DNA from: Fodinibius roseus
GTDB lineage: Bacteria; Bacteroidota; Rhodothermia; Balneolales; Balneolaceae
NCBI RefSeq assembly: GCF_900129315.1
Contig: NZ_FQUS01000001.1
Location: 62,001 to 126,000 of the forward strand
Length of the DNA: 64,000 nt
Direction of reading: 5' to 3'
Shown: positions 1 to 64,000 of the stretch, piece after piece
How the letters are laid out: the number at the start of each line of letters is the position of its first letter
How positions within the stretch are numbered: the first letter of the stretch is position 1
Notes under the pieces: model-generated
What the model was told of the DNA's origin: nothing
The model's input: the letters and a program-made list of their open reading frames with translations, nothing else
Databases searched by the model: none
Made by a program: the position numbers and the translations under genes

Positions 1-46
1 AGAGAAACCGGGATGTTCAGAATTGAATCTTTAGCTTTGTGTCCTG

Positions 47-3000
47 ATGCTCACGATTTACTACGGAACGGATCAGCATAAACTGGCCCACCGGCTGTTT
101 GAGGAATGCCGCGGCGCGCCGGGCGGCAACCCGCTGTCCCCGGAAATACTGGTTGTGCAGAACCACGGGATGGGTCAGTGGCTCTCGCTGTACCGGGCAA
201 AAAGGCAGGGCATCGCAGCCAATATGATGTTCGAGTTCCCCTCCGAGCGCATCTGGAGCCTGATCCGTACTATTTATCCCGATATACCGGAGACGCTGCC
301 TTCGGATCGGGGGCCGATGACGTGGACGCTGATGGAGCTTTTCAACGACGAGCAGTTTTTGAGCGAATTTAAGAATCTGAGTCACTATATCGCCGATGAG
401 GATCCCGCACAGCGCACTTTTCGAGGCTGGAAGCTTGCGTCCAAAATTGCCGACGTCTTTGACCAGTACCTCATCTATCGTCCCCGCATGATACTGGATT
501 GGCAGCAAAGAAGATTGAACACCCGACAGGTGGAGGCCGAAAAGTGGCAGTCTCGCCTGTGGAGAAGGCTGATCCGTTACTGGGAGACCCATTATGAGGG
601 AGCATGGCTGCACCGCGCGCAATTGCAGCAAAAGCTGTGGGAGGCTATGGATAACGGAACACTGCCGGCGGACCGCCTTCCTGATCGGATTTCGGTTTTT
701 GGGGTATCAACCGCCTCGCCGGCTTTTATGGAAACCATGGTGAAACTCTCGAAGCTCACCCGGGTTTGTTTTTACCAGCTTGCGATTGATCCCGACATCA
801 AGGAGAGCGGGGACTATGCCAACCCGCTGCTGCAGTCGCTGGGGAGTGAAGGGGCCCGCTTTATCTCCCAATTGTCCACCTTCGCGCAAGCCGACAGGCA
901 GGGGACGGGTTCGGTGGAGTGGCAGCAGCTGGATACCGAACAGCCGGAAGGAGCTTCGGTTTTTTGCACCATCCGGTCCGATCTAACAACAGACAGTCCC
1001 CTTACCGGACGCAAGCTGAATGTACCCGCCGCCGATTCGTCCATCCAGGTGCATTCGTGTCACAGTCCCATGCGCGAGGTCGAGGTGTTGTACGATCAGC
1101 TGCTGGGGATACTTGATAACAACCCGGATCTTACTTCCAGTGATATTCTGATTATGACGCCGGATATCGAGACCTACGCTCCGGTGGTGGAAGCCGTTTT
1201 TGAAACACCGGATGAGGGGCAGCCGGACCTCCCGTACTGTATCGCCGACCGGGGGGTGGGGGGACAATCTTCCGCTGTGGAGTCGTTTCTTAATATTCTG
1301 AGTCTTTGCGACAGCCGGTTTAAAGTGACCGATGTGATGGATTTGCTCGATTCCGGTCCCGTCCGGGAAGCGTTTGACCTTAGTGATGAGCAGCTGAACC
1401 GCCTGGAACAGTGGATACGGGAGAACCGGATCCGGTGGGGAATTGACGGGCCGTTCAAGCAGAAGATGAACGTGCCGCAAAGCGACCGGTTTACCTGGCA
1501 GTCCGGGCGCAATCGCATGCTACTGGGGTATGCCATGCAGCCGGTGGACGATCGCCTGTACAACAGTATCTTTCCCTATGAAGAGATCGCAACCTCCGAG
1601 GATGCCGCCCTGGCGGGCCGGTTTTCCCGGTTTCTGCAGGAACTGTTTGATATCGCACGCTCGGTGGAAGAAGCAAAATCACCCGCAGGCTGGCAACCGG
1701 TATTGAACCGGGTTCCCGAAATGTTTTTGCCCGATACCAAAGAGTACTTCAGGCAAATTTCCCGGATCCGCGAGGCCGTCGGCCAGCTGACCGAATACGC
1801 TTCGCTGGCATCCTTTGAGAGTCCTGTTCCCTTTGCGGTTGTGCGTTCCTGGCTGCAGGAGCGGCTGGAGGAATCCGGAACCGGCGGGGGAAGCATGGGC
1901 CGGGGGGTAACGTTTAGCTCTTTGATGCCGATGCGAAGTATCCCGTTTAAGGTGATCGGCATGATCGGAATGAATGAAGGAGCTTTTCCCCGCTCGAAGA
2001 TACCCATTGAGTTTGATCTGATGCACCTGGACGGGCGTCCCGGGGACCCGGTCCGTTCCGAAGAGGACCGCTATCTCTTTTTGGAGAACCTCCTCTCGGC
2101 GCGGACGCACCTGTATTTCAGTTATGTGGGACAGAGTAACCGGCAGGATGCCGACTTTCCGCCGTCGACTGTCCTCCGGGAGTTCCTGGATTACCTGGAG
2201 GGACAGTATGGCCTGGAATCCGGGGATATTACGACCCGGCATCGCCTGCAGGCTTTTAGCCCCGGGTACTTTAAGAATAAAGAGGGATTGTTTAGCTATT
2301 CCCGAACCCAGCTGAAGGTTAGTCAACAGCTCATGGATGCCCGGGACCGTCCCCCGCTTTTCCTGCACACGGATCTTCCGGAACCCGGGGAGGAGTGGAA
2401 AGTGATGTCGGTCAATGATCTTATTTCTTTTTTTCAGCAGCCGGTGAAATACCTGTTGCAGCAACGCCTCGGGATCTATCCGGGGGGGGAGGAGGTGCTG
2501 ACCGAAGACCGTGAGCCGTTTGCGTTGGGGGGACTGGAAGGCTACCGGGTGGAACAGGAGCTGCTGGATCGTTTTCTGAGGGATCAGCCGCTGGATACTT
2601 ACTACGAAAACCTTCGAGCGCGGGATATGCTGCCCGAGGGGTGGACCGGCGCGCAGGCGTACCGGCAGAAAGCGTCGGAGGTCCGACTTTTCGGCGGTGA
2701 AATACAGCAGCGCCTTGACCGGCAGCCCTTGCCGGACCCGGAGGTCGATATTACCATCGGGGAGTTCCGTATCGTAGGCAGCCTGACCAATATATACCCG
2801 GATGCGCACATCATGTACCGGTTCGGCAAAGCGCGTCCCGGGTACCTGATCGAGGGGTGGATCCGGCACCTGCTTGTTCAACGGGTGAAGCCTGCGGGAC
2901 ATCCCGGTCGGAGTTTGTTGTTTACCTGGGATAAATCCGCTTTTCAGGAACACTGCTTGTCGCCGCCGGAGGATACCAAAGCGATACTTTCAAATTTAAT

Positions 3001-3292
3001 GGAGCTGTACCGGCGGGGACTGCAGCGTCCCCTGCCGCTGTATTGCGAATCATCGTATGCCTATGCGAAAAGCGTGATAGCGGAGGATAAAACGCAAGAA
3101 CAGGGGATGGCAAAAGCCATAAACAAATGGGAGCCGGGCTGGGGCGGGTATCCCGGAGAGGGGGAGGACCCCTACATCAAACTGATTAACAGCCGGAAGC
3201 AACCATTCCGGGATCAGAACGAGCAGTTCAGGGAACTGAGCCAACGTTTTTGGGTGCCATTTTTTAAGGTGTTAAGGCGGGGGGACTCATAG
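47..3292 (+). CDS. recC: Exodeoxyribonuclease V subunit gamma (RecC)
   Basis: This 1081-residue protein is the RecC subunit of RecBCD, the helicase-nuclease that processes double-strand DNA ends and recognises Chi. The N-terminus (a short beta strand, then an NHGMGQWLS segment near residue 40 and a FEFPSERIW segment near residue 63) is typical of RecC. Length is close to the E. coli protein. RecC is an inactive helicase fold, so no Walker motifs are expected and none stand out. The ATG at 47 is the first in frame and lies only 46 bases from the window edge, so its promoter is not visible. It is followed after one base by recB, so the three rec genes are one operon. Identification rests on overall sequence character and gene order. 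Confidence 0.95.
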   Translation: MLTIYYGTDQHKLAHRLFEECRGAPGGNPLSPEILVVQNHGMGQWLSLYRAKRQGIAANMMFEFPSERIWSLIRTIYPDIPETLPSDRGPMTWTLMELFNDEQFLSEFKNLSHYIADEDPAQRTFRGWKLASKIADVFDQYLIYRPRMILDWQQRRLNTRQVEAEKWQSRLWRRLIRYWETHYEGAWLHRAQLQQKLWEAMDNGTLPADRLPDRISVFGVSTASPAFMETMVKLSKLTRVCFYQLAIDPDIKESGDYANPLLQSLGSEGARFISQLSTFAQADRQGTGSVEWQQLDTEQPEGASVFCTIRSDLTTDSPLTGRKLNVPAADSSIQVHSCHSPMREVEVLYDQLLGILDNNPDLTSSDILIMTPDIETYAPVVEAVFETPDEGQPDLPYCIADRGVGGQSSAVESFLNILSLCDSRFKVTDVMDLLDSGPVREAFDLSDEQLNRLEQWIRENRIRWGIDGPFKQKMNVPQSDRFTWQSGRNRMLLGYAMQPVDDRLYNSIFPYEEIATSEDAALAGRFSRFLQELFDIARSVEEAKSPAGWQPVLNRVPEMFLPDTKEYFRQISRIREAVGQLTEYASLASFESPVPFAVVRSWLQERLEESGTGGGSMGRGVTFSSLMPMRSIPFKVIGMIGMNEGAFPRSKIPIEFDLMHLDGRPGDPVRSEEDRYLFLENLLSARTHLYFSYVGQSNRQDADFPPSTVLREFLDYLEGQYGLESGDITTRHRLQAFSPGYFKNKEGLFSYSRTQLKVSQQLMDARDRPPLFLHTDLPEPGEEWKVMSVNDLISFFQQPVKYLLQQRLGIYPGGEEVLTEDREPFALGGLEGYRVEQELLDRFLRDQPLDTYYENLRARDMLPEGWTGAQAYRQKASEVRLFGGEIQQRLDRQPLPDPEVDITIGEFRIVGSLTNIYPDAHIMYRFGKARPGYLIEGWIRHLLVQRVKPAGHPGRSLLFTWDKSAFQEHCLSPPEDTKAILSNLMELYRRGLQRPLPLYCESSYAYAKSVIAEDKTQEQGMAKAINKWEPGWGGYPGEGEDPYIKLINSRKQPFRDQNEQFRELSQRFWVPFFKVLRRGDS

Positions 3293-3293
3293 C

Positions 3294-6200
3294 ATGAAGC
3301 TACTAAACCCTTTTGAGATCTCCCTTTCGGGTATCAATCTGGTAGAGGCCAGCGCCGGGACGGGCAAAACCTACAATATCACTTCGCTCTATATCCGGGC
3401 GCTGATCGAGCGGGATATTGCTGTCGGAAAAATATTGGTGGTCACCTATACCGAGGCCGCAACCAAAGAGCTGAAGGATCGGCTGTTGGGACGGATTCGC
3501 CAGTCGGTGCGGGTGTTGAAATCGGGCGAAGTCCGGGATCGGTCGGACCAGTTTTTGAGGGAGCTGCTGGCGGAGGTATCGGACTATGAAGGGGCGGCGG
3601 ACAAACTGGAGCGGGCGGTTCGAATGTTTGATGAGGCCTCCATTTATACCATCCACGGCTTCTGCTACCAGGCGTTGCAGGAGCAGGCGTTCGAGAGCCG
3701 TGCCCTGTACGATGCGGAAATGGTGGGGGATGATGCGGAGCTGGTGCAGGAAGCGGTGGATGACTACTGGCGGAACTGGGTGAGGGAGGTTTCGGAGCAT
3801 CCTGAGAAGCGGCTGCTGCTCAAGTTGTTAATTGACAGTGGACTCGGACCGGAGTCGCTGGCAAAGGAGCTGGGATCGTATATAGGAAAGCCACAGCTGA
3901 AGGTGTTGCCCGAAGATATTGATAGGGACAAGGATAACGATCAGATCGGCCGGGAGGTGACCCTGTGCTGGGATTTATACAGGGAGCTCCGGGAAATATG
4001 GTCGGTGGAGCGGGAGGCACTGTTTACTCTCCTTGATAGCGGAGACCTCAGCTATTATACCAGCCATAAGGTGACGAAGTGGTTTGACCTGATGGATGAT
4101 TTCCTGGCCTCTGAGGTCCCGCCGCTCAATACTTTTACCCAGTTTTACCGGTTCCGGCAGTCATCCATTAATGAGAGTCTGAAGAAAAAGGCGGTCGAGC
4201 GTGGCATAACCCCTCCGCAACACCCGTTTTTTCAGCTGGTCGATGCATACCGGGAGGTCATTGAAACCGTAAGCCGGTTCCAGGTATGGTTCCGAAAAGA
4301 TCTCCTCCACTACCTGCGGCGGGAGCTTAGCCAAAAGAAGGAGGAGCTGCAGGTGCTGTCGTATGACGACCTGCTGCTGCGGCTGCGCAATGCGCTTGGG
4401 GACCCGGAGCGCGGGGAACGGCTGGCTGACAAGCTGCGGGAAAAATATCCCCTTGCGATGGTGGATGAGTTTCAGGATACGGACCCGAACCAGTACGATA
4501 TTTTTCGCCGGATATACAGGAAATCCGGAGATTCGGCGCTCTTTATGATTGGCGATCCCAAGCAGTCGATCTACAGCTTCCGGGGAGCTGATGTGTACTC
4601 ATATCTCAAGGCTCGAGGGGATGCACCCGGGGAGAACCGCTACCGGCTGAACCGTAATTTCCGGTCTGTGCCCGGCCTTCTGCGCGGTTTCAATGTGTTA
4701 TGGGGACAACAGGAAAGGCCTTTCGTGGTTGAGGACATTGCATATCAGCAGGTTAGGTGGGGACGGGATGAGGATGAATACGAGAGACTGTTGGAAGAAG
4801 GGCGGGAGCGTTCCCCTGTCCGTTTCCGCCGGTTGTCGGGTTCCGGGGGACGGCTGCGGAAGGGAGATGCCAGGGAAAACGCAGTCGATGATACCGTCAG
4901 GGAAATCCGCCGGCTGCTCAGGGGCGGCCGAAGGGGGGAGATCACCATCGGGAATACTCCCGTCCGGGCCAGGGATATCGCTGTGCTGGTGAGGAAGCAT
5001 GCACAGGCCGAATTGATCAGTGATGCACTGCGGGAAGAGGGCATTAAGAGCGTGCGTCACAGTGATCAAAGTGTATTCGAAAGCGATGAGAGCGAGCAGC
5101 TCGAGCAGTTGCTGAAGGCAGTGGTCGAGCCCGCGAATGAGACGCTGGTAAAGACCGCCCTGTCGCTGCCCCTGACCGGCTACAGGGCAGCCGACCTGCT
5201 TGCTATCGAAGAAAATGAGGAGCGATGGATTCAGGTGCTGAGTCAGTTTTCCGGCTGGCACAGAACATGGCAGGAGCAGGGATTTGCGGCGATGTTTCAG
5301 TCGCTGCTGGATGAGCTGGAGGTGGCGGAGCATCTGATCCGGTACCCGGACGGGGAACGGCGACTCACAAACATACGGCATCTCGGGGAGCTGCTGCAGA
5401 AAGAATCGCGGGAGGGAGCGCGCAGCTTGTTGCACTGGCTGGCCCGCAAACGCCGGGAGAACGGCAGCAGCACGCGCGATGAAGAGCAGGTGCGGCTGGA
5501 AAGCGATGAGGAGCTGCTCAAAATCGTAACCATGCACAAAAGCAAGGGATTGCAATACCCCATTGTCTTTTGCCCCTTTTTGTGGTATGGTCCCGATATC
5601 AGGGACAAAGGTCAGCCGCTGGAGTATCATCATCCAAACGATCGGGAAACCTCTTATCTGGATTTGAACGGGAAGTCGGATCCCGAGCGGGCCGAGAAAA
5701 GATTTTATGTCCGGCGCGAAGAGCTGGCCGAAAATATGCGTCTCGCCTACGTTGCTATGACGCGGGCCGAGCATTGCCTGTATTTGACGTGGGCGTTTGC
5801 CAATGCCTCTGAGTTCTCCTCGCTGGGTTATCTCCTCCGGGACCCCGAACAGGTGGAGTCTCTTTTGAAGGCCAAAGTGAGCTCCGGGGAGAAGGGGGAC
5901 GGGGTGGACGACGATGAGGTCGGCCGGGCGATCGGGAAGCTCTGTGAGGAGTATCCCGACCTGTTTACCCTGCAGAAAAAGCCCGGGACATCCGGCGCAG
6001 GGGGGGAGCAGCTGGAACTGCTGGCGACGGGAGACCCCAGTCCTGTTTTCCGGGCACGCTCGTTCGGTCGGACGGACTCCCTGGCATCCCGCTACCGGGT
6101 CTCCAGTTTTTCATCCCTGAGCAGCTGGATGGATGATGATCCGGATGTGCCGGACTACGACCAGTTCCTGGATGGGGACGCCGGGGAGACAGAAGCACCC

Positions 6201-6923
6201 GCAGGGGGAGCGTTGACGATGTTCAGCTTTCCCAAAGGTCCCCAGCCCGGCACCTGCCTCCATCATATCTTTGAGGAGGTCAATTTTGTCACTCTTGATC
6301 AGGCCGGAACAGCCATAGAAAACAGTTTGGCCCTGCATGGCATTGACCAGCAGTGGAAGTCGGTCGCCCTGCAGATGCTTGAAACGGTCGTCCAAAAACC
6401 ATTGCTGCCGGCAGACGGGGGACTCAAACTATCGGCTTTGGCGCCGTCCGATCTGATTCCCGAGATGGAGTTCTACTATGACCATGAGCATATTGAGACC
6501 CGGGAGATGCTTGCCATTATCCGAAAAGAACATGACGGTCGTCCCCCTGCAAGAGGAGCGGCGGCCCCGGGCTTTATGAAAGGATTTATTGACCTGACGT
6601 TTCAATACGAAGGCAAATTTTATATTTTGGATTACAAAAGCAACTATCTCGGGGATACATGCAGCGATTACGATCAGGCTTCCATGCAGCATGAGATGCG
6701 GGAGGCTTTTTACGATTTGCAATATCACATTTACATCATCGCCCTGCACCGGTTCCTGGCCGAAAAGCTGTCGGACTATTCTTATGATACGCATGTTGGC
6801 GGCGCGTTTTATCTATTCCTGCGGGGCATGAATGAGAAGGGCCGGGAAGGCATCTTCCATGATCGTCCGCCTGCCCGTACGATCCGGAAATTAAACCGAT
6901 ATATTTCGGGAGGTGACAGCTGA
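3294..6923 (+). CDS. recB: Exodeoxyribonuclease V subunit beta (RecB helicase-nuclease)
   Basis: A 1209-residue RecB: 3'-5' SF1 helicase plus nuclease. The Walker A motif EASAGTGKT lies at residues 18-26. A DEFQDTDPNQ motif II follows near residue 390, then GDPKQSIYSFRGAD (motif III) and TMHKSKGLQYP (motif V). The C-terminus holds the RecB-family nuclease motif with LDYKSN near residue 1113, so both motor and nuclease appear intact. It starts one base after the recC stop and its TGA overlaps the recD ATG (TGATG), which indicates translational coupling. Together with its neighbours it forms a complete RecBCD set. Confidence 0.97.
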   Translation: MKLLNPFEISLSGINLVEASAGTGKTYNITSLYIRALIERDIAVGKILVVTYTEAATKELKDRLLGRIRQSVRVLKSGEVRDRSDQFLRELLAEVSDYEGAADKLERAVRMFDEASIYTIHGFCYQALQEQAFESRALYDAEMVGDDAELVQEAVDDYWRNWVREVSEHPEKRLLLKLLIDSGLGPESLAKELGSYIGKPQLKVLPEDIDRDKDNDQIGREVTLCWDLYRELREIWSVEREALFTLLDSGDLSYYTSHKVTKWFDLMDDFLASEVPPLNTFTQFYRFRQSSINESLKKKAVERGITPPQHPFFQLVDAYREVIETVSRFQVWFRKDLLHYLRRELSQKKEELQVLSYDDLLLRLRNALGDPERGERLADKLREKYPLAMVDEFQDTDPNQYDIFRRIYRKSGDSALFMIGDPKQSIYSFRGADVYSYLKARGDAPGENRYRLNRNFRSVPGLLRGFNVLWGQQERPFVVEDIAYQQVRWGRDEDEYERLLEEGRERSPVRFRRLSGSGGRLRKGDARENAVDDTVREIRRLLRGGRRGEITIGNTPVRARDIAVLVRKHAQAELISDALREEGIKSVRHSDQSVFESDESEQLEQLLKAVVEPANETLVKTALSLPLTGYRAADLLAIEENEERWIQVLSQFSGWHRTWQEQGFAAMFQSLLDELEVAEHLIRYPDGERRLTNIRHLGELLQKESREGARSLLHWLARKRRENGSSTRDEEQVRLESDEELLKIVTMHKSKGLQYPIVFCPFLWYGPDIRDKGQPLEYHHPNDRETSYLDLNGKSDPERAEKRFYVRREELAENMRLAYVAMTRAEHCLYLTWAFANASEFSSLGYLLRDPEQVESLLKAKVSSGEKGDGVDDDEVGRAIGKLCEEYPDLFTLQKKPGTSGAGGEQLELLATGDPSPVFRARSFGRTDSLASRYRVSSFSSLSSWMDDDPDVPDYDQFLDGDAGETEAPAGGALTMFSFPKGPQPGTCLHHIFEEVNFVTLDQAGTAIENSLALHGIDQQWKSVALQMLETVVQKPLLPADGGLKLSALAPSDLIPEMEFYYDHEHIETREMLAIIRKEHDGRPPARGAAAPGFMKGFIDLTFQYEGKFYILDYKSNYLGDTCSDYDQASMQHEMREAFYDLQYHIYIIALHRFLAEKLSDYSYDTHVGGAFYLFLRGMNEKGREGIFHDRPPARTIRKLNRYISGGDS

Positions 6924-8776
6924 TGAGCCAAAAGAATATTATGAACCGTTTATCAGCGTTGCGTGAGCAGGGAGTGATTTTGGATATCGATCTTGAACTC
7001 TGCCGGTTCCTCTGGAGTCAGGACCCGGACGTTTCCGAGGCAGTGCTCATGTCGGCGTGCCTGACCAGCTACCTGTATCACAAAGGCAATATCTGCCTGC
7101 AGCTGGACGAATATGCCGGCGGGCCGCTTTTTGAGGAAGCTGAAGGGAGACAATCTCCCGAGGCCCCAGCCCTGGAGGAGTGGAAAAACCGCCTGTCCGA
7201 AAGCCCTTTTGTCGGAGGTCCCGGTACCTTTAGACCACTCATACTGGATTCCGAAAACAGGCTGTATCTTCATAAGCTTTGGCATCATGAGCATACCCTG
7301 GCCGCGGCGTTGCTGGAGCGATGCCGGGATTCGGAGAAAGATATAGACGTGCCGCTGTTGCACGAGGGACTGGAGCGCCTTTTTAGCTTTCAATCGCCCT
7401 CAAAAGTGGGAACCGATTGGCAGAGGGTGGCTGCTGCGCTGGCGGTCAAGCACACACTATCCGTAATTTCGGGGGGACCCGGAACGGGGAAGACTTCGAC
7501 AGTGGTGCGGATCCTGGCCTTGCTGGCCGAGCAGGGAGAGGCCCGTGGCCGGATGCCTGCTATCGCTTTAACGGCTCCGACCGGCAAGGCCGCCGCCCGC
7601 CTGCAGGAGGCCATACAATCCGCCCGGGAGTCCCTGCCGGTAACGGAGGGGATACGCGAGGCTATCCCCGGCGAAGCCGTTACGCTGCACCAGCTGTTGG
7701 GAGCACGCCGTTATACGTCGAGGTTCAGGCATAACAAAGAAAACCCGTTATCCCAGGATGTGGTGGTCATTGATGAAGTGTCAATGGTAGACCAGGCGCT
7801 GATGAGTCGTGTGATGGAGGCGTTGCTTGAGGGGACGAAACTTATTCTGTTGGGGGACAAGGACCAGCTTGCTTCGGTAGAGGCGGGATCGGTTCTCGGC
7901 GATATCTGCAGGGGGACGGAAAACCGGTTTTCGTCGGGCACCACAGCGTGGCTGCAATCGCTGTCGCTGGACCTTCCGGGTGAGGCGACGGTTTCCGCCC
8001 CCGATACCCTGACCGACTATGTGACGCTGCTGACCGAAAGCTACCGTTTTGGAGCGGATAGCGGCATAGCCCGTCTGGCTGAGAGCGTAAACAGGGGAGA
8101 GGCTGAAGAAGCAATCGCCTTTTTAAAATCTGAGCAATATCCTGAGATTGCCCTTGTCAATTCCCGGGAAGATTCTGCCCTTGAAGAGCTGCTTGCTCAA
8201 AGGGCAGCCGGCTATTTTGACCGGCTCTCCCGCTGCAGCTCTCCCGATGAGGCCTTTGCGATTCTTAATGAGTTTCGCATTCTCGCAGCACACCGAAGAG
8301 GTCCCTGGGGCATTCGCTATCTGAACCGCTATATCGAACGAATCCTGCAGGAGAGGGGATCCATCCCGAAGTACCAGCAGTGGTATCCCGGCAAGCCGGT
8401 GATGGTCAATGTTAATGATTACTCTCTGGGCTTGTATAATGGAGACACGGGCATATGCCTGGCCAATGAGGAACAGGAGCTGAGGGTGTATTTTCAGCAC
8501 GACAACGCCATTCGTGAAGTGGCTCCTTCGCGGTTGCCCGATCATAATAAAGCCTATGCCCTGACCGTGCATAAGAGTCAGGGCTCGGAGTTCAATAACA
8601 TTCTGATAGTGTTGCCTGCCGAACGGTCAAAAGTGGTAAGCCGGGAGCTTATCTATACGGCCATTACGCGTGCTCGCAAAACGGTTATTATCCTGACCCC
8701 GGAAGAAATTTTGAGACAAGGTATCCGGGAGAAGCTGCAGCGAACATCCGGATTGTCCGACCGACTCTGGCCGTAG
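6923..8776 (+). CDS. recD: Exodeoxyribonuclease V subunit alpha (RecD helicase)
   Basis: A 617-residue SF1B 5'-3' helicase subunit of RecBCD. The Walker A motif GGPGTGKTST is near residues 183-192 and motif II VVIDEVSMVD near 280. The C-terminal UvrD-like part has LTVHKSQGSEF near 547 and a final YTAITRARK motif. The N-terminal domain of about 170 residues that binds RecC is present, which separates it from the longer RecD2. The start overlaps the recB stop by one base. No terminator directly follows; a hairpin at 8952-8985 probably ends the operon. Confidence 0.96.
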   Translation: MSQKNIMNRLSALREQGVILDIDLELCRFLWSQDPDVSEAVLMSACLTSYLYHKGNICLQLDEYAGGPLFEEAEGRQSPEAPALEEWKNRLSESPFVGGPGTFRPLILDSENRLYLHKLWHHEHTLAAALLERCRDSEKDIDVPLLHEGLERLFSFQSPSKVGTDWQRVAAALAVKHTLSVISGGPGTGKTSTVVRILALLAEQGEARGRMPAIALTAPTGKAAARLQEAIQSARESLPVTEGIREAIPGEAVTLHQLLGARRYTSRFRHNKENPLSQDVVVIDEVSMVDQALMSRVMEALLEGTKLILLGDKDQLASVEAGSVLGDICRGTENRFSSGTTAWLQSLSLDLPGEATVSAPDTLTDYVTLLTESYRFGADSGIARLAESVNRGEAEEAIAFLKSEQYPEIALVNSREDSALEELLAQRAAGYFDRLSRCSSPDEAFAILNEFRILAAHRRGPWGIRYLNRYIERILQERGSIPKYQQWYPGKPVMVNVNDYSLGLYNGDTGICLANEEQELRVYFQHDNAIREVAPSRLPDHNKAYALTVHKSQGSEFNNILIVLPAERSKVVSRELIYTAITRARKTVIILTPEEILRQGIREKLQRTSGLSDRLWP

Positions 8777-8951
8777 AGAGGCCATTCAGAACCATTTCAG
8801 CCGGGGTTTTGTGTTTTATAAAAATATTCAGAAAAAAATTAAAAAAACTCGGAACTTAATTGCGAATAGCAGGTATGAATAAGTGAACATACTGATCCTT
8901 GGTTACCTTTGTGACCATTGATTTGTACCCCGAAAAGCCAACGTACAAGGA

Positions 8952-8985
8952 GGGGCTGGTTGAAAGCCGGCCCCTTCTCTTTTTT
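8952..8985 (+). terminator. Rho-independent terminator after recBCD
   Basis: GGGGCTGG (8952-8959) pairs with CCGGCCCC (8967-8974), with one G-U pair and a 7-base loop, followed by TTCTCTTTTTT. It lies about 175 bases after the recD stop and before the small ORF at 9165. The sequence from 8777 to 8951 shows no convincing gene. Confidence 0.8.
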
Positions 8986-9164
8986 AAGGGGATTTTCCTG
9001 TTTTTTGTAATTCGTCATGATGAGTGGTTGGGGGTTTTCCTCTGCGGCGGACTCCGTGATTGCTCGAACTTGCCTCCTGTTAACGCCTTCCCTTTTGCAG
9101 TTTGTTATTACAAGTAGCCAATCTACATGTCAATATTGTTATCGTGAAGGGCGGCCAGGCTCGC

Positions 9165-9566
9165 ATGGAAGCGGCTGATATTGCGGAATCTTCTGTGGAG
9201 ACTGCCGCCGATGCCGGAGCCGAGTTGCGAACAGGATTACGAGCGAATGCTGCGGCCGGCGAAAATGAGATAAAAAGCCTGTTTACCACGTACAATGAGA
9301 AAATCATCGATATTCTCGAACAGGAATTTTCAGCAAGCGCTGAAACAATAGTCAGCATCAACAGCCAGATTAACGGGGCGGGCGGTGCCAAGGCTACCCT
9401 GGAGACAAGCATTGAAGCGAGTGGGGATACCGGTGCAATCGTACAAGCCTATTCTGCTTTTTATGCCGCTGTCGAGACCTTGGTTGAGAACCTGCTTTCA
9501 GCTGACAGCGATGCCGAAGCCGAGGTTGTGGCCGATATTATGATCCTGGTTAATATGGGTAATTAA
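9165..9566 (+). CDS. Hypothetical small acidic Ala-rich protein
   Basis: A 133-residue reading frame from the ATG at 9165. In-frame TTG (9102) and GTG (9144) codons would extend it, but the ribosome site is not decisive. The product is rich in Ala, Glu, Asp and Ser, with almost no aromatic residues apart from a short FTTYNEK stretch and a SAFYAA stretch. It looks mostly helical, has no signal peptide and no recognised domain. It is bracketed by a terminator on each side (8952-8985 and 9591-9623), so it would be transcribed alone. I do not recognise it. Biased composition plus its own terminator make a real gene likely but not certain. Confidence 0.55.
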   Translation: MEAADIAESSVETAADAGAELRTGLRANAAAGENEIKSLFTTYNEKIIDILEQEFSASAETIVSINSQINGAGGAKATLETSIEASGDTGAIVQAYSAFYAAVETLVENLLSADSDAEAEVVADIMILVNMGN

Positions 9567-9590
9567 GATTTATTCAGCATATTTTTTTAA

Positions 9591-9623
9591 AAGAGCCGAT
9601 GTAAAAGTCGGCTCTTTTTTTAT
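9591..9623 (+). terminator. Rho-independent terminator after the small acidic ORF
   Basis: AAGAGCCGA (9591-9599) pairs perfectly with TCGGCTCTT (9608-9616) and is followed by a run of T. It lies 25 bases after the stop of the 133-residue frame, which supports that frame being expressed. Confidence 0.9.
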
Positions 9624-9711
9624 TTTTCATCTCATTATTAGTAGTCATAGGCTCAAAAAAATTCGTACTTTTAGCTATTCAATTTTTTAATCTCCGATCA
9701 ATGATAAAAAA

Positions 9712-10407
9712 ATGGAAAGAGACCAGATCCGACGTTTTTTAGAATCCATAAAATTATTTTCGAAACCCCATCCCTGGCACGGTATCAATATTGGCGAGGA
9801 TGCGCCTCATAAAATAAAAGTATTCATCGAACTGGTTCCGGGCGATACTATGAAATATGAGCTGGACAAAGAGAGCGGTTATCTTAAAGTAGACCGGCCG
9901 CAGCGCTTTTCAAATATTTGTCCCACCCCCTACGGCTTTGTCCCCAGGACCTTGTGTGCTGAGAAAGTGGCTGCATTTTGTATGGAGAAAACCGGTCGGT
10001 CCGGTATCAGAGGCGACGGCGACCCGCTGGACATTTGTGTGATTACAGAACGGAATATTCCCCACGGCAATTTAATTTTGGATGCTATTCCGATAGGGGG
10101 ACTGCGTATGATTGACGGGGAGGAGGCCGACGATAAAATCGTTGCGGTATTAAGCGGGGATGCCTCTTTCGGACAGATACGGGATATTTCGGAAATTCCC
10201 AAGCATATGATCGACCGGCTCTCTCACTATTTTCTGACCTATAAGGCAAAACCCTTCAGCGATGAAAAGCGCGAGTGTGAAATTACGCACATTTATGGCC
10301 GGAATGAGGCGTTTGAGGTTATTGACCGGAGCGTGAAGGACTATAACAAGCGGTTTGATGTGAATAAGCGTAAGCTTTTGAAGATGATTCAGACGGGACT
10401 TAAGTAG
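9712..10407 (+). CDS. ppa: Inorganic pyrophosphatase, family I
   Basis: A 231-residue soluble enzyme that hydrolyses pyrophosphate to phosphate in the cytoplasm. The family I signature is GDGDPLDIC at residues 101-109, carrying the metal-binding aspartates, followed by a DGEEADDKIVAV segment. The substrate-pocket segment TPYGFVPRT near residue 80 is also present. At 231 residues it is longer than the E. coli enzyme (about 175), in line with longer variants of the family. It stands alone between a terminator at 9591-9623 and a bidirectional hairpin at 10661-10696. The 10408-10660 stretch holds nothing I can identify. Confidence 0.93.
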   Translation: MERDQIRRFLESIKLFSKPHPWHGINIGEDAPHKIKVFIELVPGDTMKYELDKESGYLKVDRPQRFSNICPTPYGFVPRTLCAEKVAAFCMEKTGRSGIRGDGDPLDICVITERNIPHGNLILDAIPIGGLRMIDGEEADDKIVAVLSGDASFGQIRDISEIPKHMIDRLSHYFLTYKAKPFSDEKRECEITHIYGRNEAFEVIDRSVKDYNKRFDVNKRKLLKMIQTGLK

Positions 10408-10660
10408 TACCGTCTCCTCTATCTTAAATTTGAGTGCAGACGCGAAGCGCTGCGATATTGAGCCGTGCCGTTCATTGAATAAAAACAAGATGTGTTCAAG
10501 GTTACATGATACAAGTACTTTCCTGCTGCCATTTTTCCTTCGCCTCGCTCACGACCAAATTTCCTGTTGGGTAATCCCGGTTAAAATACTGCGTTTTTGA
10601 ATTCGATCGGGCTTCGGTACAGGCCAATATTTCTGCTTTCTCGATTCCATATACATAAAA

Positions 10661-10696
10661 AAAGCAAGGCAGAGTTAGATAGCCCTGCCTTGCTTT
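10661..10696. terminator. Bidirectional terminator between ppa and the FKBP gene
   Basis: AAAGCAAGGCAG (10661-10672) and CTGCCTTGCTTT (10685-10696) are perfect 12-base arms with a 12-base loop. A-rich and T-rich flanks suit termination from both sides, fitting the convergent arrangement of ppa (plus) and the FKBP gene (minus). Confidence 0.85.
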
Positions 10697-10810
10697 ATTC
10701 CTGTTAAGAACCCCTGTCTCCGACGAAAGAATACGGAAAAGAGGAGGTTAACCGTGCTGATTTATCAGATCGAGTTCAGGGTAACACTGGTTATATAAGG
10801 TAAATGTATG

Positions 10811-11575
10811 TTAGTTGCCGGTGGATGCCTCATCAGGGGGATTGACTTCGAGGAGCTCGACTTCAAAAACCAGCGTCTCATTCGGACCAATAGCTCCACC
10901 GGGACGTGGATTGGGGCCATAGCCGAGCTCAGAGGGTATCCAGAAGCGGTATTTAGCGCCCTCTTTCATCAACTGCAGTCCCTCGGTCCAGCCGTCAATA
11001 ACCTGATCCAGGGGAAACTGCACGGGCTCGCCGCGATCATGAGAACTGTCAAACTTCGTCCCGTCCAGGAGCGTACCGGTGTAGTGTACTTTCACTTCAT
11101 CGGAAGAGTCGGGGGAGGTGCCGGATCCTTCCTCCAATACCTTGTACTGAAGTCCGGAATCGGTAACCTGTACTCCTTCGTTAGTCCTGTTTTCAGCTAA
11201 AAATTCTTCTTCTTGTTCCCTGTTTTCCCGAGCTTCCGCCTGTTGCTCTTTCTGTGCCCGCTGTTGAGCCTCCATCTGGTACGCCTGTACTACTTGCTGC
11301 ATCTCAGACTGGGAGAGACTGGACTCTTGATCTTCCAGCGCGCTTTTTAATCCACTGGCAAATTTATCAACATCAATATCGGTCATCCCCTGTTGTTTTA
11401 GTGACATGGAGGCGATTTGATAGCCGAGGCTGTAACTCACGCTGTCAATATTCGTTTCCAAGGTTACTTCTGTTGAAGCAGTGCCGGAATCCGAACTGCA
11501 TCCTGTGAAGAAGGCCGCAGCACCAAATAGTATAGAAATGAAGAGTGTTATCTTTTGTGAGGTCATTACGATCAT
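10811..11575 (-). CDS. FKBP-type peptidyl-prolyl isomerase lipoprotein
   Basis: A 254-residue exported protein-folding helper that isomerises prolyl bonds, probably in the periplasm. The N-terminus is a lipoprotein signal ending FFTGC (Cys26). A helical dimerisation-type domain (about residues 40-130, rich in Gln and Glu) precedes the FKBP domain (about 135-245), which shows VHYTGTLLDGTKFDSS, VIDGWTEGLQLMKEG and the final LVFEVELLEV strand. This is the FkpA/Mip-like layout. The ATG at 11575 or the one three codons later could be the start. It is a single-gene unit ending at the shared hairpin at 10661-10696. Confidence 0.93.
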   Translation of the reverse strand: MIVMTSQKITLFISILFGAAAFFTGCSSDSGTASTEVTLETNIDSVSYSLGYQIASMSLKQQGMTDIDVDKFASGLKSALEDQESSLSQSEMQQVVQAYQMEAQQRAQKEQQAEARENREQEEEFLAENRTNEGVQVTDSGLQYKVLEEGSGTSPDSSDEVKVHYTGTLLDGTKFDSSHDRGEPVQFPLDQVIDGWTEGLQLMKEGAKYRFWIPSELGYGPNPRPGGAIGPNETLVFEVELLEVNPPDEASTGN

Positions 11576-12022
11576 TAATTTTGAATTTTTAATTAAGCGT
11601 TGAATTTATCCAAAATTTCGGCCTATAAAAAATTTGTGGTCAAAGTTAAGTGAATTGGATATAAAATCGTATCTTTAAGGACATTCACCCAAATTTCTAC
11701 CATATAGAGATGTGGAGCAAATATAGGACACTGACTGACAAATCATTATCGTTATCTTTTTTTAAAACGTGATAACAGACCACACTCAGTCATAACTGTA
11801 AAATGGGCCGGTATGCCGTGCTGAATCTCAAACGTTTGATTTGCGGACGGGCATACAATCACCCACTTTTTCGCGGTTGGCCTTCTTCACGAGTAAATTT
11901 CCTGGTGAGAAATTCGGGCTATATAATTGTTTCATACACAAGAGGGCTTTGAACAGCCGGATATTGGTCAAACGAACGGTTTTTCAAGGTTTTCTACAAC
12001 TAACAATAAATACAGGATACCT
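11576..12022. other. Intergenic region between the divergent FKBP and helicase genes
   Basis: About 450 bases that must hold the promoters of the minus-strand FKBP gene and the plus-strand helicase gene. A possible leader in front of the helicase start is plausible because DEAD-box genes often have long leaders. I see no clear hairpin, terminator or operator here. An in-frame ATG at 11927 would add 32 residues unlike the family and is not preferred. Confidence 0.5.
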
Positions 12023-13627
12023 TTGAGTTTTAAGAAGTTTACATTAAGTAATGAGCTTCGTCTTGGTTTGCAGGACCTTCGTTACGAAGAACCTACCCCC
12101 ATACAGGACGAATGTATACCGCTAATTTTGGAAGGCCGGGATGTGATCGGTGCGGCCCAGACCGGTACGGGTAAAACCGGCGCCTTTGTTATTCCGCTGC
12201 TGCAGCGGATTATTGAACATCCCTCGGAGCATACGCAGGCGCTTATTTTGTCGCCTACCCGGGAGCTGGCCCAGCAGATCGAAGAGCAGGTTTTTGCGCT
12301 CGGCTATCACACCGGCATTAGTTCTGCCACCGTTACGGGGGGGAGTGACTATGGCACGCAGGTCAAGGCTATCCGCGCTGGCGTTGATATTATCGTTGCT
12401 ACGCCCGGACGCCTGATTGATCAGATGAAAGTACTGAATCTCGATTTTAGCCACCTTAAGTACCTGGTGCTCGACGAAGCTGACAGGATGCTCGACATGG
12501 GATTTCTGCCCGATGTGATGAAAATCGTCAAGCAGCTTCCCACCGATCGACAGACGATGCTTTTTTCGGCTACGATGGTGGAAGAGGTTCAAAAAGTGGT
12601 CGATGAAGTGATGAAGGACCCTGCCGAGGTAGAATTTGAAGTATCCAAACCGGTCGACAGTGTCGATCAGCAGATTTACTTTGTGCATCCCAAAGAGAAA
12701 CTGGAATTATTTGAGAAGCTGTTTGATGCGGATAAATACAAGACGGCAATTGTCTTTTGTGCGACGAAGCGGGGCACGGATAAAGTGGAGCGGATGCTCA
12801 AAAAGCGGGGGGTCAACGCGGTAAGTATGCATGGCGACCGCGACCAGGAGGAACGGAACGAGGCGCTTCGTCTTTTTAAGAACAAAACGCACCCCGTGAT
12901 GGTAGCGACGGATGTACTGTCGCGCGGGATTGATATTAATGACGTCTCGCTTATTGTCAACTTTGATGTTCCGAATAATCCGGAGGATTATATCCATCGC
13001 ATCGGAAGGACGGGGCGGTACGACAAGTCGGGGACGGCCATCACTTTTGTCAGCAATAAGGACAAGAAATACTACCATGCCATAAAAAATGTGGTCGGTG
13101 ACCAGCTTTCCATCCGTGAAGCATCCGGGAAGAAGGATAACAGGCAAAGTCAGCAACAAAAGAGCGAACCTAAAGAGCGCCCGCATCGGGGCTCGGGCGG
13201 AGACAAGCAGACGGACCAAAAGAAGTCTTCGACACAGGTAAAGGCAACGGAGAATGGGACGCCTTCGCAAATGGAAAAGCAGAAGAGCCAGAGCAGGCAG
13301 AAAGCCAAAACTTCTAAAGAAACGGAGCAAGCAAAACAAAAAAAGGAAGAGGCTGTCCGGAAAAAAAAGCAGACCGCAGATGGAAAACGGAGCCAGAAGA
13401 CTGACAAAGACGGGCGGAAGGGGCAAAATAGAGAAACCTCGAAACAGAAGAAGCCATCCGGCCGATCGGGTCGTACTCCAAGAAAAGAACATGCCGAGCC
13501 CCTCTACGAGGACGATATCTTTCAGCCCGAGGTCATTGAGCAGGCGGTTGTCCGCAACCGGAAATCACTGAAGCCGGCCAAAGGGTTGCTCGGTGTTATC
13601 AAAAGTTTTATTCCAAAGATCTTTTGA
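12023..13627 (+). CDS. DEAD-box ATP-dependent RNA helicase (RhlE-like)
   Basis: A 534-residue RNA helicase with a basic tail. Motifs in order: Q motif (EEPTPIQDECIP), AAQTGTGKT at about 44-52, PTRELAQQ, DEAD near 150, SAT, and HRIGRTGR near 325-332. From about residue 370 the protein becomes a Lys/Gln/Ser-rich low-complexity tail of about 140 residues, the kind that binds RNA or ribosomes. I chose the TTG at 12023 because the helicase fold begins two codons later and an AGGA sits about 7 bases upstream. The ATG at 11927 would add an unrelated stretch. It is followed after three bases by the acyltransferase gene. Confidence 0.93.
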   Translation: MSFKKFTLSNELRLGLQDLRYEEPTPIQDECIPLILEGRDVIGAAQTGTGKTGAFVIPLLQRIIEHPSEHTQALILSPTRELAQQIEEQVFALGYHTGISSATVTGGSDYGTQVKAIRAGVDIIVATPGRLIDQMKVLNLDFSHLKYLVLDEADRMLDMGFLPDVMKIVKQLPTDRQTMLFSATMVEEVQKVVDEVMKDPAEVEFEVSKPVDSVDQQIYFVHPKEKLELFEKLFDADKYKTAIVFCATKRGTDKVERMLKKRGVNAVSMHGDRDQEERNEALRLFKNKTHPVMVATDVLSRGIDINDVSLIVNFDVPNNPEDYIHRIGRTGRYDKSGTAITFVSNKDKKYYHAIKNVVGDQLSIREASGKKDNRQSQQQKSEPKERPHRGSGGDKQTDQKKSSTQVKATENGTPSQMEKQKSQSRQKAKTSKETEQAKQKKEEAVRKKKQTADGKRSQKTDKDGRKGQNRETSKQKKPSGRSGRTPRKEHAEPLYEDDIFQPEVIEQAVVRNRKSLKPAKGLLGVIKSFIPKIF

Positions 13628-13630
13628 GCG

Positions 13631-14398
13631 ATGGTAAGCCGAGCCAAATCGCTGTTCATCTGGATGGGAATAGCGTTGCTGATCCTCTTTTGGCTGCCGA
13701 TGCTTGCGGTCCGCCGCCTTTATGATCGCGATCCGGCCCGCTATTACACCGGAAAGCTGTTCCGTAACCTGGGAATGGCCATTTCCAAAATTAATCCCAA
13801 TTGGAAGATTACCATTTCCGGTTATACCGATATTGACGATCGCCGTCCTTATGTAATGGTGTGTAATCATCTTTCGCAGGCCGATATACCGCTCATATCA
13901 AATTTGCCCTGGGAGATGAAATGGGTGGCCAAGAAGGAGCTTTTTGAAGTCCCAGTAGTGGGATGGATGATGCGGATGGCCGGAGATATATCGGTGGACC
14001 GAAAGGCCAGAGACAGGCGCCATAAAACATTTGAGCAGGCTCGTTATTACCTGAACCACCAATGTTCGGTCATTTTTTTTCCCGAGGGGACACGCTCGCG
14101 AAATGGTAAATTGAACACCTTTGCTTATGGTGCTTTTGAACTTGCTGTCAGTGAGGGAGTTCCGATACTGCCGATGGTTATTGACGGGACCCAGAATACC
14201 CTGCCAAAAAAAAGCTGGACATTCGGCCAGGCAAAGCATATCAAGCTGAAAATCCTCAAACCCCTGGATACGGGAGAACTGGACCGTGATGATATTAAAG
14301 GCCTTGCAGAAAGCGTGCGCTCCCGTATCGCCCGGCAACTGGCGGAATGGCGTGGTAAGTCCGTCCAGGAAGTGGATAGCCTGCAGCGGTCCGGTTAG
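13631..14398 (+). CDS. 1-acyl-sn-glycerol-3-phosphate acyltransferase family protein (PlsC-like)
   Basis: A 255-residue membrane-associated acyltransferase of the PlsC family, which makes phosphatidic acid from lysophosphatidic acid. One N-terminal membrane helix (about 8-28) is followed by the catalytic NHLSQAD motif (residues 79-85, HX4D) and the phosphate-binding FPEGTRSR motif near residue 150. Start three bases after the helicase stop suggests co-transcription. Exact substrate is inferred; other lysophospholipid acyltransferases share the fold. Confidence 0.9.
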   Translation: MVSRAKSLFIWMGIALLILFWLPMLAVRRLYDRDPARYYTGKLFRNLGMAISKINPNWKITISGYTDIDDRRPYVMVCNHLSQADIPLISNLPWEMKWVAKKELFEVPVVGWMMRMAGDISVDRKARDRRHKTFEQARYYLNHQCSVIFFPEGTRSRNGKLNTFAYGAFELAVSEGVPILPMVIDGTQNTLPKKSWTFGQAKHIKLKILKPLDTGELDRDDIKGLAESVRSRIARQLAEWRGKSVQEVDSLQRSG

Positions 14399-14632
14399 GT
14401 ATCGACTTAGCAAAATTCATAGTGAGACCTTCGAATCCGGCCAAATTCCAAATCTTTCCTCCTTGAAAAGCGCGGTATTTGTCTTAAAAGCTCCAAAATG
14501 GGACCTCCGACACGTAGTGTAGCCTCTGCGCCCGGCAGACTTCTGGCCCGATTACGATTTTACTGAACGATTGGCAGCATATATTTGTAAGTTTGGTAAC
14601 TTTAAGTATCATCTAAAATATACAGATACCGT

Positions 14633-15457
14633 ATGCCTGAAGGACCCGAAATCTGGCGAACAGCCGATTCTTTAAGCTATGCATTGAATGATAAACCCAT
14701 TACCGGGCTTCATTTTGCTTTTGATACTCTGAAGGAATTTGAAGCAGAACTGAAGGGGAAACAGGTTGAAAATGTCGAGGCCCGCGGAAAAGCGATCCTG
14801 ACGTTCTTTGAGGGAGACCGCGTGATGTATAGTCATAACCAGCTGTACGGGAAGTGGATGCTGCGTGAAAACGGTAAGCAGCCCGATACCAACCGGAAGC
14901 TGAGAGTGGCTATTCACAACAAGGATCACTCCGCCTACCTGTATTCTGCCTCCCAGATAGAGATGCTTCGCCCGGAGGAAGTGCCCGAACACTCCTACAT
15001 AAAAAAATTAGGTCCCGATGTCCTGCATCCGGATACCTCGTATGAGGCCATTTTGGATCAGTACAGAGGCGAAGCCTTTCAGAATCGAAAACTGACGACC
15101 CTGTTGCTGGACCAGGGATTTGTCAGCGGCATCGGCAATTACCTGCGCAGTGAAATCATGTTTTATGCCGGCGTAGACCCGCACAATAAGTTACGGGATT
15201 ATTCCGCTGATGAGAAAGAAGCGCTGGCTTCGGCTACCGTAAAACTTTCCAGGCGCTCCTATGAGACGGGGGGTGTTACCAACGATCCCTCCATTGTGGA
15301 GGCGTTAAAAAGGGAAGGTGCGGGGAGAAGGGACCAGCGATTTTTTGTATACAAAAGAACGGATAACCGCTGCCACAAATGCGGTGCTGTTATACGGGAG
15401 GAGAAAACGGGGGGACGCAAGATCTATTATTGTCCCGACTGCCAGCTGGAAGAGTAA
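14633..15457 (+). CDS. nei: Endonuclease VIII (Nei) DNA glycosylase
   Basis: A 274-residue bifunctional DNA glycosylase/AP lyase that removes oxidised pyrimidines in base excision repair. It begins MPEGPE, so Pro2 (the Schiff-base nucleophile after Met removal) and Glu3 are intact. An SHNQLYGKW segment, an LYSASQIEMLRPE segment and GNYLRSEI match Nei rather than MutM. The C-terminal zinc finger has Cys247, Cys250, Cys267 and Cys270. A TATATTTG sequence at 14580-14587 resembles a Bacteroidota -7 element but is not proven. The DinB-family gene follows after 15 bases. Confidence 0.93.
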   Translation: MPEGPEIWRTADSLSYALNDKPITGLHFAFDTLKEFEAELKGKQVENVEARGKAILTFFEGDRVMYSHNQLYGKWMLRENGKQPDTNRKLRVAIHNKDHSAYLYSASQIEMLRPEEVPEHSYIKKLGPDVLHPDTSYEAILDQYRGEAFQNRKLTTLLLDQGFVSGIGNYLRSEIMFYAGVDPHNKLRDYSADEKEALASATVKLSRRSYETGGVTNDPSIVEALKREGAGRRDQRFFVYKRTDNRCHKCGAVIREEKTGGRKIYYCPDCQLEE

Positions 15458-15472
15458 TCAAACACTATTTTT

Positions 15473-15943
15473 ATGAATACGGATTCACTACCACAAGACC
15501 TACGTTTTCTATATGAACGCAGTTTAAATCAATTGATAGAAAACCTGCGTGCTATTCCGAATGACCTGCTCTGGACCGCACCGGAGGGGGTAACAAACAG
15601 CTGTGGTGTGTTAACCCAGCACATGATTGGCAATCTCAACCACTATATCGGTCACGGTATGGGAGATACCGGCTACAGGCGGGATCGCAGCCGGGAGTTC
15701 AGTACTACCGGTATTACCAAAGAAGAGCTGGTACAGGCCACAGAAGATTTGAAAGATACGCTCGGCGAACTATTCAGGGAGATGGATGGGGAAGAACTTG
15801 CGGAGGAATTTCCCCTTGAGTTGCCTTATAGAGAGACAAAAAGAGGAACACTTATACACCTGTACGGACATCTTACCTATCATCTGGGGCAATTAAATTA
15901 TCTGCACCGTATGTTGAGGGCGCAGGCGAATCGGGCCGGGTAG
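15473..15943 (+). CDS. DinB superfamily protein
   Basis: A 156-residue four-helix-bundle protein of the DinB/YfiT type. A His in TQHMIGNLNH and the cluster HLTYHLGQLNYLHR near the C-terminus are placed like the metal-binding triad of this superfamily. Members are often metal-dependent thiol transferases or are induced by DNA damage; the reaction here is unknown. It sits 15 bases after nei, so it may share its transcript. Confidence 0.8.
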   Translation: MNTDSLPQDLRFLYERSLNQLIENLRAIPNDLLWTAPEGVTNSCGVLTQHMIGNLNHYIGHGMGDTGYRRDRSREFSTTGITKEELVQATEDLKDTLGELFREMDGEELAEEFPLELPYRETKRGTLIHLYGHLTYHLGQLNYLHRMLRAQANRAG

Positions 15944-16050
15944 AACGGTACTTTTATCCATAAGTTATTTTCGATAACGGATGAAAAGATCCCGGCAGAA
16001 CCATACCTTTGGATACTTGAAATTTCGAACTGCAAACAGAAACATCGTTC

Positions 16051-16545
16051 ATGAAAGACAATGATTTTTTAAAACCCGGAGATACCGTTGCCCACAGTAA
16101 CAAACAGCTGATGGAATCCCCGGAAATCGCTAAAATAGCGGAAACTGTAATCGAGCGGGAAAATCTGGATTTCGGTCCCGCTGAAATCGGTTATTTCCTG
16201 GTATACCCGAACCTTTCGAAGTATAAAGCCGCTAAATGTGTCAAAGCGTCGCGTGAAGTGCAATATTACTCCGGCAACAACTATCTGATTGAAATATCGG
16301 GAGAGTTGTGGGATATGCTGGATCAGAAGACCCGTGAAATGGTGCTGTTTCACCAGCTGTTGCATGTGGACCCGGTCTATAAGGCCAAAAACCAGGAGTG
16401 GAAGATGAAGGTTCGCAAGCCCGATTTTTCGGATTTCTACGAAATCAATGACAAGTACGGCAATGACTGGTATAAGACCGTGCAGGCTACGGTTTCGTCG
16501 CTGTATGATTTAGATCCCAAGCGTGAGAGCAAGGTTTCGCTGTAA
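16051..16545 (+). CDS. Putative metallopeptidase-like protein with HQLLH motif
   Basis: A 164-residue protein resembling the small putative phage-type metallopeptidases. A helix near residues 97-109 contains HQLLHVDPVY (His101, His105). This is the place of the HExxH zinc motif, but the catalytic Glu is Gln102. It has no signal peptide. Upstream, a short AT-rich gap separates it from the DinB-family gene. It converges with dnaB, and a short hairpin (16566-16583) lies between them. Family assignment is tentative. Confidence 0.6.
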   Translation: MKDNDFLKPGDTVAHSNKQLMESPEIAKIAETVIERENLDFGPAEIGYFLVYPNLSKYKAAKCVKASREVQYYSGNNYLIEISGELWDMLDQKTREMVLFHQLLHVDPVYKAKNQEWKMKVRKPDFSDFYEINDKYGNDWYKTVQATVSSLYDLDPKRESKVSL

Positions 16546-16565
16546 TGTTGTTTCAGCGTATCAGC

Positions 16566-16583
16566 GGCTCCTAAAAGGGAGCC
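16566..16583. terminator. Short hairpin between convergent metallopeptidase-like gene and dnaB
   Basis: GGCTCC (16566-16571) pairs with GGAGCC (16578-16583). It overlaps the dnaB stop codon and lacks a proper T run, so its role as a terminator is only suggested by the convergent genes. Confidence 0.35.
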
Positions 16584-18082
16584 TCACCGCCTGAACCGGG
16601 ATTATGTCCCATGGGCGGTGTTCCGCTCCCGCCTTGAGCGTCTTCTGAATTTCCGGAACCGCCCCCAAACGGTCCCGAGTCGGCCGAAGTCAGGTTCTCG
16701 AACCGGGCATAATCCTCGACAAAATAAAGGGGGATGGTGCCCGTGGGACCGTTACGCTGCTTGCCGATAATAATTTCTGCCAGTCCCGTCGTCGACTGTC
16801 CCTCTGGCGTTGTTTTGATGCCGTAATATTCCGGCCGGTAAAGAAAACAGACGACATCGGCATCCTGTTCAATGGAGCCGGATTCTCGCAAGTCACTGAG
16901 CTGGGGACGCTTGTCGCCGCCCCGCTGTTCAACGGCACGGCTCAGCTGAGAGAGGGCGACGACCGGGACGTTAAGCTCCTTGGCCAGGGCTTTGAGTCCG
17001 CGTGAAATAGAGGCGATTTCCTGTTCCCGCGTGCCAAAATCCTTGCCGGAGGCCGTCATCAACTGGAGGTAGTCCACAACAATGAGTCCGATATCGTGCT
17101 CGCTTTTCAGCCGCCGGCATTTCGTGCGCAGTTCCATGATACTGAGTCCAGGCGTATCATCCACAAAGATGTCGGCCGTAAAAAGACGTCCCGCCGCGTC
17201 AATCAGGCGTTTAAACTCCTCATCCTCGAGACGTCCCGAGCGGGCCGACTGGGCGTTGATGCGTCCCTCCATCGTAAGCAGGCGCTGCACCAGTGACTGG
17301 TTCGACATTTCAAGGCTGAAAATAGCTACTTTGGTCTGTAACTTGGGGTCCTGGTGGAGGGCGGCGTTGCGAGCCGTAGTCAATACATAAGCGGTTTTAC
17401 CCATCGAGGGACGTGCGGCAATAATGATGAGATCGCCATTTTGCCATCCGGCGGTTTTTTTGTCGACATCGGTACCGGTGGGCACCCCCGTTATGCCCGA
17501 CGATTTACCCCGGATGTCTTCCAGGTAGGAAAGAGTGTCTTTAAGGACGTCGCCAATGGGCTGTGCCTGGGCCCGCTGTTTGGAATTGGCCAGATCGAAA
17601 ATACGTTGTTCAGCCTTGTCCAGCACGTCATAGGGATCGGAAGAGCTGTCGTAGGCCTCTTTGATAATGTCCGTGCAGCCAAGGATAAGATTCCGCTTGG
17701 TTGCTTTTTCGGCTATGATTTGTGCATGATAATCCACATTGGCAGCTGAGCTGACCGACCGGGTGAGCTCGGAGAGATAGCCCGCCCCCCCACAGGTATC
17801 CAGCAGGCCCTTATCACGCAATTCATTTTCGACCGTTAACAGGTCGAGGGGATTATCGCGTTCATACAAATCATGCAGTACTTCAAAAATGTGCTGGTGT
17901 GCCGGCTTATAGAAATCTCTCGGTGACAGCATTTGCAGGGCTACGGTAGCCGCTTCATGCTCAATCAGCATGGAGCCTAACACGGCTTCTTCAACTTCCA
18001 CAGCCTGAGGGGGGAGCCGGCCTTCCTGATCAAGTGTTTGTCGCGGCGTATTATTCTTAAAATCGGACCCTTGTGATGCCAT
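16571..18082 (-). CDS. dnaB: Replicative DNA helicase DnaB
   Basis: A 503-residue hexameric 5'-3' helicase that unwinds DNA at the replication fork. The N-terminal domain starts with VEEAVLGSMLIE, and the RecA-like C-terminal domain has ARPSMGKTAY (Walker A, about 225), VVDYLQLMT (motif H3-like) and SQLSRAVEQR. No intein is present. The tail after residue 465 is Gly/Ser-rich. The start at 18082 gives a normal-length protein. The next minus-strand gene upstream ends 159 bases away, so dnaB probably has its own promoter. Confidence 0.97.
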   Translation of the reverse strand: MASQGSDFKNNTPRQTLDQEGRLPPQAVEVEEAVLGSMLIEHEAATVALQMLSPRDFYKPAHQHIFEVLHDLYERDNPLDLLTVENELRDKGLLDTCGGAGYLSELTRSVSSAANVDYHAQIIAEKATKRNLILGCTDIIKEAYDSSSDPYDVLDKAEQRIFDLANSKQRAQAQPIGDVLKDTLSYLEDIRGKSSGITGVPTGTDVDKKTAGWQNGDLIIIAARPSMGKTAYVLTTARNAALHQDPKLQTKVAIFSLEMSNQSLVQRLLTMEGRINAQSARSGRLEDEEFKRLIDAAGRLFTADIFVDDTPGLSIMELRTKCRRLKSEHDIGLIVVDYLQLMTASGKDFGTREQEIASISRGLKALAKELNVPVVALSQLSRAVEQRGGDKRPQLSDLRESGSIEQDADVVCFLYRPEYYGIKTTPEGQSTTGLAEIIIGKQRNGPTGTIPLYFVEDYARFENLTSADSGPFGGGSGNSEDAQGGSGTPPMGHNPGSGGEAPF

Positions 18083-18241
18083 TCGAAAAAGAAAACCTAA
18101 TGTATTAAAACTGTTAGTGCGTATGGATGAGCAATAATACTGTACCAGTACTTTCGGGATAACCGGAAAATAACAGGTATCATAAAGTATAATAAATGAA
18201 CGGCTTTAAACGAAGAGAAAATCCGGTATCAAAAAGAAAAA

Positions 18242-19120
18242 TTAAGGCTCGCAGCCAAGCTCATCGTATCGTTTGCGTAGCAGCTGTACATCTTCCCAGG
18301 TCGGGCGCTTCCATTTCGGGTGCCTGAGCAGAGCGGCCGGGTGGTATGTTGCCAACAACTCATAATTACCCCGGAAATTGTGAAACTTGCCACGCATCCT
18401 GGAAAGCGAAACATTTTTGTCCAGCAGGGTCTGGGACGATACCTTGCCGAGCGACAAAATAAGTTTGGGGTTAATCAGATCTATTTGCCTGAGCAGAAAG
18501 GGGAGGCTCCGTTCCCGTTCTTCAGCATTGGGATTTCTGTTGTTCGGGGGACGGTGCTTGAGGATGTTCGCGATATAGACTTCATCGCGGGTAAAATTGA
18601 TGGAGTGCAGAATTTTATTGAGCAGCTGCCCCGCTTTCCCTACAAAAGGCTCGCCCTGCCGGTCTTCCTCGGCCCCGGGGGCTTCGCCTATGATCATGAG
18701 ATCGGCATGGGGATTACCAACACCAAAAACCAGCTGGGTATCGTTCAGGTCGGTACGCAGCATGTCGGCCTTCCGGCAGAGCGCCTCCAGCTCTTCAAGG
18801 GTTTGGCATTGTTCAATGTGCTGGTATATATTATCATCACCATCCGAAGAAGCACTATCCCGGGCACCGGAAGCAGGCTGTTGTTTTGGTGCTTGGGAAG
18901 CGTCATCCCCGGTTCCGGCTGCGTTTGGTTGTTTTTGAGGTTGGGACGAAGATTCCGGGGCCATTTCATTATCCTGTTGAGTAAGGTCCTTATCCCGTGA
19001 ATCAGGTTGTCCGGCAGTTTCTTGCCTCATGGTAAAATCACCGTATAGGTCACGCTCGTTCCTGATGTAGCTGATGATATTGTCAATCAGTTTGTCCGGG
19101 GTTAAATTTGAATCTGCCAT
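18242..19120 (-). CDS. Uracil-DNA glycosylase, family 4/5-like, lacking most iron-sulfur ligands
   Basis: A 292-residue uracil-DNA glycosylase. The core (about 128-290) has [20 protein letters not shown] (145-164), the [12 protein letters not shown] strand and a final HPAALLR motif, all typical of family 4. The first 100 residues are a Gln/Ser/Ala-rich low-complexity extension. Family 4 enzymes usually hold a 4Fe-4S cluster with four Cys. Here the CxxC pair keeps only Cys115, the third position is His189 (KHRPP) and the fourth is around Ser205, so the cluster is probably absent. Starts 7 bases after the mtaB stop, suggesting co-transcription. Confidence 0.88.
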
Positions 19121-19127
19121 ATATTCT

Positions 19128-20462
19128 TTAGCCTACTAATTCTGCGATAACCCGTTGTTCCCTCTTGGCTTCCGGGGTTAATTCGCCGATCAGGTAGCCT
19201 TCTTTTGAACGGGCCCCGAGCTGCACCGGCAGTATTTTATTTTCATGGCGGGGATCGTACGGAATGCCTACACGGACATAATTGTCGGTCCACCCGAGCA
19301 TCGCCCCGTTATGGTCGGCCCCTTCGAACAGGACCTCCCGAACCTCCCCGCAGAACGAGCTGTCAAATTCAAATCTCTTCTTTTCGGATAACCGGCGGAA
19401 TTTGTGGGTGCGCTCTTTGCGGACGCTGTCCTGCACGTTCGGTTCGATCTCAAGCGCATGGGTACCGGGCCGCTCGGAATAGGTAAAAACATGCAGGTAA
19501 GAGACCGGGAGACTGTCAACAAAATCGTAGGATTCCCGGAAGCGTTCATCCGTTTCGCCCGGGTGACCGGTAATCACATCCACCCCGATGGCCGCCTCGG
19601 GCATAAGTTCTTTAATCAATTCGACCCGTTGCCGGTACAGCTCCGACTGGTAGCGCCGCCGCATCAGTCCCAGCATCTCATCGCTGCCGCTCTGAAGCGG
19701 CATGTGGAAGTGAGGCTGAATCTTGCCGGATCCGGCGGTAAAACGGATCAGTTCCTCATGCATCAGATTGGGCTCCACCGACGAGAACCGAATGCGTTCG
19801 AGTCCCCCGACCCGATCCAATGCCCGCAGAAGCATAAAAAAGTTCTCATCCGTGCCGCGGCCGAAGTCACCCGCATTCACACCGGTTACTACAATCTCTT
19901 TGAAGCCATCCTCCACCAGTTGCTCGGCATTCCGGACAACCGAAGAGATCCGGGGGCTCCGGCTCTCCCCGCGCGCCATGGGGATGGTGCAGAAAGAACA
20001 GTTGTAGCTGCAGCCGTCCTGCACTTTCAGGAAAGCCCGGGTCCGGTCATCCGCTGAAAATGCGTTATGGAAATCAACAGCCTCGTTGACATCCGAATGA
20101 TATACCATGGGCTCCGAGCGTTTGTGGAAATCGTCAAAAAGTTCCAGGAGCCTGAACTTGTTTTCGGCTCCCAGTATCGCATCGACCCCATCAATTTGAG
20201 CAATTTCACCGGGCTCCAGCTGCGCATAGCATCCGATGACCGCTACAAAGGCTTCCGGGTTTCTGCGCAGGGCACGGCGGACCGTCTTCCGGCAAGTGCT
20301 GTTGGCGCCCTGGGTGACCGAACAGGTATTGATGACATAGATATCGGCCTGGCTGTCAAATTCGATGACATCATATCCTTCCTCCTCGAAGTCTTTCCGG
20401 ATTGTCATCGTCTCCGAATAATTCAGCTTGCAGCCCAGGGTTTTAAACGCAACTTTTTTCAT
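19128..20462 (-). CDS. mtaB: tRNA (N6-L-threonylcarbamoyladenosine(37)-C2)-methylthiotransferase MtaB
   Basis: A 444-residue radical-SAM enzyme that adds a methylthio group to t6A37 of tRNA. The N-terminal domain has its three cluster ligands at Cys11, Cys47 and Cys78. The radical SAM motif CSYNCSFC gives Cys151, Cys155 and Cys158. A C-terminal TRAM-like domain follows. The KTLGCKLNYSET opening is typical of MtaB, whereas MiaB has a different start. It is the first gene of a pair with the glycosylase. Confidence 0.94.
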   Translation of the reverse strand: MKKVAFKTLGCKLNYSETMTIRKDFEEEGYDVIEFDSQADIYVINTCSVTQGANSTCRKTVRRALRRNPEAFVAVIGCYAQLEPGEIAQIDGVDAILGAENKFRLLELFDDFHKRSEPMVYHSDVNEAVDFHNAFSADDRTRAFLKVQDGCSYNCSFCTIPMARGESRSPRISSVVRNAEQLVEDGFKEIVVTGVNAGDFGRGTDENFFMLLRALDRVGGLERIRFSSVEPNLMHEELIRFTAGSGKIQPHFHMPLQSGSDEMLGLMRRRYQSELYRQRVELIKELMPEAAIGVDVITGHPGETDERFRESYDFVDSLPVSYLHVFTYSERPGTHALEIEPNVQDSVRKERTHKFRRLSEKKRFEFDSSFCGEVREVLFEGADHNGAMLGWTDNYVRVGIPYDPRHENKILPVQLGARSKEGYLIGELTPEAKREQRVIAELVG

Positions 20463-21002
20463 AGGAAAAAATCAACTCAGTGTAGAGAAGAATAACATGA
20501 CATTCTGTACAGAAATATTCCAGAACCCGTTATGCGGTTAACCGAATCGACAGTATGTAACGTGAGTCAATTCCCGTCAGCATCCCTGCCAAACCAATAG
20601 TTGCAGGCCTAATGGACACTGAAGGTCTCTTTGAAAACAAAGCGCACAACAAGTTCTCCAAAGTGGCTTTTAAGATAAGAAATCAGTATAAAAATGTCGA
20701 TGTTGTCTATGACTATTTTGTTTCGTCAAAAAACTCAACGAAGACCAGGCAATGTTTTTCTGCTATTATGAAATGTTGAAACGGGCGAAGAGCCCTGTCA
20801 GGCTTAGCAAAATCTGCTGCGAGTCCATCGAATCTGGAAGATTCTGTGCTTTTTTGGTTTTAATAGACTGCTATTCGAACGAAAAAGATTCTATCGTCGG
20901 ATTTGAGTCCTCTGACGTTCCCTGCGTCTGCTCAGTACGGCTGACTGCCGGAAGCATGAACTTTACAACAGGGAAGAATGTGATTTCGCAAACCATAATA
21001 AG
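20463..21002. other. 540-base gap between mtaB and the methyltransferase
   Basis: This gap holds the promoter side of mtaB and the downstream side of the methyltransferase. A 55-codon plus-strand frame from the ATG at 20612 to the TGA at 20777-20779 exists, with no recognised homology in its sequence. It could be a decayed gene. I see no strong hairpin and no insertion-sequence end. Confidence 0.4.
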
Positions 21003-21863
21003 TCACTTTACAGCGCTTGCTAAAATAATACGCTGCGAGTACGCCAGGGTACCGTCATCTTGTACAAAATCCCGCCACTTGCTCGTAACCTCTTGCTCCA
21101 GGGATTCCCGGGCATTTTTGTCCGCTCCTGAAACCACATCAATCAATGGGGTGCTGTGAATGTACTGCCAGAAAAACGCTTTCGGTGCAGGGAGATGGAG
21201 CATCTTATTCCTGGGATGAATCTCTATATTCCTGAAGCTGGCCTTGCTGATGAGTTGACGAAGCCGGGTTGTACTGTCGAGTGAAAATACATGATGTATA
21301 AACTCCGCGGCCCGGGTACCGATATGCCGTTCCATAGCTTCCGCAAAGATAGCAAAGACGGGTCCTGCTGGTCCCGGCACATTCAGGGTAAGGCGACCGC
21401 CGGTGACCAGCACCCGTTGCATCTCTTTCAGGGCAGCGGACTGGTCCTCCATAAATTGAAGGCCAAGCTGGCACAGCGCGACATCGAATGTTTTATCACG
21501 AAACGGCATCGCTTCGGCACCCGATTCCCGCCACGTGATTGGGCCGGTCTCCTGCGTGGTTGAGCGAGCTACCGCCAGCATGCCGGGATTCATGTCAAGA
21601 CCGGTGACGGAACCGGTTTGGCCGATCTTCCGGGAGGCAAGCCGCGCCACGATGCCGCTGCCACAAGCCACATCCAGAACTCGCTCGCCCTTTTGCAGTG
21701 ACGCGTGAGCGAGGAGCTCTTTGGCCAGGGGTTTACCGATCACCGGGACAAAGTAACGCTCGTAATTTTCAGGCACTTTCAGGCTGTACGTTTCCTCAGT
21801 CGCTACCTGTTGCTGCAACTTGTTTATCTTCTTACCTGTGTTTTGTTCTGAGTTGGTTGACAT
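21003..21863 (-). CDS. Class I SAM-dependent methyltransferase
   Basis: A 286-residue methyltransferase of the UbiE-like class I fold. The SAM-binding motif is VLDVACGSGIVARLA, followed by VTGLDMNPGML and FDVALCQLGLQFM, with LKEMQRVLVTGGRL at the post-core strand. The substrate cannot be told. A longer frame starts at 21953, but its first 30 residues overlap the upstream hydrolase gene and do not match the family. The ATG at 21863 leaves a gap of only 10 bases. It probably forms an operon with the hydrolase-like gene, downstream of a LuxR regulator. Confidence 0.87.
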   Translation of the reverse strand: MSTNSEQNTGKKINKLQQQVATEETYSLKVPENYERYFVPVIGKPLAKELLAHASLQKGERVLDVACGSGIVARLASRKIGQTGSVTGLDMNPGMLAVARSTTQETGPITWRESGAEAMPFRDKTFDVALCQLGLQFMEDQSAALKEMQRVLVTGGRLTLNVPGPAGPVFAIFAEAMERHIGTRAAEFIHHVFSLDSTTRLRQLISKASFRNIEIHPRNKMLHLPAPKAFFWQYIHSTPLIDVVSGADKNARESLEQEVTSKWRDFVQDDGTLAYSQRIILASAVK

Positions 21864-21873
21864 AATATATGCC

Positions 21874-22770
21874 TCATGTTGTATTGATAATGTTATTGAG
21901 TACGCCCACAAAGACATCAGGTTGTTCCAGCTTGGGATCGTCGCGGGCTTCATCTATGACATGCAGCGGCCAACCGTATTGCTCACTTGCCTCTCTGGCA
22001 ATATGCAGTTTGTTAGCCCGGTCATGCCGTCCCCATATCAGGGCCGCAGGGATGGTAATACGGGCCAGATCCCTGGAGGAGATTTTCGGAATACCAACCT
22101 CCTGCATCAGGATGCGCAAAGCGGCTTTTTGTTCCGCATCACGGGCACATTCAAGATTATATTCAAGGAACGGGTCCCATTTTTCTCCCATCTGTCGGCG
22201 CAGATGATCCACATCGTACATGCATTGTGGAAGAAAACGGTCATAGTTTTTCCTCGTCGGCCGCAACATGAAATGAATTAACCTGAGAGCAAAGCCGGGA
22301 GCCGGTCTGAATTTTCCCAGGCCGAACGAATTTACGAGTATCAGTCTGCTAACCTGCTCCTCGTCTTTAATCGTAAAGCGGGCGGCGATAGAACCGCCGA
22401 GCAAGTGGCCCACCAATACGGGGGATGAAGAGGTAGTTTGTTCAATCAGCTCGCTGAGCCACTGGAATACGAGGTCTGCCTCCAGTGTATTACTGTTAAC
22501 TCTGGAAGAACCGTGTCCCGGCAGGTCGGGGACGATCACACGATTTGTTTTTATGAGTTGTGGAATGATTCGTATCCACCAGAGGGATGTCTCACCGGGC
22601 CCGTGCAGTAGTACTATCGGAGGACCTTCACCACCGACAAGCACAGCCGTCGATATTCCTGCGAGGTCGATCCTCCGCTCTGCTACAGGATTAGAGGCGA
22701 GGAGCCGGCTCCGGTTATCAGTTATTTTGTGATGCCGGTTATCCTGATCCACAGCAGATAGCGCATTCAT
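21874..22770 (-). CDS. Alpha/beta-hydrolase fold protein with degenerate catalytic triad
   Basis: A 298-residue protein with a clear alpha/beta-hydrolase fold: IVLLHGPGETSLWW (oxyanion-hole HG), VPDLPGHGSS, and a cap region. At the nucleophile elbow the sequence is GHLLGG (121-126), so the Ser is replaced by Leu123. The acid GRHD (Asp250) is kept, but the motif that normally holds the catalytic His reads EARDDPKLEQP, with Asp277 at the His place. It may be a non-catalytic binder or a decaying gene; the frame is otherwise intact. It is 10 bases from the methyltransferase and about 200 bases downstream of the LuxR gene. Confidence 0.83.
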   Translation of the reverse strand: MNALSAVDQDNRHHKITDNRSRLLASNPVAERRIDLAGISTAVLVGGEGPPIVLLHGPGETSLWWIRIIPQLIKTNRVIVPDLPGHGSSRVNSNTLEADLVFQWLSELIEQTTSSSPVLVGHLLGGSIAARFTIKDEEQVSRLILVNSFGLGKFRPAPGFALRLIHFMLRPTRKNYDRFLPQCMYDVDHLRRQMGEKWDPFLEYNLECARDAEQKAALRILMQEVGIPKISSRDLARITIPAALIWGRHDRANKLHIAREASEQYGWPLHVIDEARDDPKLEQPDVFVGVLNNIINTT

Positions 22771-22972
22771 GTTACCTCCATTCTATTTGTTATATATAAT
22801 AGTTGTAATTCAGAGGTAAGATATGCCGTTGATGGCAAGTCCGAATCGGTGAGAATACTCAATTTAAATTAAATGCAGATATGGGTAATATCACCCATTA
22901 CCAGATACAAGATACCGGATGTCGCCTGGAGGACGAAGTTCCGGTATCCATCAACTGGTATCTGGCATGGAG

Positions 22973-24613
22973 TCAAATCATCTCGTGCTCATAAGCGTAG
23001 GCGGTAGCGGCGGCACGCGATGGCACATTCAGTTTGGCTAATATATTGCTTACATGCCGGTCCACCGTCCTTTCACTGATATACAGTTCTGTTCCTATCT
23101 CTCTGTTGGTCTTTCCGGTGGCAACTAAGCGTAAAACCTGCAATTCCCGGGATGTAAGTCCATGGGTATGATCGCCCGATGAAGTATGCCGGACGAAGGA
23201 ATCCATTTTTGAAAGGTCGTACGTGGCTCCAAGCTGTTGAAATGTCCCCCGGGCAGCTTCAAGCTCAATCTCGGCGCTGTCTTTATCCCCGAGTTTCTGG
23301 TAAGCAAGGCCAATAAGCATGCGGGTTTTAGCCGATTCATAGGATGCTCCAATTTTTTTCAGTGCAGACCAGCCATCGAGTAGTTTGTCGAGCGCTTTCT
23401 GCGGCTCTCCTTTTTTAAGAATAATATTCCCCTCTGCCCGAATAGCCATGGCTTGTAGAAAAGGCGCCTGAAATTCTCCCGCTATTTCAGATAGATCCGC
23501 CGCACCGGCTTGAGCGGACTTGATATCATCCACTGCAAGCATAATATCGATATATGCAGGGAGAATCTTTGACCGTACCATTGGATTTTTTTGTTCTTCT
23601 TCAGCTTGTCGGATGGCTGCTTCGGCGGTGTCAGCTTCCCCTTGGGCCATCCGCAGAAGAGCCAGGCCGGGCTGTGGTTTTCGTCCCCACTTGCTGGCGT
23701 GACGGTAGTTCTTTTCGGCCTCGGTAAAATCTCCCTGCAATCTGTGGAGTTCAGCCTGCAGATAGAACGCTTCCCCGGCAGCCGGTTCTCCGGTAGATTC
23801 CGATAGTAAAGTACATGCCCGGTGAACTTCGTCCATAGCCTCTGTCCATTCTCCATGCAATTGCATGATCTCTGCACGTCGTACCAGGCATTGTCCCCGA
23901 TAGGGCACAAGGTCCGGCTGAGAGTCACACCAGCGGCTCAAAGCCGCAGTCCATTCCTGTGCACGCTGCAAATCATAAATCTTTTGGCAGGTCTCTATTA
24001 CAGCACAGTATACAAGCCCGGCCACTATGGGTGATATTTCCTCGGAAATTACCGCTATCATGGCCTCATCAAGCAGCGTCGTTCCTTTGTTTATCTTCTT
24101 TTGATAAATCAGGGCCTGTCCCTGACCAAGCCGGGACAGGGTAATGAGGTCCTGATTGTCAAATTGCTCGCCTATTTCGCCGGCTTTGCTAAAATAATGA
24201 TATGCTCTCTCCGGTTTTCCTTCACCCAAGTGCTGCAGTGCTTTGGGAATCAACAGCAATCCCTCCTCGACACATTTTTGGGGGAGATCGCTGATCAAAC
24301 GGGCGGCCCTGGCCATCCAACCGCTGCCCTGCACTTTTTCTCCCTGATTGAACAATATTATTCCCAGCCAGAATGCACAGTTGGCCGCTTGCCGCTTCTT
24401 ATCATTTTCCAGGTATTCATGATGGGCACGTGCCCATATTTCTGGACTTTCGGATACCTTGCCTGTCAGGTAAGCCGCTGCGGCAAGTCGTCTTATATCT
24501 TCAGGCTCAATTTGATGAGCATGGTCGGCCGACGAAAGGAGGGTGTAAGCATCCGCCCACTGCTGCTGCCGGAAAGCCTTTCGTCCCCGTTCGAGTGTAT
24601 TAGGAATACCCAT
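22973..24613 (-). CDS. LuxR-family transcriptional regulator with TPR-like sensor region
   Basis: A 546-residue regulator. Most of the protein (about 1-470) consists of tetratricopeptide-like helical repeats rich in Ala, Gln and Glu. The C-terminus carries a LuxR/GerE helix-turn-helix with SRELQVLRLVATGKTNREIG and ISERTVDRHVSNILAKL. There is no receiver domain and no P-loop, so it is not a response regulator or a MalT-type STAND ATPase. It lies directly upstream of the hydrolase/methyltransferase pair on the same strand and could control it; this is inferred from position only. Confidence 0.88.
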   Translation of the reverse strand: MGIPNTLERGRKAFRQQQWADAYTLLSSADHAHQIEPEDIRRLAAAAYLTGKVSESPEIWARAHHEYLENDKKRQAANCAFWLGIILFNQGEKVQGSGWMARAARLISDLPQKCVEEGLLLIPKALQHLGEGKPERAYHYFSKAGEIGEQFDNQDLITLSRLGQGQALIYQKKINKGTTLLDEAMIAVISEEISPIVAGLVYCAVIETCQKIYDLQRAQEWTAALSRWCDSQPDLVPYRGQCLVRRAEIMQLHGEWTEAMDEVHRACTLLSESTGEPAAGEAFYLQAELHRLQGDFTEAEKNYRHASKWGRKPQPGLALLRMAQGEADTAEAAIRQAEEEQKNPMVRSKILPAYIDIMLAVDDIKSAQAGAADLSEIAGEFQAPFLQAMAIRAEGNIILKKGEPQKALDKLLDGWSALKKIGASYESAKTRMLIGLAYQKLGDKDSAEIELEAARGTFQQLGATYDLSKMDSFVRHTSSGDHTHGLTSRELQVLRLVATGKTNREIGTELYISERTVDRHVSNILAKLNVPSRAAATAYAYEHEMI

Positions 24614-25053
24614 ACCGATCCTTTTTTACGAAACACTTGTGATGATATGAGTTCGATATGCTATTGATCACCCCTGGTCTCGAATTTCCCTTCCTGCCAT
24701 CATATCGAGTTTGCCGAGACGTCGTATCCCTTTGCAGAAGCACCACAAGAGGAATATTTCTGCCATGGATGAGATATTCCCGTATTAGTCGGATGACAGG
24801 AATGAAACAGTGCTTCCTATAAGCGGTGAGATTTTTATCTCGAACTCATCATACTTAAAGTTACCATGTTCTAAAAGAACCGCAAGTCTTCTTTTAAACC
24901 CGAATTTCTTTTTTGGTACTCTTAAAAGTTTATCCGGATAACATTGATAATAAATGCAGGCAAGTAGAGCATAAGAGGTTATTTGAAACGGAACGACGGT
25001 AAACCGGAGATTGATACCTGTAACATTATTGCACAGGGTAGATCAGAGCTATA

Positions 25054-25065
25054 GAGTAATTACTC
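25054..25065. promoter_or_regulatory. Palindromic operator/enhancer site, short form
   Basis: GAGTAATTACTC is a perfect 12-base palindrome. It is the same half-site pair (GAGTAA/TTACTC) as the 15-base sites at 30247, 52593 and 59494, but with no spacer. It ends 51 bases upstream of the sigma-54-like promoter at 25117. Binding by an enhancer-type activator is inferred. Confidence 0.65.
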
Positions 25066-25116
25066 ATCATTGTGTGGGCAAAACCGATCTTAATGACCCT
25101 GGGTGGTTTTTTTATA

Positions 25117-25132
25117 TGGCACAGTTGTTGTA
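25117..25132 (+). promoter_or_regulatory. Sigma-54-like promoter before fcl
   Basis: TGGCACAGTTGTTGTA has GG (25118-25119) and GT (25130-25131) ten bases apart, matching the -24/-12 spacing of sigma-54 promoters, with T instead of C in the -12 GC. Expected transcription start is near 25142, leaving a leader of about 74 bases before fcl. Confidence 0.7.
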
Positions 25133-25215
25133 GTGAAAGTAACACGGTTCATATAAGTTGAAACCGTTAGATGTAGTGCTGTATTAAATATAGATCTGTA
25201 TTTATTTGAAGAGAG

Positions 25216-26169
25216 ATGAATGAAATAAAAATTTACGTAGCGGGACATTCAGGCACGGTAGGATCCAGCGTTATGGATGTATTCCGCGACAAAGGGTATT
25301 CGAACATTATTACGAAATCGAGCAGCGAATTAGATCTCCGAAATCAGGAAGATGTTGAAGATTTTGTCGGACGGGAGCGCCCGGATGCCATCGTGCTGAC
25401 TGCCGGAAGGGTCGAGGGGGAATTAGCCCGTGACCAGCATCCTTATCAATATTTGTACGATAAGCTGGCCATCCAGAATAATATGATCCATGCAGCGCAT
25501 AAGAATGATGTAGACCAGCTTATTTTTCTCGGCAGTTCCTGTTTTTATCCCAGGTTTGCTCCCCGGCCTCTCAGGGAGCCGTACCTGCTTACGGGATCCC
25601 TGGAGCCTGCCAATCAGTGGTATGCCATCGCAAAGATGGCCGGTATAAAGTTATGTGAGACTTTTAACAGGCAGTATGGCCGGAATTATACGGCCTTGAT
25701 ACCCGCTGACCTGTACGGAGCGGGAGAGGATGTTGACTCTGCCGGTTCGAAGGTGATCCGGGCCATGATTCGTAAATTCCATGACGCCCGGGAGCGTGGG
25801 CAAGAGACGGTGAGGCTATCCGGTACCGCTACAGACAGGGTAGGATTTTTGAACGTGCGGGATTTGGCAGATGCGATACTGTTTGCTGTCGAAGCAAAAC
25901 TGGGAGGGGGTGTCTATAATATCGGGACCGGGGAAGACCCATCAATGAAAAGGCTGGCCCATATGATTCAGGAAGTTACAGGACACCGGGGAGGAATTAT
26001 CTGGGACCGTGCGAAATCAGAGGATGAATTACCAGCAAAACGGCTGGATGTCTCAAAAATACAGGCCGAAGGCTGGCGTCATAAAACCGACTTGGGGGAA
26101 GGGCTTGCGATAGCTTATCACAGGTTCCTTGAAATCAAAAACGAATTAAATGAAGTGGCTGTATCATAG
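25216..26169 (+). CDS. fcl: GDP-L-fucose synthase
   Basis: A 317-residue short-chain dehydrogenase that epimerises and reduces GDP-4-keto-6-deoxymannose to GDP-L-fucose using NADPH. The Rossmann motif is VAGHSGTVGSSV near the N-terminus, and LGSSCFYPRFAPRPLREPYL plus NQWYAIAKMAG carry the Ser and the YxxxK catalytic pair. It is 58 bases ahead of gmd, the enzyme that makes its substrate. It is the first gene behind the sigma-54-like promoter at 25117. The GDP-mannose supply genes are not in the window. Confidence 0.94.
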   Translation: MNEIKIYVAGHSGTVGSSVMDVFRDKGYSNIITKSSSELDLRNQEDVEDFVGRERPDAIVLTAGRVEGELARDQHPYQYLYDKLAIQNNMIHAAHKNDVDQLIFLGSSCFYPRFAPRPLREPYLLTGSLEPANQWYAIAKMAGIKLCETFNRQYGRNYTALIPADLYGAGEDVDSAGSKVIRAMIRKFHDARERGQETVRLSGTATDRVGFLNVRDLADAILFAVEAKLGGGVYNIGTGEDPSMKRLAHMIQEVTGHRGGIIWDRAKSEDELPAKRLDVSKIQAEGWRHKTDLGEGLAIAYHRFLEIKNELNEVAVS

Positions 26170-26227
26170 TATGAAAAGTCGCTTCAAGACGCTCAAAAGT
26201 TTAATAAAATATAAATAAGAGGTTATT

Positions 26228-27316
26228 TTGGAAGAAAGAAAAGTAGCATTAATAACCGGTGTTACCGGACAGGACGGATCGTATTTAGCTGAGTTTTTAC
26301 TCCGAAAAGGCTATGAGGTCCACGGCATAAAAAGACGATCCAGTTCGTTCAATACCGGCAGAATAGATCATATCTATCAGGATCCTCACACAAAAGATCT
26401 GCCTTTTGAATTGCATTACGGTGATTTGACGGATTCTACGAATTTGATCCGTATTATTCAGGATATTCAGCCCGATGAAATTTATAACCTGGGGGCTCAA
26501 AGTCATGTTCAGGTATCTTTTGACGCTCCGGAATACACGACCAATACCGACGCCCTGGGCGTACTACGCCTTCTGGAGGCTATTCGGATTCTGGGATTAA
26601 CACAAAAGACCAAATTTTACCAGGCATCGACCAGCGAACTGTATGGCAAGGTACAGGAAGTACCTCAGACGGAAAATACGCCCTTTTATCCGCGCTCTCC
26701 ATATGCGGTAGCCAAGTTATATGCGTACTGGATTACAGTCAACTACCGGGAGGCCTACGATATGTATGCCGTGAATGGGATACTGTTCAACCACGAATCC
26801 CCGGTGCGGGGGGAAACGTTCGTAACCCGGAAAATCACGCGGGCGGCCGTTCGTATTGCGGCCGGACTGCAGGAGAAGACCTACCTTGGAAACCTCGAAG
26901 CGAAAAGGGACTGGGGACATGCGAAAGATTATATTGAGGGAATGTACCTGATGCTGCAGCAGGAGGAGCCCGAAGATTTTGTGCTGGCTACCGGAGAAAC
27001 CCATACGGTCCGGGATTTCTGTGAACGTGCTTTCCGGCATGCGGGCATCAGCCTGGAATGGATAGGGGAAGGGATCGATGAAAAGGGTATTAATGCCGAA
27101 ACCGGCGACACTGTTATTGAGATCGATCCCCGCTATTTTCGTCCCACTGAAGTGGACTTGCTCATCGGAGATGCCACACAGGCTCATGAGAAGCTGGGAT
27201 GGAATCCGAAGTTCACTTTTGACGAGCTGATTGAAGATATGATTCGGGAAGACCAACAAGAAATTAACGTAGATAACAAGACAAATGAAGACTATTCAAG
27301 GATTGCGAAGTTCTAA
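26228..27316 (+). CDS. gmd: GDP-mannose 4,6-dehydratase
   Basis: A 362-residue enzyme that turns GDP-mannose into GDP-4-keto-6-deoxymannose, the precursor of GDP-fucose and related sugars. It opens with [20 protein letters not shown] (NADP-binding), followed by [14 protein letters not shown] and [12 protein letters not shown] (YxxxK). The start is TTG at 26228, with AGAGG about 5 bases upstream. No ATG lies close enough to give the conserved N-terminus. Its end overlaps the next gene by 32 bases. Confidence 0.95.
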
Positions 27317-28682
27317 AAACGGGTATAATGTAACAGAAGAGGGAGTTTCTGACCTTAGAGATAATTTTATCAGCCGTATTCGGAGACGGAAAGCCCGGGT
27401 GGGTATTGTCGGGCTGGGATATGTGGGACTGCCCCTGTTATGGACGTTTCACGAGGAGGGATTTCCGGTCACAGGTTTTGATGTTGATCAGACAAAGACC
27501 GATAATTTAGCCAGTGGGACCCCCTATATAAAGCACCTGGGCAAGGAAATGATGGGTAAGCTTGCAGGGTCTGATAAGTGTTCCGCCACCGTGGACTTTA
27601 CGGGGCTCGCGGAAATGGATGTGATACTTATGTGCGTGCCGACACCGCTGAACGCCTACCGGGAGCCGGATATGCAGTATGTGGAACAGACGACCCGTAC
27701 CATAGGCAAGCATTTGCAAAAAGGACAGCTGATCATTTTAGAATCCACCTCCTATCCCGGGACAACAGATGAGCTGATTATTCCCATCCTTGAAGAAGCG
27801 ACAGGTATGACATCGGGTGAAGGCTTTTTTGTGGCTTACAGCCCGGAACGCGAAGATCCCGGGAATCCCCAGTTCAATACTGCGGGAATCCCGAAAGTGG
27901 TGGGTGCCCACGGTTCGGATGCGTTGGATATTGCCACGGAGCTGTACGACTCCATTGTCGTTGAGACGGTTCCGGTTTCCAACAGCAGGACCGCCGAAGC
28001 GGTAAAGCTGACCGAAAATATTTTTCGTTCGGTAAATATTGCGCTGGTTAATGAACTCAAAGTGGTATTCAAGGAAATGGATATCGATGTGCATGAAGTA
28101 TTGGATGCGGCGGCGACCAAGCCCTTTGGGTTTATGAAATTTACCCCGGGACCGGGTTTGGGGGGACACTGTATCCCCATCGATCCCTTTTATCTGACCT
28201 GGAAAGCCAGGGAATTTGAACAGCACACGCGTTTTATTGAGCTGGCGGGCGAGATCAATACGAGTATGCCAGGCTATGTGATAGAGCAAACGATCAAAGC
28301 AATGAACGCTCATCAGCTCCCGCTCAACGGCAGTAGTATCCTGATTATCGGGCTTGCCTATAAGCCGGATGTAGATGATTTGCGGGAGTCGCCTACCTTC
28401 AGGCTGATGGATCTGCTCAGTGAATATGAAGCGAAAGTGTCGTACTATGACCCCTATATCCCGAGAATACATGAAACCCGGGAGCATGCCGAATGGACCG
28501 GGTTGGAATCTGTGGCATGGGATAAAGAAACTATTTCTGGTTTTGATGCGGTCGTTATCTCTACCAATCATTCCGACATCGATTACCGGCAGCTGGCGGA
28601 CTGGAATGATCTCATTATCGATACCAGGAATGCAATGAAAAACATAGAGCCAAAGAACGAAAAGCAAATCTGGAAAGCATAG
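27285..28682 (+). CDS. Nucleotide-sugar dehydrogenase (UDP-GlcNAc 6-dehydrogenase type, WbpA/WecC-like)
   Basis: A 465-residue NAD-dependent enzyme that oxidises the C6 hydroxyl of a UDP-sugar to a uronic acid. After a 35-residue extension it shows [13 protein letters not shown] (NAD site), [12 protein letters not shown], and the catalytic-Cys motif [18 protein letters not shown]. The final domain has [16 protein letters not shown]. This pattern fits the UDP-N-acetylhexosamine dehydrogenase branch; the exact sugar is inferred. It overlaps gmd by 32 bases. The uronic acid would add negative charge to the polymer. Confidence 0.9.
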
Positions 28683-29033
28683 GAGTTTGTCGGATTTGGG
28701 TATGCGGGAGACAGATGATCCAAGTCGGATGTCAGTGCTTATCAGGCGAATAGCGCACCAATTTACCGAAAGGAGCTCGGGACATGGGCAAGTGCGACGA
28801 AATCGTAGTATATGTTACTCGTTTTGACAGGTTCCCGGATTTACAAAATGAATCGGTGGGATGAGGGAACTTTTCGGTGCGGGGAGGATATATCATGTTA
28901 GGGGAGCTTTTCAGCACATGAACGAGGGGCATTAAACCGTTATCCGCTAAAACCAAGCAACGGTTCGTAGAGTTAAAATGGACTCCCCTGAACAGTACAA
29001 ACATAACTGTTTACAACTTGCATCCGATAAGAG
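28683..29033. other. 351-base non-coding gap before a glycosyltransferase
   Basis: No promoter of the sigma-54 type, hairpin terminator or insertion-sequence end is evident. A 90-codon minus-strand frame (28732-29004) has no recognisable features and lacks homology I can name. It may be a decayed segment. Confidence 0.4.
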
Positions 29034-30026
29034 ATGGGTACATCAGCGTCTATGAGTAATTCCAATCCCAAAGTATCCATCATAGTACCGGCATATAATG
29101 CTGAAGATTATATTGGTGAGACCATTCAGTCCGTGTTAGAACAGTCCTATGAGAACTGGGAATTGTTGCTGGTGGACGATGGAAGTACAGACCGTACGAA
29201 AGAGGTTATACAAAAATATCTGAATGATCCAAGGATAAAATACTTCTATAAAAAAAATGGAGGCCAGGGTAGCGCCCGGAATCTCGGAATCAAAAAGGCC
29301 GGGGGGGAATACCTGGCCTTTTTGGATGCCGATGATCTCTGGGATGTCGACAAACTCAAGACACAGGTAAAAGTGTTATCGGAGAAAAAGGATATTGTTC
29401 TGGTTTTCTCCAGGCTCCGGCGTATTGACCACAAGGGTAACTATTTGAATCGTGATCTTGGCAGCGGCACCGGAGTGTACCGGGGATTCCGGGCCTTGTT
29501 TTTACTGGCGGCCGGGACGATAACCATTCCGAATTCATCCGTTATAGCAACCAGGGAGGATGTTGTCAGGGTCGGATGTTACAGTGAGAAGGATGAAGTT
29601 AGAAATATGGAGGACTATGACCTGTGGTTCAGAATGTTAATGGCGGGCTGCCGGTTTTACGGGATAGGGGAGACGAAGGGGGCATACAGGATACATGAGG
29701 GTCAAAGCACCTATTCCAGTCCCGGTGCGAGTCTTAAATTAATAGCGCATCTGGAAAATATGTGCGAGGAATATCCGGAGAAAAGCAGGTATTTTAAGTA
29801 TCTTATTATACGCAGGTTATCCTCGTACTTCAGACTCCACGGTAAAACAGCAGAGGCAGGGGACACGTGTATAGCGACCTATCTATCAAGTTCTTGCATT
29901 AAGACACACTGGGTTGAACGATATTTCATCAGGATGATTGGTCTGACCCGATATCTGAGGTTACGAGGTCTTTTGATCAGAAGATTCAGGCGGTTTAAAC
30001 ATTTTGTGGCATCGATTAACAGTTGA
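29034..30026 (+). CDS. Glycosyltransferase family 2
   Basis: A 330-residue GT-A glycosyltransferase. The N-terminal motif VSIIVPAYNAEDYIGETI is followed by WELLLVDDGSTD and FLDADDLWD, the nucleotide and metal-binding segments. There is no long membrane region, so it acts at the inner face of the membrane on lipid-linked sugars. The donor is unknown. An ATG six codons later is an alternative start. It follows a gap and precedes the next sigma-54-like unit. Confidence 0.9.
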   Translation: MGTSASMSNSNPKVSIIVPAYNAEDYIGETIQSVLEQSYENWELLLVDDGSTDRTKEVIQKYLNDPRIKYFYKKNGGQGSARNLGIKKAGGEYLAFLDADDLWDVDKLKTQVKVLSEKKDIVLVFSRLRRIDHKGNYLNRDLGSGTGVYRGFRALFLLAAGTITIPNSSVIATREDVVRVGCYSEKDEVRNMEDYDLWFRMLMAGCRFYGIGETKGAYRIHEGQSTYSSPGASLKLIAHLENMCEEYPEKSRYFKYLIIRRLSSYFRLHGKTAEAGDTCIATYLSSSCIKTHWVERYFIRMIGLTRYLRLRGLLIRRFRRFKHFVASINS

Positions 30027-30246
30027 TACCCGGCCTGTTTCTATTATATCCCATCGATAATGTGTTCTCATGAATCCCGTGACCCAGAAGTAAATGAGGT
30101 CACTTTACCTGTTGAGTCGCATCGAAACTGCCAGCACTTCCAAAGCACAGCTTTATCTTTGGCCGGGGGATTCCATTCATATAAAAAAAATATTCCACAC
30201 CCGCTTTTATCCGTTGGTGTGTGAGGTAAGAAATCCCAGACAGCCC

Positions 30247-30261
30247 GAGTAATAATTACTC
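30247..30261. promoter_or_regulatory. Palindromic enhancer-like site
   Basis: GAGTAATAATTACTC is two inverted GAGTAA half-sites separated by three bases. It ends 97 bases upstream of the sigma-54-like promoter at 30359. It is the same pattern as the sites at 52593 and 59494. Confidence 0.7.
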
Positions 30262-30358
30262 AATAATCTATCAAAATACTGGAGTAGCAGGATATACAGT
30301 ACCTTCCAACAGGCATGGCAGACGGCTTAAAGTAGGTTTTGGGTGGTCAATATTGAAT

Positions 30359-30376
30359 TGGCACGTTTTTTGAATT
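30359..30376 (+). promoter_or_regulatory. Sigma-54-like promoter before the epimerase operon
   Basis: TGGCACGTTTTTTGAATT: GG at 30360-30361 and GA at 30372-30373 are ten bases apart. The -24 block TTGGCAC is perfect, the -12 block has TTGA instead of TTGC. It is about 185 bases from the preferred start at 30561. Confidence 0.6.
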
Positions 30377-30560
30377 AAAACAACTGTGCTAATCGAACAA
30401 GTTGGTTAGTTTCAAATAATGACAATAAATGATTGGCTTTAGTATCTGACAGGTAAGATTCATTTGTCCCTTTATGTTGTTTTTACGGGGATGAATTTAC
30501 TACATGGAAAGATTACTTTGGCTGATAAATTATAACAGAGAGTATAAAATACATATTCAT

Positions 30561-31586
30561 ATGAAAGTTTTAGTAACGGGTACAGACGGGTATATCGGTT
30601 CAGTTCTTGGTCCCTATCTCATACAAAAAGGACATGACATAACAGGGCTTGATACGGGATTTTACCGGGCCGGGTGGCTTTTTAACAATGGCGAAACAGT
30701 ATATCCCTCCTACATCCACAAGGATCTTAGAAATATCAGCCTTGAGGACCTGGAGGGGTTCGACGCTGTAGTCCATCTTGCCGAACTATCAAACGATCCT
30801 TTGGGCAAGCTAAATCCCGAGATCACCTATAAAATAAATCACAAAGGGAGCGTAAACATTGCCAACCTGTGTAAACAGGCAGGAATCGAGCGATTCATAT
30901 ATGCTTCCTCATGCAGCGTGTATGGTACCGGGAATAGTGAGTACAAAACCGAGCAGTCAGAACTAAATCCGCAAACAGCGTACGCTGAATGTAAAACCAG
31001 GGTTGAACGTGATGTATCGAAACTGGCTGATGAGCATTTTTCACCGACCTTTCTGAGAAATGCTACGGCCTATGGAGCTTCTCCCCGTATGCGGTTTGAT
31101 ATCGTACTTAACAATTTGTCCGGCCTTGCATGGACCACAGGTGTTATCGAGATGATCAGCGATGGTATGCCATGGAGACCGCTTGTCCATGTAAAAGATA
31201 TCAGCAAAGCTATTGGGTGCGCCCTCGAGGCTCCGAAAGAAACGGTGCACAAGCAGATATTCAATGTGGGAGATACCGAAGAAAATTTCAGAGTGCGGGA
31301 GATTGCCGAGATCGTCGGTAGAGCATTCCCGGGGTGTAAAACTACCTTTGGTGATAGCGGTGGAGATAACCGGAGCTATCGTGTATCTTTTGATAAAATC
31401 AATAGCAATTTGCCGGGTTTTTCCTGCGAATATACCGCAGAGAGGGGAGCCGCCGAGCTCTACGAGATCTTCAAGAAGATTGACATGGACGAAGAGATCT
31501 TTAATGCGAATCCATATACCCGGCTTAAGCAGCTCAAACATTTATTGGAAACACAGCAGCTGACCAAGGATCTCTATTGGGTATAG
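30561..31586 (+). CDS. NAD-dependent epimerase/dehydratase (SDR family)
   Basis: A 341-residue extended short-chain dehydrogenase acting on a nucleotide sugar. Seen: VLVTGTDGYIGSVL (cofactor site), SSCSVYG, and YAECK (YxxxK). The family includes 4,6-dehydratases, epimerases and reductases; no CDP-glucose dehydratase signature is clear, so the substrate is open. Because a cytidylyltransferase gene lies downstream, a role on CDP-sugars is possible. ATG at 30561 chosen because the Rossmann strand starts there. An upstream ATG at 30504 exists. Confidence 0.85.
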   Translation: MKVLVTGTDGYIGSVLGPYLIQKGHDITGLDTGFYRAGWLFNNGETVYPSYIHKDLRNISLEDLEGFDAVVHLAELSNDPLGKLNPEITYKINHKGSVNIANLCKQAGIERFIYASSCSVYGTGNSEYKTEQSELNPQTAYAECKTRVERDVSKLADEHFSPTFLRNATAYGASPRMRFDIVLNNLSGLAWTTGVIEMISDGMPWRPLVHVKDISKAIGCALEAPKETVHKQIFNVGDTEENFRVREIAEIVGRAFPGCKTTFGDSGGDNRSYRVSFDKINSNLPGFSCEYTAERGAAELYEIFKKIDMDEEIFNANPYTRLKQLKHLLETQQLTKDLYWV

Positions 31587-31765
31587 TTAATTTAAAATTC
31601 AAAAGATGCATTTCCCTGAACCCCGGGATGAAATAATTACAGAACCGGGGGAAGGGTATTTTACCGCTTTTCCGCTCCCAAGAACGCTGCAGCATTGATA
31701 TATTCAAAGTCTCGGGAGGGTTTTGAATATTTACTTCATAAACAAACGTTGACTAAACGGATTTC

Positions 31766-33043
31766 TTGAAACAGGAAGAGAGCTTACTTGGATTAATAAA
31801 AGAATTATACCCGATCTGCAGAAGCATTACAGGCAATGGAGTACGAAAATCCCTGCAAATTGTACAAAACTACATTCCTGTTCAAATACAGGAACTTCCG
31901 ACAGGCACTCAGGTCTTTGACTGGACCATACCAAAAGAGTGGAATATCAAAGACGCATGGATTAAAAATTCCAACGGAGAGAAAGTGGTCGATTTTGATG
32001 ATTCAAACCTGCATGTGCTGAATTATAGTATCCCGGTCGACCAGGTAGTATCGCTTGATGAGCTAAAGAACCATCTTTATACGCTTCCCGATCAACCTGA
32101 CCTGATCCCGTATAGAACCTCGTATTACAAGGAGGACTGGGGATTCTGTCTATCCCATCATCAGCTGATGAAGTTGGAGGAAGGCGATTATCATGTTTAC
32201 ATAGACGCTGCGCTGGAAGAGGGCAGCATGACGCATGGGGAGCTGTTCATCAAGGGAAAGACGCCGGATGAAGTGATCATATCGTGTCATATCTGTCACC
32301 CTTCCCTGTGTAATGATAATTTATCAGGTATATCCGTGGCTGTGCATTTAGCGCAACAGCTGTTACAAGAAGATCTCCGATATTCTTACCGCTTCCTGTT
32401 TATTCCCGGTACTATCGGTTCTATTGCCTGGCTGGCCCGGAATGAGGATAAAACCCAACATATAAAATACGGGCTCGTTTTATCCTGTGTTGGCGACGCC
32501 GGTCCGATCACCTATAAAAAAAGTCGACAGGGCAAAGCTGAAGTCGACCGCATTGTTGAACAGGTATTGGCCGAGTCGGCGGAAAGCTACGAGGTGCGGG
32601 ATTTTACGCCTTATGGCTATGACGAGCGTCAATATTGCTCGCCGGCATTTGACCTGCCGGTTGGCTGTTTTATGCGAACTCCGTTCGGGGAATTTCCGGA
32701 GTATCATACTTCTGCCGATAATCTTGAGCTGATGGAGCCTGAAGCGCTTGCGGACTCTTTGTCAAAATTAAGGCGTATCGCAGAGGTCATAGAAAACAAC
32801 GGGACGTATTTAAATTTGAATCCCAAATGTGAACCGAACCTGGGGAAACGAGGACTGTACAAACTGACAGGGGGCGATACAGAGAGCGAAGTCAACCAGC
32901 TGGCCATCCTCTGGGTACTCAACCTTTCTGATGGGAACCACAGCTTGTTGGATATCGCTGAAAGAGCCGGGATGAGTTTTCAGGCCATCAGGCAGGCGGC
33001 CGATGCTCTTATAGAGGTCGATCTTCTTGAAGAGGTTCGTTGA
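31766..33043 (+). CDS. DUF4910-type aminopeptidase-like protein
   Basis: A 425-residue protein of the aminopeptidase-like (M28-related) family often found in polysaccharide loci. Residues 1-330 hold the zinc-hydrolase-like fold with IISCHICHPSLCNDNLSG (near residue 175) as its metal-site segment. The last 80 residues look like a winged helix (LLDIAERAGMSFQAIRQAADALIEVDLL). The start is TTG at 31766. It has no signal peptide, so it is cytoplasmic. Its reaction is unknown; trimming or deacylation of a sugar intermediate is possible. A perfect terminator follows. Confidence 0.8.
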   Translation: MKQEESLLGLIKELYPICRSITGNGVRKSLQIVQNYIPVQIQELPTGTQVFDWTIPKEWNIKDAWIKNSNGEKVVDFDDSNLHVLNYSIPVDQVVSLDELKNHLYTLPDQPDLIPYRTSYYKEDWGFCLSHHQLMKLEEGDYHVYIDAALEEGSMTHGELFIKGKTPDEVIISCHICHPSLCNDNLSGISVAVHLAQQLLQEDLRYSYRFLFIPGTIGSIAWLARNEDKTQHIKYGLVLSCVGDAGPITYKKSRQGKAEVDRIVEQVLAESAESYEVRDFTPYGYDERQYCSPAFDLPVGCFMRTPFGEFPEYHTSADNLELMEPEALADSLSKLRRIAEVIENNGTYLNLNPKCEPNLGKRGLYKLTGGDTESEVNQLAILWVLNLSDGNHSLLDIAERAGMSFQAIRQAADALIEVDLLEEVR

Positions 33044-33050
33044 CATAAAA

Positions 33051-33084
33051 AAGGGATTCAAAGCGTGGTCTTTGAATCCCTTTA
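33051..33084. terminator. Bidirectional terminator between convergent genes
   Basis: AAAGGGATTCAAAG (33051-33064) and CTTTGAATCCCTTT (33071-33084) are perfect 14-base arms around a 6-base loop, with A-rich and T-rich flanks. It closes the plus-strand aminopeptidase-like gene and the minus-strand lipoprotein gene. Confidence 0.95.
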
Positions 33085-33125
33085 GATATTTGGTATCCCT
33101 GGTTATGGACGGATTATTCAGCTAT

Positions 33126-34292
33126 TTAATCGGCATTCGGGTTAAAACCGTTTACTACCGCATGAGCAATAAAGTAGATGTCCCCGGATAACCCCTCTAT
33201 TTCATAGGTGTATTCCGTGATATCATTGTGGTTTTCCTGGTTTCCATACTGTCCCGGGGCCACCGTAAAGTTGCCGCTGCCTTTATTTGAAGCATAGGGA
33301 TCACTGCCGGCATAAAGATGGGTTTCGGAAAGCGTATACAGATTCCCGGTAAATCCTGTCTCGGTCATCTTATAGGTGACGGTGAGAGTTCCGTTCGAGT
33401 AATTTACGATAAGTTCACCAACACGCGTGCCTTTGTTCAGATCACACTGTCCAGCACCGGCATAAATGTCATACGTAAGATCTCCACTCGGATCGGATAA
33501 TGTACCGTTTGTCCACCCCCATCTGTTAAAAGAGACACCCGGTATGATTGTCTCGTCGAAACAGGACGAGGAGGTATTGTCCACTACTGTTTGACCATTC
33601 GCTGTTGTGGTTTTGACGGCAAATGCAGTTTCATCAGCGGTAATGATCGTTTGACCGTCATTTTCGATAACGGTTACTCCCTGTCCACTGTTCTTCTTTT
33701 TATTTTTAGCAGAGGCAAGATCGGTTTCTACCCGGCTTACGATATCCTTTACTTTTTGGACATCAAAAAGAGGCGTTCCATCCTTATATACGCGTGGATC
33801 AATTTCATCATACCCGGAGATCTTATCCACATCAAATGGCGGACTATCGATAAGCGACCAGATAATGACCTGTATTTCCTTTGCGGTTAGCTCCGGGTCA
33901 CTGGCTCTGAGATCGTCTTTAATGCTCATGAAATAGTTTAACTTTTTCCATGATTCGTGACCAGCTGTAGAATAAAGTCTGGCTCCGTTTTGGATACCAA
34001 AGGCTTCTTCCTCATTCCATTCGATACACCAGGCCTCTCTCTCAACGCCGTCATTCAGCCGAACGGTCAGGAAACTATCCTGGTTGTCTTTTTTCTTTAT
34101 TTCCATACTTTCGATTTCTGCACCAGTGATAGGAGTAACTTCTTTTATTTGCTCGAAGCTTTCTTCGATACCGGTATCAGTGCTGGGAGCATTACATGCC
34201 GAGATAGCAAATAGAATCCCCATCAGTATAGTTGTAATTGCTAACGTACTATTTTTAAACATGATAGTATTATTGTATTTATTGGCTGCCAT
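33126..34292 (-). CDS. Surface lipoprotein with Cys...Gln thioester-like domain
   Basis: A 388-residue putative lipoprotein. The signal ends AISAC (Cys33). The N-terminal domain (about 60-150) holds EAWCI (Cys89), ARLYST, WKKLNY and EIQVIIWSL (Gln141). This pattern resembles thioester-forming domains, in which a Cys and a Gln side chain bond. The C-terminal half has SFNRWGWTNG, an AGAGQCDLNKGTRVG segment and VTYKM/HLYAG strands, a beta-rich domain. It is a paralog of the lipoprotein at 52840. It reads divergently from the methyltransferase operon, behind a sigma-54-like promoter at 34331-34346. An ATG ten codons in (MFKNS) is an alternative start. Confidence 0.8.
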   Translation of the reverse strand: MAANKYNNTIMFKNSTLAITTILMGILFAISACNAPSTDTGIEESFEQIKEVTPITGAEIESMEIKKKDNQDSFLTVRLNDGVEREAWCIEWNEEEAFGIQNGARLYSTAGHESWKKLNYFMSIKDDLRASDPELTAKEIQVIIWSLIDSPPFDVDKISGYDEIDPRVYKDGTPLFDVQKVKDIVSRVETDLASAKNKKKNSGQGVTVIENDGQTIITADETAFAVKTTTANGQTVVDNTSSSCFDETIIPGVSFNRWGWTNGTLSDPSGDLTYDIYAGAGQCDLNKGTRVGELIVNYSNGTLTVTYKMTETGFTGNLYTLSETHLYAGSDPYASNKGSGNFTVAPGQYGNQENHNDITEYTYEIEGLSGDIYFIAHAVVNGFNPNAD

Positions 34293-34330
34293 ATAGATAG
34301 CCTGTTATTATTAGAAGTACCCATACAAGG

Positions 34331-34346
34331 TCAAAAAGTGTGCCAC
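34331..34346 (-). promoter_or_regulatory. Sigma-54-like promoter before the minus-strand lipoprotein
   Basis: On the minus strand, GGTGGCACACTTTTTGACC has GG then ten bases then GA, like the site at 30359. The expected start is near 34320, about 28 bases before the lipoprotein ATG at 34292. This gives a short leader with an AACAGG ribosome site. Confidence 0.6.
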
Positions 34347-34610
34347 CTATTAACCCGTCAGTTGAAACATCCTGTGCAGCTTAGAAATAGCCTTTTTTTT
34401 ATCTCTCCTATACATATTGGGCGATTTTTACGCACGGCTAAAGCTATTTACACAGTTAAAACAAATAGCCTTTGTATGTCGAACGCCGAAGTTCAGGGGA
34501 GCTCCACCAACCGAATGACACCTTTTTGTGATCGTTCTTTAAATAAAACATCAATATTTAAACGGCTGGACTTGTCATACCGCTTCGCTGAATCCGGGGA
34601 CAGCATGGTT

Positions 34611-34625
34611 GAGTAATTCTTTCAT
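34611..34625. promoter_or_regulatory. Degenerate palindromic enhancer-like site
   Basis: GAGTAATTCTTTCAT keeps one perfect half-site (GAGTAA), while the second half (TTTCAT) matches TTACTC only weakly. It ends 149 bases upstream of the promoter at 34775, the same distance as in the 52593/52760 and 59494/59657 pairs. Confidence 0.5.
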
Positions 34626-34774
34626 AGTTGAACCTGAAAAATTACCCGTTCCCCTTGTTATATTTTTACTACAATTTCCTCTCGTTCTTTTCTTACAAAT
34701 ATAAATGCCCTCCATGCTCTTTTCGGGTGTATTTGAACGATAGGATCTACTAATCTTCAGCCCACATATCAAAT

Positions 34775-34790
34775 TGGCATAACTATTGTA
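34775..34790 (+). promoter_or_regulatory. Sigma-54-like promoter before the methyltransferase operon
   Basis: TTGGCATAACTATTGTATT: GG at 34776-34777 and GT at 34788-34789, ten bases apart. It shares extended sequence with the sites at 52760 and 59657, including the TATT after the -12 block. Start expected near 34801, leader about 83 bases. Confidence 0.75.
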
Positions 34791-34883
34791 TTCAATAGAA
34801 TGGATGCAGGACGCGATTCAACCGAATAGGATGGTTGGCAGCAGGGGGCATCCGGTTCAAAACGAAGTAAGTTTATTGATGAC

Positions 34884-36137
34884 ATGATGGATGAATCAAC
34901 AACTACCAATAATAATAAATGTCTTAATTGTTCAAGTTCACTCGAGAATACCTTTGTGGATTTAGGGACATCACCCCTGTGCGAGGAGTTTGTAAAACCG
35001 GAGAATATTAACAACGGTCAACAATTCTACCCGTTGCATGCCTATGTATGCGATGAGTGCTTTTTGGTGCAAGTGGGAGAGTATGTAAGCCCCCGGGAAA
35101 TTTATTCGGATTATTATTATTTCTCATCCTATTCTGATTCATGGTTAGCACATGCGAAGGAATATGTTGAAATGATGAGGGACAACTATGGGATTAACCA
35201 GGAGAGCTTTGTCGTTGAAATAGCCAGTAATGACGGTTACCTGTTGCAATATTTCAAAAAGGAAGGAATTCCGATTCTTGGTGTGGAACCCTCGGACAAT
35301 GTAGCAAAGGTGTCTATTGAGAAGGGGATTCCCACCGAGCAGCTGTTTTTTGGTAAAGAAACGGCCAGTGAGCTTCAAAAGAAATACAAGTCAGCGGATT
35401 TGATACTGGGTAACAATATTTTGGCTCATGTTCCCGAAATCAATGACTTTATCGAGGGACTGGATATGCTGTTGGGTAATAAAGGAATTATGACGTTCGA
35501 GTTCCCGCACCTGCTTCAGCTCATTGAGAATAATCAGTTTGATACGATTTACCACGAGCATTTTTTCTACTTCTCACTTATTACCATAGCGTCGATTTTT
35601 AAAAAGCACGGAATGAAAATTTTTGACGTACAGGAATTGAGTACGCATGGGGGATCTGTAAGAATTTTTGTGACGCGGGAATCTAACCAGGATTATCAAG
35701 TGAGTGATAAGGTTGCAAAGATGGTCTCGATTGAAAAGGAGAAAGGGTTTCTCGACATAGATTTTTATAGAGGATTTGATGAACGTGTACGGCAGACAAA
35801 AACGGATCTATTGGAATTGTTGATCGATTTAAAAAAACAAGACAAGACCATAGTGGGTTACGGGGCTCCCGGTAAAGGCAATACGCTGCTGAATTATTGT
35901 GGCATCAGGAGAGATTTTATCGATTATACGGTTGATCGAAACCCCAATAAACAGGGGTATTATCTGCCGGGTTCCCTGATTCCGATTTTTCATCCCGACA
36001 AGATCAGGGAGACAAAACCGGATTTTGTTTTTATTCTTCCCTGGAATCTGAAGGATGAAATTATGCAGCAAATAAAGTATGTGCGTGACTGGGGAGGTAA
36101 ATTTATTGTACCTATTCCCGCACCTGTTATTATTTAA
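34884..36137 (+). CDS. Sugar C-methyltransferase (class I SAM-dependent, zinc-finger type)
   Basis: A 417-residue methyltransferase of the type that C-methylates nucleotide sugars (TylCIII/NovU-like layout). Near the N-terminus CLNCSSS and CDECFLVQVG form a zinc-binding four-Cys module. The SAM site is VVEIASNDGYLLQYF near residue 112. A DTIYHEHFFYFSL segment holds the conserved His pair. A C-terminal domain has VGYGAPGKGNTLLNY, typical of this family. It heads a long plus-strand operon that continues to about 47640, and the next gene starts 18 bases later. Confidence 0.88.
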   Translation: MMDESTTTNNNKCLNCSSSLENTFVDLGTSPLCEEFVKPENINNGQQFYPLHAYVCDECFLVQVGEYVSPREIYSDYYYFSSYSDSWLAHAKEYVEMMRDNYGINQESFVVEIASNDGYLLQYFKKEGIPILGVEPSDNVAKVSIEKGIPTEQLFFGKETASELQKKYKSADLILGNNILAHVPEINDFIEGLDMLLGNKGIMTFEFPHLLQLIENNQFDTIYHEHFFYFSLITIASIFKKHGMKIFDVQELSTHGGSVRIFVTRESNQDYQVSDKVAKMVSIEKEKGFLDIDFYRGFDERVRQTKTDLLELLIDLKKQDKTIVGYGAPGKGNTLLNYCGIRRDFIDYTVDRNPNKQGYYLPGSLIPIFHPDKIRETKPDFVFILPWNLKDEIMQQIKYVRDWGGKFIVPIPAPVII

Positions 36138-36155
36138 TTAAAAATCAGCAAAGAT

Positions 36156-36971
36156 ATGAAAGTTGTACTGTTTTGTGGCGGCTTGGGCATGCGGATGCGA
36201 GATTACTCTGAAAAAGTACCCAAACCGATGGTAAAGCTGGGTTACCGTCCCTTGCTTTGGAATGTAATGAAGTATTATGCTCATTTTGGACATAAAGATT
36301 TTATTCTTTGTCTGGGGTATAAAGGAGATTATATAAAACGATATTTTGTTGAGTATGAGGAGTACACCTCCAATGATTTTATACTTAATGACGGGGGAAG
36401 AGAAGTTAAATTGCTGAACAGTGATCTGGATGACTGGAACATTACCTTTGTCGATACGGGAATGACCTCAAGTGTGGGGGAACGACTCATGAAAGTACGT
36501 CCCTATCTCGAAGGTGAGGATATGTTTCTGGCAAATTACGCAGACGGTTTATCTGATCTGCCGCTTGATAAGATGATCGACAATTTTAAAAGCATCGACA
36601 AGATTGGCAGTTTCCTGGCTTATCAGCCTACCCAGAGCTTTCATGTGGTCGACTTGGAAGACGACGGTGAAGTGAACGGTATAAGTCCCATTTCACAGTC
36701 AGGACTATGGATCAATGCCGGGTACTTTATTTTTAAGCAGGAGATTTTTGACTACATGAAAGAGGGAGAGGATTTGGTCGTTGAGCCCTTTCAGCGGCTT
36801 ATCCGGCTTAATCAGCTGTACGGGTATAAATATGATGGCTTTTGGGCCGCCATGGATACGTTTAAGGACAAGCAACTCCTGGATGATCTGTATGCAGAGG
36901 GGAAAACGCCCTGGAAGGTCTGGTCCGAAAATAATAGAGTAGCACAAAACGGAGTAAAGGAATTATGCTGA
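36156..36971 (+). CDS. Sugar-1-phosphate nucleotidyltransferase (glucose-1-phosphate cytidylyltransferase-like)
   Basis: A 271-residue enzyme that makes an activated nucleotide sugar, most like glucose-1-phosphate cytidylyltransferase. It has VLFCGGLGMRMR (nucleotide site), KPMVKLG, a YADGLSD metal-site segment, and the C-terminal WAAMDTFKDKQLL typical of RfbF. This implies CDP-glucose as product, but the motif differs enough that another nucleotide sugar is possible. It overlaps the PIG-L gene by 7 bases. A C-methyltransferase beside it suggests a branched or methylated CDP-sugar. Confidence 0.85.
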   Translation: MKVVLFCGGLGMRMRDYSEKVPKPMVKLGYRPLLWNVMKYYAHFGHKDFILCLGYKGDYIKRYFVEYEEYTSNDFILNDGGREVKLLNSDLDDWNITFVDTGMTSSVGERLMKVRPYLEGEDMFLANYADGLSDLPLDKMIDNFKSIDKIGSFLAYQPTQSFHVVDLEDDGEVNGISPISQSGLWINAGYFIFKQEIFDYMKEGEDLVVEPFQRLIRLNQLYGYKYDGFWAAMDTFKDKQLLDDLYAEGKTPWKVWSENNRVAQNGVKELC

Positions 36972-37618
36972 ACGCAACATTTTCGGTACCCCCGGAAAAA
37001 GGACTTTCACTATTGTTGTTAGGGGCCCATTGTGATGACATCGAAATCGGGTGCGGAGGTACGCTGCTAAAAATGATCGAAGATTACAAAATAGACCGGA
37101 TTATGTGGGTGGTCTTCAGTTCCAATGAAGTTCGAAAAAAAGAAGCTGTTACAAGTGCAGAACAATTTCTAACATCAGTATCGAATGTGGATGTACAGGT
37201 CTTTGATTACACAGATGGCTATTTGCCCTCCGTATGGAGTACGCTTAAAGATGAATTTGAGGCAATAAAAGAAAGGATTACACCGGATTTCATATTTACG
37301 CACTACCGGCACGACTGGCACCAGGATCACCGCCTTATCAATGAGCTGACATGGAATACTTTTAGGAATCATCTCATATTTGAGTATGAAATACCAAAAT
37401 ATGACGGAGACCTGGGAAAGCCGAATTTTTTTGTCCCTCTTACTGAACAGTATATAGAGCAAAAAAAGAAAATTATTGTTGAGAGCTTTCAAAGTCAGAG
37501 TGACAAACAGTGGTTTGATGAGACATTATTGACGTCAATAATGCGAATAAGAGGAGTGGAGTGTGCATCAGCATCAAAGCATGCGGAAGCATTTTACAAC
37601 CGCAAGATGGTACTATAA
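36965..37618 (+). CDS. PIG-L family deacetylase
   Basis: A 217-residue zinc-dependent N-deacetylase. The metal-binding motif LLGAHCDDIEIGCGG (AHxDD) is near residues 20-33, and HYRHDWHQDHRLINE supplies the second His-rich motif. It is cytoplasmic and probably removes an acetyl group from an amino sugar intermediate. Overlaps its neighbour upstream by 7 bases and touches the sulfotransferase start downstream (TAATG). Confidence 0.9.
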   Translation: MLNATFSVPPEKGLSLLLLGAHCDDIEIGCGGTLLKMIEDYKIDRIMWVVFSSNEVRKKEAVTSAEQFLTSVSNVDVQVFDYTDGYLPSVWSTLKDEFEAIKERITPDFIFTHYRHDWHQDHRLINELTWNTFRNHLIFEYEIPKYDGDLGKPNFFVPLTEQYIEQKKKIIVESFQSQSDKQWFDETLLTSIMRIRGVECASASKHAEAFYNRKMVL

Positions 37619-38547
37619 TGGAGACCCGTAAATCGACATATTCTCAAGTCAGCCAGACCTACAGGATACATCCTGTAGTCGTATTTTTATGTACGCCGAG
37701 GTGCGGTACCCAGTGGTTGCAAAAAAACTTAAGCGAAGTTTATGCCGGCGAAGCTATTGTGTTGCATGAACCCGTGGGAAAGGGGTATAGACCGAAAGTT
37801 AATCTGGGCCGATATCATTCGCCGGTCGAACCGGAGGATAACAGTACGTTACATAAGCACCTGGATTTTATTGAAGATACAACTGATCATATGAACTATA
37901 TAGAGATCGGTTGGCCGAGTATTGCGGGTGTTCCCGAGTTGTACAGGCAATTCAGAGGGAACTTAAAGCTTGTGCATTTATATCGAAACCCGATTAAGGT
38001 AGCTGCTTCCATGGTTACTCACAACTGGTATACGGGCAAAATAAGGGACCGGTTTGAAAATTTGGAGTTAAATCCCTTTGATGAATCCGCGCTACTGTCT
38101 GAATACAAGGAGAGTTGGGAAGGATTAACCCTCTTTGAAAAGGCGCTTTACTACTGGACAGAAATAAATCTCCGGGCACGGGAAATTCAATACCGCTTTC
38201 CGAATATTCCTTTTTATTCTCTCAAGTTTGAAAATTTATTTGAAGAGAATAAGGAGATTCGCCGTATTACGTTGCTCGAATTACTCTCGTTTATGGGACT
38301 TGGTTACGATGGTAAAATATTAGAAGCGACGGAAATACCCTATGACAGGCATCATCATAAGGCTACTGTCGAAATAGACTGGAAGGACATTTATGCCCAT
38401 CCGCAGACTATTGAACTGGCTAATAAATTAGGCTATCGTTTTGATACAAAAATGGACCTCCGGAGGTATAACGGCTCTCTTTACCGGCAAATTATTTCGA
38501 GGATTAAATCAGTATTAGATAGAATTGTTGGCAACCATAAGACCTGA
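37618..38547 (+). CDS. Sulfotransferase-domain protein
   Basis: A 309-residue enzyme likely to transfer sulfate from PAPS to a sugar. The PAPS 5'-phosphosulfate loop is CTPRCGTQWLQKNL, and VHLYRNPIKVAASM is the 3'-phosphate motif. No signal peptide is clear. An earlier GTG/ATG frame from 37561 overlaps the PIG-L gene; the ATG at 37618 overlaps its stop codon (TAATG), which suits translational coupling. Sulfated sugars are common in surface polymers of marine and halophilic bacteria. Confidence 0.85.
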   Translation: METRKSTYSQVSQTYRIHPVVVFLCTPRCGTQWLQKNLSEVYAGEAIVLHEPVGKGYRPKVNLGRYHSPVEPEDNSTLHKHLDFIEDTTDHMNYIEIGWPSIAGVPELYRQFRGNLKLVHLYRNPIKVAASMVTHNWYTGKIRDRFENLELNPFDESALLSEYKESWEGLTLFEKALYYWTEINLRAREIQYRFPNIPFYSLKFENLFEENKEIRRITLLELLSFMGLGYDGKILEATEIPYDRHHHKATVEIDWKDIYAHPQTIELANKLGYRFDTKMDLRRYNGSLYRQIISRIKSVLDRIVGNHKT

Positions 38548-38734
38548 TACAGGTATTGATGTTGATATTTTGTTTGAAAACAGTAACCAGAATTGAGGAA
38601 GCCGTAAGAAGCACGTATAACTAAGAGAGGTTTTAAATACAGGAGAGCGGTTCAGATTAAGTAGATCCAATGAAAAGTGCTGTTGGCACGGTTCTATAAT
38701 AGAAAATAAAGTGTTAAACATTATGAGAGGACAA

Positions 38735-40096
38735 ATGAGTAATATTAATATCGTTAATGTTGATTTCGCTGACGTCGAATCAACGCAAATGAGTTTTTCA
38801 GAGTCAAACAGGCTACGAAAGCGAGCCCACCAGATTATACCGGGCGGTTGTCATACCTATGCCAAAGGGGATGATCAATACCCTGAAAATTCGCCCGGTT
38901 TCATATGCCGCGGCGAAGGATGTCACGTAATGGATGTGGACGGCAATGAATTTATCGAGTATGGCATGGGACTCCGCTCCGTTACGCTGGGACACGGGAA
39001 TAAACGAGTCGCTAATGCAGCACATGAAGCGGCCTTGCAGGGGATTAACTTTCTAAGGCCGTCGCCTCTTGAGCTTCAGCTGGCAGAAGAGATGCTTTCG
39101 CTGCTGCCGCATGGCGATATGATCAAGTTCGGAAAAAACGGATCGGATGTCACAAGTGCGGCGATAAAACTGGCACGTGCCTATACCGGCAGGGACAAGG
39201 TTGCCGTGCCATCGAACCAACCTTTCTTCTCTGTAGATGATTGGTTTATCGGTACGACTCCCATGGATGCCGGCATACCCGATCAGGTACGGAATCTGAG
39301 CGTTCATTTTACGTATAACGACATAGAAAGTGTTCAGTCGCTGTTTGACCGCTATCCCGGTGAAATCGCCTGCCTGATCATGGAGCCGGCCAAATATGAA
39401 GATCCGGAGGACTCTTTTCTCCATAAAACGAAAGAAATTTGTCACAATAATGGCGCCCTGTTTATTCTTGATGAGATTATTACCGGCTTCCGGTGGCATC
39501 TGAATGGCGCTCAGCAATATTATGATATTGAGGCTGATTTGAGCACTTTTGGCAAAGCCATGGGCAATGGCTTCCCCATATCAGCGCTGATCGGGAAAGA
39601 AGAATATATGAAGGCGGGGGGAATACATCATGATGAAGAGCGAGTTTTTCTGTTGTCGCAAACCTACGGTGCAGAAACCGGCTCCCTGGCTGCTGCTATT
39701 GAAACGATTAATATTTACCGTGAAGAGAACGTAGTCGATTATCTCTGGGATATCGGTAGGCAACTGAAGGGGGGATTATCGGATATTATTAGTGACCTGG
39801 GCCTTGAGGGGTATTTTACCTTGAGCGGGCATCCCTGCTGCATGGTATACGGGACGAACAATCGAAACTGCCGGCCATCCCAACGTTTTCGGACACTTTT
39901 TTTGCAGGAAACGATTAAGCAGGGGCTGCTGATGCCCTCCCTGATTGTGAGTTACGCCCATACCGAAGAGGATATCGCATTCACGTTGCGGGGGATCAGG
40001 AAAGCGTTGTCGGTTTATAGAAAAGCGTTGGAAGAGGGGGTACATCAATATCTCGCGGGCCCTTCTGTAAAACCTGTATTTAGAAAATTCAGTTAA
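38735..40096 (+). CDS. Class III aminotransferase (glutamate-1-semialdehyde aminomutase-like)
   Basis: A 453-residue PLP enzyme. It has the class III signature FILDEIITGFR and the PLP-Lys segment STFGKAMGNGFPISAL (Lys near 273). It resembles glutamate-1-semialdehyde 2,1-aminomutase, but in a sugar locus it is more likely a nucleotide-sugar or related aminotransferase. The ATG at 38735 is preferred, with AGAGG about five bases upstream. A GTG at 38711 and an ATG at 38723 lie upstream in frame. The 187 bases before it contain a TTGGCAC sequence without a -12 partner, which I did not call. Confidence 0.85.
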   Translation: MSNINIVNVDFADVESTQMSFSESNRLRKRAHQIIPGGCHTYAKGDDQYPENSPGFICRGEGCHVMDVDGNEFIEYGMGLRSVTLGHGNKRVANAAHEAALQGINFLRPSPLELQLAEEMLSLLPHGDMIKFGKNGSDVTSAAIKLARAYTGRDKVAVPSNQPFFSVDDWFIGTTPMDAGIPDQVRNLSVHFTYNDIESVQSLFDRYPGEIACLIMEPAKYEDPEDSFLHKTKEICHNNGALFILDEIITGFRWHLNGAQQYYDIEADLSTFGKAMGNGFPISALIGKEEYMKAGGIHHDEERVFLLSQTYGAETGSLAAAIETINIYREENVVDYLWDIGRQLKGGLSDIISDLGLEGYFTLSGHPCCMVYGTNNRNCRPSQRFRTLFLQETIKQGLLMPSLIVSYAHTEEDIAFTLRGIRKALSVYRKALEEGVHQYLAGPSVKPVFRKFS

Positions 40097-40108
40097 CAGA
40101 TCGATCAA

Positions 40109-41119
40109 ATGACTACTCAAACAAGCCTGAAGCAGGGAAAATCCATCAAAAAAGAGGAAGAACCGTTTGTGTCCGTCCTAACGCCAGCGTACAACGGAGA
40201 GGAATTTTTACGGGAGTGTATTGAAAGCGTGCTTAAGCAGGATTACGACAACTGGGAGTATGTACTGGTTAATAATAAGAGTACCGACAGTACCCTGGAG
40301 ATTATAAAAGAGTATGCGGCCCTGGATTCCCGGATACGAATTCACAATAACGAGGAATTCCTGCCCCAGATGGAAAACCTGAATCACGCCTTCCGACAGA
40401 TATCCCCGGAAAGCAAATATTGCAAAGTAGTGCATGCGGATGACTGGCTGTTCCCCGAATGTTTGTCCCGCATGGTGGAGGTGGCCGAAGAATACCCGAG
40501 TGTGGGCATCGTAAGTGCGTACCGGCTGGATGGGAATAAAGTTGAATTGGATGGCCTGCCATATCCCAGCAATTTTAATTCCGGCCGGGAGATCGCCCGA
40601 AAATATCTTTTGTATGGCTTTTCCAAATTTGGCTCTCCCTCATCACTTCTCATTCGATCGGAGTTGATCCGCAAAAGAGAGAAGATGTATGATGAATCGT
40701 TCCTGTCGTCCGATACAGGTGCCTGTCTCGATCTTTTAAAAGAGTCTGACTTTGGCTTTGTCCACCAGGTGCTGACCTACACACGTCTCCACGAGAACAG
40801 TGTTACGAATACACTGGCAGAAGAATCCTTTGCCTCTATTCACGGGGAATTGGCCTTTCAACTGAAATACGGTCCCTATTTTTTGACTGAGGAGGAATAT
40901 AAAAGAAGGCTTTCTCAGAAAGTGAATCTGTTTTATATCCTGCTGGCCAGGAATTTTGTGGATGAAAAATCAATATCAAAGTTCAGGGAGCAAATAAAAA
41001 TACTTGAAGAGCTGGAAATACCATTCAAAACCGGCTGGTTCTTCAAAAATCTTGTGAGAGAACTGTTCCTGCAATTTTTCAAACTGTTCGGTTTTGAATT
41101 AAAGAAAGCTGATAAATAG
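40109..41119 (+). CDS. Glycosyltransferase family 2
   Basis: A 336-residue GT-A enzyme. It begins, after a 20-residue lead, with VSVLTPAYNGEEFLREC and continues WEYVLVNNKSTDS and KVVHADDWLFPE (the DDW replaces a DxD). The donor is unknown. Starts 12 bases after the aminotransferase stop. Confidence 0.9.
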   Translation: MTTQTSLKQGKSIKKEEEPFVSVLTPAYNGEEFLRECIESVLKQDYDNWEYVLVNNKSTDSTLEIIKEYAALDSRIRIHNNEEFLPQMENLNHAFRQISPESKYCKVVHADDWLFPECLSRMVEVAEEYPSVGIVSAYRLDGNKVELDGLPYPSNFNSGREIARKYLLYGFSKFGSPSSLLIRSELIRKREKMYDESFLSSDTGACLDLLKESDFGFVHQVLTYTRLHENSVTNTLAEESFASIHGELAFQLKYGPYFLTEEEYKRRLSQKVNLFYILLARNFVDEKSISKFREQIKILEELEIPFKTGWFFKNLVRELFLQFFKLFGFELKKADK

Positions 41120-41121
41120 CT

Positions 41122-41985
41122 ATGAAGGTAAATATTTTAATATCGACGATTGATGAAGGGATTGACCGGGTGGGGAATGTAGTGCTGAGCCCGAGAAATG
41201 ATGTCAGCTATATTGTTTCCCATCAGTATACAGACGACAAGTATAAGTACGTTCCTGCTGAATTAGAGAGAGAAGATATTACTGTATCGCATATTGCAGG
41301 CCGGGGGGTGACTAAATCCCGGAATAACGCTATTGCGATAGCGGACGGCGATATAGCACTGTTTTCGGATGACGATGTTACCTACCGGGATTCTGATATT
41401 GATGCGGTCAGGAAAACATTCCGGCAAAACAGTGCTGTCGATGTTGCTATTTTTAAAATCCGGACTCCTGCCGGAGAGCCTGAATACAAAAAATACCCTG
41501 ATAAAATAATTGAATATCAGCACGCTCCATGTGTGGGAACCGTTCAAATTGCTTTCAGGGTGGATAAAATAAAAGAAAGAAAAATTTTGTTTGACGAAAG
41601 ATTCGGGGCCGGCCAGCCTTTGCTCATTGGAAATGACGAGAAGCTTTTCCTGCATGATTGTATCAATGCGGGGTTGAAAGTTGTTTTTTTCCCAAAATTC
41701 ATTGTTGAACATCCTTATGAGAGTACTTCCAAAGGCATTCCCAAATACGATAAAAGAAAGATATGGGTAGAGGGCGGCGTCGATTACCGGATGCATGGTC
41801 CTGTTGCAATACCGAAAGCTTTTATAAAAACGATAAGTATGCTCCCGGATTTGCTGAGGCATCGGGTTAATCCGATAATATATTGCTATCATCGCCTGTC
41901 GGCCATAGTCTATGTATGGAAGACAAGAAATCAGATGGAGAAACTTTATAGAAATAACAAAAAGACATTCGATGCAGGATTTTAA
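41122..41985 (+). CDS. Glycosyltransferase family 2-like
   Basis: A 287-residue GT-A-like protein. Key segments are GRGVTKSRNNAIAIADGDIALFSDDDVTY, holding a triple-Asp metal site, and FGAGQPLLIGNDEKLF. It lacks the usual VSIIIPTYN opening, beginning KVNILISTIDEG instead, a variant seen in sugar clusters. It begins two bases after the previous stop. Confidence 0.85.
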   Translation: MKVNILISTIDEGIDRVGNVVLSPRNDVSYIVSHQYTDDKYKYVPAELEREDITVSHIAGRGVTKSRNNAIAIADGDIALFSDDDVTYRDSDIDAVRKTFRQNSAVDVAIFKIRTPAGEPEYKKYPDKIIEYQHAPCVGTVQIAFRVDKIKERKILFDERFGAGQPLLIGNDEKLFLHDCINAGLKVVFFPKFIVEHPYESTSKGIPKYDKRKIWVEGGVDYRMHGPVAIPKAFIKTISMLPDLLRHRVNPIIYCYHRLSAIVYVWKTRNQMEKLYRNNKKTFDAGF

Positions 41986-43099
41986 AAACATTTTAATTGT
42001 CAGTCGCTCTTTTTACCCGATGAATTCCCCGCGTTCGTTTCGCACTACGGAGCTGGTAAAAGAGTTTGCCCGGCAGGGACATAAGGTTACACTGCTGACC
42101 ATAAAAAACGATGAGTTCCATATACCATTTGAAGAGGAATATGGTGTTGTAATCAAAGATCTGGGACCGCTTCGATTACCCAGGATTGAACTGAGTAACA
42201 GTTCCGGGTTGGTTAGCTTATTCAAGCGGGCAGTGCGAAGGGGACTCCTTCAGCTTTTTGAGTATCCCGATATCGAATTAGTGTACCGGGTGCAGAAGGC
42301 ACTAAAAAAAGAATCTGGCTACGATCTGCTTATTTCAATAGCAGTTCCCCATCCTATTCACTGGGGGGTAGCCAAAGCAAGAAACAAAAGCCACCGTATA
42401 GCGGAGGTATGGGCCGCCGACTGTGGTGATCCCTACATGGGTGCTGCATTGGATACTTTTGATAAATTGTTTTATTTCAAATATATCGAAAAATATTTCT
42501 GTAGAAAGGCAGATTATATCACAATACCACTGGAAGAAGCCAAGGAAGGATATTATCCCGAATTTCACCACAAAATCAGAGTCATTCCCCAGGGATTCGA
42601 ATTTGACGAGATAGATCAATCTTGTGGCCCTGCTCATCCGATTCCCACTTTTGCCTATGCCGGGGGGTTGATCCCGGGAGGCCGGGATCCACGGTCATTT
42701 TTAGAATATCTTACAAGCCTTAACCAGGAGTATAAATTTATTCTCTATACAAAAAACCGTGATCTGATTAAACCGTATATGACCTCTGAAAATGGAAGAA
42801 TTGAAATTCGGGATTATATTCCACGGAAAAAATTATTAAAAGTATTATCCGGGATGGATTTCCTGATTAATTTTGAAAACAATACTTCTCTTCAGCAGCC
42901 GAGCAAATTGATCGATTACTATATAACAAATCGACCCGTACTTTCTGTGGGAAGTTCAGACATTAATAAAAAGATAATTGATGAATTTCTGAACGGAAAT
43001 TACAGCCATAAGCACCAATATCAGGATATGGCAAAGTACCGGATTGAAAATGTGTGCAATCGTTTTTTAGAGCTCTCGAAAAACAGTGAAATTCAATGA
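41972..43099 (+). CDS. Glycosyltransferase family 4 (GT-B)
   Basis: A 375-residue GT-B glycosyltransferase. ILIVSRSFYPMNSPRSFRTTELVKEFARQGHKVTLLT is an N-terminal strand-helix pair, and LQQPSKLIDYYITNRPVLSV is the donor-binding E-type region, with Lys in place of a usual Glu-x7-Glu. A longer frame from 41912 has 20 extra residues that overlap the previous gene; the ATG at 41972 is preferred. It ends overlapping the polymerase gene by 4 bases. Confidence 0.85.
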   Translation: MQDFKNILIVSRSFYPMNSPRSFRTTELVKEFARQGHKVTLLTIKNDEFHIPFEEEYGVVIKDLGPLRLPRIELSNSSGLVSLFKRAVRRGLLQLFEYPDIELVYRVQKALKKESGYDLLISIAVPHPIHWGVAKARNKSHRIAEVWAADCGDPYMGAALDTFDKLFYFKYIEKYFCRKADYITIPLEEAKEGYYPEFHHKIRVIPQGFEFDEIDQSCGPAHPIPTFAYAGGLIPGGRDPRSFLEYLTSLNQEYKFILYTKNRDLIKPYMTSENGRIEIRDYIPRKKLLKVLSGMDFLINFENNTSLQQPSKLIDYYITNRPVLSVGSSDINKKIIDEFLNGNYSHKHQYQDMAKYRIENVCNRFLELSKNSEIQ

Positions 43100-44352
43100 A
43101 ACAAACAAACGAAAAAACCGGTTTCTATGCGGCCTTTATCTTCTTAATTTGGCCGTTTCTGGCAGTAGTTTCCGCATTTAAAAACTACCAGAGCAGTTGG
43201 GGAAAAAATATATTGTGGGCGTTTGTGGCTTTTTACGGCTTTACTTTTGCCATTGGAGCGGAAAATGATGGGAGTGATATTGTTCGCTATGTGGCTGAAG
43301 TAGAACACTTACATAATGTGGAAATGACGTTGTCCGATGCCTTAAACTATTACCTTCAAAGTGGTGAAGTAGATATTGTTAGAACATTTATAGCCATTAC
43401 GCTGTCGCGAATCACAGACAGTCAGACAGTGGTTACGCTGGTGTACGGCATTATTTTTGGTTTTTTCTTTTCCCGGAATATTTGGTATGTGCTGGAACGG
43501 TTAGAAGACAAAATAAAACCCATAACCATTCTGTTGCTTGTTTGCTTTTTCTTGGTGATACCGATTTGGAACATGAATGGTTTCCGAATGTGGACCGCCG
43601 CTCATATTTTTATTTATGGTTTGCTTCCATATCTTTTCGAGGGCAAAAAAAGCGGCGCTGTCATAGCCTCGCTTTCTATTGTTATGCACTTTGCTTTTAT
43701 CGTACCCGTAGGTGTACTGTTTGCCTATATCCTTCTTGGTAACAGAATGGCGATCTATTTCACGTTTTTTCTGGCAACATTTTTTGTCTCTGAGATCAAT
43801 ATCGAGGTATTTAATAATGTAGTGGAAAATTATGCTCCCGAAATTATCCAGGAACGTTCCGAGAGTTATCGGTCAGAAAACAAAGTGGAGTCTTTCCGTG
43901 AAGAATCAGAACAAAACAGGGTTTGGTATGCCATGTGGTATGGACGAGCTCTAAAGTGGTCGGTTATGGGATTTCTCGTCATTCTTTTTATAAGAGGGAG
44001 ATACTTTTTTGCCAATAACAGGGGTTGGCTGCAGCTGTATTCCTATACTTTGCTGTTTTATGGGGTTGCCAACCTGTTTAGCTCACTTCCTTCGGGGGGG
44101 CGTTTTGTTTCGATTGCCAATATGACTGCATTGGCTCTTATAATTTTATATATCCAAAATCGAGATCAGGAGGTGGTTATGGAGCGATTTATTTGGGCTG
44201 CTACCCCTGCTTTATTTCTATTTATTATAGTTTCTGCTCGCATGGGACTCTATTCCATGAGCGCTGCAACGATACTGGGCAATCCGGTTATCGCGCTTTT
44301 TTTAACCGGAGAATATATATCCCTGAACGATGTAATAAAAATGATTTTATGA
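43096..44352 (+). CDS. EpsG-family polysaccharide polymerase
   Basis: A 418-residue multi-pass membrane protein with about 10-12 hydrophobic helices. It has an AENDGSDIVRYVAEV segment early in the chain, where Asp and Arg are placed as in EpsG/Wzy-like polymerases. It probably links repeat units at the periplasmic side of the inner membrane. Overlap with both neighbours is small. No separate Wzy gene is seen. Confidence 0.75.
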   Translation: MKQTNEKTGFYAAFIFLIWPFLAVVSAFKNYQSSWGKNILWAFVAFYGFTFAIGAENDGSDIVRYVAEVEHLHNVEMTLSDALNYYLQSGEVDIVRTFIAITLSRITDSQTVVTLVYGIIFGFFFSRNIWYVLERLEDKIKPITILLLVCFFLVIPIWNMNGFRMWTAAHIFIYGLLPYLFEGKKSGAVIASLSIVMHFAFIVPVGVLFAYILLGNRMAIYFTFFLATFFVSEINIEVFNNVVENYAPEIIQERSESYRSENKVESFREESEQNRVWYAMWYGRALKWSVMGFLVILFIRGRYFFANNRGWLQLYSYTLLFYGVANLFSSLPSGGRFVSIANMTALALIILYIQNRDQEVVMERFIWAATPALFLFIIVSARMGLYSMSAATILGNPVIALFLTGEYISLNDVIKMIL

Positions 44353-44370
44353 ATGACGATATGAACTGGT

Positions 44371-45501
44371 ATGATAAATAAATTAAAAAGCATTGCTAAA
44401 AACCACTTGGTGAATGTACCCGGCTGGAGAACGAATCGGAAGATTGTAGTTTTTGAATCTGATGATTGGGGAACGATTCGAATGTCCTCAGGAGATAGTT
44501 TGTCAAAGCTTTCTGAATCGGGAATTAAAGTTCAAAATTGTCATTATGTTCAAAATGATGCGCTCGCCTCTGAAGAAGATTTGGAAGGGCTGTTTAATTT
44601 GTTGAGCACCTACAAGGGAGTAGCAGGTAGTCGCCCCACTATTACTGCAAATGTTATTATGACGAATCCTGATTTTGACAAAATAAGAGCCTCTGGTTAT
44701 ACAAAGTATCACAATGAACTATTTACGGAAACTCTGGATAAATATCCCGAACATAAAGGTAGTTTTAGACTATGGAAGGAGGGAATTAGTGAAGGGTTAT
44801 TCCATCCACAGTTCCATGGCAGGGAACACGTCCAGGTTATGAGGTGGATGAGCGCATTAAGGGATCCTGATTCTGAAACGAGAAAGGCCTTTGATGTTGG
44901 CGTATTCGGCCTTAGTACGACCGTCACTGCAGAGAAGAGGAAAAGCTATATGGCCTCCTACGATTGGGATGATACTCAAAGTCGTGATTTTATTCTAAAA
45001 TCAATTGCTAATGGACTTTCTTTATTTACCTCGCTTTTTGGATTCCAGTCATTATCTTCTATAGCTCCTAATTATACTTGGCATAATGAGGTAGAAAAAG
45101 TTTTAAATGATCGCGGTACTCGTTACATACAGGGAGGAAGGGTACAAAAGTCTCCTCAAATGGGTCGAGAAAAGTTTAATAAAAAGCGACATTTCACTGG
45201 GCAAAAAAATGATCTTGGACAAATATATTTGGTAAGAAATTGTAAATTTGAACCCAGTTCAAACCATAATATAGATTGGGTGGATAGATGTATGAGTAAT
45301 ATTAAGACAGCATTTTTGTGGAAGAAACCTGCAATTATTGAAATGCACAGGGTGAATACTATCGGATTTATAAATCCACAGAACAGGAGTAGAAATTTAA
45401 AGAAATTAGACCAGTTGCTTAAGAGAATTACTAAGACATGGCCTGATGTCGAGTTTATGACCTCTGATCAATTAGGTAAAGCCATTGAAAATAATGAGTG
45501 A
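44371..45501 (+). CDS. Polysaccharide deacetylase-like protein
   Basis: A 376-residue protein with ESDDWGTIRM near residue 30 (Asp-Asp metal site) and HPQFHGREHVQ near residue 148 (His-rich). These resemble the NodB-type metal ligands but the rest is atypical. A paralog lies at 58218 with the same N-terminal GWRTNRKIVV and the same HGREH segment. No signal peptide is seen. It is followed by CapA-like and ATP-grasp genes, so it may act on a polymer precursor. Confidence 0.7.
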   Translation: MINKLKSIAKNHLVNVPGWRTNRKIVVFESDDWGTIRMSSGDSLSKLSESGIKVQNCHYVQNDALASEEDLEGLFNLLSTYKGVAGSRPTITANVIMTNPDFDKIRASGYTKYHNELFTETLDKYPEHKGSFRLWKEGISEGLFHPQFHGREHVQVMRWMSALRDPDSETRKAFDVGVFGLSTTVTAEKRKSYMASYDWDDTQSRDFILKSIANGLSLFTSLFGFQSLSSIAPNYTWHNEVEKVLNDRGTRYIQGGRVQKSPQMGREKFNKKRHFTGQKNDLGQIYLVRNCKFEPSSNHNIDWVDRCMSNIKTAFLWKKPAIIEMHRVNTIGFINPQNRSRNLKKLDQLLKRITKTWPDVEFMTSDQLGKAIENNE

Positions 45502-46627
45502 CCCAATCAAAATCTTAATTACAGGAGATACCCATCTTGGCAGTGGACGCGTTGAAAGTCTTGCGATTACCAATTCAACAGAGCAACTATTTGGCAATTT
45601 TACAAGTAAGATTCAGAATGCTGACATTTCAGTGACAAATTTGGAATCTCCTTTAATTGATAAGGGGAGCACTATTTCAAAGATTGGACCAAATTTAAAA
45701 AGCCCGGTTCAATCGTTGAAAGTCCTTAAAAATGTTGGTTTCAATCTTCTTACCCTTGCAAATAATCATATTATGGATTATGGGGAGGAGGGACTTTTGT
45801 CTACTCTCAAAGCCTGCTCTGAAACCGGTATTGAGACTGTAGGAGCGGGAAAAAATTCGAAAGAAGCCAGCCAACCGTTTATGAAAGCAATTAAGGGGAC
45901 CCGTGTAGGAATTCTCAATATTGCCGAAAATGAATTTGGAACTACAAATAATGGATCACCGGGTGCCTATGCTTTGAACCCCGTAAAAAATTTTTACCAG
46001 ATTAATAAAATTAGTGAAGCCGTCGATAATCTTATTGTGGTAGTTCATGGGGGACATGAAAGATATCCGCTTCCGAGTCCAAGAATGAAAGAAACATATC
46101 ATTTTTTTATTGATGCCGGTGCGGCTGCGGTAGTGGGTCATCATCCTCATTGTTATAGTGGCTATGAAGTATATAATAATGCGCCTATTTTTTACAGTAT
46201 CGGCAATTTTATGTTTGATAAATATACGTCAGCACAGTCGGACTGGAGTAAGGGATATATGGTGGAATTGAATATTGATAATGAGAGTTTGGAGTTCGAT
46301 ATCATACCTTATATTCAAAATGCTGAAAATGCTGGTCTTCATCCTCTGGATAAAAAAGAATCTGGACTTTTTGATGATAATATTTCAAAACTCAATGCTG
46401 TAATTTCTGACAATGAAGAATTAGATAGAAGATTTAAAGAATTCTGCGAATCTTCGCGCAATCGTTATAGTGCTTATATTGAGCCTCATTCTATTAGATA
46501 TATACACGCGCTTAGAAATAGAAAATTATTTCCTTCTTTACTTAGTAAAAGAAAGAAAAAGTTGCTTTTAAATCTAACACGATGTGAATCTCATAGAGAT
46601 GTCCTTCAAAATTTACTTGAAGAATGA
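45494..46627 (+). CDS. CapA family protein
   Basis: A 377-residue protein of the CapA/PgsA fold (calcineurin-like metallophosphatase-related). ILITGDTHLGSGR, VTNLESPL, LANNHIMDYGEEGLLST, and VVGHHPHCYSGYEVYNNAPIFYSIGNFMF are diagnostic. CapA proteins take part in poly-gamma-glutamate or related surface polymer formation; the role here is unknown. The start overlaps the end of the previous gene (ATGAGTGA). Upstream in-frame TTG at 45485 is an alternative. Confidence 0.9.
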   Translation: MSDPIKILITGDTHLGSGRVESLAITNSTEQLFGNFTSKIQNADISVTNLESPLIDKGSTISKIGPNLKSPVQSLKVLKNVGFNLLTLANNHIMDYGEEGLLSTLKACSETGIETVGAGKNSKEASQPFMKAIKGTRVGILNIAENEFGTTNNGSPGAYALNPVKNFYQINKISEAVDNLIVVVHGGHERYPLPSPRMKETYHFFIDAGAAAVVGHHPHCYSGYEVYNNAPIFYSIGNFMFDKYTSAQSDWSKGYMVELNIDNESLEFDIIPYIQNAENAGLHPLDKKESGLFDDNISKLNAVISDNEELDRRFKEFCESSRNRYSAYIEPHSIRYIHALRNRKLFPSLLSKRKKKLLLNLTRCESHRDVLQNLLEE

Positions 46628-47640
46628 AAATAGCTATACATCACAAAGAAAATGATTTCAGCTCCAGTTGGATAGAGCACTGTGAAAAAAAACAGATTGA
46701 TTATAAAATTGTCAATTGTTATGACAATGATATTATTGATCAAGTAAATGATTGTGACGCTTTGATGTGGCATTTTCATCATGCGAAACCTGAGGATGTA
46801 TTGTTTGCTAAACAATTGATCTACGCTTTGCAGACATCGGGAAAAAAAGTTTTTCCTAACTTTCAGACCTCGTGGCATTTTGATGATAAAGTCGGACAGA
46901 AATATCTTTTGGAAGCAATTGGAGCATCCTTGGTTCCTTCCTATGTATTCTATGATAAACAAAAAGCATTACAGTGGATTGGAGAAACGACCTTTCCTAA
47001 AGTCTTTAAATTGCGGAAAGGTGCTGGTTCAGCCCATGTAAAACTGGTAAAGAATAAATCGGACGCAAGAAAATTGGTGCTGAAAGCATTTTCACGAGGG
47101 TTTAGCCAGTATGACAAGGTAGCAAATTTAAAAGACCGCTGGTATAAATATAAAAAGGGTAAAACGGGATTGTGGAATCTCGTAAAAGGTGTACTAAGAT
47201 TTGCTAAAACTACTGAGTTTGCAAGAACAGAAGGTAGAGAAAAAGGCTATATATATTTTCAGGACTTTATCCCAGACAATGATCATGATATTCGTGTAGT
47301 AGTTATTGCCGATCGTGCTTATACGATTAAAAGAATGGTAAGAGAGAGTGATTTTAGGGCTTCAGGGAGTGCAATAAAATATATGGACAAAGAATTATTC
47401 AAAGAAGGGACCATTAAGCTGGCATTTGAAATTACTGAAAAATTAGAAGCGCAATGCCTTGCGTTTGATTTTATATATGATGGAGAGGAGCCGAAAATTG
47501 TGGAAATAAGCTATGGGTTTAGAACCCATGAATTTCCTGGATTCTGGGACAGAGATCTCAATTGGCACGAAGGTTCTTCAAATGCTCCTGGATATATGGT
47601 GGAAAGCTTGACCGCTTCAATTCAATCAGAAATAGTTTAA
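46624..47640 (+). CDS. ATP-grasp domain protein (RimK-like)
   Basis: A 338-residue ATP-grasp enzyme that probably joins a carboxylate to an amine or thiol using ATP. KVFKLRKGAGSAHVKLV near residue 125 gives the ATP-binding Lys and Gly loop, and IYFQDFIPDNDHDIRVVVIADRAYTIKR the ligand segment; VEISYGFRTHEF is the metal-binding end. The substrate is unknown. It is the last gene of the long operon and is immediately followed by insertion-sequence remnants. Confidence 0.85.
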   Translation: MKIAIHHKENDFSSSWIEHCEKKQIDYKIVNCYDNDIIDQVNDCDALMWHFHHAKPEDVLFAKQLIYALQTSGKKVFPNFQTSWHFDDKVGQKYLLEAIGASLVPSYVFYDKQKALQWIGETTFPKVFKLRKGAGSAHVKLVKNKSDARKLVLKAFSRGFSQYDKVANLKDRWYKYKKGKTGLWNLVKGVLRFAKTTEFARTEGREKGYIYFQDFIPDNDHDIRVVVIADRAYTIKRMVRESDFRASGSAIKYMDKELFKEGTIKLAFEITEKLEAQCLAFDFIYDGEEPKIVEISYGFRTHEFPGFWDRDLNWHEGSSNAPGYMVESLTASIQSEIV

Positions 47641-47649
47641 CAAGGGTTG

Positions 47650-47970
47650 CGTAAGCTAAACTTTGTCCGGGTTGTTGTTTATCAAGGTTCCGTGTTAAGT
47701 CCAGCGGAAACCGATCGCCGGGAGTGTAAACTGAACTCTGTCCGGTTTGTGTATTTTTTGTGGTTACGGGTTAAAGCCAGCGGCAGTCGATCTCCAAATC
47801 GAATGGCCAGCTGCTGGACGGTTAAGGCCCAGTTTTGTAGCGGGCTTGTCTATTTATTTTCGATGTTTTTGGTCGCCAGATATACCAGCTTGAGCAAGGC
47901 CATATCGTTGGTGATCGGGCCTTTGGTTTTGATGACCTTTCGCAGTTGTAGGTGATGATAGGTACTTGTC
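47650..47970 (-). pseudogene. IS256-family transposase C-terminal remnant with in-frame stop
   Basis: Read on the minus strand, 47960 back to 47760 gives HHLQLRKVIKTKGPITND, then ALLKLVYLATKNIENK, a TAG stop (47850-47852), and then TSPLQNWALTVQQLAIRF. This is the end of an IS256/Mutator-family transposase, where a Trp normally stands at the TAG. The sequence before it is lost. A terminal-repeat-like end, GTGTAAACTGAACTCTGTCC, lies at 47724-47743, and a second decayed end at about 47650. No intact transposase exists in the window. Confidence 0.75.
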
Positions 47971-48110
47971 CACATACTGTGTCTGTCGGTTTCTTTGCAT
48001 AGATTAAAAAGATATCCGGTTTGTGCTTAACGTTTCGCCACTATCAATCAAGTCAGGTGTGTTTTTTAAGGAAGCCCCTGATTTAGCTGTACATTAAATT
48101 TACGCACAAA

Positions 48111-48140
48111 AGCCAGGATTATCTTTCGGTAATTCCGGCT
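48111..48140 (+). terminator. Terminator-like hairpin upstream of the LRR lipoprotein
   Basis: AGCCAGGATTA pairs (with one bulge) with TAATTCCGGCT, followed by TTTCTTTTT. It resembles the perfect hairpin at 50795-50824 in sequence, so one may be a copy of the other. Confidence 0.7.
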
Positions 48141-48424
48141 TTTCTTTTTCCCACCTATGTTAAAAATTGTTTTCCCGAAATTTTTCCAAAGTATAATCTT
48201 TTGGGGCCCATCGTTTTATATTTTTTGTAAAAAAAATAAACATTTAACGTAGTATTTAGGAACATTATCGCGTAGCAATAAGTAGTAATACATGTAATAA
48301 ATTTATTACATATTTTGTAATTTAATAAACATATTGATTGTAGAAATAATTCTACGTCAATTCTTGGGGTGATATCCTCTCATTTTGTGGTCTTTTTTAA
48401 TTTAAAATTCCTTCTCGTCAGCAT

Positions 48425-50656
48425 ATGAAACATAGATTTCCATACTTTTTAGTAGGCTTCATTATCCTTTTAACACTTGTACAATGTAAAAATTCAATAA
48501 CCGAAACAGAGACCAAATCACATCTAAATAAAAAAATCGAATTAATTGCTCCTGAAATTGATTCAGAGCAATCTACTTTCCCCACCTTTAAGTGGAAGAA
48601 AACCGAGGAAGTCCAAACTTTTCAGATTCAATTATCAACGGATGAAGATTTTGCTACGATGAACATTGATAGCATTATCGACACCACCTCATTCACCCCC
48701 CCAAATCTTCAAAATGATACTACTTTCCACTGGAAGATAAGAGCTAAAAATTCCGAAAGTGAAGGACCTTGGTCTGAAACCTGGAACTTTAAGACAATTG
48801 GGCAAAATACAAAGCCTGAGGGAGACACCTTATCCGATCCTTTTCAAATTGCACCTAAAGACGGAGCCAGCGGTACTTCATTACAAACTACTTTTAAATG
48901 GAAAGCTGTTGATGGTGCTGATTTCTATATCCTGCATGTAAGTCAAGCCGATCAGATGGTGGTAGATGAGCAGGTAAAAGGAACGACGTATACTCCTAAA
49001 GATGAACTAATCCCTGAAGAAACTCATCACTGGAGAGTAAGGGCAGTAAAGGATGGTAATAAAGGGAAATGGTCGGAGATAAAGGAGTTTGCAACTGCTA
49101 AAAAGATTGATACACTCAACGCTCCGTCACTCATCTCCCCTGAACATAAAGCCAACAACTCCTCACTGAAACCCACATTTGAATGGGAGCCTGTGGATGG
49201 GGCAGATTACTATATATTGCATGCAAGTCATACAGATCAGATGGTAGTAGAGGAAGAAGTAAAAGGAACTACGTATACCCCTGATAATGAGTTTACACCG
49301 GAAGCTATCCATTACTGGAGAGTTCGTGCCGCAAAGGATAAAGGAAAATCCTTAGGGAATTGGTCGGAAATAGATGAATTTACGACTACTTCACAAAATT
49401 CCGATAATGACAATAATAGTGAAAATAATAGTACTGGAGATGTATCGGGTGATCAGGATGCCTTGATGGATTTGTACGAAGCTACGGGCGGTGACCGGTG
49501 GAAAAACAACAGTGGCTGGGGCAATGGCGATCCCTCCAATGCCTGGCATGGTGTGGAAGTCAATGCAGAGGGTCGGGTCGTCCGGTTGGAACTTTTTGGT
49601 AATGGATTAAACGGTCGTTTGCCGGAATCTATCGGTAACTTGACCGAGCTTAAATACCTGAATATTAAACAGAATGCTTTGGAAGGAGAAATTCCTTCAA
49701 CAATCGGAAACTTGAGAAAGGTGGTGTATTTGCTATTATCTGGTGTTCCAGAGGATCCTCCAACGAATCCTCAGCATAATATCCATCAGGGCAAAACGGA
49801 TGAGAGCGGGAACACCTTCACTGGGGTCATTCCCTCCACCATAGGGAAACTGTCAAATTTAGAATACATTGAACTTTCCGGTTCGCAAGTAACCGGACGC
49901 ATACCACCGGAAATTGGTAATGCAACGAATCTGAAGTTTATCGCTTTCAGCTGGAACCCTAAACTTACAGGAGGCATTCCAGCTACGATTGGTAACCTCC
50001 AAAATTTGGTTTGGCTTTATGTGCGAGCCAGCTCCCTGGATGGCACAATACCTGAGGAATTAGGTAAAGTGAGGAGTCTTAGGACGATCCATCTTGGCTA
50101 TAACGATGAACATGGGGGAGAGGGATTGCATGGGGTGCTGCCTGACTTAAGGAATCTCACTATGCTGAGAAATTTCAACGTTGATAAAAATAACTTATCT
50201 GGCGAGTGGCCTCACTATTGGAATAACGGCAAATTTGACAATCTGGTATCCTTGCGTGCATCGTGGAATGACTTTTCCAGCGATCAAATACATGGGTTTG
50301 AAAACCTTTCACACTTGGTAGTCTTTACTGTGACAGGAAGCGATATCAACGGAACACTCCCGAATAGCTTTAAGGATATGTCAAACCTGAAAATATTCTC
50401 CCTTGCGTGGACAAACATATCAGGTGAGCTGCCCCAGTCAGGATACAGCGGTTATCGCCAGCTCAGACAAATACGATTGAACAGCACCAAACTAAAAGGA
50501 CATATCCCTGCAGCTTTCTTTGAGGCTGCTGAAAACGACAAGTTGAGACGCTTATTTCTGAGTCACAATGAGTTTACAAGTGTAGATGAGGAGGCAATGA
50601 ATAGTGTATCAAGTCCTGTACTTGAAACCATCGATGTAAGTAACAATAACTTTTAA
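48425..50656 (+). CDS. Surface lipoprotein with Fn3-like repeats and leucine-rich repeats
   Basis: A 743-residue lipoprotein, signal ending LVQC (Cys21). Three fibronectin-like repeats follow at about 38-120, 140-222 and 238-325, the last two nearly duplicates (both with VDGAD and YILH). From about residue 340 to the end is a plant-type leucine-rich repeat region (LPESIGNLTELKYLNIKQN and similar) starting with an N-terminal cap ALMDLYEATGGDRWKNNSGW. It probably binds sugars or proteins at the cell surface. Bases 49459-50212 match bases 51165-51918 without visible difference. Confidence 0.88.
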   Translation: MKHRFPYFLVGFIILLTLVQCKNSITETETKSHLNKKIELIAPEIDSEQSTFPTFKWKKTEEVQTFQIQLSTDEDFATMNIDSIIDTTSFTPPNLQNDTTFHWKIRAKNSESEGPWSETWNFKTIGQNTKPEGDTLSDPFQIAPKDGASGTSLQTTFKWKAVDGADFYILHVSQADQMVVDEQVKGTTYTPKDELIPEETHHWRVRAVKDGNKGKWSEIKEFATAKKIDTLNAPSLISPEHKANNSSLKPTFEWEPVDGADYYILHASHTDQMVVEEEVKGTTYTPDNEFTPEAIHYWRVRAAKDKGKSLGNWSEIDEFTTTSQNSDNDNNSENNSTGDVSGDQDALMDLYEATGGDRWKNNSGWGNGDPSNAWHGVEVNAEGRVVRLELFGNGLNGRLPESIGNLTELKYLNIKQNALEGEIPSTIGNLRKVVYLLLSGVPEDPPTNPQHNIHQGKTDESGNTFTGVIPSTIGKLSNLEYIELSGSQVTGRIPPEIGNATNLKFIAFSWNPKLTGGIPATIGNLQNLVWLYVRASSLDGTIPEELGKVRSLRTIHLGYNDEHGGEGLHGVLPDLRNLTMLRNFNVDKNNLSGEWPHYWNNGKFDNLVSLRASWNDFSSDQIHGFENLSHLVVFTVTGSDINGTLPNSFKDMSNLKIFSLAWTNISGELPQSGYSGYRQLRQIRLNSTKLKGHIPAAFFEAAENDKLRRLFLSHNEFTSVDEEAMNSVSSPVLETIDVSNNNF
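49459..50212 (+). repeat. Exact 754-bp direct repeat, copy 1
   Basis: The first copy lies in the LRR lipoprotein gene. It is the same as 51165-51918 as far as I can read (offset 1706), including the 251-residue protein stretch. Divergence starts abruptly on both sides. Confidence 0.9.
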
Positions 50657-51057
50657 AGGTCTCTTAGGATATAAAGGTAAAGTAATGTTTTAATATAAAA
50701 TTTTTCAAGTAATTTTCTGGGAGGGGTAAATGTAAATTGAATAGGTATCTCAAATATTTCGATTTACACTATCTATTCTATCCTTATTCACAGAAGCCGG
50801 AATTGTCTCAGTATAATTCCGGCTTTTTTATTATATTCACTCCTATGATATTTTACTTACATAAGGTATCTAGTTTATGCGAAATGATCTAAAATAGATT
50901 ATCAATATCAGGGATCATGAATTAATTTCTTTCCAGTGTATCAGGGTTGCGATTTAAGTTCAGCAGTATTCAGTGTCCTTATATTGATTTTTTAAAATAG
51001 AATTAAAAGTTTTGTTATTCTACATAATTTTAAAGACTATTCTGATATAAGGTGCAA
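50657..51057. other. Gap between the two LRR genes
   Basis: About 400 AT-rich bases with one strong terminator (50795-50830). I see no sigma-54-like motif before the second LRR gene. Confidence 0.6.
50795..50830 (+). terminator. Strong Rho-independent terminator after the first LRR gene
   Basis: AGCCGGAATT (50795-50804) and AATTCCGGCT (50815-50824) are perfect arms, with a TTTTTT run. It closes the first LRR unit. Confidence 0.92.
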
Positions 51058-52440
51058 TTGATTACAAGGCTAAATAACAAAGGTATTTTATTCTTACTCC
51101 TTTGGGTTTTCACTTCGGTCAATGTATTTTCACAATCATTAACTGGTACGTCGAGCGACCGACGTGCCTTGATGGATTTGTACGAAGCTACGGGCGGTGA
51201 CCGGTGGAAAAACAACAGTGGCTGGGGCAATGGCGATCCCTCCAATGCCTGGCATGGTGTGGAAGTCAATGCAGAGGGTCGGGTCGTCCGGTTGGAACTT
51301 TTTGGTAATGGATTAAACGGTCGTTTGCCGGAATCTATCGGTAACTTGACCGAGCTTAAATACCTGAATATTAAACAGAATGCTTTGGAAGGAGAAATTC
51401 CTTCAACAATCGGAAACTTGAGAAAGGTGGTGTATTTGCTATTATCTGGTGTTCCAGAGGATCCTCCAACGAATCCTCAGCATAATATCCATCAGGGCAA
51501 AACGGATGAGAGCGGGAACACCTTCACTGGGGTCATTCCCTCCACCATAGGGAAACTGTCAAATTTAGAATACATTGAACTTTCCGGTTCGCAAGTAACC
51601 GGACGCATACCACCGGAAATTGGTAATGCAACGAATCTGAAGTTTATCGCTTTCAGCTGGAACCCTAAACTTACAGGAGGCATTCCAGCTACGATTGGTA
51701 ACCTCCAAAATTTGGTTTGGCTTTATGTGCGAGCCAGCTCCCTGGATGGCACAATACCTGAGGAATTAGGTAAAGTGAGGAGTCTTAGGACGATCCATCT
51801 TGGCTATAACGATGAACATGGGGGAGAGGGATTGCATGGGGTGCTGCCTGACTTAAGGAATCTCACTATGCTGAGAAATTTCAACGTTGATAAAAATAAC
51901 TTATCTGGCGAGTGGCCTGATTACTGGAACAATGGAAGCTTTACTAATTTAATATCATTACGTGCCTCCTGGAACAACTTTCACAGTGATCAGTTGCACG
52001 GCTTTGAAAATCTTACTTCACTGCGTGTTTTCACTATAACAGGGAGCGATATAAATGGCACATTCCCCCAATCCATAAACAGGTTATCCAATGCAATAAT
52101 TATTTCAATAGGATGGACAAACATTTCGGGTGATTTGCCTCAATCGGGTTGGAATTTTCATCAGCTAAGGCAAGTTCGTTTTAATAACGCTAACCTGACG
52201 GGACATATTCCCGGGAACTTTTTTGAAGCAGCTGATAACAGTAATTTAAGACGTTTATATTTCCAAAATAATAATTTCACGAGTATAGATTATAGGGCCT
52301 TGGGAACTCTTTCAAGTCCTAAACTTGAAACCGTTAATATTAGTGGAAATTGTCTATCATACGAAGATCATATCAAGCCTGCTGTGGATTTTCTTTCACA
52401 CATTAATTTCAAATATGAAAATCAAATAGCACCTGACTAA
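51058..52440 (+). CDS. Secreted leucine-rich repeat protein
   Basis: A 460-residue protein with a signal peptide of the SPI type ending near VFS/QS, then the same LRR region as the first protein. The 251-residue LRR part is identical to that of the lipoprotein; the last 150 residues diverge. A TTG start at 51058, with AAGG 5 bases upstream, is chosen; GTG at 51052 is also in frame. It lacks the Fn3-like repeats. A short C-terminal cap with SYEDHIKPAVDFL ends the chain. Confidence 0.85.
   Translation: MITRLNNKGILFLLLWVFTSVNVFSQSLTGTSSDRRALMDLYEATGGDRWKNNSGWGNGDPSNAWHGVEVNAEGRVVRLELFGNGLNGRLPESIGNLTELKYLNIKQNALEGEIPSTIGNLRKVVYLLLSGVPEDPPTNPQHNIHQGKTDESGNTFTGVIPSTIGKLSNLEYIELSGSQVTGRIPPEIGNATNLKFIAFSWNPKLTGGIPATIGNLQNLVWLYVRASSLDGTIPEELGKVRSLRTIHLGYNDEHGGEGLHGVLPDLRNLTMLRNFNVDKNNLSGEWPDYWNNGSFTNLISLRASWNNFHSDQLHGFENLTSLRVFTITGSDINGTFPQSINRLSNAIIISIGWTNISGDLPQSGWNFHQLRQVRFNNANLTGHIPGNFFEAADNSNLRRLYFQNNNFTSIDYRALGTLSSPKLETVNISGNCLSYEDHIKPAVDFLSHINFKYENQIAPD
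51165..51918 (+). repeat. Exact 754-bp direct repeat, copy 2
   Basis: The second copy, within the secreted LRR gene. See 49459-50212. Confidence 0.9.
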
Positions 52441-52592
52441 CTTAAAAAAGGATCCTAATACCGATGTGAATAACTCAGTGGAATTTACTCTTTTTTGGTT
52501 TGTAAGCTTTGAGCCAAACTACTTGATTTTGTCCAATATACCCATCTATAAATCAATGAAAGTGTGTAAATCAAGATTGTAATCCATTATAT

Positions 52593-52607
52593 GAGTAATT
52601 TTTACTC
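52593..52607. promoter_or_regulatory. Palindromic enhancer-like site
   Basis: GAGTAATTTTTACTC: inverted GAGTAA half-sites with a three-base spacer, ending 152 bases before the promoter at 52760. Confidence 0.75.
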
Positions 52608-52759
52608 GTAGATTCAAAAAAATAAGCATGATTAGTATTAATGTGATTTTGGTAGAAGGTCGTTTTTTAAAAATCGTTTCCCCCTAAAGCTGCTATTTGA
52701 TCCTTAAATAAGCTTTCAGTATTACATATAGGGTAGTTGAGAGAGTATTTTTTTCAGAT

Positions 52760-52777
52760 TGGCATAACTTTTGTATT
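52760..52777 (+). promoter_or_regulatory. Sigma-54-like promoter before the small lipoprotein
   Basis: TTGGCATAACTTTTGTATT: GG at 52761-52762 and GT at 52773-52774. Start expected near 52785, with GGGAGA 12-17 bases before the lipoprotein ATG as a ribosome site. Confidence 0.75.
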
Positions 52778-52839
52778 AATGGGTAATAAGTAAATCATAT
52801 ACCATAATAATAAAATCTTTTTGGGAGAGCAGTCCAATT

Positions 52840-53511
52840 ATGAAAAAACTAACAGTAAAATTCGTCAATTACCTTCTGGTAGCTATTGTAATAACCGTGA
52901 GCATTTCATGTAAAGATAGCGTGACAGGAGATCCCGATCTTTCGGAATCACTTGAGCCTGTTGAAGATGTACATATGGTACCGGGTGCAGAGAATACAAC
53001 TCTTACAGTGAACCTTAATAAAGAAGACGCATATTTCAATGTGCAATTTGAAAATATCGAACAAAACGATGTGATTGCTAACGGTATCCGAGATGCGTGG
53101 TGCATTGACGTCTGGAAACCTATCGATCACAATGGGGGTACTTATACTGATATAGAACTCTATTCCACGGATCGAGTGGAAAAATGGTTGCCTCTTAATT
53201 ACCTGTTGAATATACAAGAAGAGTTGATCAACGAAGATACGGAAATCAGCTGGCGTGAAATCCAGTTAGCGATCTGGTCCCTTCGTGCAAATCCGGAGTT
53301 TAATTTGGATGAAGTAGATCTAGTAGAGCTTCCGGGTGAGTTTAAAAAAAGTGGGGAACCAAATTTCAGCCAAGAAAAAGTGGAGGAGATATTGAATATC
53401 GTTCAAGAAGGTTATGAGGATTTCGATTTTTCGACTGGATCAAAATTTGCGGTGATTGCTGCAATGCCATCTGATCTCCAAACGTTTATCACTATCGTAG
53501 AAAAAAAGTAA
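52840..53511 (+). CDS. Lipoprotein with Cys...Gln thioester-like domain (short paralog)
   Basis: A 223-residue lipoprotein; the signal ends SISC (Cys24). Residues 80-150 have DAWCI (Cys88), IELYST, WLPLNY and EIQLAIWSL (Gln142), the same order as in the minus-strand lipoprotein at 33126-34292. The C-terminal beta domain of that protein is missing here. It is the first gene behind a sigma-54-like promoter and is followed after 146 bases by a glycosyltransferase, so it may share a transcript. Confidence 0.82.
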   Translation: MKKLTVKFVNYLLVAIVITVSISCKDSVTGDPDLSESLEPVEDVHMVPGAENTTLTVNLNKEDAYFNVQFENIEQNDVIANGIRDAWCIDVWKPIDHNGGTYTDIELYSTDRVEKWLPLNYLLNIQEELINEDTEISWREIQLAIWSLRANPEFNLDEVDLVELPGEFKKSGEPNFSQEKVEEILNIVQEGYEDFDFSTGSKFAVIAAMPSDLQTFITIVEKK

Positions 53512-53657
53512 TTATAAGGTGGGGGGATAAGATCATCAAATCAATTCCAGACAATCTAAAGCTAAGGAAAATAACATACAAGCAAACGCAGTATCCAAGA
53601 TCGACTTGAATATTGTGATTTATTAATAAATAGCTTTGTCATAAAAGAGAGATTGGA

Positions 53658-54749
53658 ATGAAAAAGATTTGTTTGATTATCCATTCCTTGGGAATTGGGG
53701 GGATGGAGCGGGTAATGCATCAGCTTGCTATAAGCTTTTCTGAAAAGGAAGATGTGGAGATTCATCTTATTCTTATCGGAAAAAAAAGAGAGATTGTCCA
53801 CTCCTTGCCCCCTTCCATTAATATACATCTTCCACAGTTTGAATTTGATGAATCAAGTCGTGTTGCCAGTACCTTAAAGACGATGCGATTTCTTCGAAAG
53901 GAAGTAAAAAAGATAAAACCGGATACGATACTAAGCTTCGGGGAATACTGGAATAACCTGGTGTTGCTGTCATTGTATGGATTATCACATCCGTTGTTTA
54001 TTTCAGATCGCAGCGAACCAGGTAAGGATCTGGGCAAGATTCACAATTTTCTAAGGAGAGTGCTTTATCCATGTGCAACGGGTTATATAGCCCAAACAGG
54101 GGAAGCAAAGGAAATTTGTCTGTCTAATGGATGGAATGATAATATACGAGTTATTGGAAATCCTGTTCGTCAAATCTCAACTAATGGTCAGGAACAAAGA
54201 GAAAAAATTGTATTGACAGTGGGGAGATTGATTAAAACTAAACATTTTGATCAATTAATCAGGATGTTTGTAAAAATCGGTAATCCTGATTGGAAACTGG
54301 TAATTGTTGGAGGAGACGCAAAAAAACAAAGTCTCTCAAAAGAATTGGATAATCTGATTCATGAGATGGGGGCGGGAAAAAATGTGTTTCTTGAGGGAGA
54401 GCAAATGGATGTAGACAAGTATTACAAAAAAAGTAAAATATTTGCTTTTACATCCAGTTCGGAGGGTTTTCCCAATGTGATAGGAGAAGCACTTTCAGCG
54501 GGACTACCGATAGTTGCTTATGATTGTATGGCGGGCCCTTCCGACATGATTGATAATAATAAAAATGGGTTCTTAGTCCCTTTATTTAATGAGGAAGATT
54601 TCAAGAATCGTCTGGAGGATTTGATGCATAATCAAGAAAAAAGAGAGAGGTTTCGGCAAAATGCACAAAAAAGTATTCAAGAATACTGTCCGGATAAAAT
54701 AGCTAATAAGTTTTATTCATTTATTACGAGTCATGAAAGTAATTATTAA
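53658..54749 (+). CDS. Glycosyltransferase family 4
   Basis: A 363-residue GT-B enzyme. IHSLGIGGMERVMHQLA is the acceptor-side Gly-rich loop, VGRLIKTKHFDQLI and SSSEGFPNVIGEALSAGLP form the donor-binding part (E-x7-E). It overlaps the next gene by 17 bases. Confidence 0.92.
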   Translation: MKKICLIIHSLGIGGMERVMHQLAISFSEKEDVEIHLILIGKKREIVHSLPPSINIHLPQFEFDESSRVASTLKTMRFLRKEVKKIKPDTILSFGEYWNNLVLLSLYGLSHPLFISDRSEPGKDLGKIHNFLRRVLYPCATGYIAQTGEAKEICLSNGWNDNIRVIGNPVRQISTNGQEQREKIVLTVGRLIKTKHFDQLIRMFVKIGNPDWKLVIVGGDAKKQSLSKELDNLIHEMGAGKNVFLEGEQMDVDKYYKKSKIFAFTSSSEGFPNVIGEALSAGLPIVAYDCMAGPSDMIDNNKNGFLVPLFNEEDFKNRLEDLMHNQEKRERFRQNAQKSIQEYCPDKIANKFYSFITSHESNY

Positions 54750-55875
54750 TGCAGCCTCTATCTTTAAGGGTGGAGCGGAGCAGGTTGTAAACTCTTTTAT
54801 TAATGAATGTACGAAGTTTCCCCAACATGAATATCATATTTTTCTCGGAGACAATATATACGATTCCTTAGAAGAGGATTTGTTTAACTCAAGCTTTCAT
54901 TTCTACAGAGTTGAAAAAAGGACGGGAGCAAGTATCATAAACATAATTAAAACGGTGCGATATTTTAATCGGCTGGAAAAAAAGATACAACCAGATGTTG
55001 TGATTTCCACGGGTGGGCATGGGTATTGGATACCTAAGGCTCCTTTGGTTACGGGATTTAACATTCCACATTATATTTATCCTGAATCCCCTTATTTCAA
55101 TGAGATTTCAACCAAGAAAAAAATTTACTGGAAATTAAAAAAACAGTTCGATTTATTTTTCTACCGGCAATCGGATGCAATAGTGGTGCAGACAGATGAT
55201 GTCAATCAACGAGTAAAAAATCTTATGCCGGAAGTCGACGTGCATACAGTTTCAAATACGGTCAACGGGGTATTCATGAATCCCGTATTCCGGGACAAAA
55301 TATTACCACCCAAAGGGAAAGATGAGGTTCGATTATTAACAGTCAGTTCGAATTATGCGCACAAAAATTTAAATATTATTTCAAAGGTTTTAGATGAATT
55401 ATTGGAAGCCGGGATTAAAAATGTCAAATTCGTATTGACATTGCCGGATAAGGCTTTTGAAAAGTTTAAAAGCGATAAACATCAAGAATATATTGTAAAT
55501 ATTGGACCCGTGCCGATAGAACAATGTCCCACTCTCTATAAAGAATGTAACATGATGTTTTTGCCAACCCTGCTGGAATGTTTTTCGGCTTCCTATGTGG
55601 AAGCAATGGCTATGGGAAAACCAATTTTGACCTCTAATCTGCCATTTGCCAGGACCGTGTGTAAAAATGCGGCAGTTTATTTTGATCCGATGGATCCAGT
55701 AGATATAGCAGATAAAATTCAACATTTGATTCAGAATCCTGAGATCCAGGAAGAGCTAATTCAAAAAGGGCATAAAATATTTGAATCTATAAACACTCCC
55801 GAAGAAAGAGCAGCAAAGTTTTTGTCTATTTGTGAAAATAAAGTAGACAAGCCTGAGATGGAAGCAGTAATATAG
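54733..55875 (+). CDS. Glycosyltransferase family 4
   Basis: A 380-residue GT-B enzyme. ASIFKGGAEQVVNSFINEC is the N-terminal loop, and PTLLECFSASYVEAMAMGKPIL carries the donor-binding Glu pair. It follows the previous GT4 with overlap, so the two probably act in sequence. Confidence 0.9.
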   Translation: MKVIINAASIFKGGAEQVVNSFINECTKFPQHEYHIFLGDNIYDSLEEDLFNSSFHFYRVEKRTGASIINIIKTVRYFNRLEKKIQPDVVISTGGHGYWIPKAPLVTGFNIPHYIYPESPYFNEISTKKKIYWKLKKQFDLFFYRQSDAIVVQTDDVNQRVKNLMPEVDVHTVSNTVNGVFMNPVFRDKILPPKGKDEVRLLTVSSNYAHKNLNIISKVLDELLEAGIKNVKFVLTLPDKAFEKFKSDKHQEYIVNIGPVPIEQCPTLYKECNMMFLPTLLECFSASYVEAMAMGKPILTSNLPFARTVCKNAAVYFDPMDPVDIADKIQHLIQNPEIQEELIQKGHKIFESINTPEERAAKFLSICENKVDKPEMEAVI

Positions 55876-55940
55876 CATGCCATTTTAATTTGATATAAAT
55901 CCATTTTTAACCGTTTTAAATAATCATTTATAAATAAATA

Positions 55941-56714
55941 ATGAGTGATAAAAAAAAGGGATTTAAGATCTCGGTTATTACAATCTGCTTTAATAATGAG
56001 CAGGAAATAAGGGATACTATAGAATCTGTTGTGGATCAAGCATATGATGAAATTGAATACATTGTGGTAGATGGCAATTCCATGGATAATACAATGGCAA
56101 TTATTCGTGAATACTCAGAGCATATTAATACTATTATTTCTGAGCCGGATGAGGGAATGTATGATGCCATTAATAAGGGGTTTCGATTGGCTACTGGAGA
56201 TGTAGTTGGATTAATTCATGCGGGGGACCGGTTATTTGATGACCAGGTTATTTCAAGGATAGCTGAGCATTTTATATCTAATGATATTGATGCCATGTAT
56301 GGACATAGTATATTGGTAAACAAGGAAGATGAGCCGGTAAGAGTTAATAAAAGTCCGGAATTCAGAAAATCTCTTTTTAAAGTGGGTTGGATGCCCTCAC
56401 ATCAAAGTGTATATATAAAGAAGGAAGTCATTGAACGGTTGGGAAACTATCGTACTGATTTAGGGGGCAGTGCTGATTATGAATTTGTGTTGCGCTATTT
56501 TTATTTCAATGATCTAAAAGTAAAAAGGTTGGATGCTTACATTTTGCGGTTTGCGATGGGGGGGAGAAGTACAAGCAATTATCATAAAATTTTTAAGTCT
56601 CAGGCCATCCAAAAAAAATGCTGGAAGTTAAATGGCGAAGCCCCTCCCTTTTATATGATACCACTAAAGCTTCTGAGAAAAATACCTCAATTTTATAAAG
56701 CTTTAAAAATGTAA
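55941..56714 (+). CDS. Glycosyltransferase family 2
   Basis: A 257-residue GT-A enzyme of the WcaA type. VITICFNNEQEIRDTIESV is followed by YIVVDGNSMDNT and a GLIHAGDRLFD metal-site segment. It has no transmembrane tail. Short spacing on both sides shows operon membership. Confidence 0.92.
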   Translation: MSDKKKGFKISVITICFNNEQEIRDTIESVVDQAYDEIEYIVVDGNSMDNTMAIIREYSEHINTIISEPDEGMYDAINKGFRLATGDVVGLIHAGDRLFDDQVISRIAEHFISNDIDAMYGHSILVNKEDEPVRVNKSPEFRKSLFKVGWMPSHQSVYIKKEVIERLGNYRTDLGGSADYEFVLRYFYFNDLKVKRLDAYILRFAMGGRSTSNYHKIFKSQAIQKKCWKLNGEAPPFYMIPLKLLRKIPQFYKALKM

Positions 56715-56722
56715 AAAGAATT

Positions 56723-57304
56723 ATGGCAGAAAAGTACAGTTTAACATATCGATTCTTGAGAAAACTTGGTTTGAATTTCTCGGAAAAAGAATACGGGCAG
56801 GTTTCTTTTTGGACCGTATTAAAAAAGACACTTTTAAAATTACGAAATGCATTCTTACTTAAATATTGTACCAATAGTGTACTGTTATCCTCTATTAATG
56901 CACGTTCCATTCGACCCAAGATATGGCGAAAAATAGGATGTAAAGTTGGTGAAGGGGTTTTTATTGGTGCAGATTGTATGCCTGATTCCTCAAATAGCTC
57001 ATTGATTGAAATAGAAGATGGAGTGCATATAGCAGCACGAAGTATTATCCTTTGTCATCAAAGAGATATGAGTAAATATTTTGCGGATGAAGATTATGGC
57101 AAGCTTCCTTATGTAAGGCAAAAAGTGCATTTGAAAAAAGGATGCTTAATCGGAACTCAGTCTATTGTTATGCCGGGTGTCACCGTTGGAGAGGGCGCAA
57201 TTGTCGGAGCATTTTCCCTTGTTACAAAGGATATACCGGACTGGACCATTGCTATAGGCAGGCCAGCTAAAGTAGTGAAAAAGGTGCCTCAGAGGGAGGA
57301 ATGA
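56723..57304 (+). CDS. Acyltransferase with left-handed beta-helix repeats
   Basis: A 193-residue hexapeptide acyltransferase. Repeats such as VGEGVFIGADC, GVHIAARSI, GCLIGTQSIVMPGVTVGEGAIVGAFSLV end with WTIAIGRPAKVVKKV. This is the WcaF/NodL type. It probably O-acetylates a sugar of the polymer. It has no membrane segment. Confidence 0.9.
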   Translation: MAEKYSLTYRFLRKLGLNFSEKEYGQVSFWTVLKKTLLKLRNAFLLKYCTNSVLLSSINARSIRPKIWRKIGCKVGEGVFIGADCMPDSSNSSLIEIEDGVHIAARSIILCHQRDMSKYFADEDYGKLPYVRQKVHLKKGCLIGTQSIVMPGVTVGEGAIVGAFSLVTKDIPDWTIAIGRPAKVVKKVPQREE

Positions 57305-57333
57305 ATTTTTATAAATGAGGATCACAGTCGTAT

Positions 57334-58221
57334 ATGAGAGATGATATAAAATCCGCCTTTACCGTTGATGTGGAAGACGGTGTCAGTATAGCAATGCGGG
57401 ACGCATTTTCCGTTCAATCCGAGCAGACCAGGAGAGTTGTTAGTTTGACTGAGAAAATTCTCAACCTTTTGGATAAGTATGAAGTCAAAGGAACCTTTTT
57501 TGTGTTGGGTCAGGTTGCCGAGAAGTTTCCGGAGCTTATTAAGCAAATATCGGAGGGGGGACATGAATTGGGCGTGCATGGGTATAATCATTTGCAATTT
57601 TTCCGAATGACAAGAGAAAAAGCATTTGAAGAGATAAGCAGTGCCAAAAAACTTATTGAGGATATCTCGGGAAAGAAGGTGTTCGGTCACAGAGCCCCTG
57701 CTTTTTCCATCACACCTGAAACACGATGGGGGCTGGATGTGATCGCTGAAGCGGGCTTTACCTATGATAGCAGCATTATGCCGATCAATGGTATCAGGTA
57801 TGGATGGCCCGGCTTTTCCCGGGAGATTAGCAGGATTAAAACCCCGTCAGGATATGAACTTACAGAGGTTCCGATGTCTACTATCGAACTGTTGGGCCGG
57901 CAAATACCGGTCTGCGGGGGGGGATATCTGCGTATCTATCCGGAATGGGTTACTAAGAAAGCATTTGAAAGAATTATTAAAAATCGGTCGGCCATTATCT
58001 ATCTGCACCCGTACGAGCTGGATACGGAACGGTATCCTGACTACTATTTTAAAGAGCTTGATAATGCTGGATTTTTAAAACGTAATAAAATGAAATTTAT
58101 GTGGTACAACAGAAGCACCGTATACCCGAAGCTTTCTTCACTGCTGGAAAATTATGAGTTTGATACCGTGATCAATTTGGTCAGAGAAAGAAAATCACAA
58201 CATGAGCCGATAGAGATATGA
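57334..58221 (+). CDS. Polysaccharide deacetylase, PEP-CTERM/exosortase-locus type
   Basis: A 295-residue NodB-type deacetylase. FTVDVEDG, TFFVLGQVAEKFPELI, GGHELGVHGYNH, and GHRAPAFSI are the metal-site motifs, with a C-terminal extension as in DUF3473-containing deacetylases of exosortase-linked loci. No signal peptide is present, as in that subfamily. No exosortase or PEP-CTERM protein is in the window. It overlaps the next deacetylase-like gene. Confidence 0.88.
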   Translation: MRDDIKSAFTVDVEDGVSIAMRDAFSVQSEQTRRVVSLTEKILNLLDKYEVKGTFFVLGQVAEKFPELIKQISEGGHELGVHGYNHLQFFRMTREKAFEEISSAKKLIEDISGKKVFGHRAPAFSITPETRWGLDVIAEAGFTYDSSIMPINGIRYGWPGFSREISRIKTPSGYELTEVPMSTIELLGRQIPVCGGGYLRIYPEWVTKKAFERIIKNRSAIIYLHPYELDTERYPDYYFKELDNAGFLKRNKMKFMWYNRSTVYPKLSSLLENYEFDTVINLVRERKSQHEPIEI

Positions 58222-59354
58222 TTTCTGATCTGAAACGCAATATCATCTTGAACGCCAAAAACCTGATGGGCTGGAGAACAAATCGAAAAATTGTAGTTAT
58301 CTCGGTGGATGATTATGGCAATGTTCGACTTGATTCGAAAGCTGCACGTGAACGAATGGACAAAGAGGGGATGAAAATATACAATCGTTTTGATGCGCTG
58401 GATACCCTGGAAACCAGGAGGGATTTGGAAGCTCTGTACGAAGTATTGACTTCGGTGAAGGATAAGAACGATCGTAACGCATTGTTGTCTTCGTTTGCCG
58501 TACCGTGTAATATAAATTTTGAAAAAATGAGGGAAGAGAGTTTCCAGGATTATCATTACGAACTGCTTCCGCACACCTTTGATAAGCTATCAGAGCAGCA
58601 GCCGGAAGCGTATATAGGTGCCTGGGAACTTCTGCAAGAGGGAATGGAAAGAAGGCTGATGGTTCCGTTCTTTCATGGTCGGGAACATCTGAATTTAAAG
58701 GTGTTAGAGGAGAAGTTGGCCGCCAGAGATCCCGAAGTTATTACGGCACTGGAGAATCGGTCGTATACCAGTATCTCATCGAGCAAATACCAAACGATCT
58801 CTGCTATGGCTGCATTTGATTTTTGGAAATTTAAGGAAAATGAGCGGTTTACGGATATCATAGCAGACGGACTGGAGGCGTTCGAGAAGGTATATGGATA
58901 CAGATCTGATCATTTTAATCCACCTGGGGGACGTGAGCACCCGGTGATACACAAGGCACTGAAAGAGAATGGAGTAAAGTATATTGATACTCCTTTGTTG
59001 AAGCAGGAACACCAAGGTAATGGAAAGCACAAGAAAGTATTTAATTATACGGGAAAAAAAAATGATTTAGGTCAAACATATTTAGTCCGAAATGTCGTGT
59101 TTGAACCCACAGAAGATCGGGGGGTCGATTGGGTTTCTTATGCCATGAAACAGATTGAAGCAGCATTCCGCTGGAATCGTCCGGCGATTATTAGTTCTCA
59201 CAGAGTGAATTTTTGCGGTCATATTGACCCGGAGAACAGGGAGGAGGGATTGCATGCTCTCAAGGAGCTGTTGCAAAAAGTCACGAAACGCTGGCCTCAG
59301 GTAGAATTTTTGGCTGCGAATGAATTGGGCGCACTTATCGGTAGTGTAAACTGA
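58218..59354 (+). CDS. Polysaccharide deacetylase-like protein, paralog of 44371-45501
   Basis: A 378-residue paralog of the protein at 44371. It has GWRTNRKIVVISVDDYGNVRL near residue 20 and VPFFHGREHLN near residue 155. The two align over the whole length. The last codons, GSVN-stop, lie inside an insertion-sequence end (59344-59365), so the natural C-terminus is replaced by a few residues, probably harmless. It overlaps the upstream deacetylase by 4 bases. Confidence 0.75.
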   Translation: MISDLKRNIILNAKNLMGWRTNRKIVVISVDDYGNVRLDSKAARERMDKEGMKIYNRFDALDTLETRRDLEALYEVLTSVKDKNDRNALLSSFAVPCNINFEKMREESFQDYHYELLPHTFDKLSEQQPEAYIGAWELLQEGMERRLMVPFFHGREHLNLKVLEEKLAARDPEVITALENRSYTSISSSKYQTISAMAAFDFWKFKENERFTDIIADGLEAFEKVYGYRSDHFNPPGGREHPVIHKALKENGVKYIDTPLLKQEHQGNGKHKKVFNYTGKKNDLGQTYLVRNVVFEPTEDRGVDWVSYAMKQIEAAFRWNRPAIISSHRVNFCGHIDPENREEGLHALKELLQKVTKRWPQVEFLAANELGALIGSVN

Positions 59355-59490
59355 ACTCTGTCCGGGTTGTTTATTTTTCGTGGTTACGAGTTAATTCCAA
59401 TGGCAGCCGATCTCTAAAGTCGAATGACCGGTTGTCGACTTGTCGACGTCCGATTTTTTCAGGGGTAATGCCCATTCTTTCAATGTTTTT
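59344..59490 (-). pseudogene. IS256-type end and transposase tail remnant
   Basis: GTGTAAACTGAACTCTGTCC is the same end as at 47724. On the minus strand the sequence behind it reads FRDRLPLELTRNHEK-stop, the same transposase C-terminus as at 47760-47960. The rest is lost. Confidence 0.75.
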
Positions 59491-59493
59491 GTC

Positions 59494-59508
59494 GAGTAAT
59501 TATTACTC
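59494..59508. promoter_or_regulatory. Palindromic enhancer-like site
   Basis: GAGTAATTATTACTC, extended by TC and GA to a 19-base palindrome (59492-59510). It ends 148 bases before the promoter at 59657. It lies directly beside the IS remnant. Confidence 0.75.
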
Positions 59509-59656
59509 GAATATATAAAATCAACCCATTTTTTGTCTTTCTTTCTTAATTTTAGAATTTCTTTCTGATAAAATTTCGACCTTAAAAATTGCTTTCTCGT
59601 TTATCATTTTGTTATAAGTCGCTATTTCGGTAAAAAATTTACCGGCTGCACCATAT

Positions 59657-59674
59657 TGGCACAACTGTTGTATT
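59657..59674 (+). promoter_or_regulatory. Sigma-54-like promoter before the ATP-grasp operon
   Basis: TTGGCACAACTGTTGTATT: GG at 59658-59659 and GT at 59670-59671. Start expected near 59682, which argues against the GTG at 59686 as start codon and for the ATG at 59716 or 59722. Confidence 0.78.
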
Positions 59675-59715
59675 AATAGGCATAGGTGTTAGGTCTAAAA
59701 TTCACAACGCTTAAA

Positions 59716-60723
59716 ATGAAAATGAAGAGAGCCATATATCTGGGATATTACTTAAAGCAGCTGGACAAAAATAAGTTCAGTCTTTTTTTGGAATATACGA
59801 GTAATAAGACTGGGATATCGAAAATATCACTTCTCTATGATATTCTGAAGTCGGTTTTTAAGTACAATATTTCTATTCTGGAATATTTCCAGTTTCGCTT
59901 CTATGAGCTATCCACATCCGAGCGAGAGGCGTGGGCGGGGACCGGTCACATGTATGAGTACCAGCTAAAAATGAATCCCCGGAACAACCGGGATATTTTG
60001 GAAAATAAAACACTTTTTTACAAGCATTACGGTGAATTTTTTACCCATAGGGTAGCGGACATTGAGGATCTCAGGAATAAGCCGGATGTCGCTGATGCTA
60101 TTCTGTTTAGTCCATCCGGCAAGCTGGTATTCAAGCCGGCAGATGGTAATTGTGGTACTGATGTTGAAATTCGAGACTGTGAGGATTTTGGATGGCAAAG
60201 CCTTATTGAATTTATGGAAAATTCAGATTACGATTTAGTCGAAGAATATATTGAACAACATCCGGAGATGAACAGACTTTCCCCGTCCGCCGTAAATACC
60301 GTCAGAATTTTCACTCAGCTGAATGGCGAGGATGAGGTTGATATACTGGGCTGCCGTCTGCGCATTTCCGTAGACTCCCCGGTGGATAATATGGCGGCCG
60401 GTAACCTGGCTGCTCCCATTGATGAAACCACCGGTCGGTTAAGTGGTCCCGCTGTATACAGTGATATTACCAAAGGGGAAAAGGAATATCACCCGATTAC
60501 TAATGTTAAAATACCCGGCTTTCAGATCCCTTTCTGGACAGAAACTCTACAAATGGTCAAAAAAGCAGCAAGGCTACACCCCCAAAACAGATCTATTGGT
60601 TGGGATATCGTCATTACTGAAAAAGGACCCGGACTGATTGAAGGTAACCATGACTGGTGTAAGTTATTATGGCAGTTACCGGTAAAAGAGGGATTGAAGT
60701 CTGTACTAAAGGATATTGAATGA
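59716..60723 (+). CDS. Sugar-transfer-associated ATP-grasp protein
   Basis: A 335-residue ATP-grasp protein of the sugar-transfer-associated type. LVFKPADGNCGTDVEI is the ATP-binding segment, VEEYIEQHPEMNRLSPSAVNTVRIFT and GWDIVITEKGPGLIEGNHDW the conserved C-terminal ones. Such proteins sit in surface polysaccharide loci; their substrates are not established. The GTG at 59686 gives a longer version, rejected because the promoter start falls next to it. It is followed directly by the priming transferase. Confidence 0.85.
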   Translation: MKMKRAIYLGYYLKQLDKNKFSLFLEYTSNKTGISKISLLYDILKSVFKYNISILEYFQFRFYELSTSEREAWAGTGHMYEYQLKMNPRNNRDILENKTLFYKHYGEFFTHRVADIEDLRNKPDVADAILFSPSGKLVFKPADGNCGTDVEIRDCEDFGWQSLIEFMENSDYDLVEEYIEQHPEMNRLSPSAVNTVRIFTQLNGEDEVDILGCRLRISVDSPVDNMAAGNLAAPIDETTGRLSGPAVYSDITKGEKEYHPITNVKIPGFQIPFWTETLQMVKKAARLHPQNRSIGWDIVITEKGPGLIEGNHDWCKLLWQLPVKEGLKSVLKDIE

Positions 60724-61341
60724 GTGGTTAAGATGTTCTACAGGGAATACGGGAAAAGATTTTTAGACCTGCTTGGAGCAGCGCTGATCTTAGCGGTCAC
60801 ATTACCCCTTTTTTTACTCATTTCAATCCTGCTTTTCATTCAAAACAGGGGTAATGTATTCTTTTACCAGAGACGTCCGGGGTATCAAGAAAAGCCCTTT
60901 TATATTATCAAGTTCAAAACGATGACGGATAAAAGAGATGCTGAAGGCAATCTGTTACCGGATATGGACCGGATTACTATGATGGGCGGCTGGATTCGAA
61001 AACTGTCCCTCGATGAGCTTCCCCAGCTTATAAATGTCTTAAAAGGGGATATGAGCCTAATCGGCCCCCGGCCATTACTATTCAAATATATTCCGCTGTA
61101 TTCTGAGGAACAACGAAGGCGGCACGAAGTTAAGCCGGGTATTACCGGATGGGCCCAGGTGAATGGTCGAAATGCCATCAGCTGGGAAGAAAAATTCGCC
61201 CTGGATCTATTTTACGTTGAAAATATTTCGTTTGCGTTGGACTTGAAAATAGTCTGGTTGACGATCATAAAAATTATAAAACGGGAGGGAATCAATCAGT
61301 CTGATGCCCGGCCCATGCAGCCTTTCGAAGGTACTAATTGA
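60724..61341 (+). CDS. Undecaprenyl-phosphate sugar-1-phosphate transferase (priming enzyme, PglC-like)
   Basis: A 205-residue monotopic phosphoglycosyl transferase that starts the repeat unit by loading a sugar phosphate on the lipid carrier. One N-terminal hydrophobic hairpin (about 15-39), then FKTMTDKRDAEGN, LDELPQLINVLKGDMSLIGPRPLL and the PGITGWAQVNGRN segment. GTG at 60724 follows the previous stop directly; ATG at 60733 is an alternative. The next gene starts right after its stop. Confidence 0.93.
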   Translation: MVKMFYREYGKRFLDLLGAALILAVTLPLFLLISILLFIQNRGNVFFYQRRPGYQEKPFYIIKFKTMTDKRDAEGNLLPDMDRITMMGGWIRKLSLDELPQLINVLKGDMSLIGPRPLLFKYIPLYSEEQRRRHEVKPGITGWAQVNGRNAISWEEKFALDLFYVENISFALDLKIVWLTIIKIIKREGINQSDARPMQPFEGTN

Positions 61342-61971
61342 ATGAAGAAGAACCTTTATATCATTGGAGCGGGTAGTGTGGGGGGGCATGTTGCCCTGAA
61401 TATCGAAGAATACGCCGATGATTATAATATTGAGGGTTTTTTTGACGACGACCCGGAAAAAGTGGGAACCGAACAGTTTGGGTTTGAGGTATTGGGACCT
61501 ATTGATCAAGCGCTGGAACTCAGACATGAAGCGTTAGTGATCGGCATTGCTTTTCCCAGGATAAAGCGACAGATAGTCGAAAAGTTATCCGTTAATTCTA
61601 CGCTCGTTTTTCCTTCTCTTGTTCATGAACAGGCATGGATTTCAAAGGGCGTGAAAGTTGGGCAGGGATGTATAATCTATCCGGGGACAGCCATTAATTA
61701 CGGGTCAGGCATTGAGGATTTTGTGGTTATCAATATGAACTGCTCATTGGGACATCATACAGAAGTTGGGAGGTATTCAAGCTTTGCTCCCGGGGTAAAT
61801 ACGGGGGGACATTCGACTATTGAGGAAGCGGTGGACGTTGGGATTGGGGTATCTACCCTTCAGGATGTACGGGTCGGGGGTGACAGTACTGTAGGGGGAC
61901 AGAGTATGATTATCCGGGATGTGAAACCTGAATCAACCGTTGCGGGTGTGCCCGGTAAATCCGTAGAGTAG
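61342..61971 (+). CDS. NeuD/PglD-family sugar O- or N-acyltransferase
   Basis: A 209-residue protein: an N-terminal nucleotide-sugar domain (LYIIGAGSVGGHVALNI) and a C-terminal left-handed beta helix with hexapeptide repeats (GCIIYPGTAINYGSGIEDF, GHHTEVGRYSSFAPGV) ending ESTVAGVPGKSVE. In the Pgl pathway PglD acetylates a UDP-4-amino sugar used by PglC, and the two genes are adjacent here too. The amino-sugar source enzyme would be a PglE-like aminotransferase, not clearly seen. Confidence 0.88.
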   Translation: MKKNLYIIGAGSVGGHVALNIEEYADDYNIEGFFDDDPEKVGTEQFGFEVLGPIDQALELRHEALVIGIAFPRIKRQIVEKLSVNSTLVFPSLVHEQAWISKGVKVGQGCIIYPGTAINYGSGIEDFVVINMNCSLGHHTEVGRYSSFAPGVNTGGHSTIEEAVDVGIGVSTLQDVRVGGDSTVGGQSMIIRDVKPESTVAGVPGKSVE

Positions 61972-62084
61972 ATTTCTTTATTCATGTATAGGTATAAGTA
62001 AGTATACGTCCTCTTTATAATTCGGATAAGGGAAATGAAATACGATAATTTAATTATAATTTGATAAAAGGATAACAGCGTTAC

Positions 62085-62915
62085 ATGAAAGAAGAAATTC
62101 TTTTTTTAACACACAAGAAGAATAAAGAGATTGAAAACGCCATTCGCTCTTTGCGGGACAGTATGGGAGATAGAAAACTGACCATTGTTTCCCAGTCACA
62201 ACCCTTCGATATTGAAGGAACAGATCTATTTTTGTTTGATGAATCTATCGTTCAACAGATGGATTTTCCAACAATAGGAAATTCCATAATACCCGGACAC
62301 GCTCATTTTCCTGTTTTTGCATATATTGGCAACAATAAGACCAATGCTGACTATTACTGGGTTATCGAGTATGATGTGAGATTTTCTGGGAAATGGTCCG
62401 TATTGTTTGATCATTTTACCCAGTTCAACGCAGATTTCCTCACATCACATATTCGTTACTTTCATGAGGAGCCGGATTGGTACTGGTGGAAGGAGATGAA
62501 CCATCGGGAAATAACAATTTCCAGGGAAAAACGTGTTCGCTCTTTTAATCCTATTTATCGTATCTCCTCGGAGGCATTTAAATTCTTGGAAAAAGCTTTT
62601 AAAAGCGGGTGGAAAGGGCACAATGAAGTTCTCTTGACTACCCTGCTTTTTCACCATGGTTATCAGCTGCTTGATTTTGGCGGGAATGGGGACTTCGTTT
62701 CCGACCGTAATAAATTTTATATAAGCAGAAGCAGTGGCCAACAGGGACTGTCAACAGGAACCATGAGGTATCGTCCGGCTATGAAAACTCATGGAATGCG
62801 AAAAAACAAACTCTATCATCCTGTGAAGGAAGAAAATGGTTTGGGGATTTTGCGTTCAAATGCCGGAAATTTTTACCGGTTGATTAAGATATGGTTCAAT
62901 AATATGAGGAGATGA
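62085..62915 (+). CDS. Hypothetical protein, possibly glycosyltransferase-like
   Basis: A 276-residue protein. The first 100 residues have an EILFLTHKK start and a VIEYDVRFSGKWSVLFDHF stretch containing an EYDV that could be a DxD-like metal site. Trp- and His-rich middle (DWYWWKEMNH), then a FNPIYRISSEAF segment. It has no signal peptide. I do not recognise the family firmly; DUF3405-like glycosyltransferases have a similar arrangement. It lies in the last operon of the sugar locus. Confidence 0.6.
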   Translation: MKEEILFLTHKKNKEIENAIRSLRDSMGDRKLTIVSQSQPFDIEGTDLFLFDESIVQQMDFPTIGNSIIPGHAHFPVFAYIGNNKTNADYYWVIEYDVRFSGKWSVLFDHFTQFNADFLTSHIRYFHEEPDWYWWKEMNHREITISREKRVRSFNPIYRISSEAFKFLEKAFKSGWKGHNEVLLTTLLFHHGYQLLDFGGNGDFVSDRNKFYISRSSGQQGLSTGTMRYRPAMKTHGMRKNKLYHPVKEENGLGILRSNAGNFYRLIKIWFNNMRR

Positions 62916-62986
62916 GCGAGTCCTTAAATTAGGATTTATATGCGATTTCTTATGAAATATGAACAGGTAACTATCCTCGCAGTATA

Positions 62987-63778
62987 ATGGTTAAGGTACT
63001 CATCAAATTTTTAATAGATCCTTTTAATATTTTTTGGATTTTTTTACTTATTGCCATGGGAGCCTGGTTTTTTAAAAAAAGCCGCCTGTTCAGAGGGTTG
63101 GTCGTCTTCGTGATGGTGTGGTTTCTGATTATTTCCACCCCTTTTGTACCCAATTTAATTCTAAATTCGCTTGAAGATCAGTATGCCCCCGTTTATGAAA
63201 GGGAACTTGCTGACCAAAAAGCAAGATACCATATTATAGTATTGGGAGGGGGACATGGATTTGACAGCAGATTACCAGCGAACTCGCTGTTGTCACAAAA
63301 AGCGCTTGGGAGGTTGAATGAAGCGATACGACTGCATCGTCAACTTCCTAACAGCAAACTGGTGCTGTCTGGTTTTTCTTCTACCGAGGGACAAACAACC
63401 CAGGCCGAGATGTTGCAGGAAACAGCCCTTTTGTTGGGCGTGGAAAGGGAAGCTATTCTTTTACAAAAAGAACCCGGTAATACGTTTGAAGAGGCAAAAA
63501 TGTACAGTGAGGGTTACGGGAGCGCAAGTGAGAACAAGCCTCAGCATCCCGTTATTTTGGTCACAAACGCCTCTCATATGTCCAGGGCGGTGATGACATT
63601 CAGGGAGTTTGGATTCGATCCCATTCCATCCCCGACAAATTTCAGGCTGAAGGGAAGCTGGAAGCACCGATGGGTGGGGCTGCCCGCTATTGAAAATATC
63701 GAAAATTTAAAAGTTGGTGTCTATGAATATGTGGGTATTGCTTGGTATAATTTGTTATTAAGCGATATTGCCATATAG
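62987..63778 (+). CDS. YdcF/ElyC/SanA-family membrane protein (DUF218)
   Basis: A 263-residue protein with two N-terminal membrane helices (about 8-27 and 35-55) and a DUF218 domain. IIVLGGGHGFDSRLPANS, NSKLVLSGF, PGNTFEEAKMY, and VTNASHMSRAVMTF are its typical segments. Members are linked to envelope sugar metabolism. It is the last gene before the insertion-sequence remnants at the window edge. Confidence 0.85.
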   Translation: MVKVLIKFLIDPFNIFWIFLLIAMGAWFFKKSRLFRGLVVFVMVWFLIISTPFVPNLILNSLEDQYAPVYERELADQKARYHIIVLGGGHGFDSRLPANSLLSQKALGRLNEAIRLHRQLPNSKLVLSGFSSTEGQTTQAEMLQETALLLGVEREAILLQKEPGNTFEEAKMYSEGYGSASENKPQHPVILVTNASHMSRAVMTFREFGFDPIPSPTNFRLKGSWKHRWVGLPAIENIENLKVGVYEYVGIAWYNLLLSDIAI

Positions 63779-63789
63779 CGGTATGTGAT

Positions 63790-64000
63790 TAGAACTCTGT
63801 GAGAGGATGGGAAGAATAAACTGAACTTGACCGGGCTGCTTACTTTTCTTGGTTAGGTAGTGTAGCCTAAACTCTGTCGGTTGGTAGTATAAATAAACTC
63901 TGTCCGGATTGTTTATTTTTCAGGGTTACGGGTTACCTCCAGTGGCAGTTGATCATCATATCGGATGGTCGATTGTCAGGCTGTCAACCGTCACTTAATC
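63790..64000 (-). pseudogene. Nested IS256-type ends and transposase tail remnant
   Basis: Three decayed copies of the end sequence (near 63815, 63858 and 63888) lie in tandem. Behind the last, the minus strand reads DQLPLEVTRNPEK-stop, matching the same transposase C-terminus as at 47760 and 59370. The window ends inside it, so more of the element may lie beyond. Confidence 0.7.

Follow-up and report, generated by a model that had tools for sequence, protein, structure and literature searches.

Which residues, if any, form an internal thioester in two lipoproteins of Fodinibius roseus, and what might such a bond be used for? The question is raised by two genes in the window (the whole stretch of DNA analysed, 64,000 nucleotides), for which the original prediction proposed a thioester-like layout of one Cys and one Gln about 53 residues apart. 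Thioester domains (TEDs) of Gram-positive bacteria are 'chemical harpoon' domains that bond some bacteria covalently to their targets.

Two paralogous lipoproteins

Both predicted open reading frames are found in the window, and their features are as follows.

52840..53511, + strand: short putative TED lipoprotein, 223 aa
52909..52911, + strand: codon of lipobox Cys24, short protein
52990..53505, + strand: thioester-like domain, short protein, residues 51-222 (the part aligning with solved TEDs)
53101..53103, + strand: Cys88, proposed thioester Cys, short protein; its sole Cys besides the lipobox Cys
53263..53265, + strand: Gln142 of the helical QxxxW motif, short protein; conserved in 80/80, the Gln proposed earlier and an unlikely bond partner
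53479..53481, + strand: Gln214 in LQTFI, proposed thioester Gln, short protein
33126..34292, - strand: long putative TED lipoprotein, 388 aa
34194..34196, - strand: codon of lipobox Cys33, long protein
33630..34118, - strand: thioester-like domain, long protein, by homology only
34026..34028, - strand: Cys89, proposed thioester Cys, long protein
33870..33872, - strand: Gln141 of the helical QxxxW motif, long protein; unlikely bond partner
33651..33653, - strand: Gln214 in GQTII, proposed thioester Gln, long protein
33129..33620, - strand: C-terminal domain, long protein, with its own Cys pair (244, 283)

As had been claimed, the two are paralogues, with 29% identity over about 220 residues (E 9e-22), and the segments AWCI, LYST, LNY and EIQ..IWSL are common to both, in identical order. 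The numbering of the proposed residue pairs is also correct; Cys89 and Gln141 of the long protein are 52 residues apart, and Cys88 and Gln142 of the short one 54. Searching the 5.08 Mb F. roseus genome returned the short and long proteins as the sole matches at E 10 or better. Their description as lipoproteins agrees with lipobox-like cysteines at position 33 (long) and 24 (short), and with a Cys at this position in 79 of the 80 aligned homologues, the exception being a truncated reading frame at a contig edge. An in-frame ATG at residue 11 of the long protein is a possible alternative start. Relatives of its C-terminal domain occur in 10/198 genomes of the phylum, F. roseus among them, where the open frames measure 198-3312 aa.

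Another thioester motif, CGEQ, is that of alpha-2-macroglobulin and the complement thioester proteins; it is absent from both the short and the long protein.

The two genes had also been said to lie behind the same type of promoter, which could not be confirmed with the one motif tested, the Bacteroidota -7 promoter motif TANNTTTG. The window contains 55 matches to it against 48.2 expected, a number reached by 20 of 100 shuffles; upstream of the long gene the motif is present at a distance of about 400 bases, and the 400 bases preceding the short gene are free of it.

Distribution of the family

Family matches occur in 34 of 195 related genomes (that of F. roseus included), and a single genome has as many as six. 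Of the 70 genera, 9 are represented, from three families of the order. At the sequence level, the similarity is far above chance. A relative in Fodinibius salsisoli (order Balneolales) is 55% identical to the short protein. When a family profile was run against 395 genomes of the phylum, 14 had a match, 12 of them from the same taxonomic family as F. roseus. The two remaining matches (E 0.005 and 0.009) are short and marginal, and were taken as chance. Members outside this taxonomic family, in two others of the order, come from the search of the 195 relatives and were not found in the 395-genome sample.

In total, 85 distinct homologous reading frames were collected, of which five fragments or truncated frames were dropped and 80 aligned. 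The aligned proteins range from 177 aa (truncated) to 726 aa, with the domain directly after the lipobox. The host bacteria are Gram-negative.

Existing family models do not capture these proteins. Neither Pfam nor NCBIfam gave an informative match for the two proteins (a weak Filamin match, E 0.092, is below the cut-off), and scans of the 80 family domains left the family unrecognised. The comparison with thioester-domain models that had been suggested was thus negative: neither protein reaches the gathering cut-off of Pfam PF08341, for which reason the family is not filed there. Among the 22 weak matches from single-sequence Pfam scans of the 80 domains, a TED appears for one member only, at E 0.11, with other models scoring better. 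Sequence and profile searches of the PDB with the family found no TED.

Predicted fold

An AlphaFold2 model of the short protein, built from an alignment of 3 sequences, is of moderate confidence (pLDDT 63.6, pTM 0.61) and has a helix at residues 138-150; the model of the long protein (pLDDT 40.2) was not used. In a Foldseek search of the PDB with the short-protein model, the top 8 rows, from three entries, are all TED-bearing, the best having E 3.6e-3 and probability 0.99; no row reaches E 0.001 or better. With VIA-align, the top 12 entries, which stand for about seven different proteins (Cpa five entries, CpTIE two), are all TED-bearing adhesins with Z 8.0-6.3, the next entry having 3.6; best Z values of 7-8 are, according to the guidance for this program, common for models without a clear match. 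Despite that guidance, the top rows belong to one family and are well separated from the remainder. The entries 5dcq and 4c0z, whose titles do not name the domain, are taken by us to be TEDs.

The ends of the aligned ranges give some indication of the register. Model residue 222 is placed on 5a0g_B 275 and on 5a0l_A 269, and residue 219 on 5a0d_B 272; assuming a gapless last strand, Gln214 would thereby fall on the known thioester Gln residues 267, 261 and 267 (numbers as given in PMC4450167). This register is consistent for CpTIE and SfbI (three rows), as read from range ends only. In the PnTIE row (5a0n, 223 on 255), Gln214 comes one residue off Gln247, and the 6fwv row, which follows a different numbering, was left out of the comparison. 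We consider it very likely that the family has a divergent TED fold.

Profile link to TEDs of Bacteroidota

TEDs that exceed the PF08341 cut-off were found in 12 of 148 genomes of the phylum, all in one other family; in the class of F. roseus there are none in 244 genomes, where controls are also silent, so that this count is no proof of absence. Aligning 12 of the 15 PF08341 matches gave a Bacteroidota TED profile, which itself matches the streptococcal adhesin 5dcq weakly (E 0.0065). In hhalign, the new family and this profile score 28.0 (P 7e-4, probability 26.5%), with Cys paired to Cys and helix Gln to helix Gln. None of 200 column shuffles reaches this score (largest 18.7); the reversed profile scores 12.0, and 16 other families of neighbouring genes score 20.1 at most. 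Masking Cys, Gln and Trp brings the score down to 19.5, which still exceeds every shuffle but is lower than that of the best among the 16 families; most of the link is thus carried by the motif residues. A profile lengthened to take in Gln214 scores 24.3 (P 0.0036), with a local alignment that ends before that strand; a global run of the extended profile (P 1.7e-5) is not relied on. This link between profiles is modest when taken alone, and becomes convincing together with the predicted fold.

Which glutamine would pair with the cysteine

In known TEDs, the thioester joins the Cys of a [YFL]C-Φ-ζ motif to the Gln of a weak ΦQζΦΦ strand motif, while in a helical TQxxΦW motif, which stands between these two in most but not all TEDs, neither Gln nor Trp is essential for the bond, as judged by mutagenesis (PMC4450167 and PMC6194298). 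In the solved structures, the Gln of the helical motif hydrogen-bonds the Cys backbone (PMC4450167).

All these elements can be located in the new family. The helical motif is recognisable from its Gln142 and Trp146, both present in 80/80 homologues, with the Thr mostly replaced by Ile. Cys88 is present in 73/80, and its preceding residue is Trp in 66, Tyr in 4 and Phe in 3 of these; Trp, which both proteins of the window have, is outside the published [YFL] letter set, the Cys being otherwise conserved as in that motif. Downstream, Gln214 occurs in 70 of the 73 Cys-bearing proteins, at a spacing from the Cys of 120-136 residues; the corresponding spacing in three class I TEDs is 129-153 (PMC4450167). 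The other three read AQDQI, with a Gln one residue either side of the aligned column. The strict ΦQζΦΦ pattern is satisfied in 27/73.

The seven homologues without the Cys all keep Gln142, and all of them lack Gln214. From residue 41 onward, 15 columns are at least 80% conserved among the 73 Cys-bearing proteins, and only three of these (Cys88, Trp91 and Gln214) are at 0/7 in the Cys-less proteins. Seven columns are at 7/7 (Trp87, Trp116, Asn120, Tyr121, Gln142, Trp146 and Phe154), and the others lie between: Leu148 at 6/7, Glu140 and Val188 at 5/7, Phe66 at 2/7 and Ser109 at 1/7. At the two sites of interest the Cys-less clade varies freely, with Ser or Leu in place of the Cys and Asp, Glu, Pro, Ser, Tyr or Val in place of Gln214.

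A quick maximum-likelihood tree from which the Cys and Gln214 columns were left out (unrooted, with the Cys-less clade at the midpoint) requires one change for the Cys and one for Gln214, or two for the latter if a shifted Gln is counted as absent. Because the tree needs one joint change only, the shared absence of Cys and Gln214 is, on these alignments, a single event and no case of repeated co-evolution. The change is called a loss since TEDs elsewhere have both residues. Several independent losses of the Cys had been expected; the tree needs a single one.

The strongest competitor to a thioester is a TED fold without the bond, i.e. a non-covalent binding or scaffold domain in which Cys and Gln are simply packed side chains. 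Such a fold can evidently exist, because the clade of 7/80 that has neither residue retains much of the conserved core. The other 73, however, all have the Cys, with the Gln in place in 70 and one residue out in 3; from packing residues one would expect more variation, and at each site separately, which makes this explanation rather unlikely, though it is the best placed of the alternatives.

Much less probable is the pairing originally proposed, in which the Cys is joined to Gln141/142. Gln142 is conserved throughout, and its distance from the Cys is 52-57 residues in 79/80 homologues (66 in one). Against this, it is conserved equally in the seven proteins that have no Cys to bond with, and the motif in which it stands is that TED helix motif whose Gln is dispensable for the bond in published mutagenesis (PMC4450167 and PMC6194298). 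Helical, and kept in 7/7 Cys-less homologues, Gln141/142 is probably the wrong partner. Of the thioester reading as such, the resemblance to TEDs stands, through the predicted fold, the order of motifs and, more modestly, the profile comparison, and the choice of glutamine probably does not.

A third possibility, that a lone conserved Cys serves intermolecular disulfide dimers or binds a metal or ligand, has some appeal, given that an unpaired Cys, once exported, could link one molecule to another by a disulfide, but it leaves both the joint absence of Gln214 and the structural match to TEDs unexplained and is most improbable. In the short forms, Cys88 is the sole Cys after the lipobox Cys in 30/32 (of the two exceptions, one has an extra Cys158 and the other is a truncated reading frame), so that an intramolecular disulfide is unlikely there; among the Cys-bearing long forms, 37 of 41 contain additional cysteines after the lipobox, and this argument is limited to the short forms.

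Gln214 of both proteins is thus probably the likelier partner, and a Cys88-Gln214 thioester is the reading we favour with good, if incomplete, confidence. To the same degree we consider that both genes encode lipoproteins with a compact, divergent N-terminal thioester domain, predicted to follow a short linker and to be without the large insert of class II TEDs.

Comparison with known thioester domains

Class I TEDs (CpTIE, SfbI, PnTIE and Cpa; PDB 5a0g, 5a0l, 5a0n, 4c0z and 2xi9) resemble the new family in predicted fold, in the order of three motifs (aromatic-Cys, helical QxxxW, later strand Gln) and in their N-terminal position within an exported protein; the Cys-Gln spacing of the new family is near the low end of theirs. 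The new family differs in having mostly Trp before the Cys and mostly no Thr in the helix motif, in its Gram-negative host, and in the absence of a TED match from the PDB profile search. Class I proteins have LPXTG, whereas the new family has a lipobox; no LPxTG sortase anchor is present in either protein, a lipobox Cys being found in its place, and they are therefore not filed as TIE proteins. As for an isopeptide or ester stalk, the short form is too small to include one; in a 553-aa homologue, SdrD_B is matched below threshold.

Class II TEDs (BaTIE, 6fwv; EfmTIE86, 6fwy) are alike in the fold of the head domain, and BaTIE heads the VIA-align ranking at Z 8.0, a value shared by the rows that follow it. 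In BaTIE, Cys71 and Gln266 are 195 residues apart and a beta-sandwich is inserted (PMC6194298); the spacing to Gln214 in the new family leaves no room for such an insert.

The closest comparison within the phylum is with the large PF08341-positive proteins of Bacteroidota. Their Cys, an ILNNYYP-like helix, the AIW helix and the following helix align with the new family, and 6/12 have a Gln at the strand position matching Gln214. They differ in their open frames of 490-2263 aa and in parts that look Ig-like by eye.

A 2015 survey found TEDs only in Gram-positive bacteria. Divergent TED clusters were added in a study of fibrillar adhesins, which in the passages considered here names no Gram-negative TED (PMC9210967). 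Among the matches listed for open-licence titles and the beginnings of abstracts, none describes a TED in Bacteroidetes/Bacteroidota; an earlier mention outside the open-licence literature is possible. Pfam already detects the domain as such in this phylum; the new elements are a lipoprotein family that had gone unrecognised and a corrected pair of residues. From sequence and model together, this is probably a divergent lipoprotein TED family of Fodinibius-type bacteria.

Genomic surroundings

Both genes lie within an exopolysaccharide locus, in which a scan of ten proteins recognised an EpsG-type polymerase, a PGA_cap protein, a glycosyltransferase, a methyltransferase and an aminotransferase. 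In addition, the short gene is preceded by two genes for leucine-rich-repeat (LRR) proteins.

48425..50656, + strand: lipobox-like protein with FN3-like and leucine-rich repeats, whose relatives adjoin the short TED gene elsewhere in the genus
51052..52440, + strand: second leucine-rich-repeat protein, a partial duplicate of the preceding one, directly upstream of the short TED gene

Nine genomes of the genus with a short form, the window included, were compared, counting reading frames of at least 100 aa. In six (the window and those labelled here G001, G002, G005, G008 and G010), the gene immediately upstream of the short gene encodes an LRR protein; G003 has its LRR gene on the downstream side, separated by one recognised gene, and no LRR gene was recognised beside the short gene in G009 or G011. 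The long form is found in a similar polysaccharide locus in the window, G002, G003, G008 and G011, and not in G010 and G021. Short forms from other genera (L131, L132 and L133) have at most one weak neighbour related to the sugar genes of the window, which speaks against a general tie to polysaccharide loci. Short and long forms occur in tandem in another genus of the family (L138 and L140).

These surroundings fit a role at the cell surface or in the matrix. The earlier suggestion that the lipoproteins anchor or cross-link the polymer is a guess from gene location.

Proposed mechanism and implications

We infer that both lipoproteins are exposed at the surface and located in the outer membrane. 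In the folded, exported protein, the side chains of Cys88 (Cys89 in the long form) and Gln214 would condense with loss of ammonia to give an internal thioester, beside which the QxxxW helix would be packed as in solved TEDs. A nucleophile of a binding partner, most likely a lysine amine, could then open the thioester; the partner would end up amide-linked to Gln214, with the lipoprotein remaining in the outer membrane. The likeliest use would be covalent attachment at the cell surface, a function for which we see an even chance. Candidate targets would be the adjoining LRR lipoprotein or another surface protein, an amine of the extracellular matrix, or another cell. The more specific proposal, that Gram-negative thioester lipoproteins, encoded in some genera in exopolysaccharide loci, tether an LRR lipoprotein or a polymer amine to the outer membrane covalently and independently of sortase, is speculative and on balance doubtful.

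If true, covalent surface attachment would extend to diderm environmental bacteria, in a lipid-anchored instead of a sortase-anchored form. The attachment role would become testable outside pathogens, and the natural clade without the Cys and Gln would provide a ready control.

Domains and genes associated with the thioester domain (TED) lipoproteins

The 388-residue TED lipoprotein, the longer of the two paralogues, carries an additional domain:

33129-33620, minus strand: C-terminal domain of the long protein

A Pfam scan of this domain gave nothing above cut-off. It is present in 10 of 198 genomes of the phylum (its own genome included), where relatives also occur within very long open frames; it is a surface-type domain unnamed in Pfam.

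Immediately preceding the short TED gene (52840-53511, plus strand), the leucine-rich-repeat genes 48425-50656 and 51052-52440 have in common a block of 905 bases at 95.2% identity, which reflects recent duplication or gene conversion. At locus L047, in another genome, three distinct TED-like lipoprotein genes follow one another within about 4 kb:

67-1368, plus strand: TED-like lipoprotein
1895-2572, plus strand: TED-like lipoprotein
3010-4104, plus strand: TED-like lipoprotein

Variation in the proposed thioester residues

One clade of homologues (L049, L062, L024, L060, L056, L076 and L077; lipoproteins of 599–625 residues) lacks both the Cys and Gln214, the proposed thioester pair, and keeps large parts of the TED core. 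The two of these seven that were scanned, L049 and L024, match DUF3466 in their C-terminal part, as does the Cys-bearing L039 (714 residues).

Among twelve aligned Pfam-positive TEDs from large proteins of Bacteroidota (L079-L090), the strand position resembling that of Gln214, as judged by eye, holds Gln in six, and Glu, Asn or another residue in the other six; some of these domains may therefore form no thioester, or use a different Gln.
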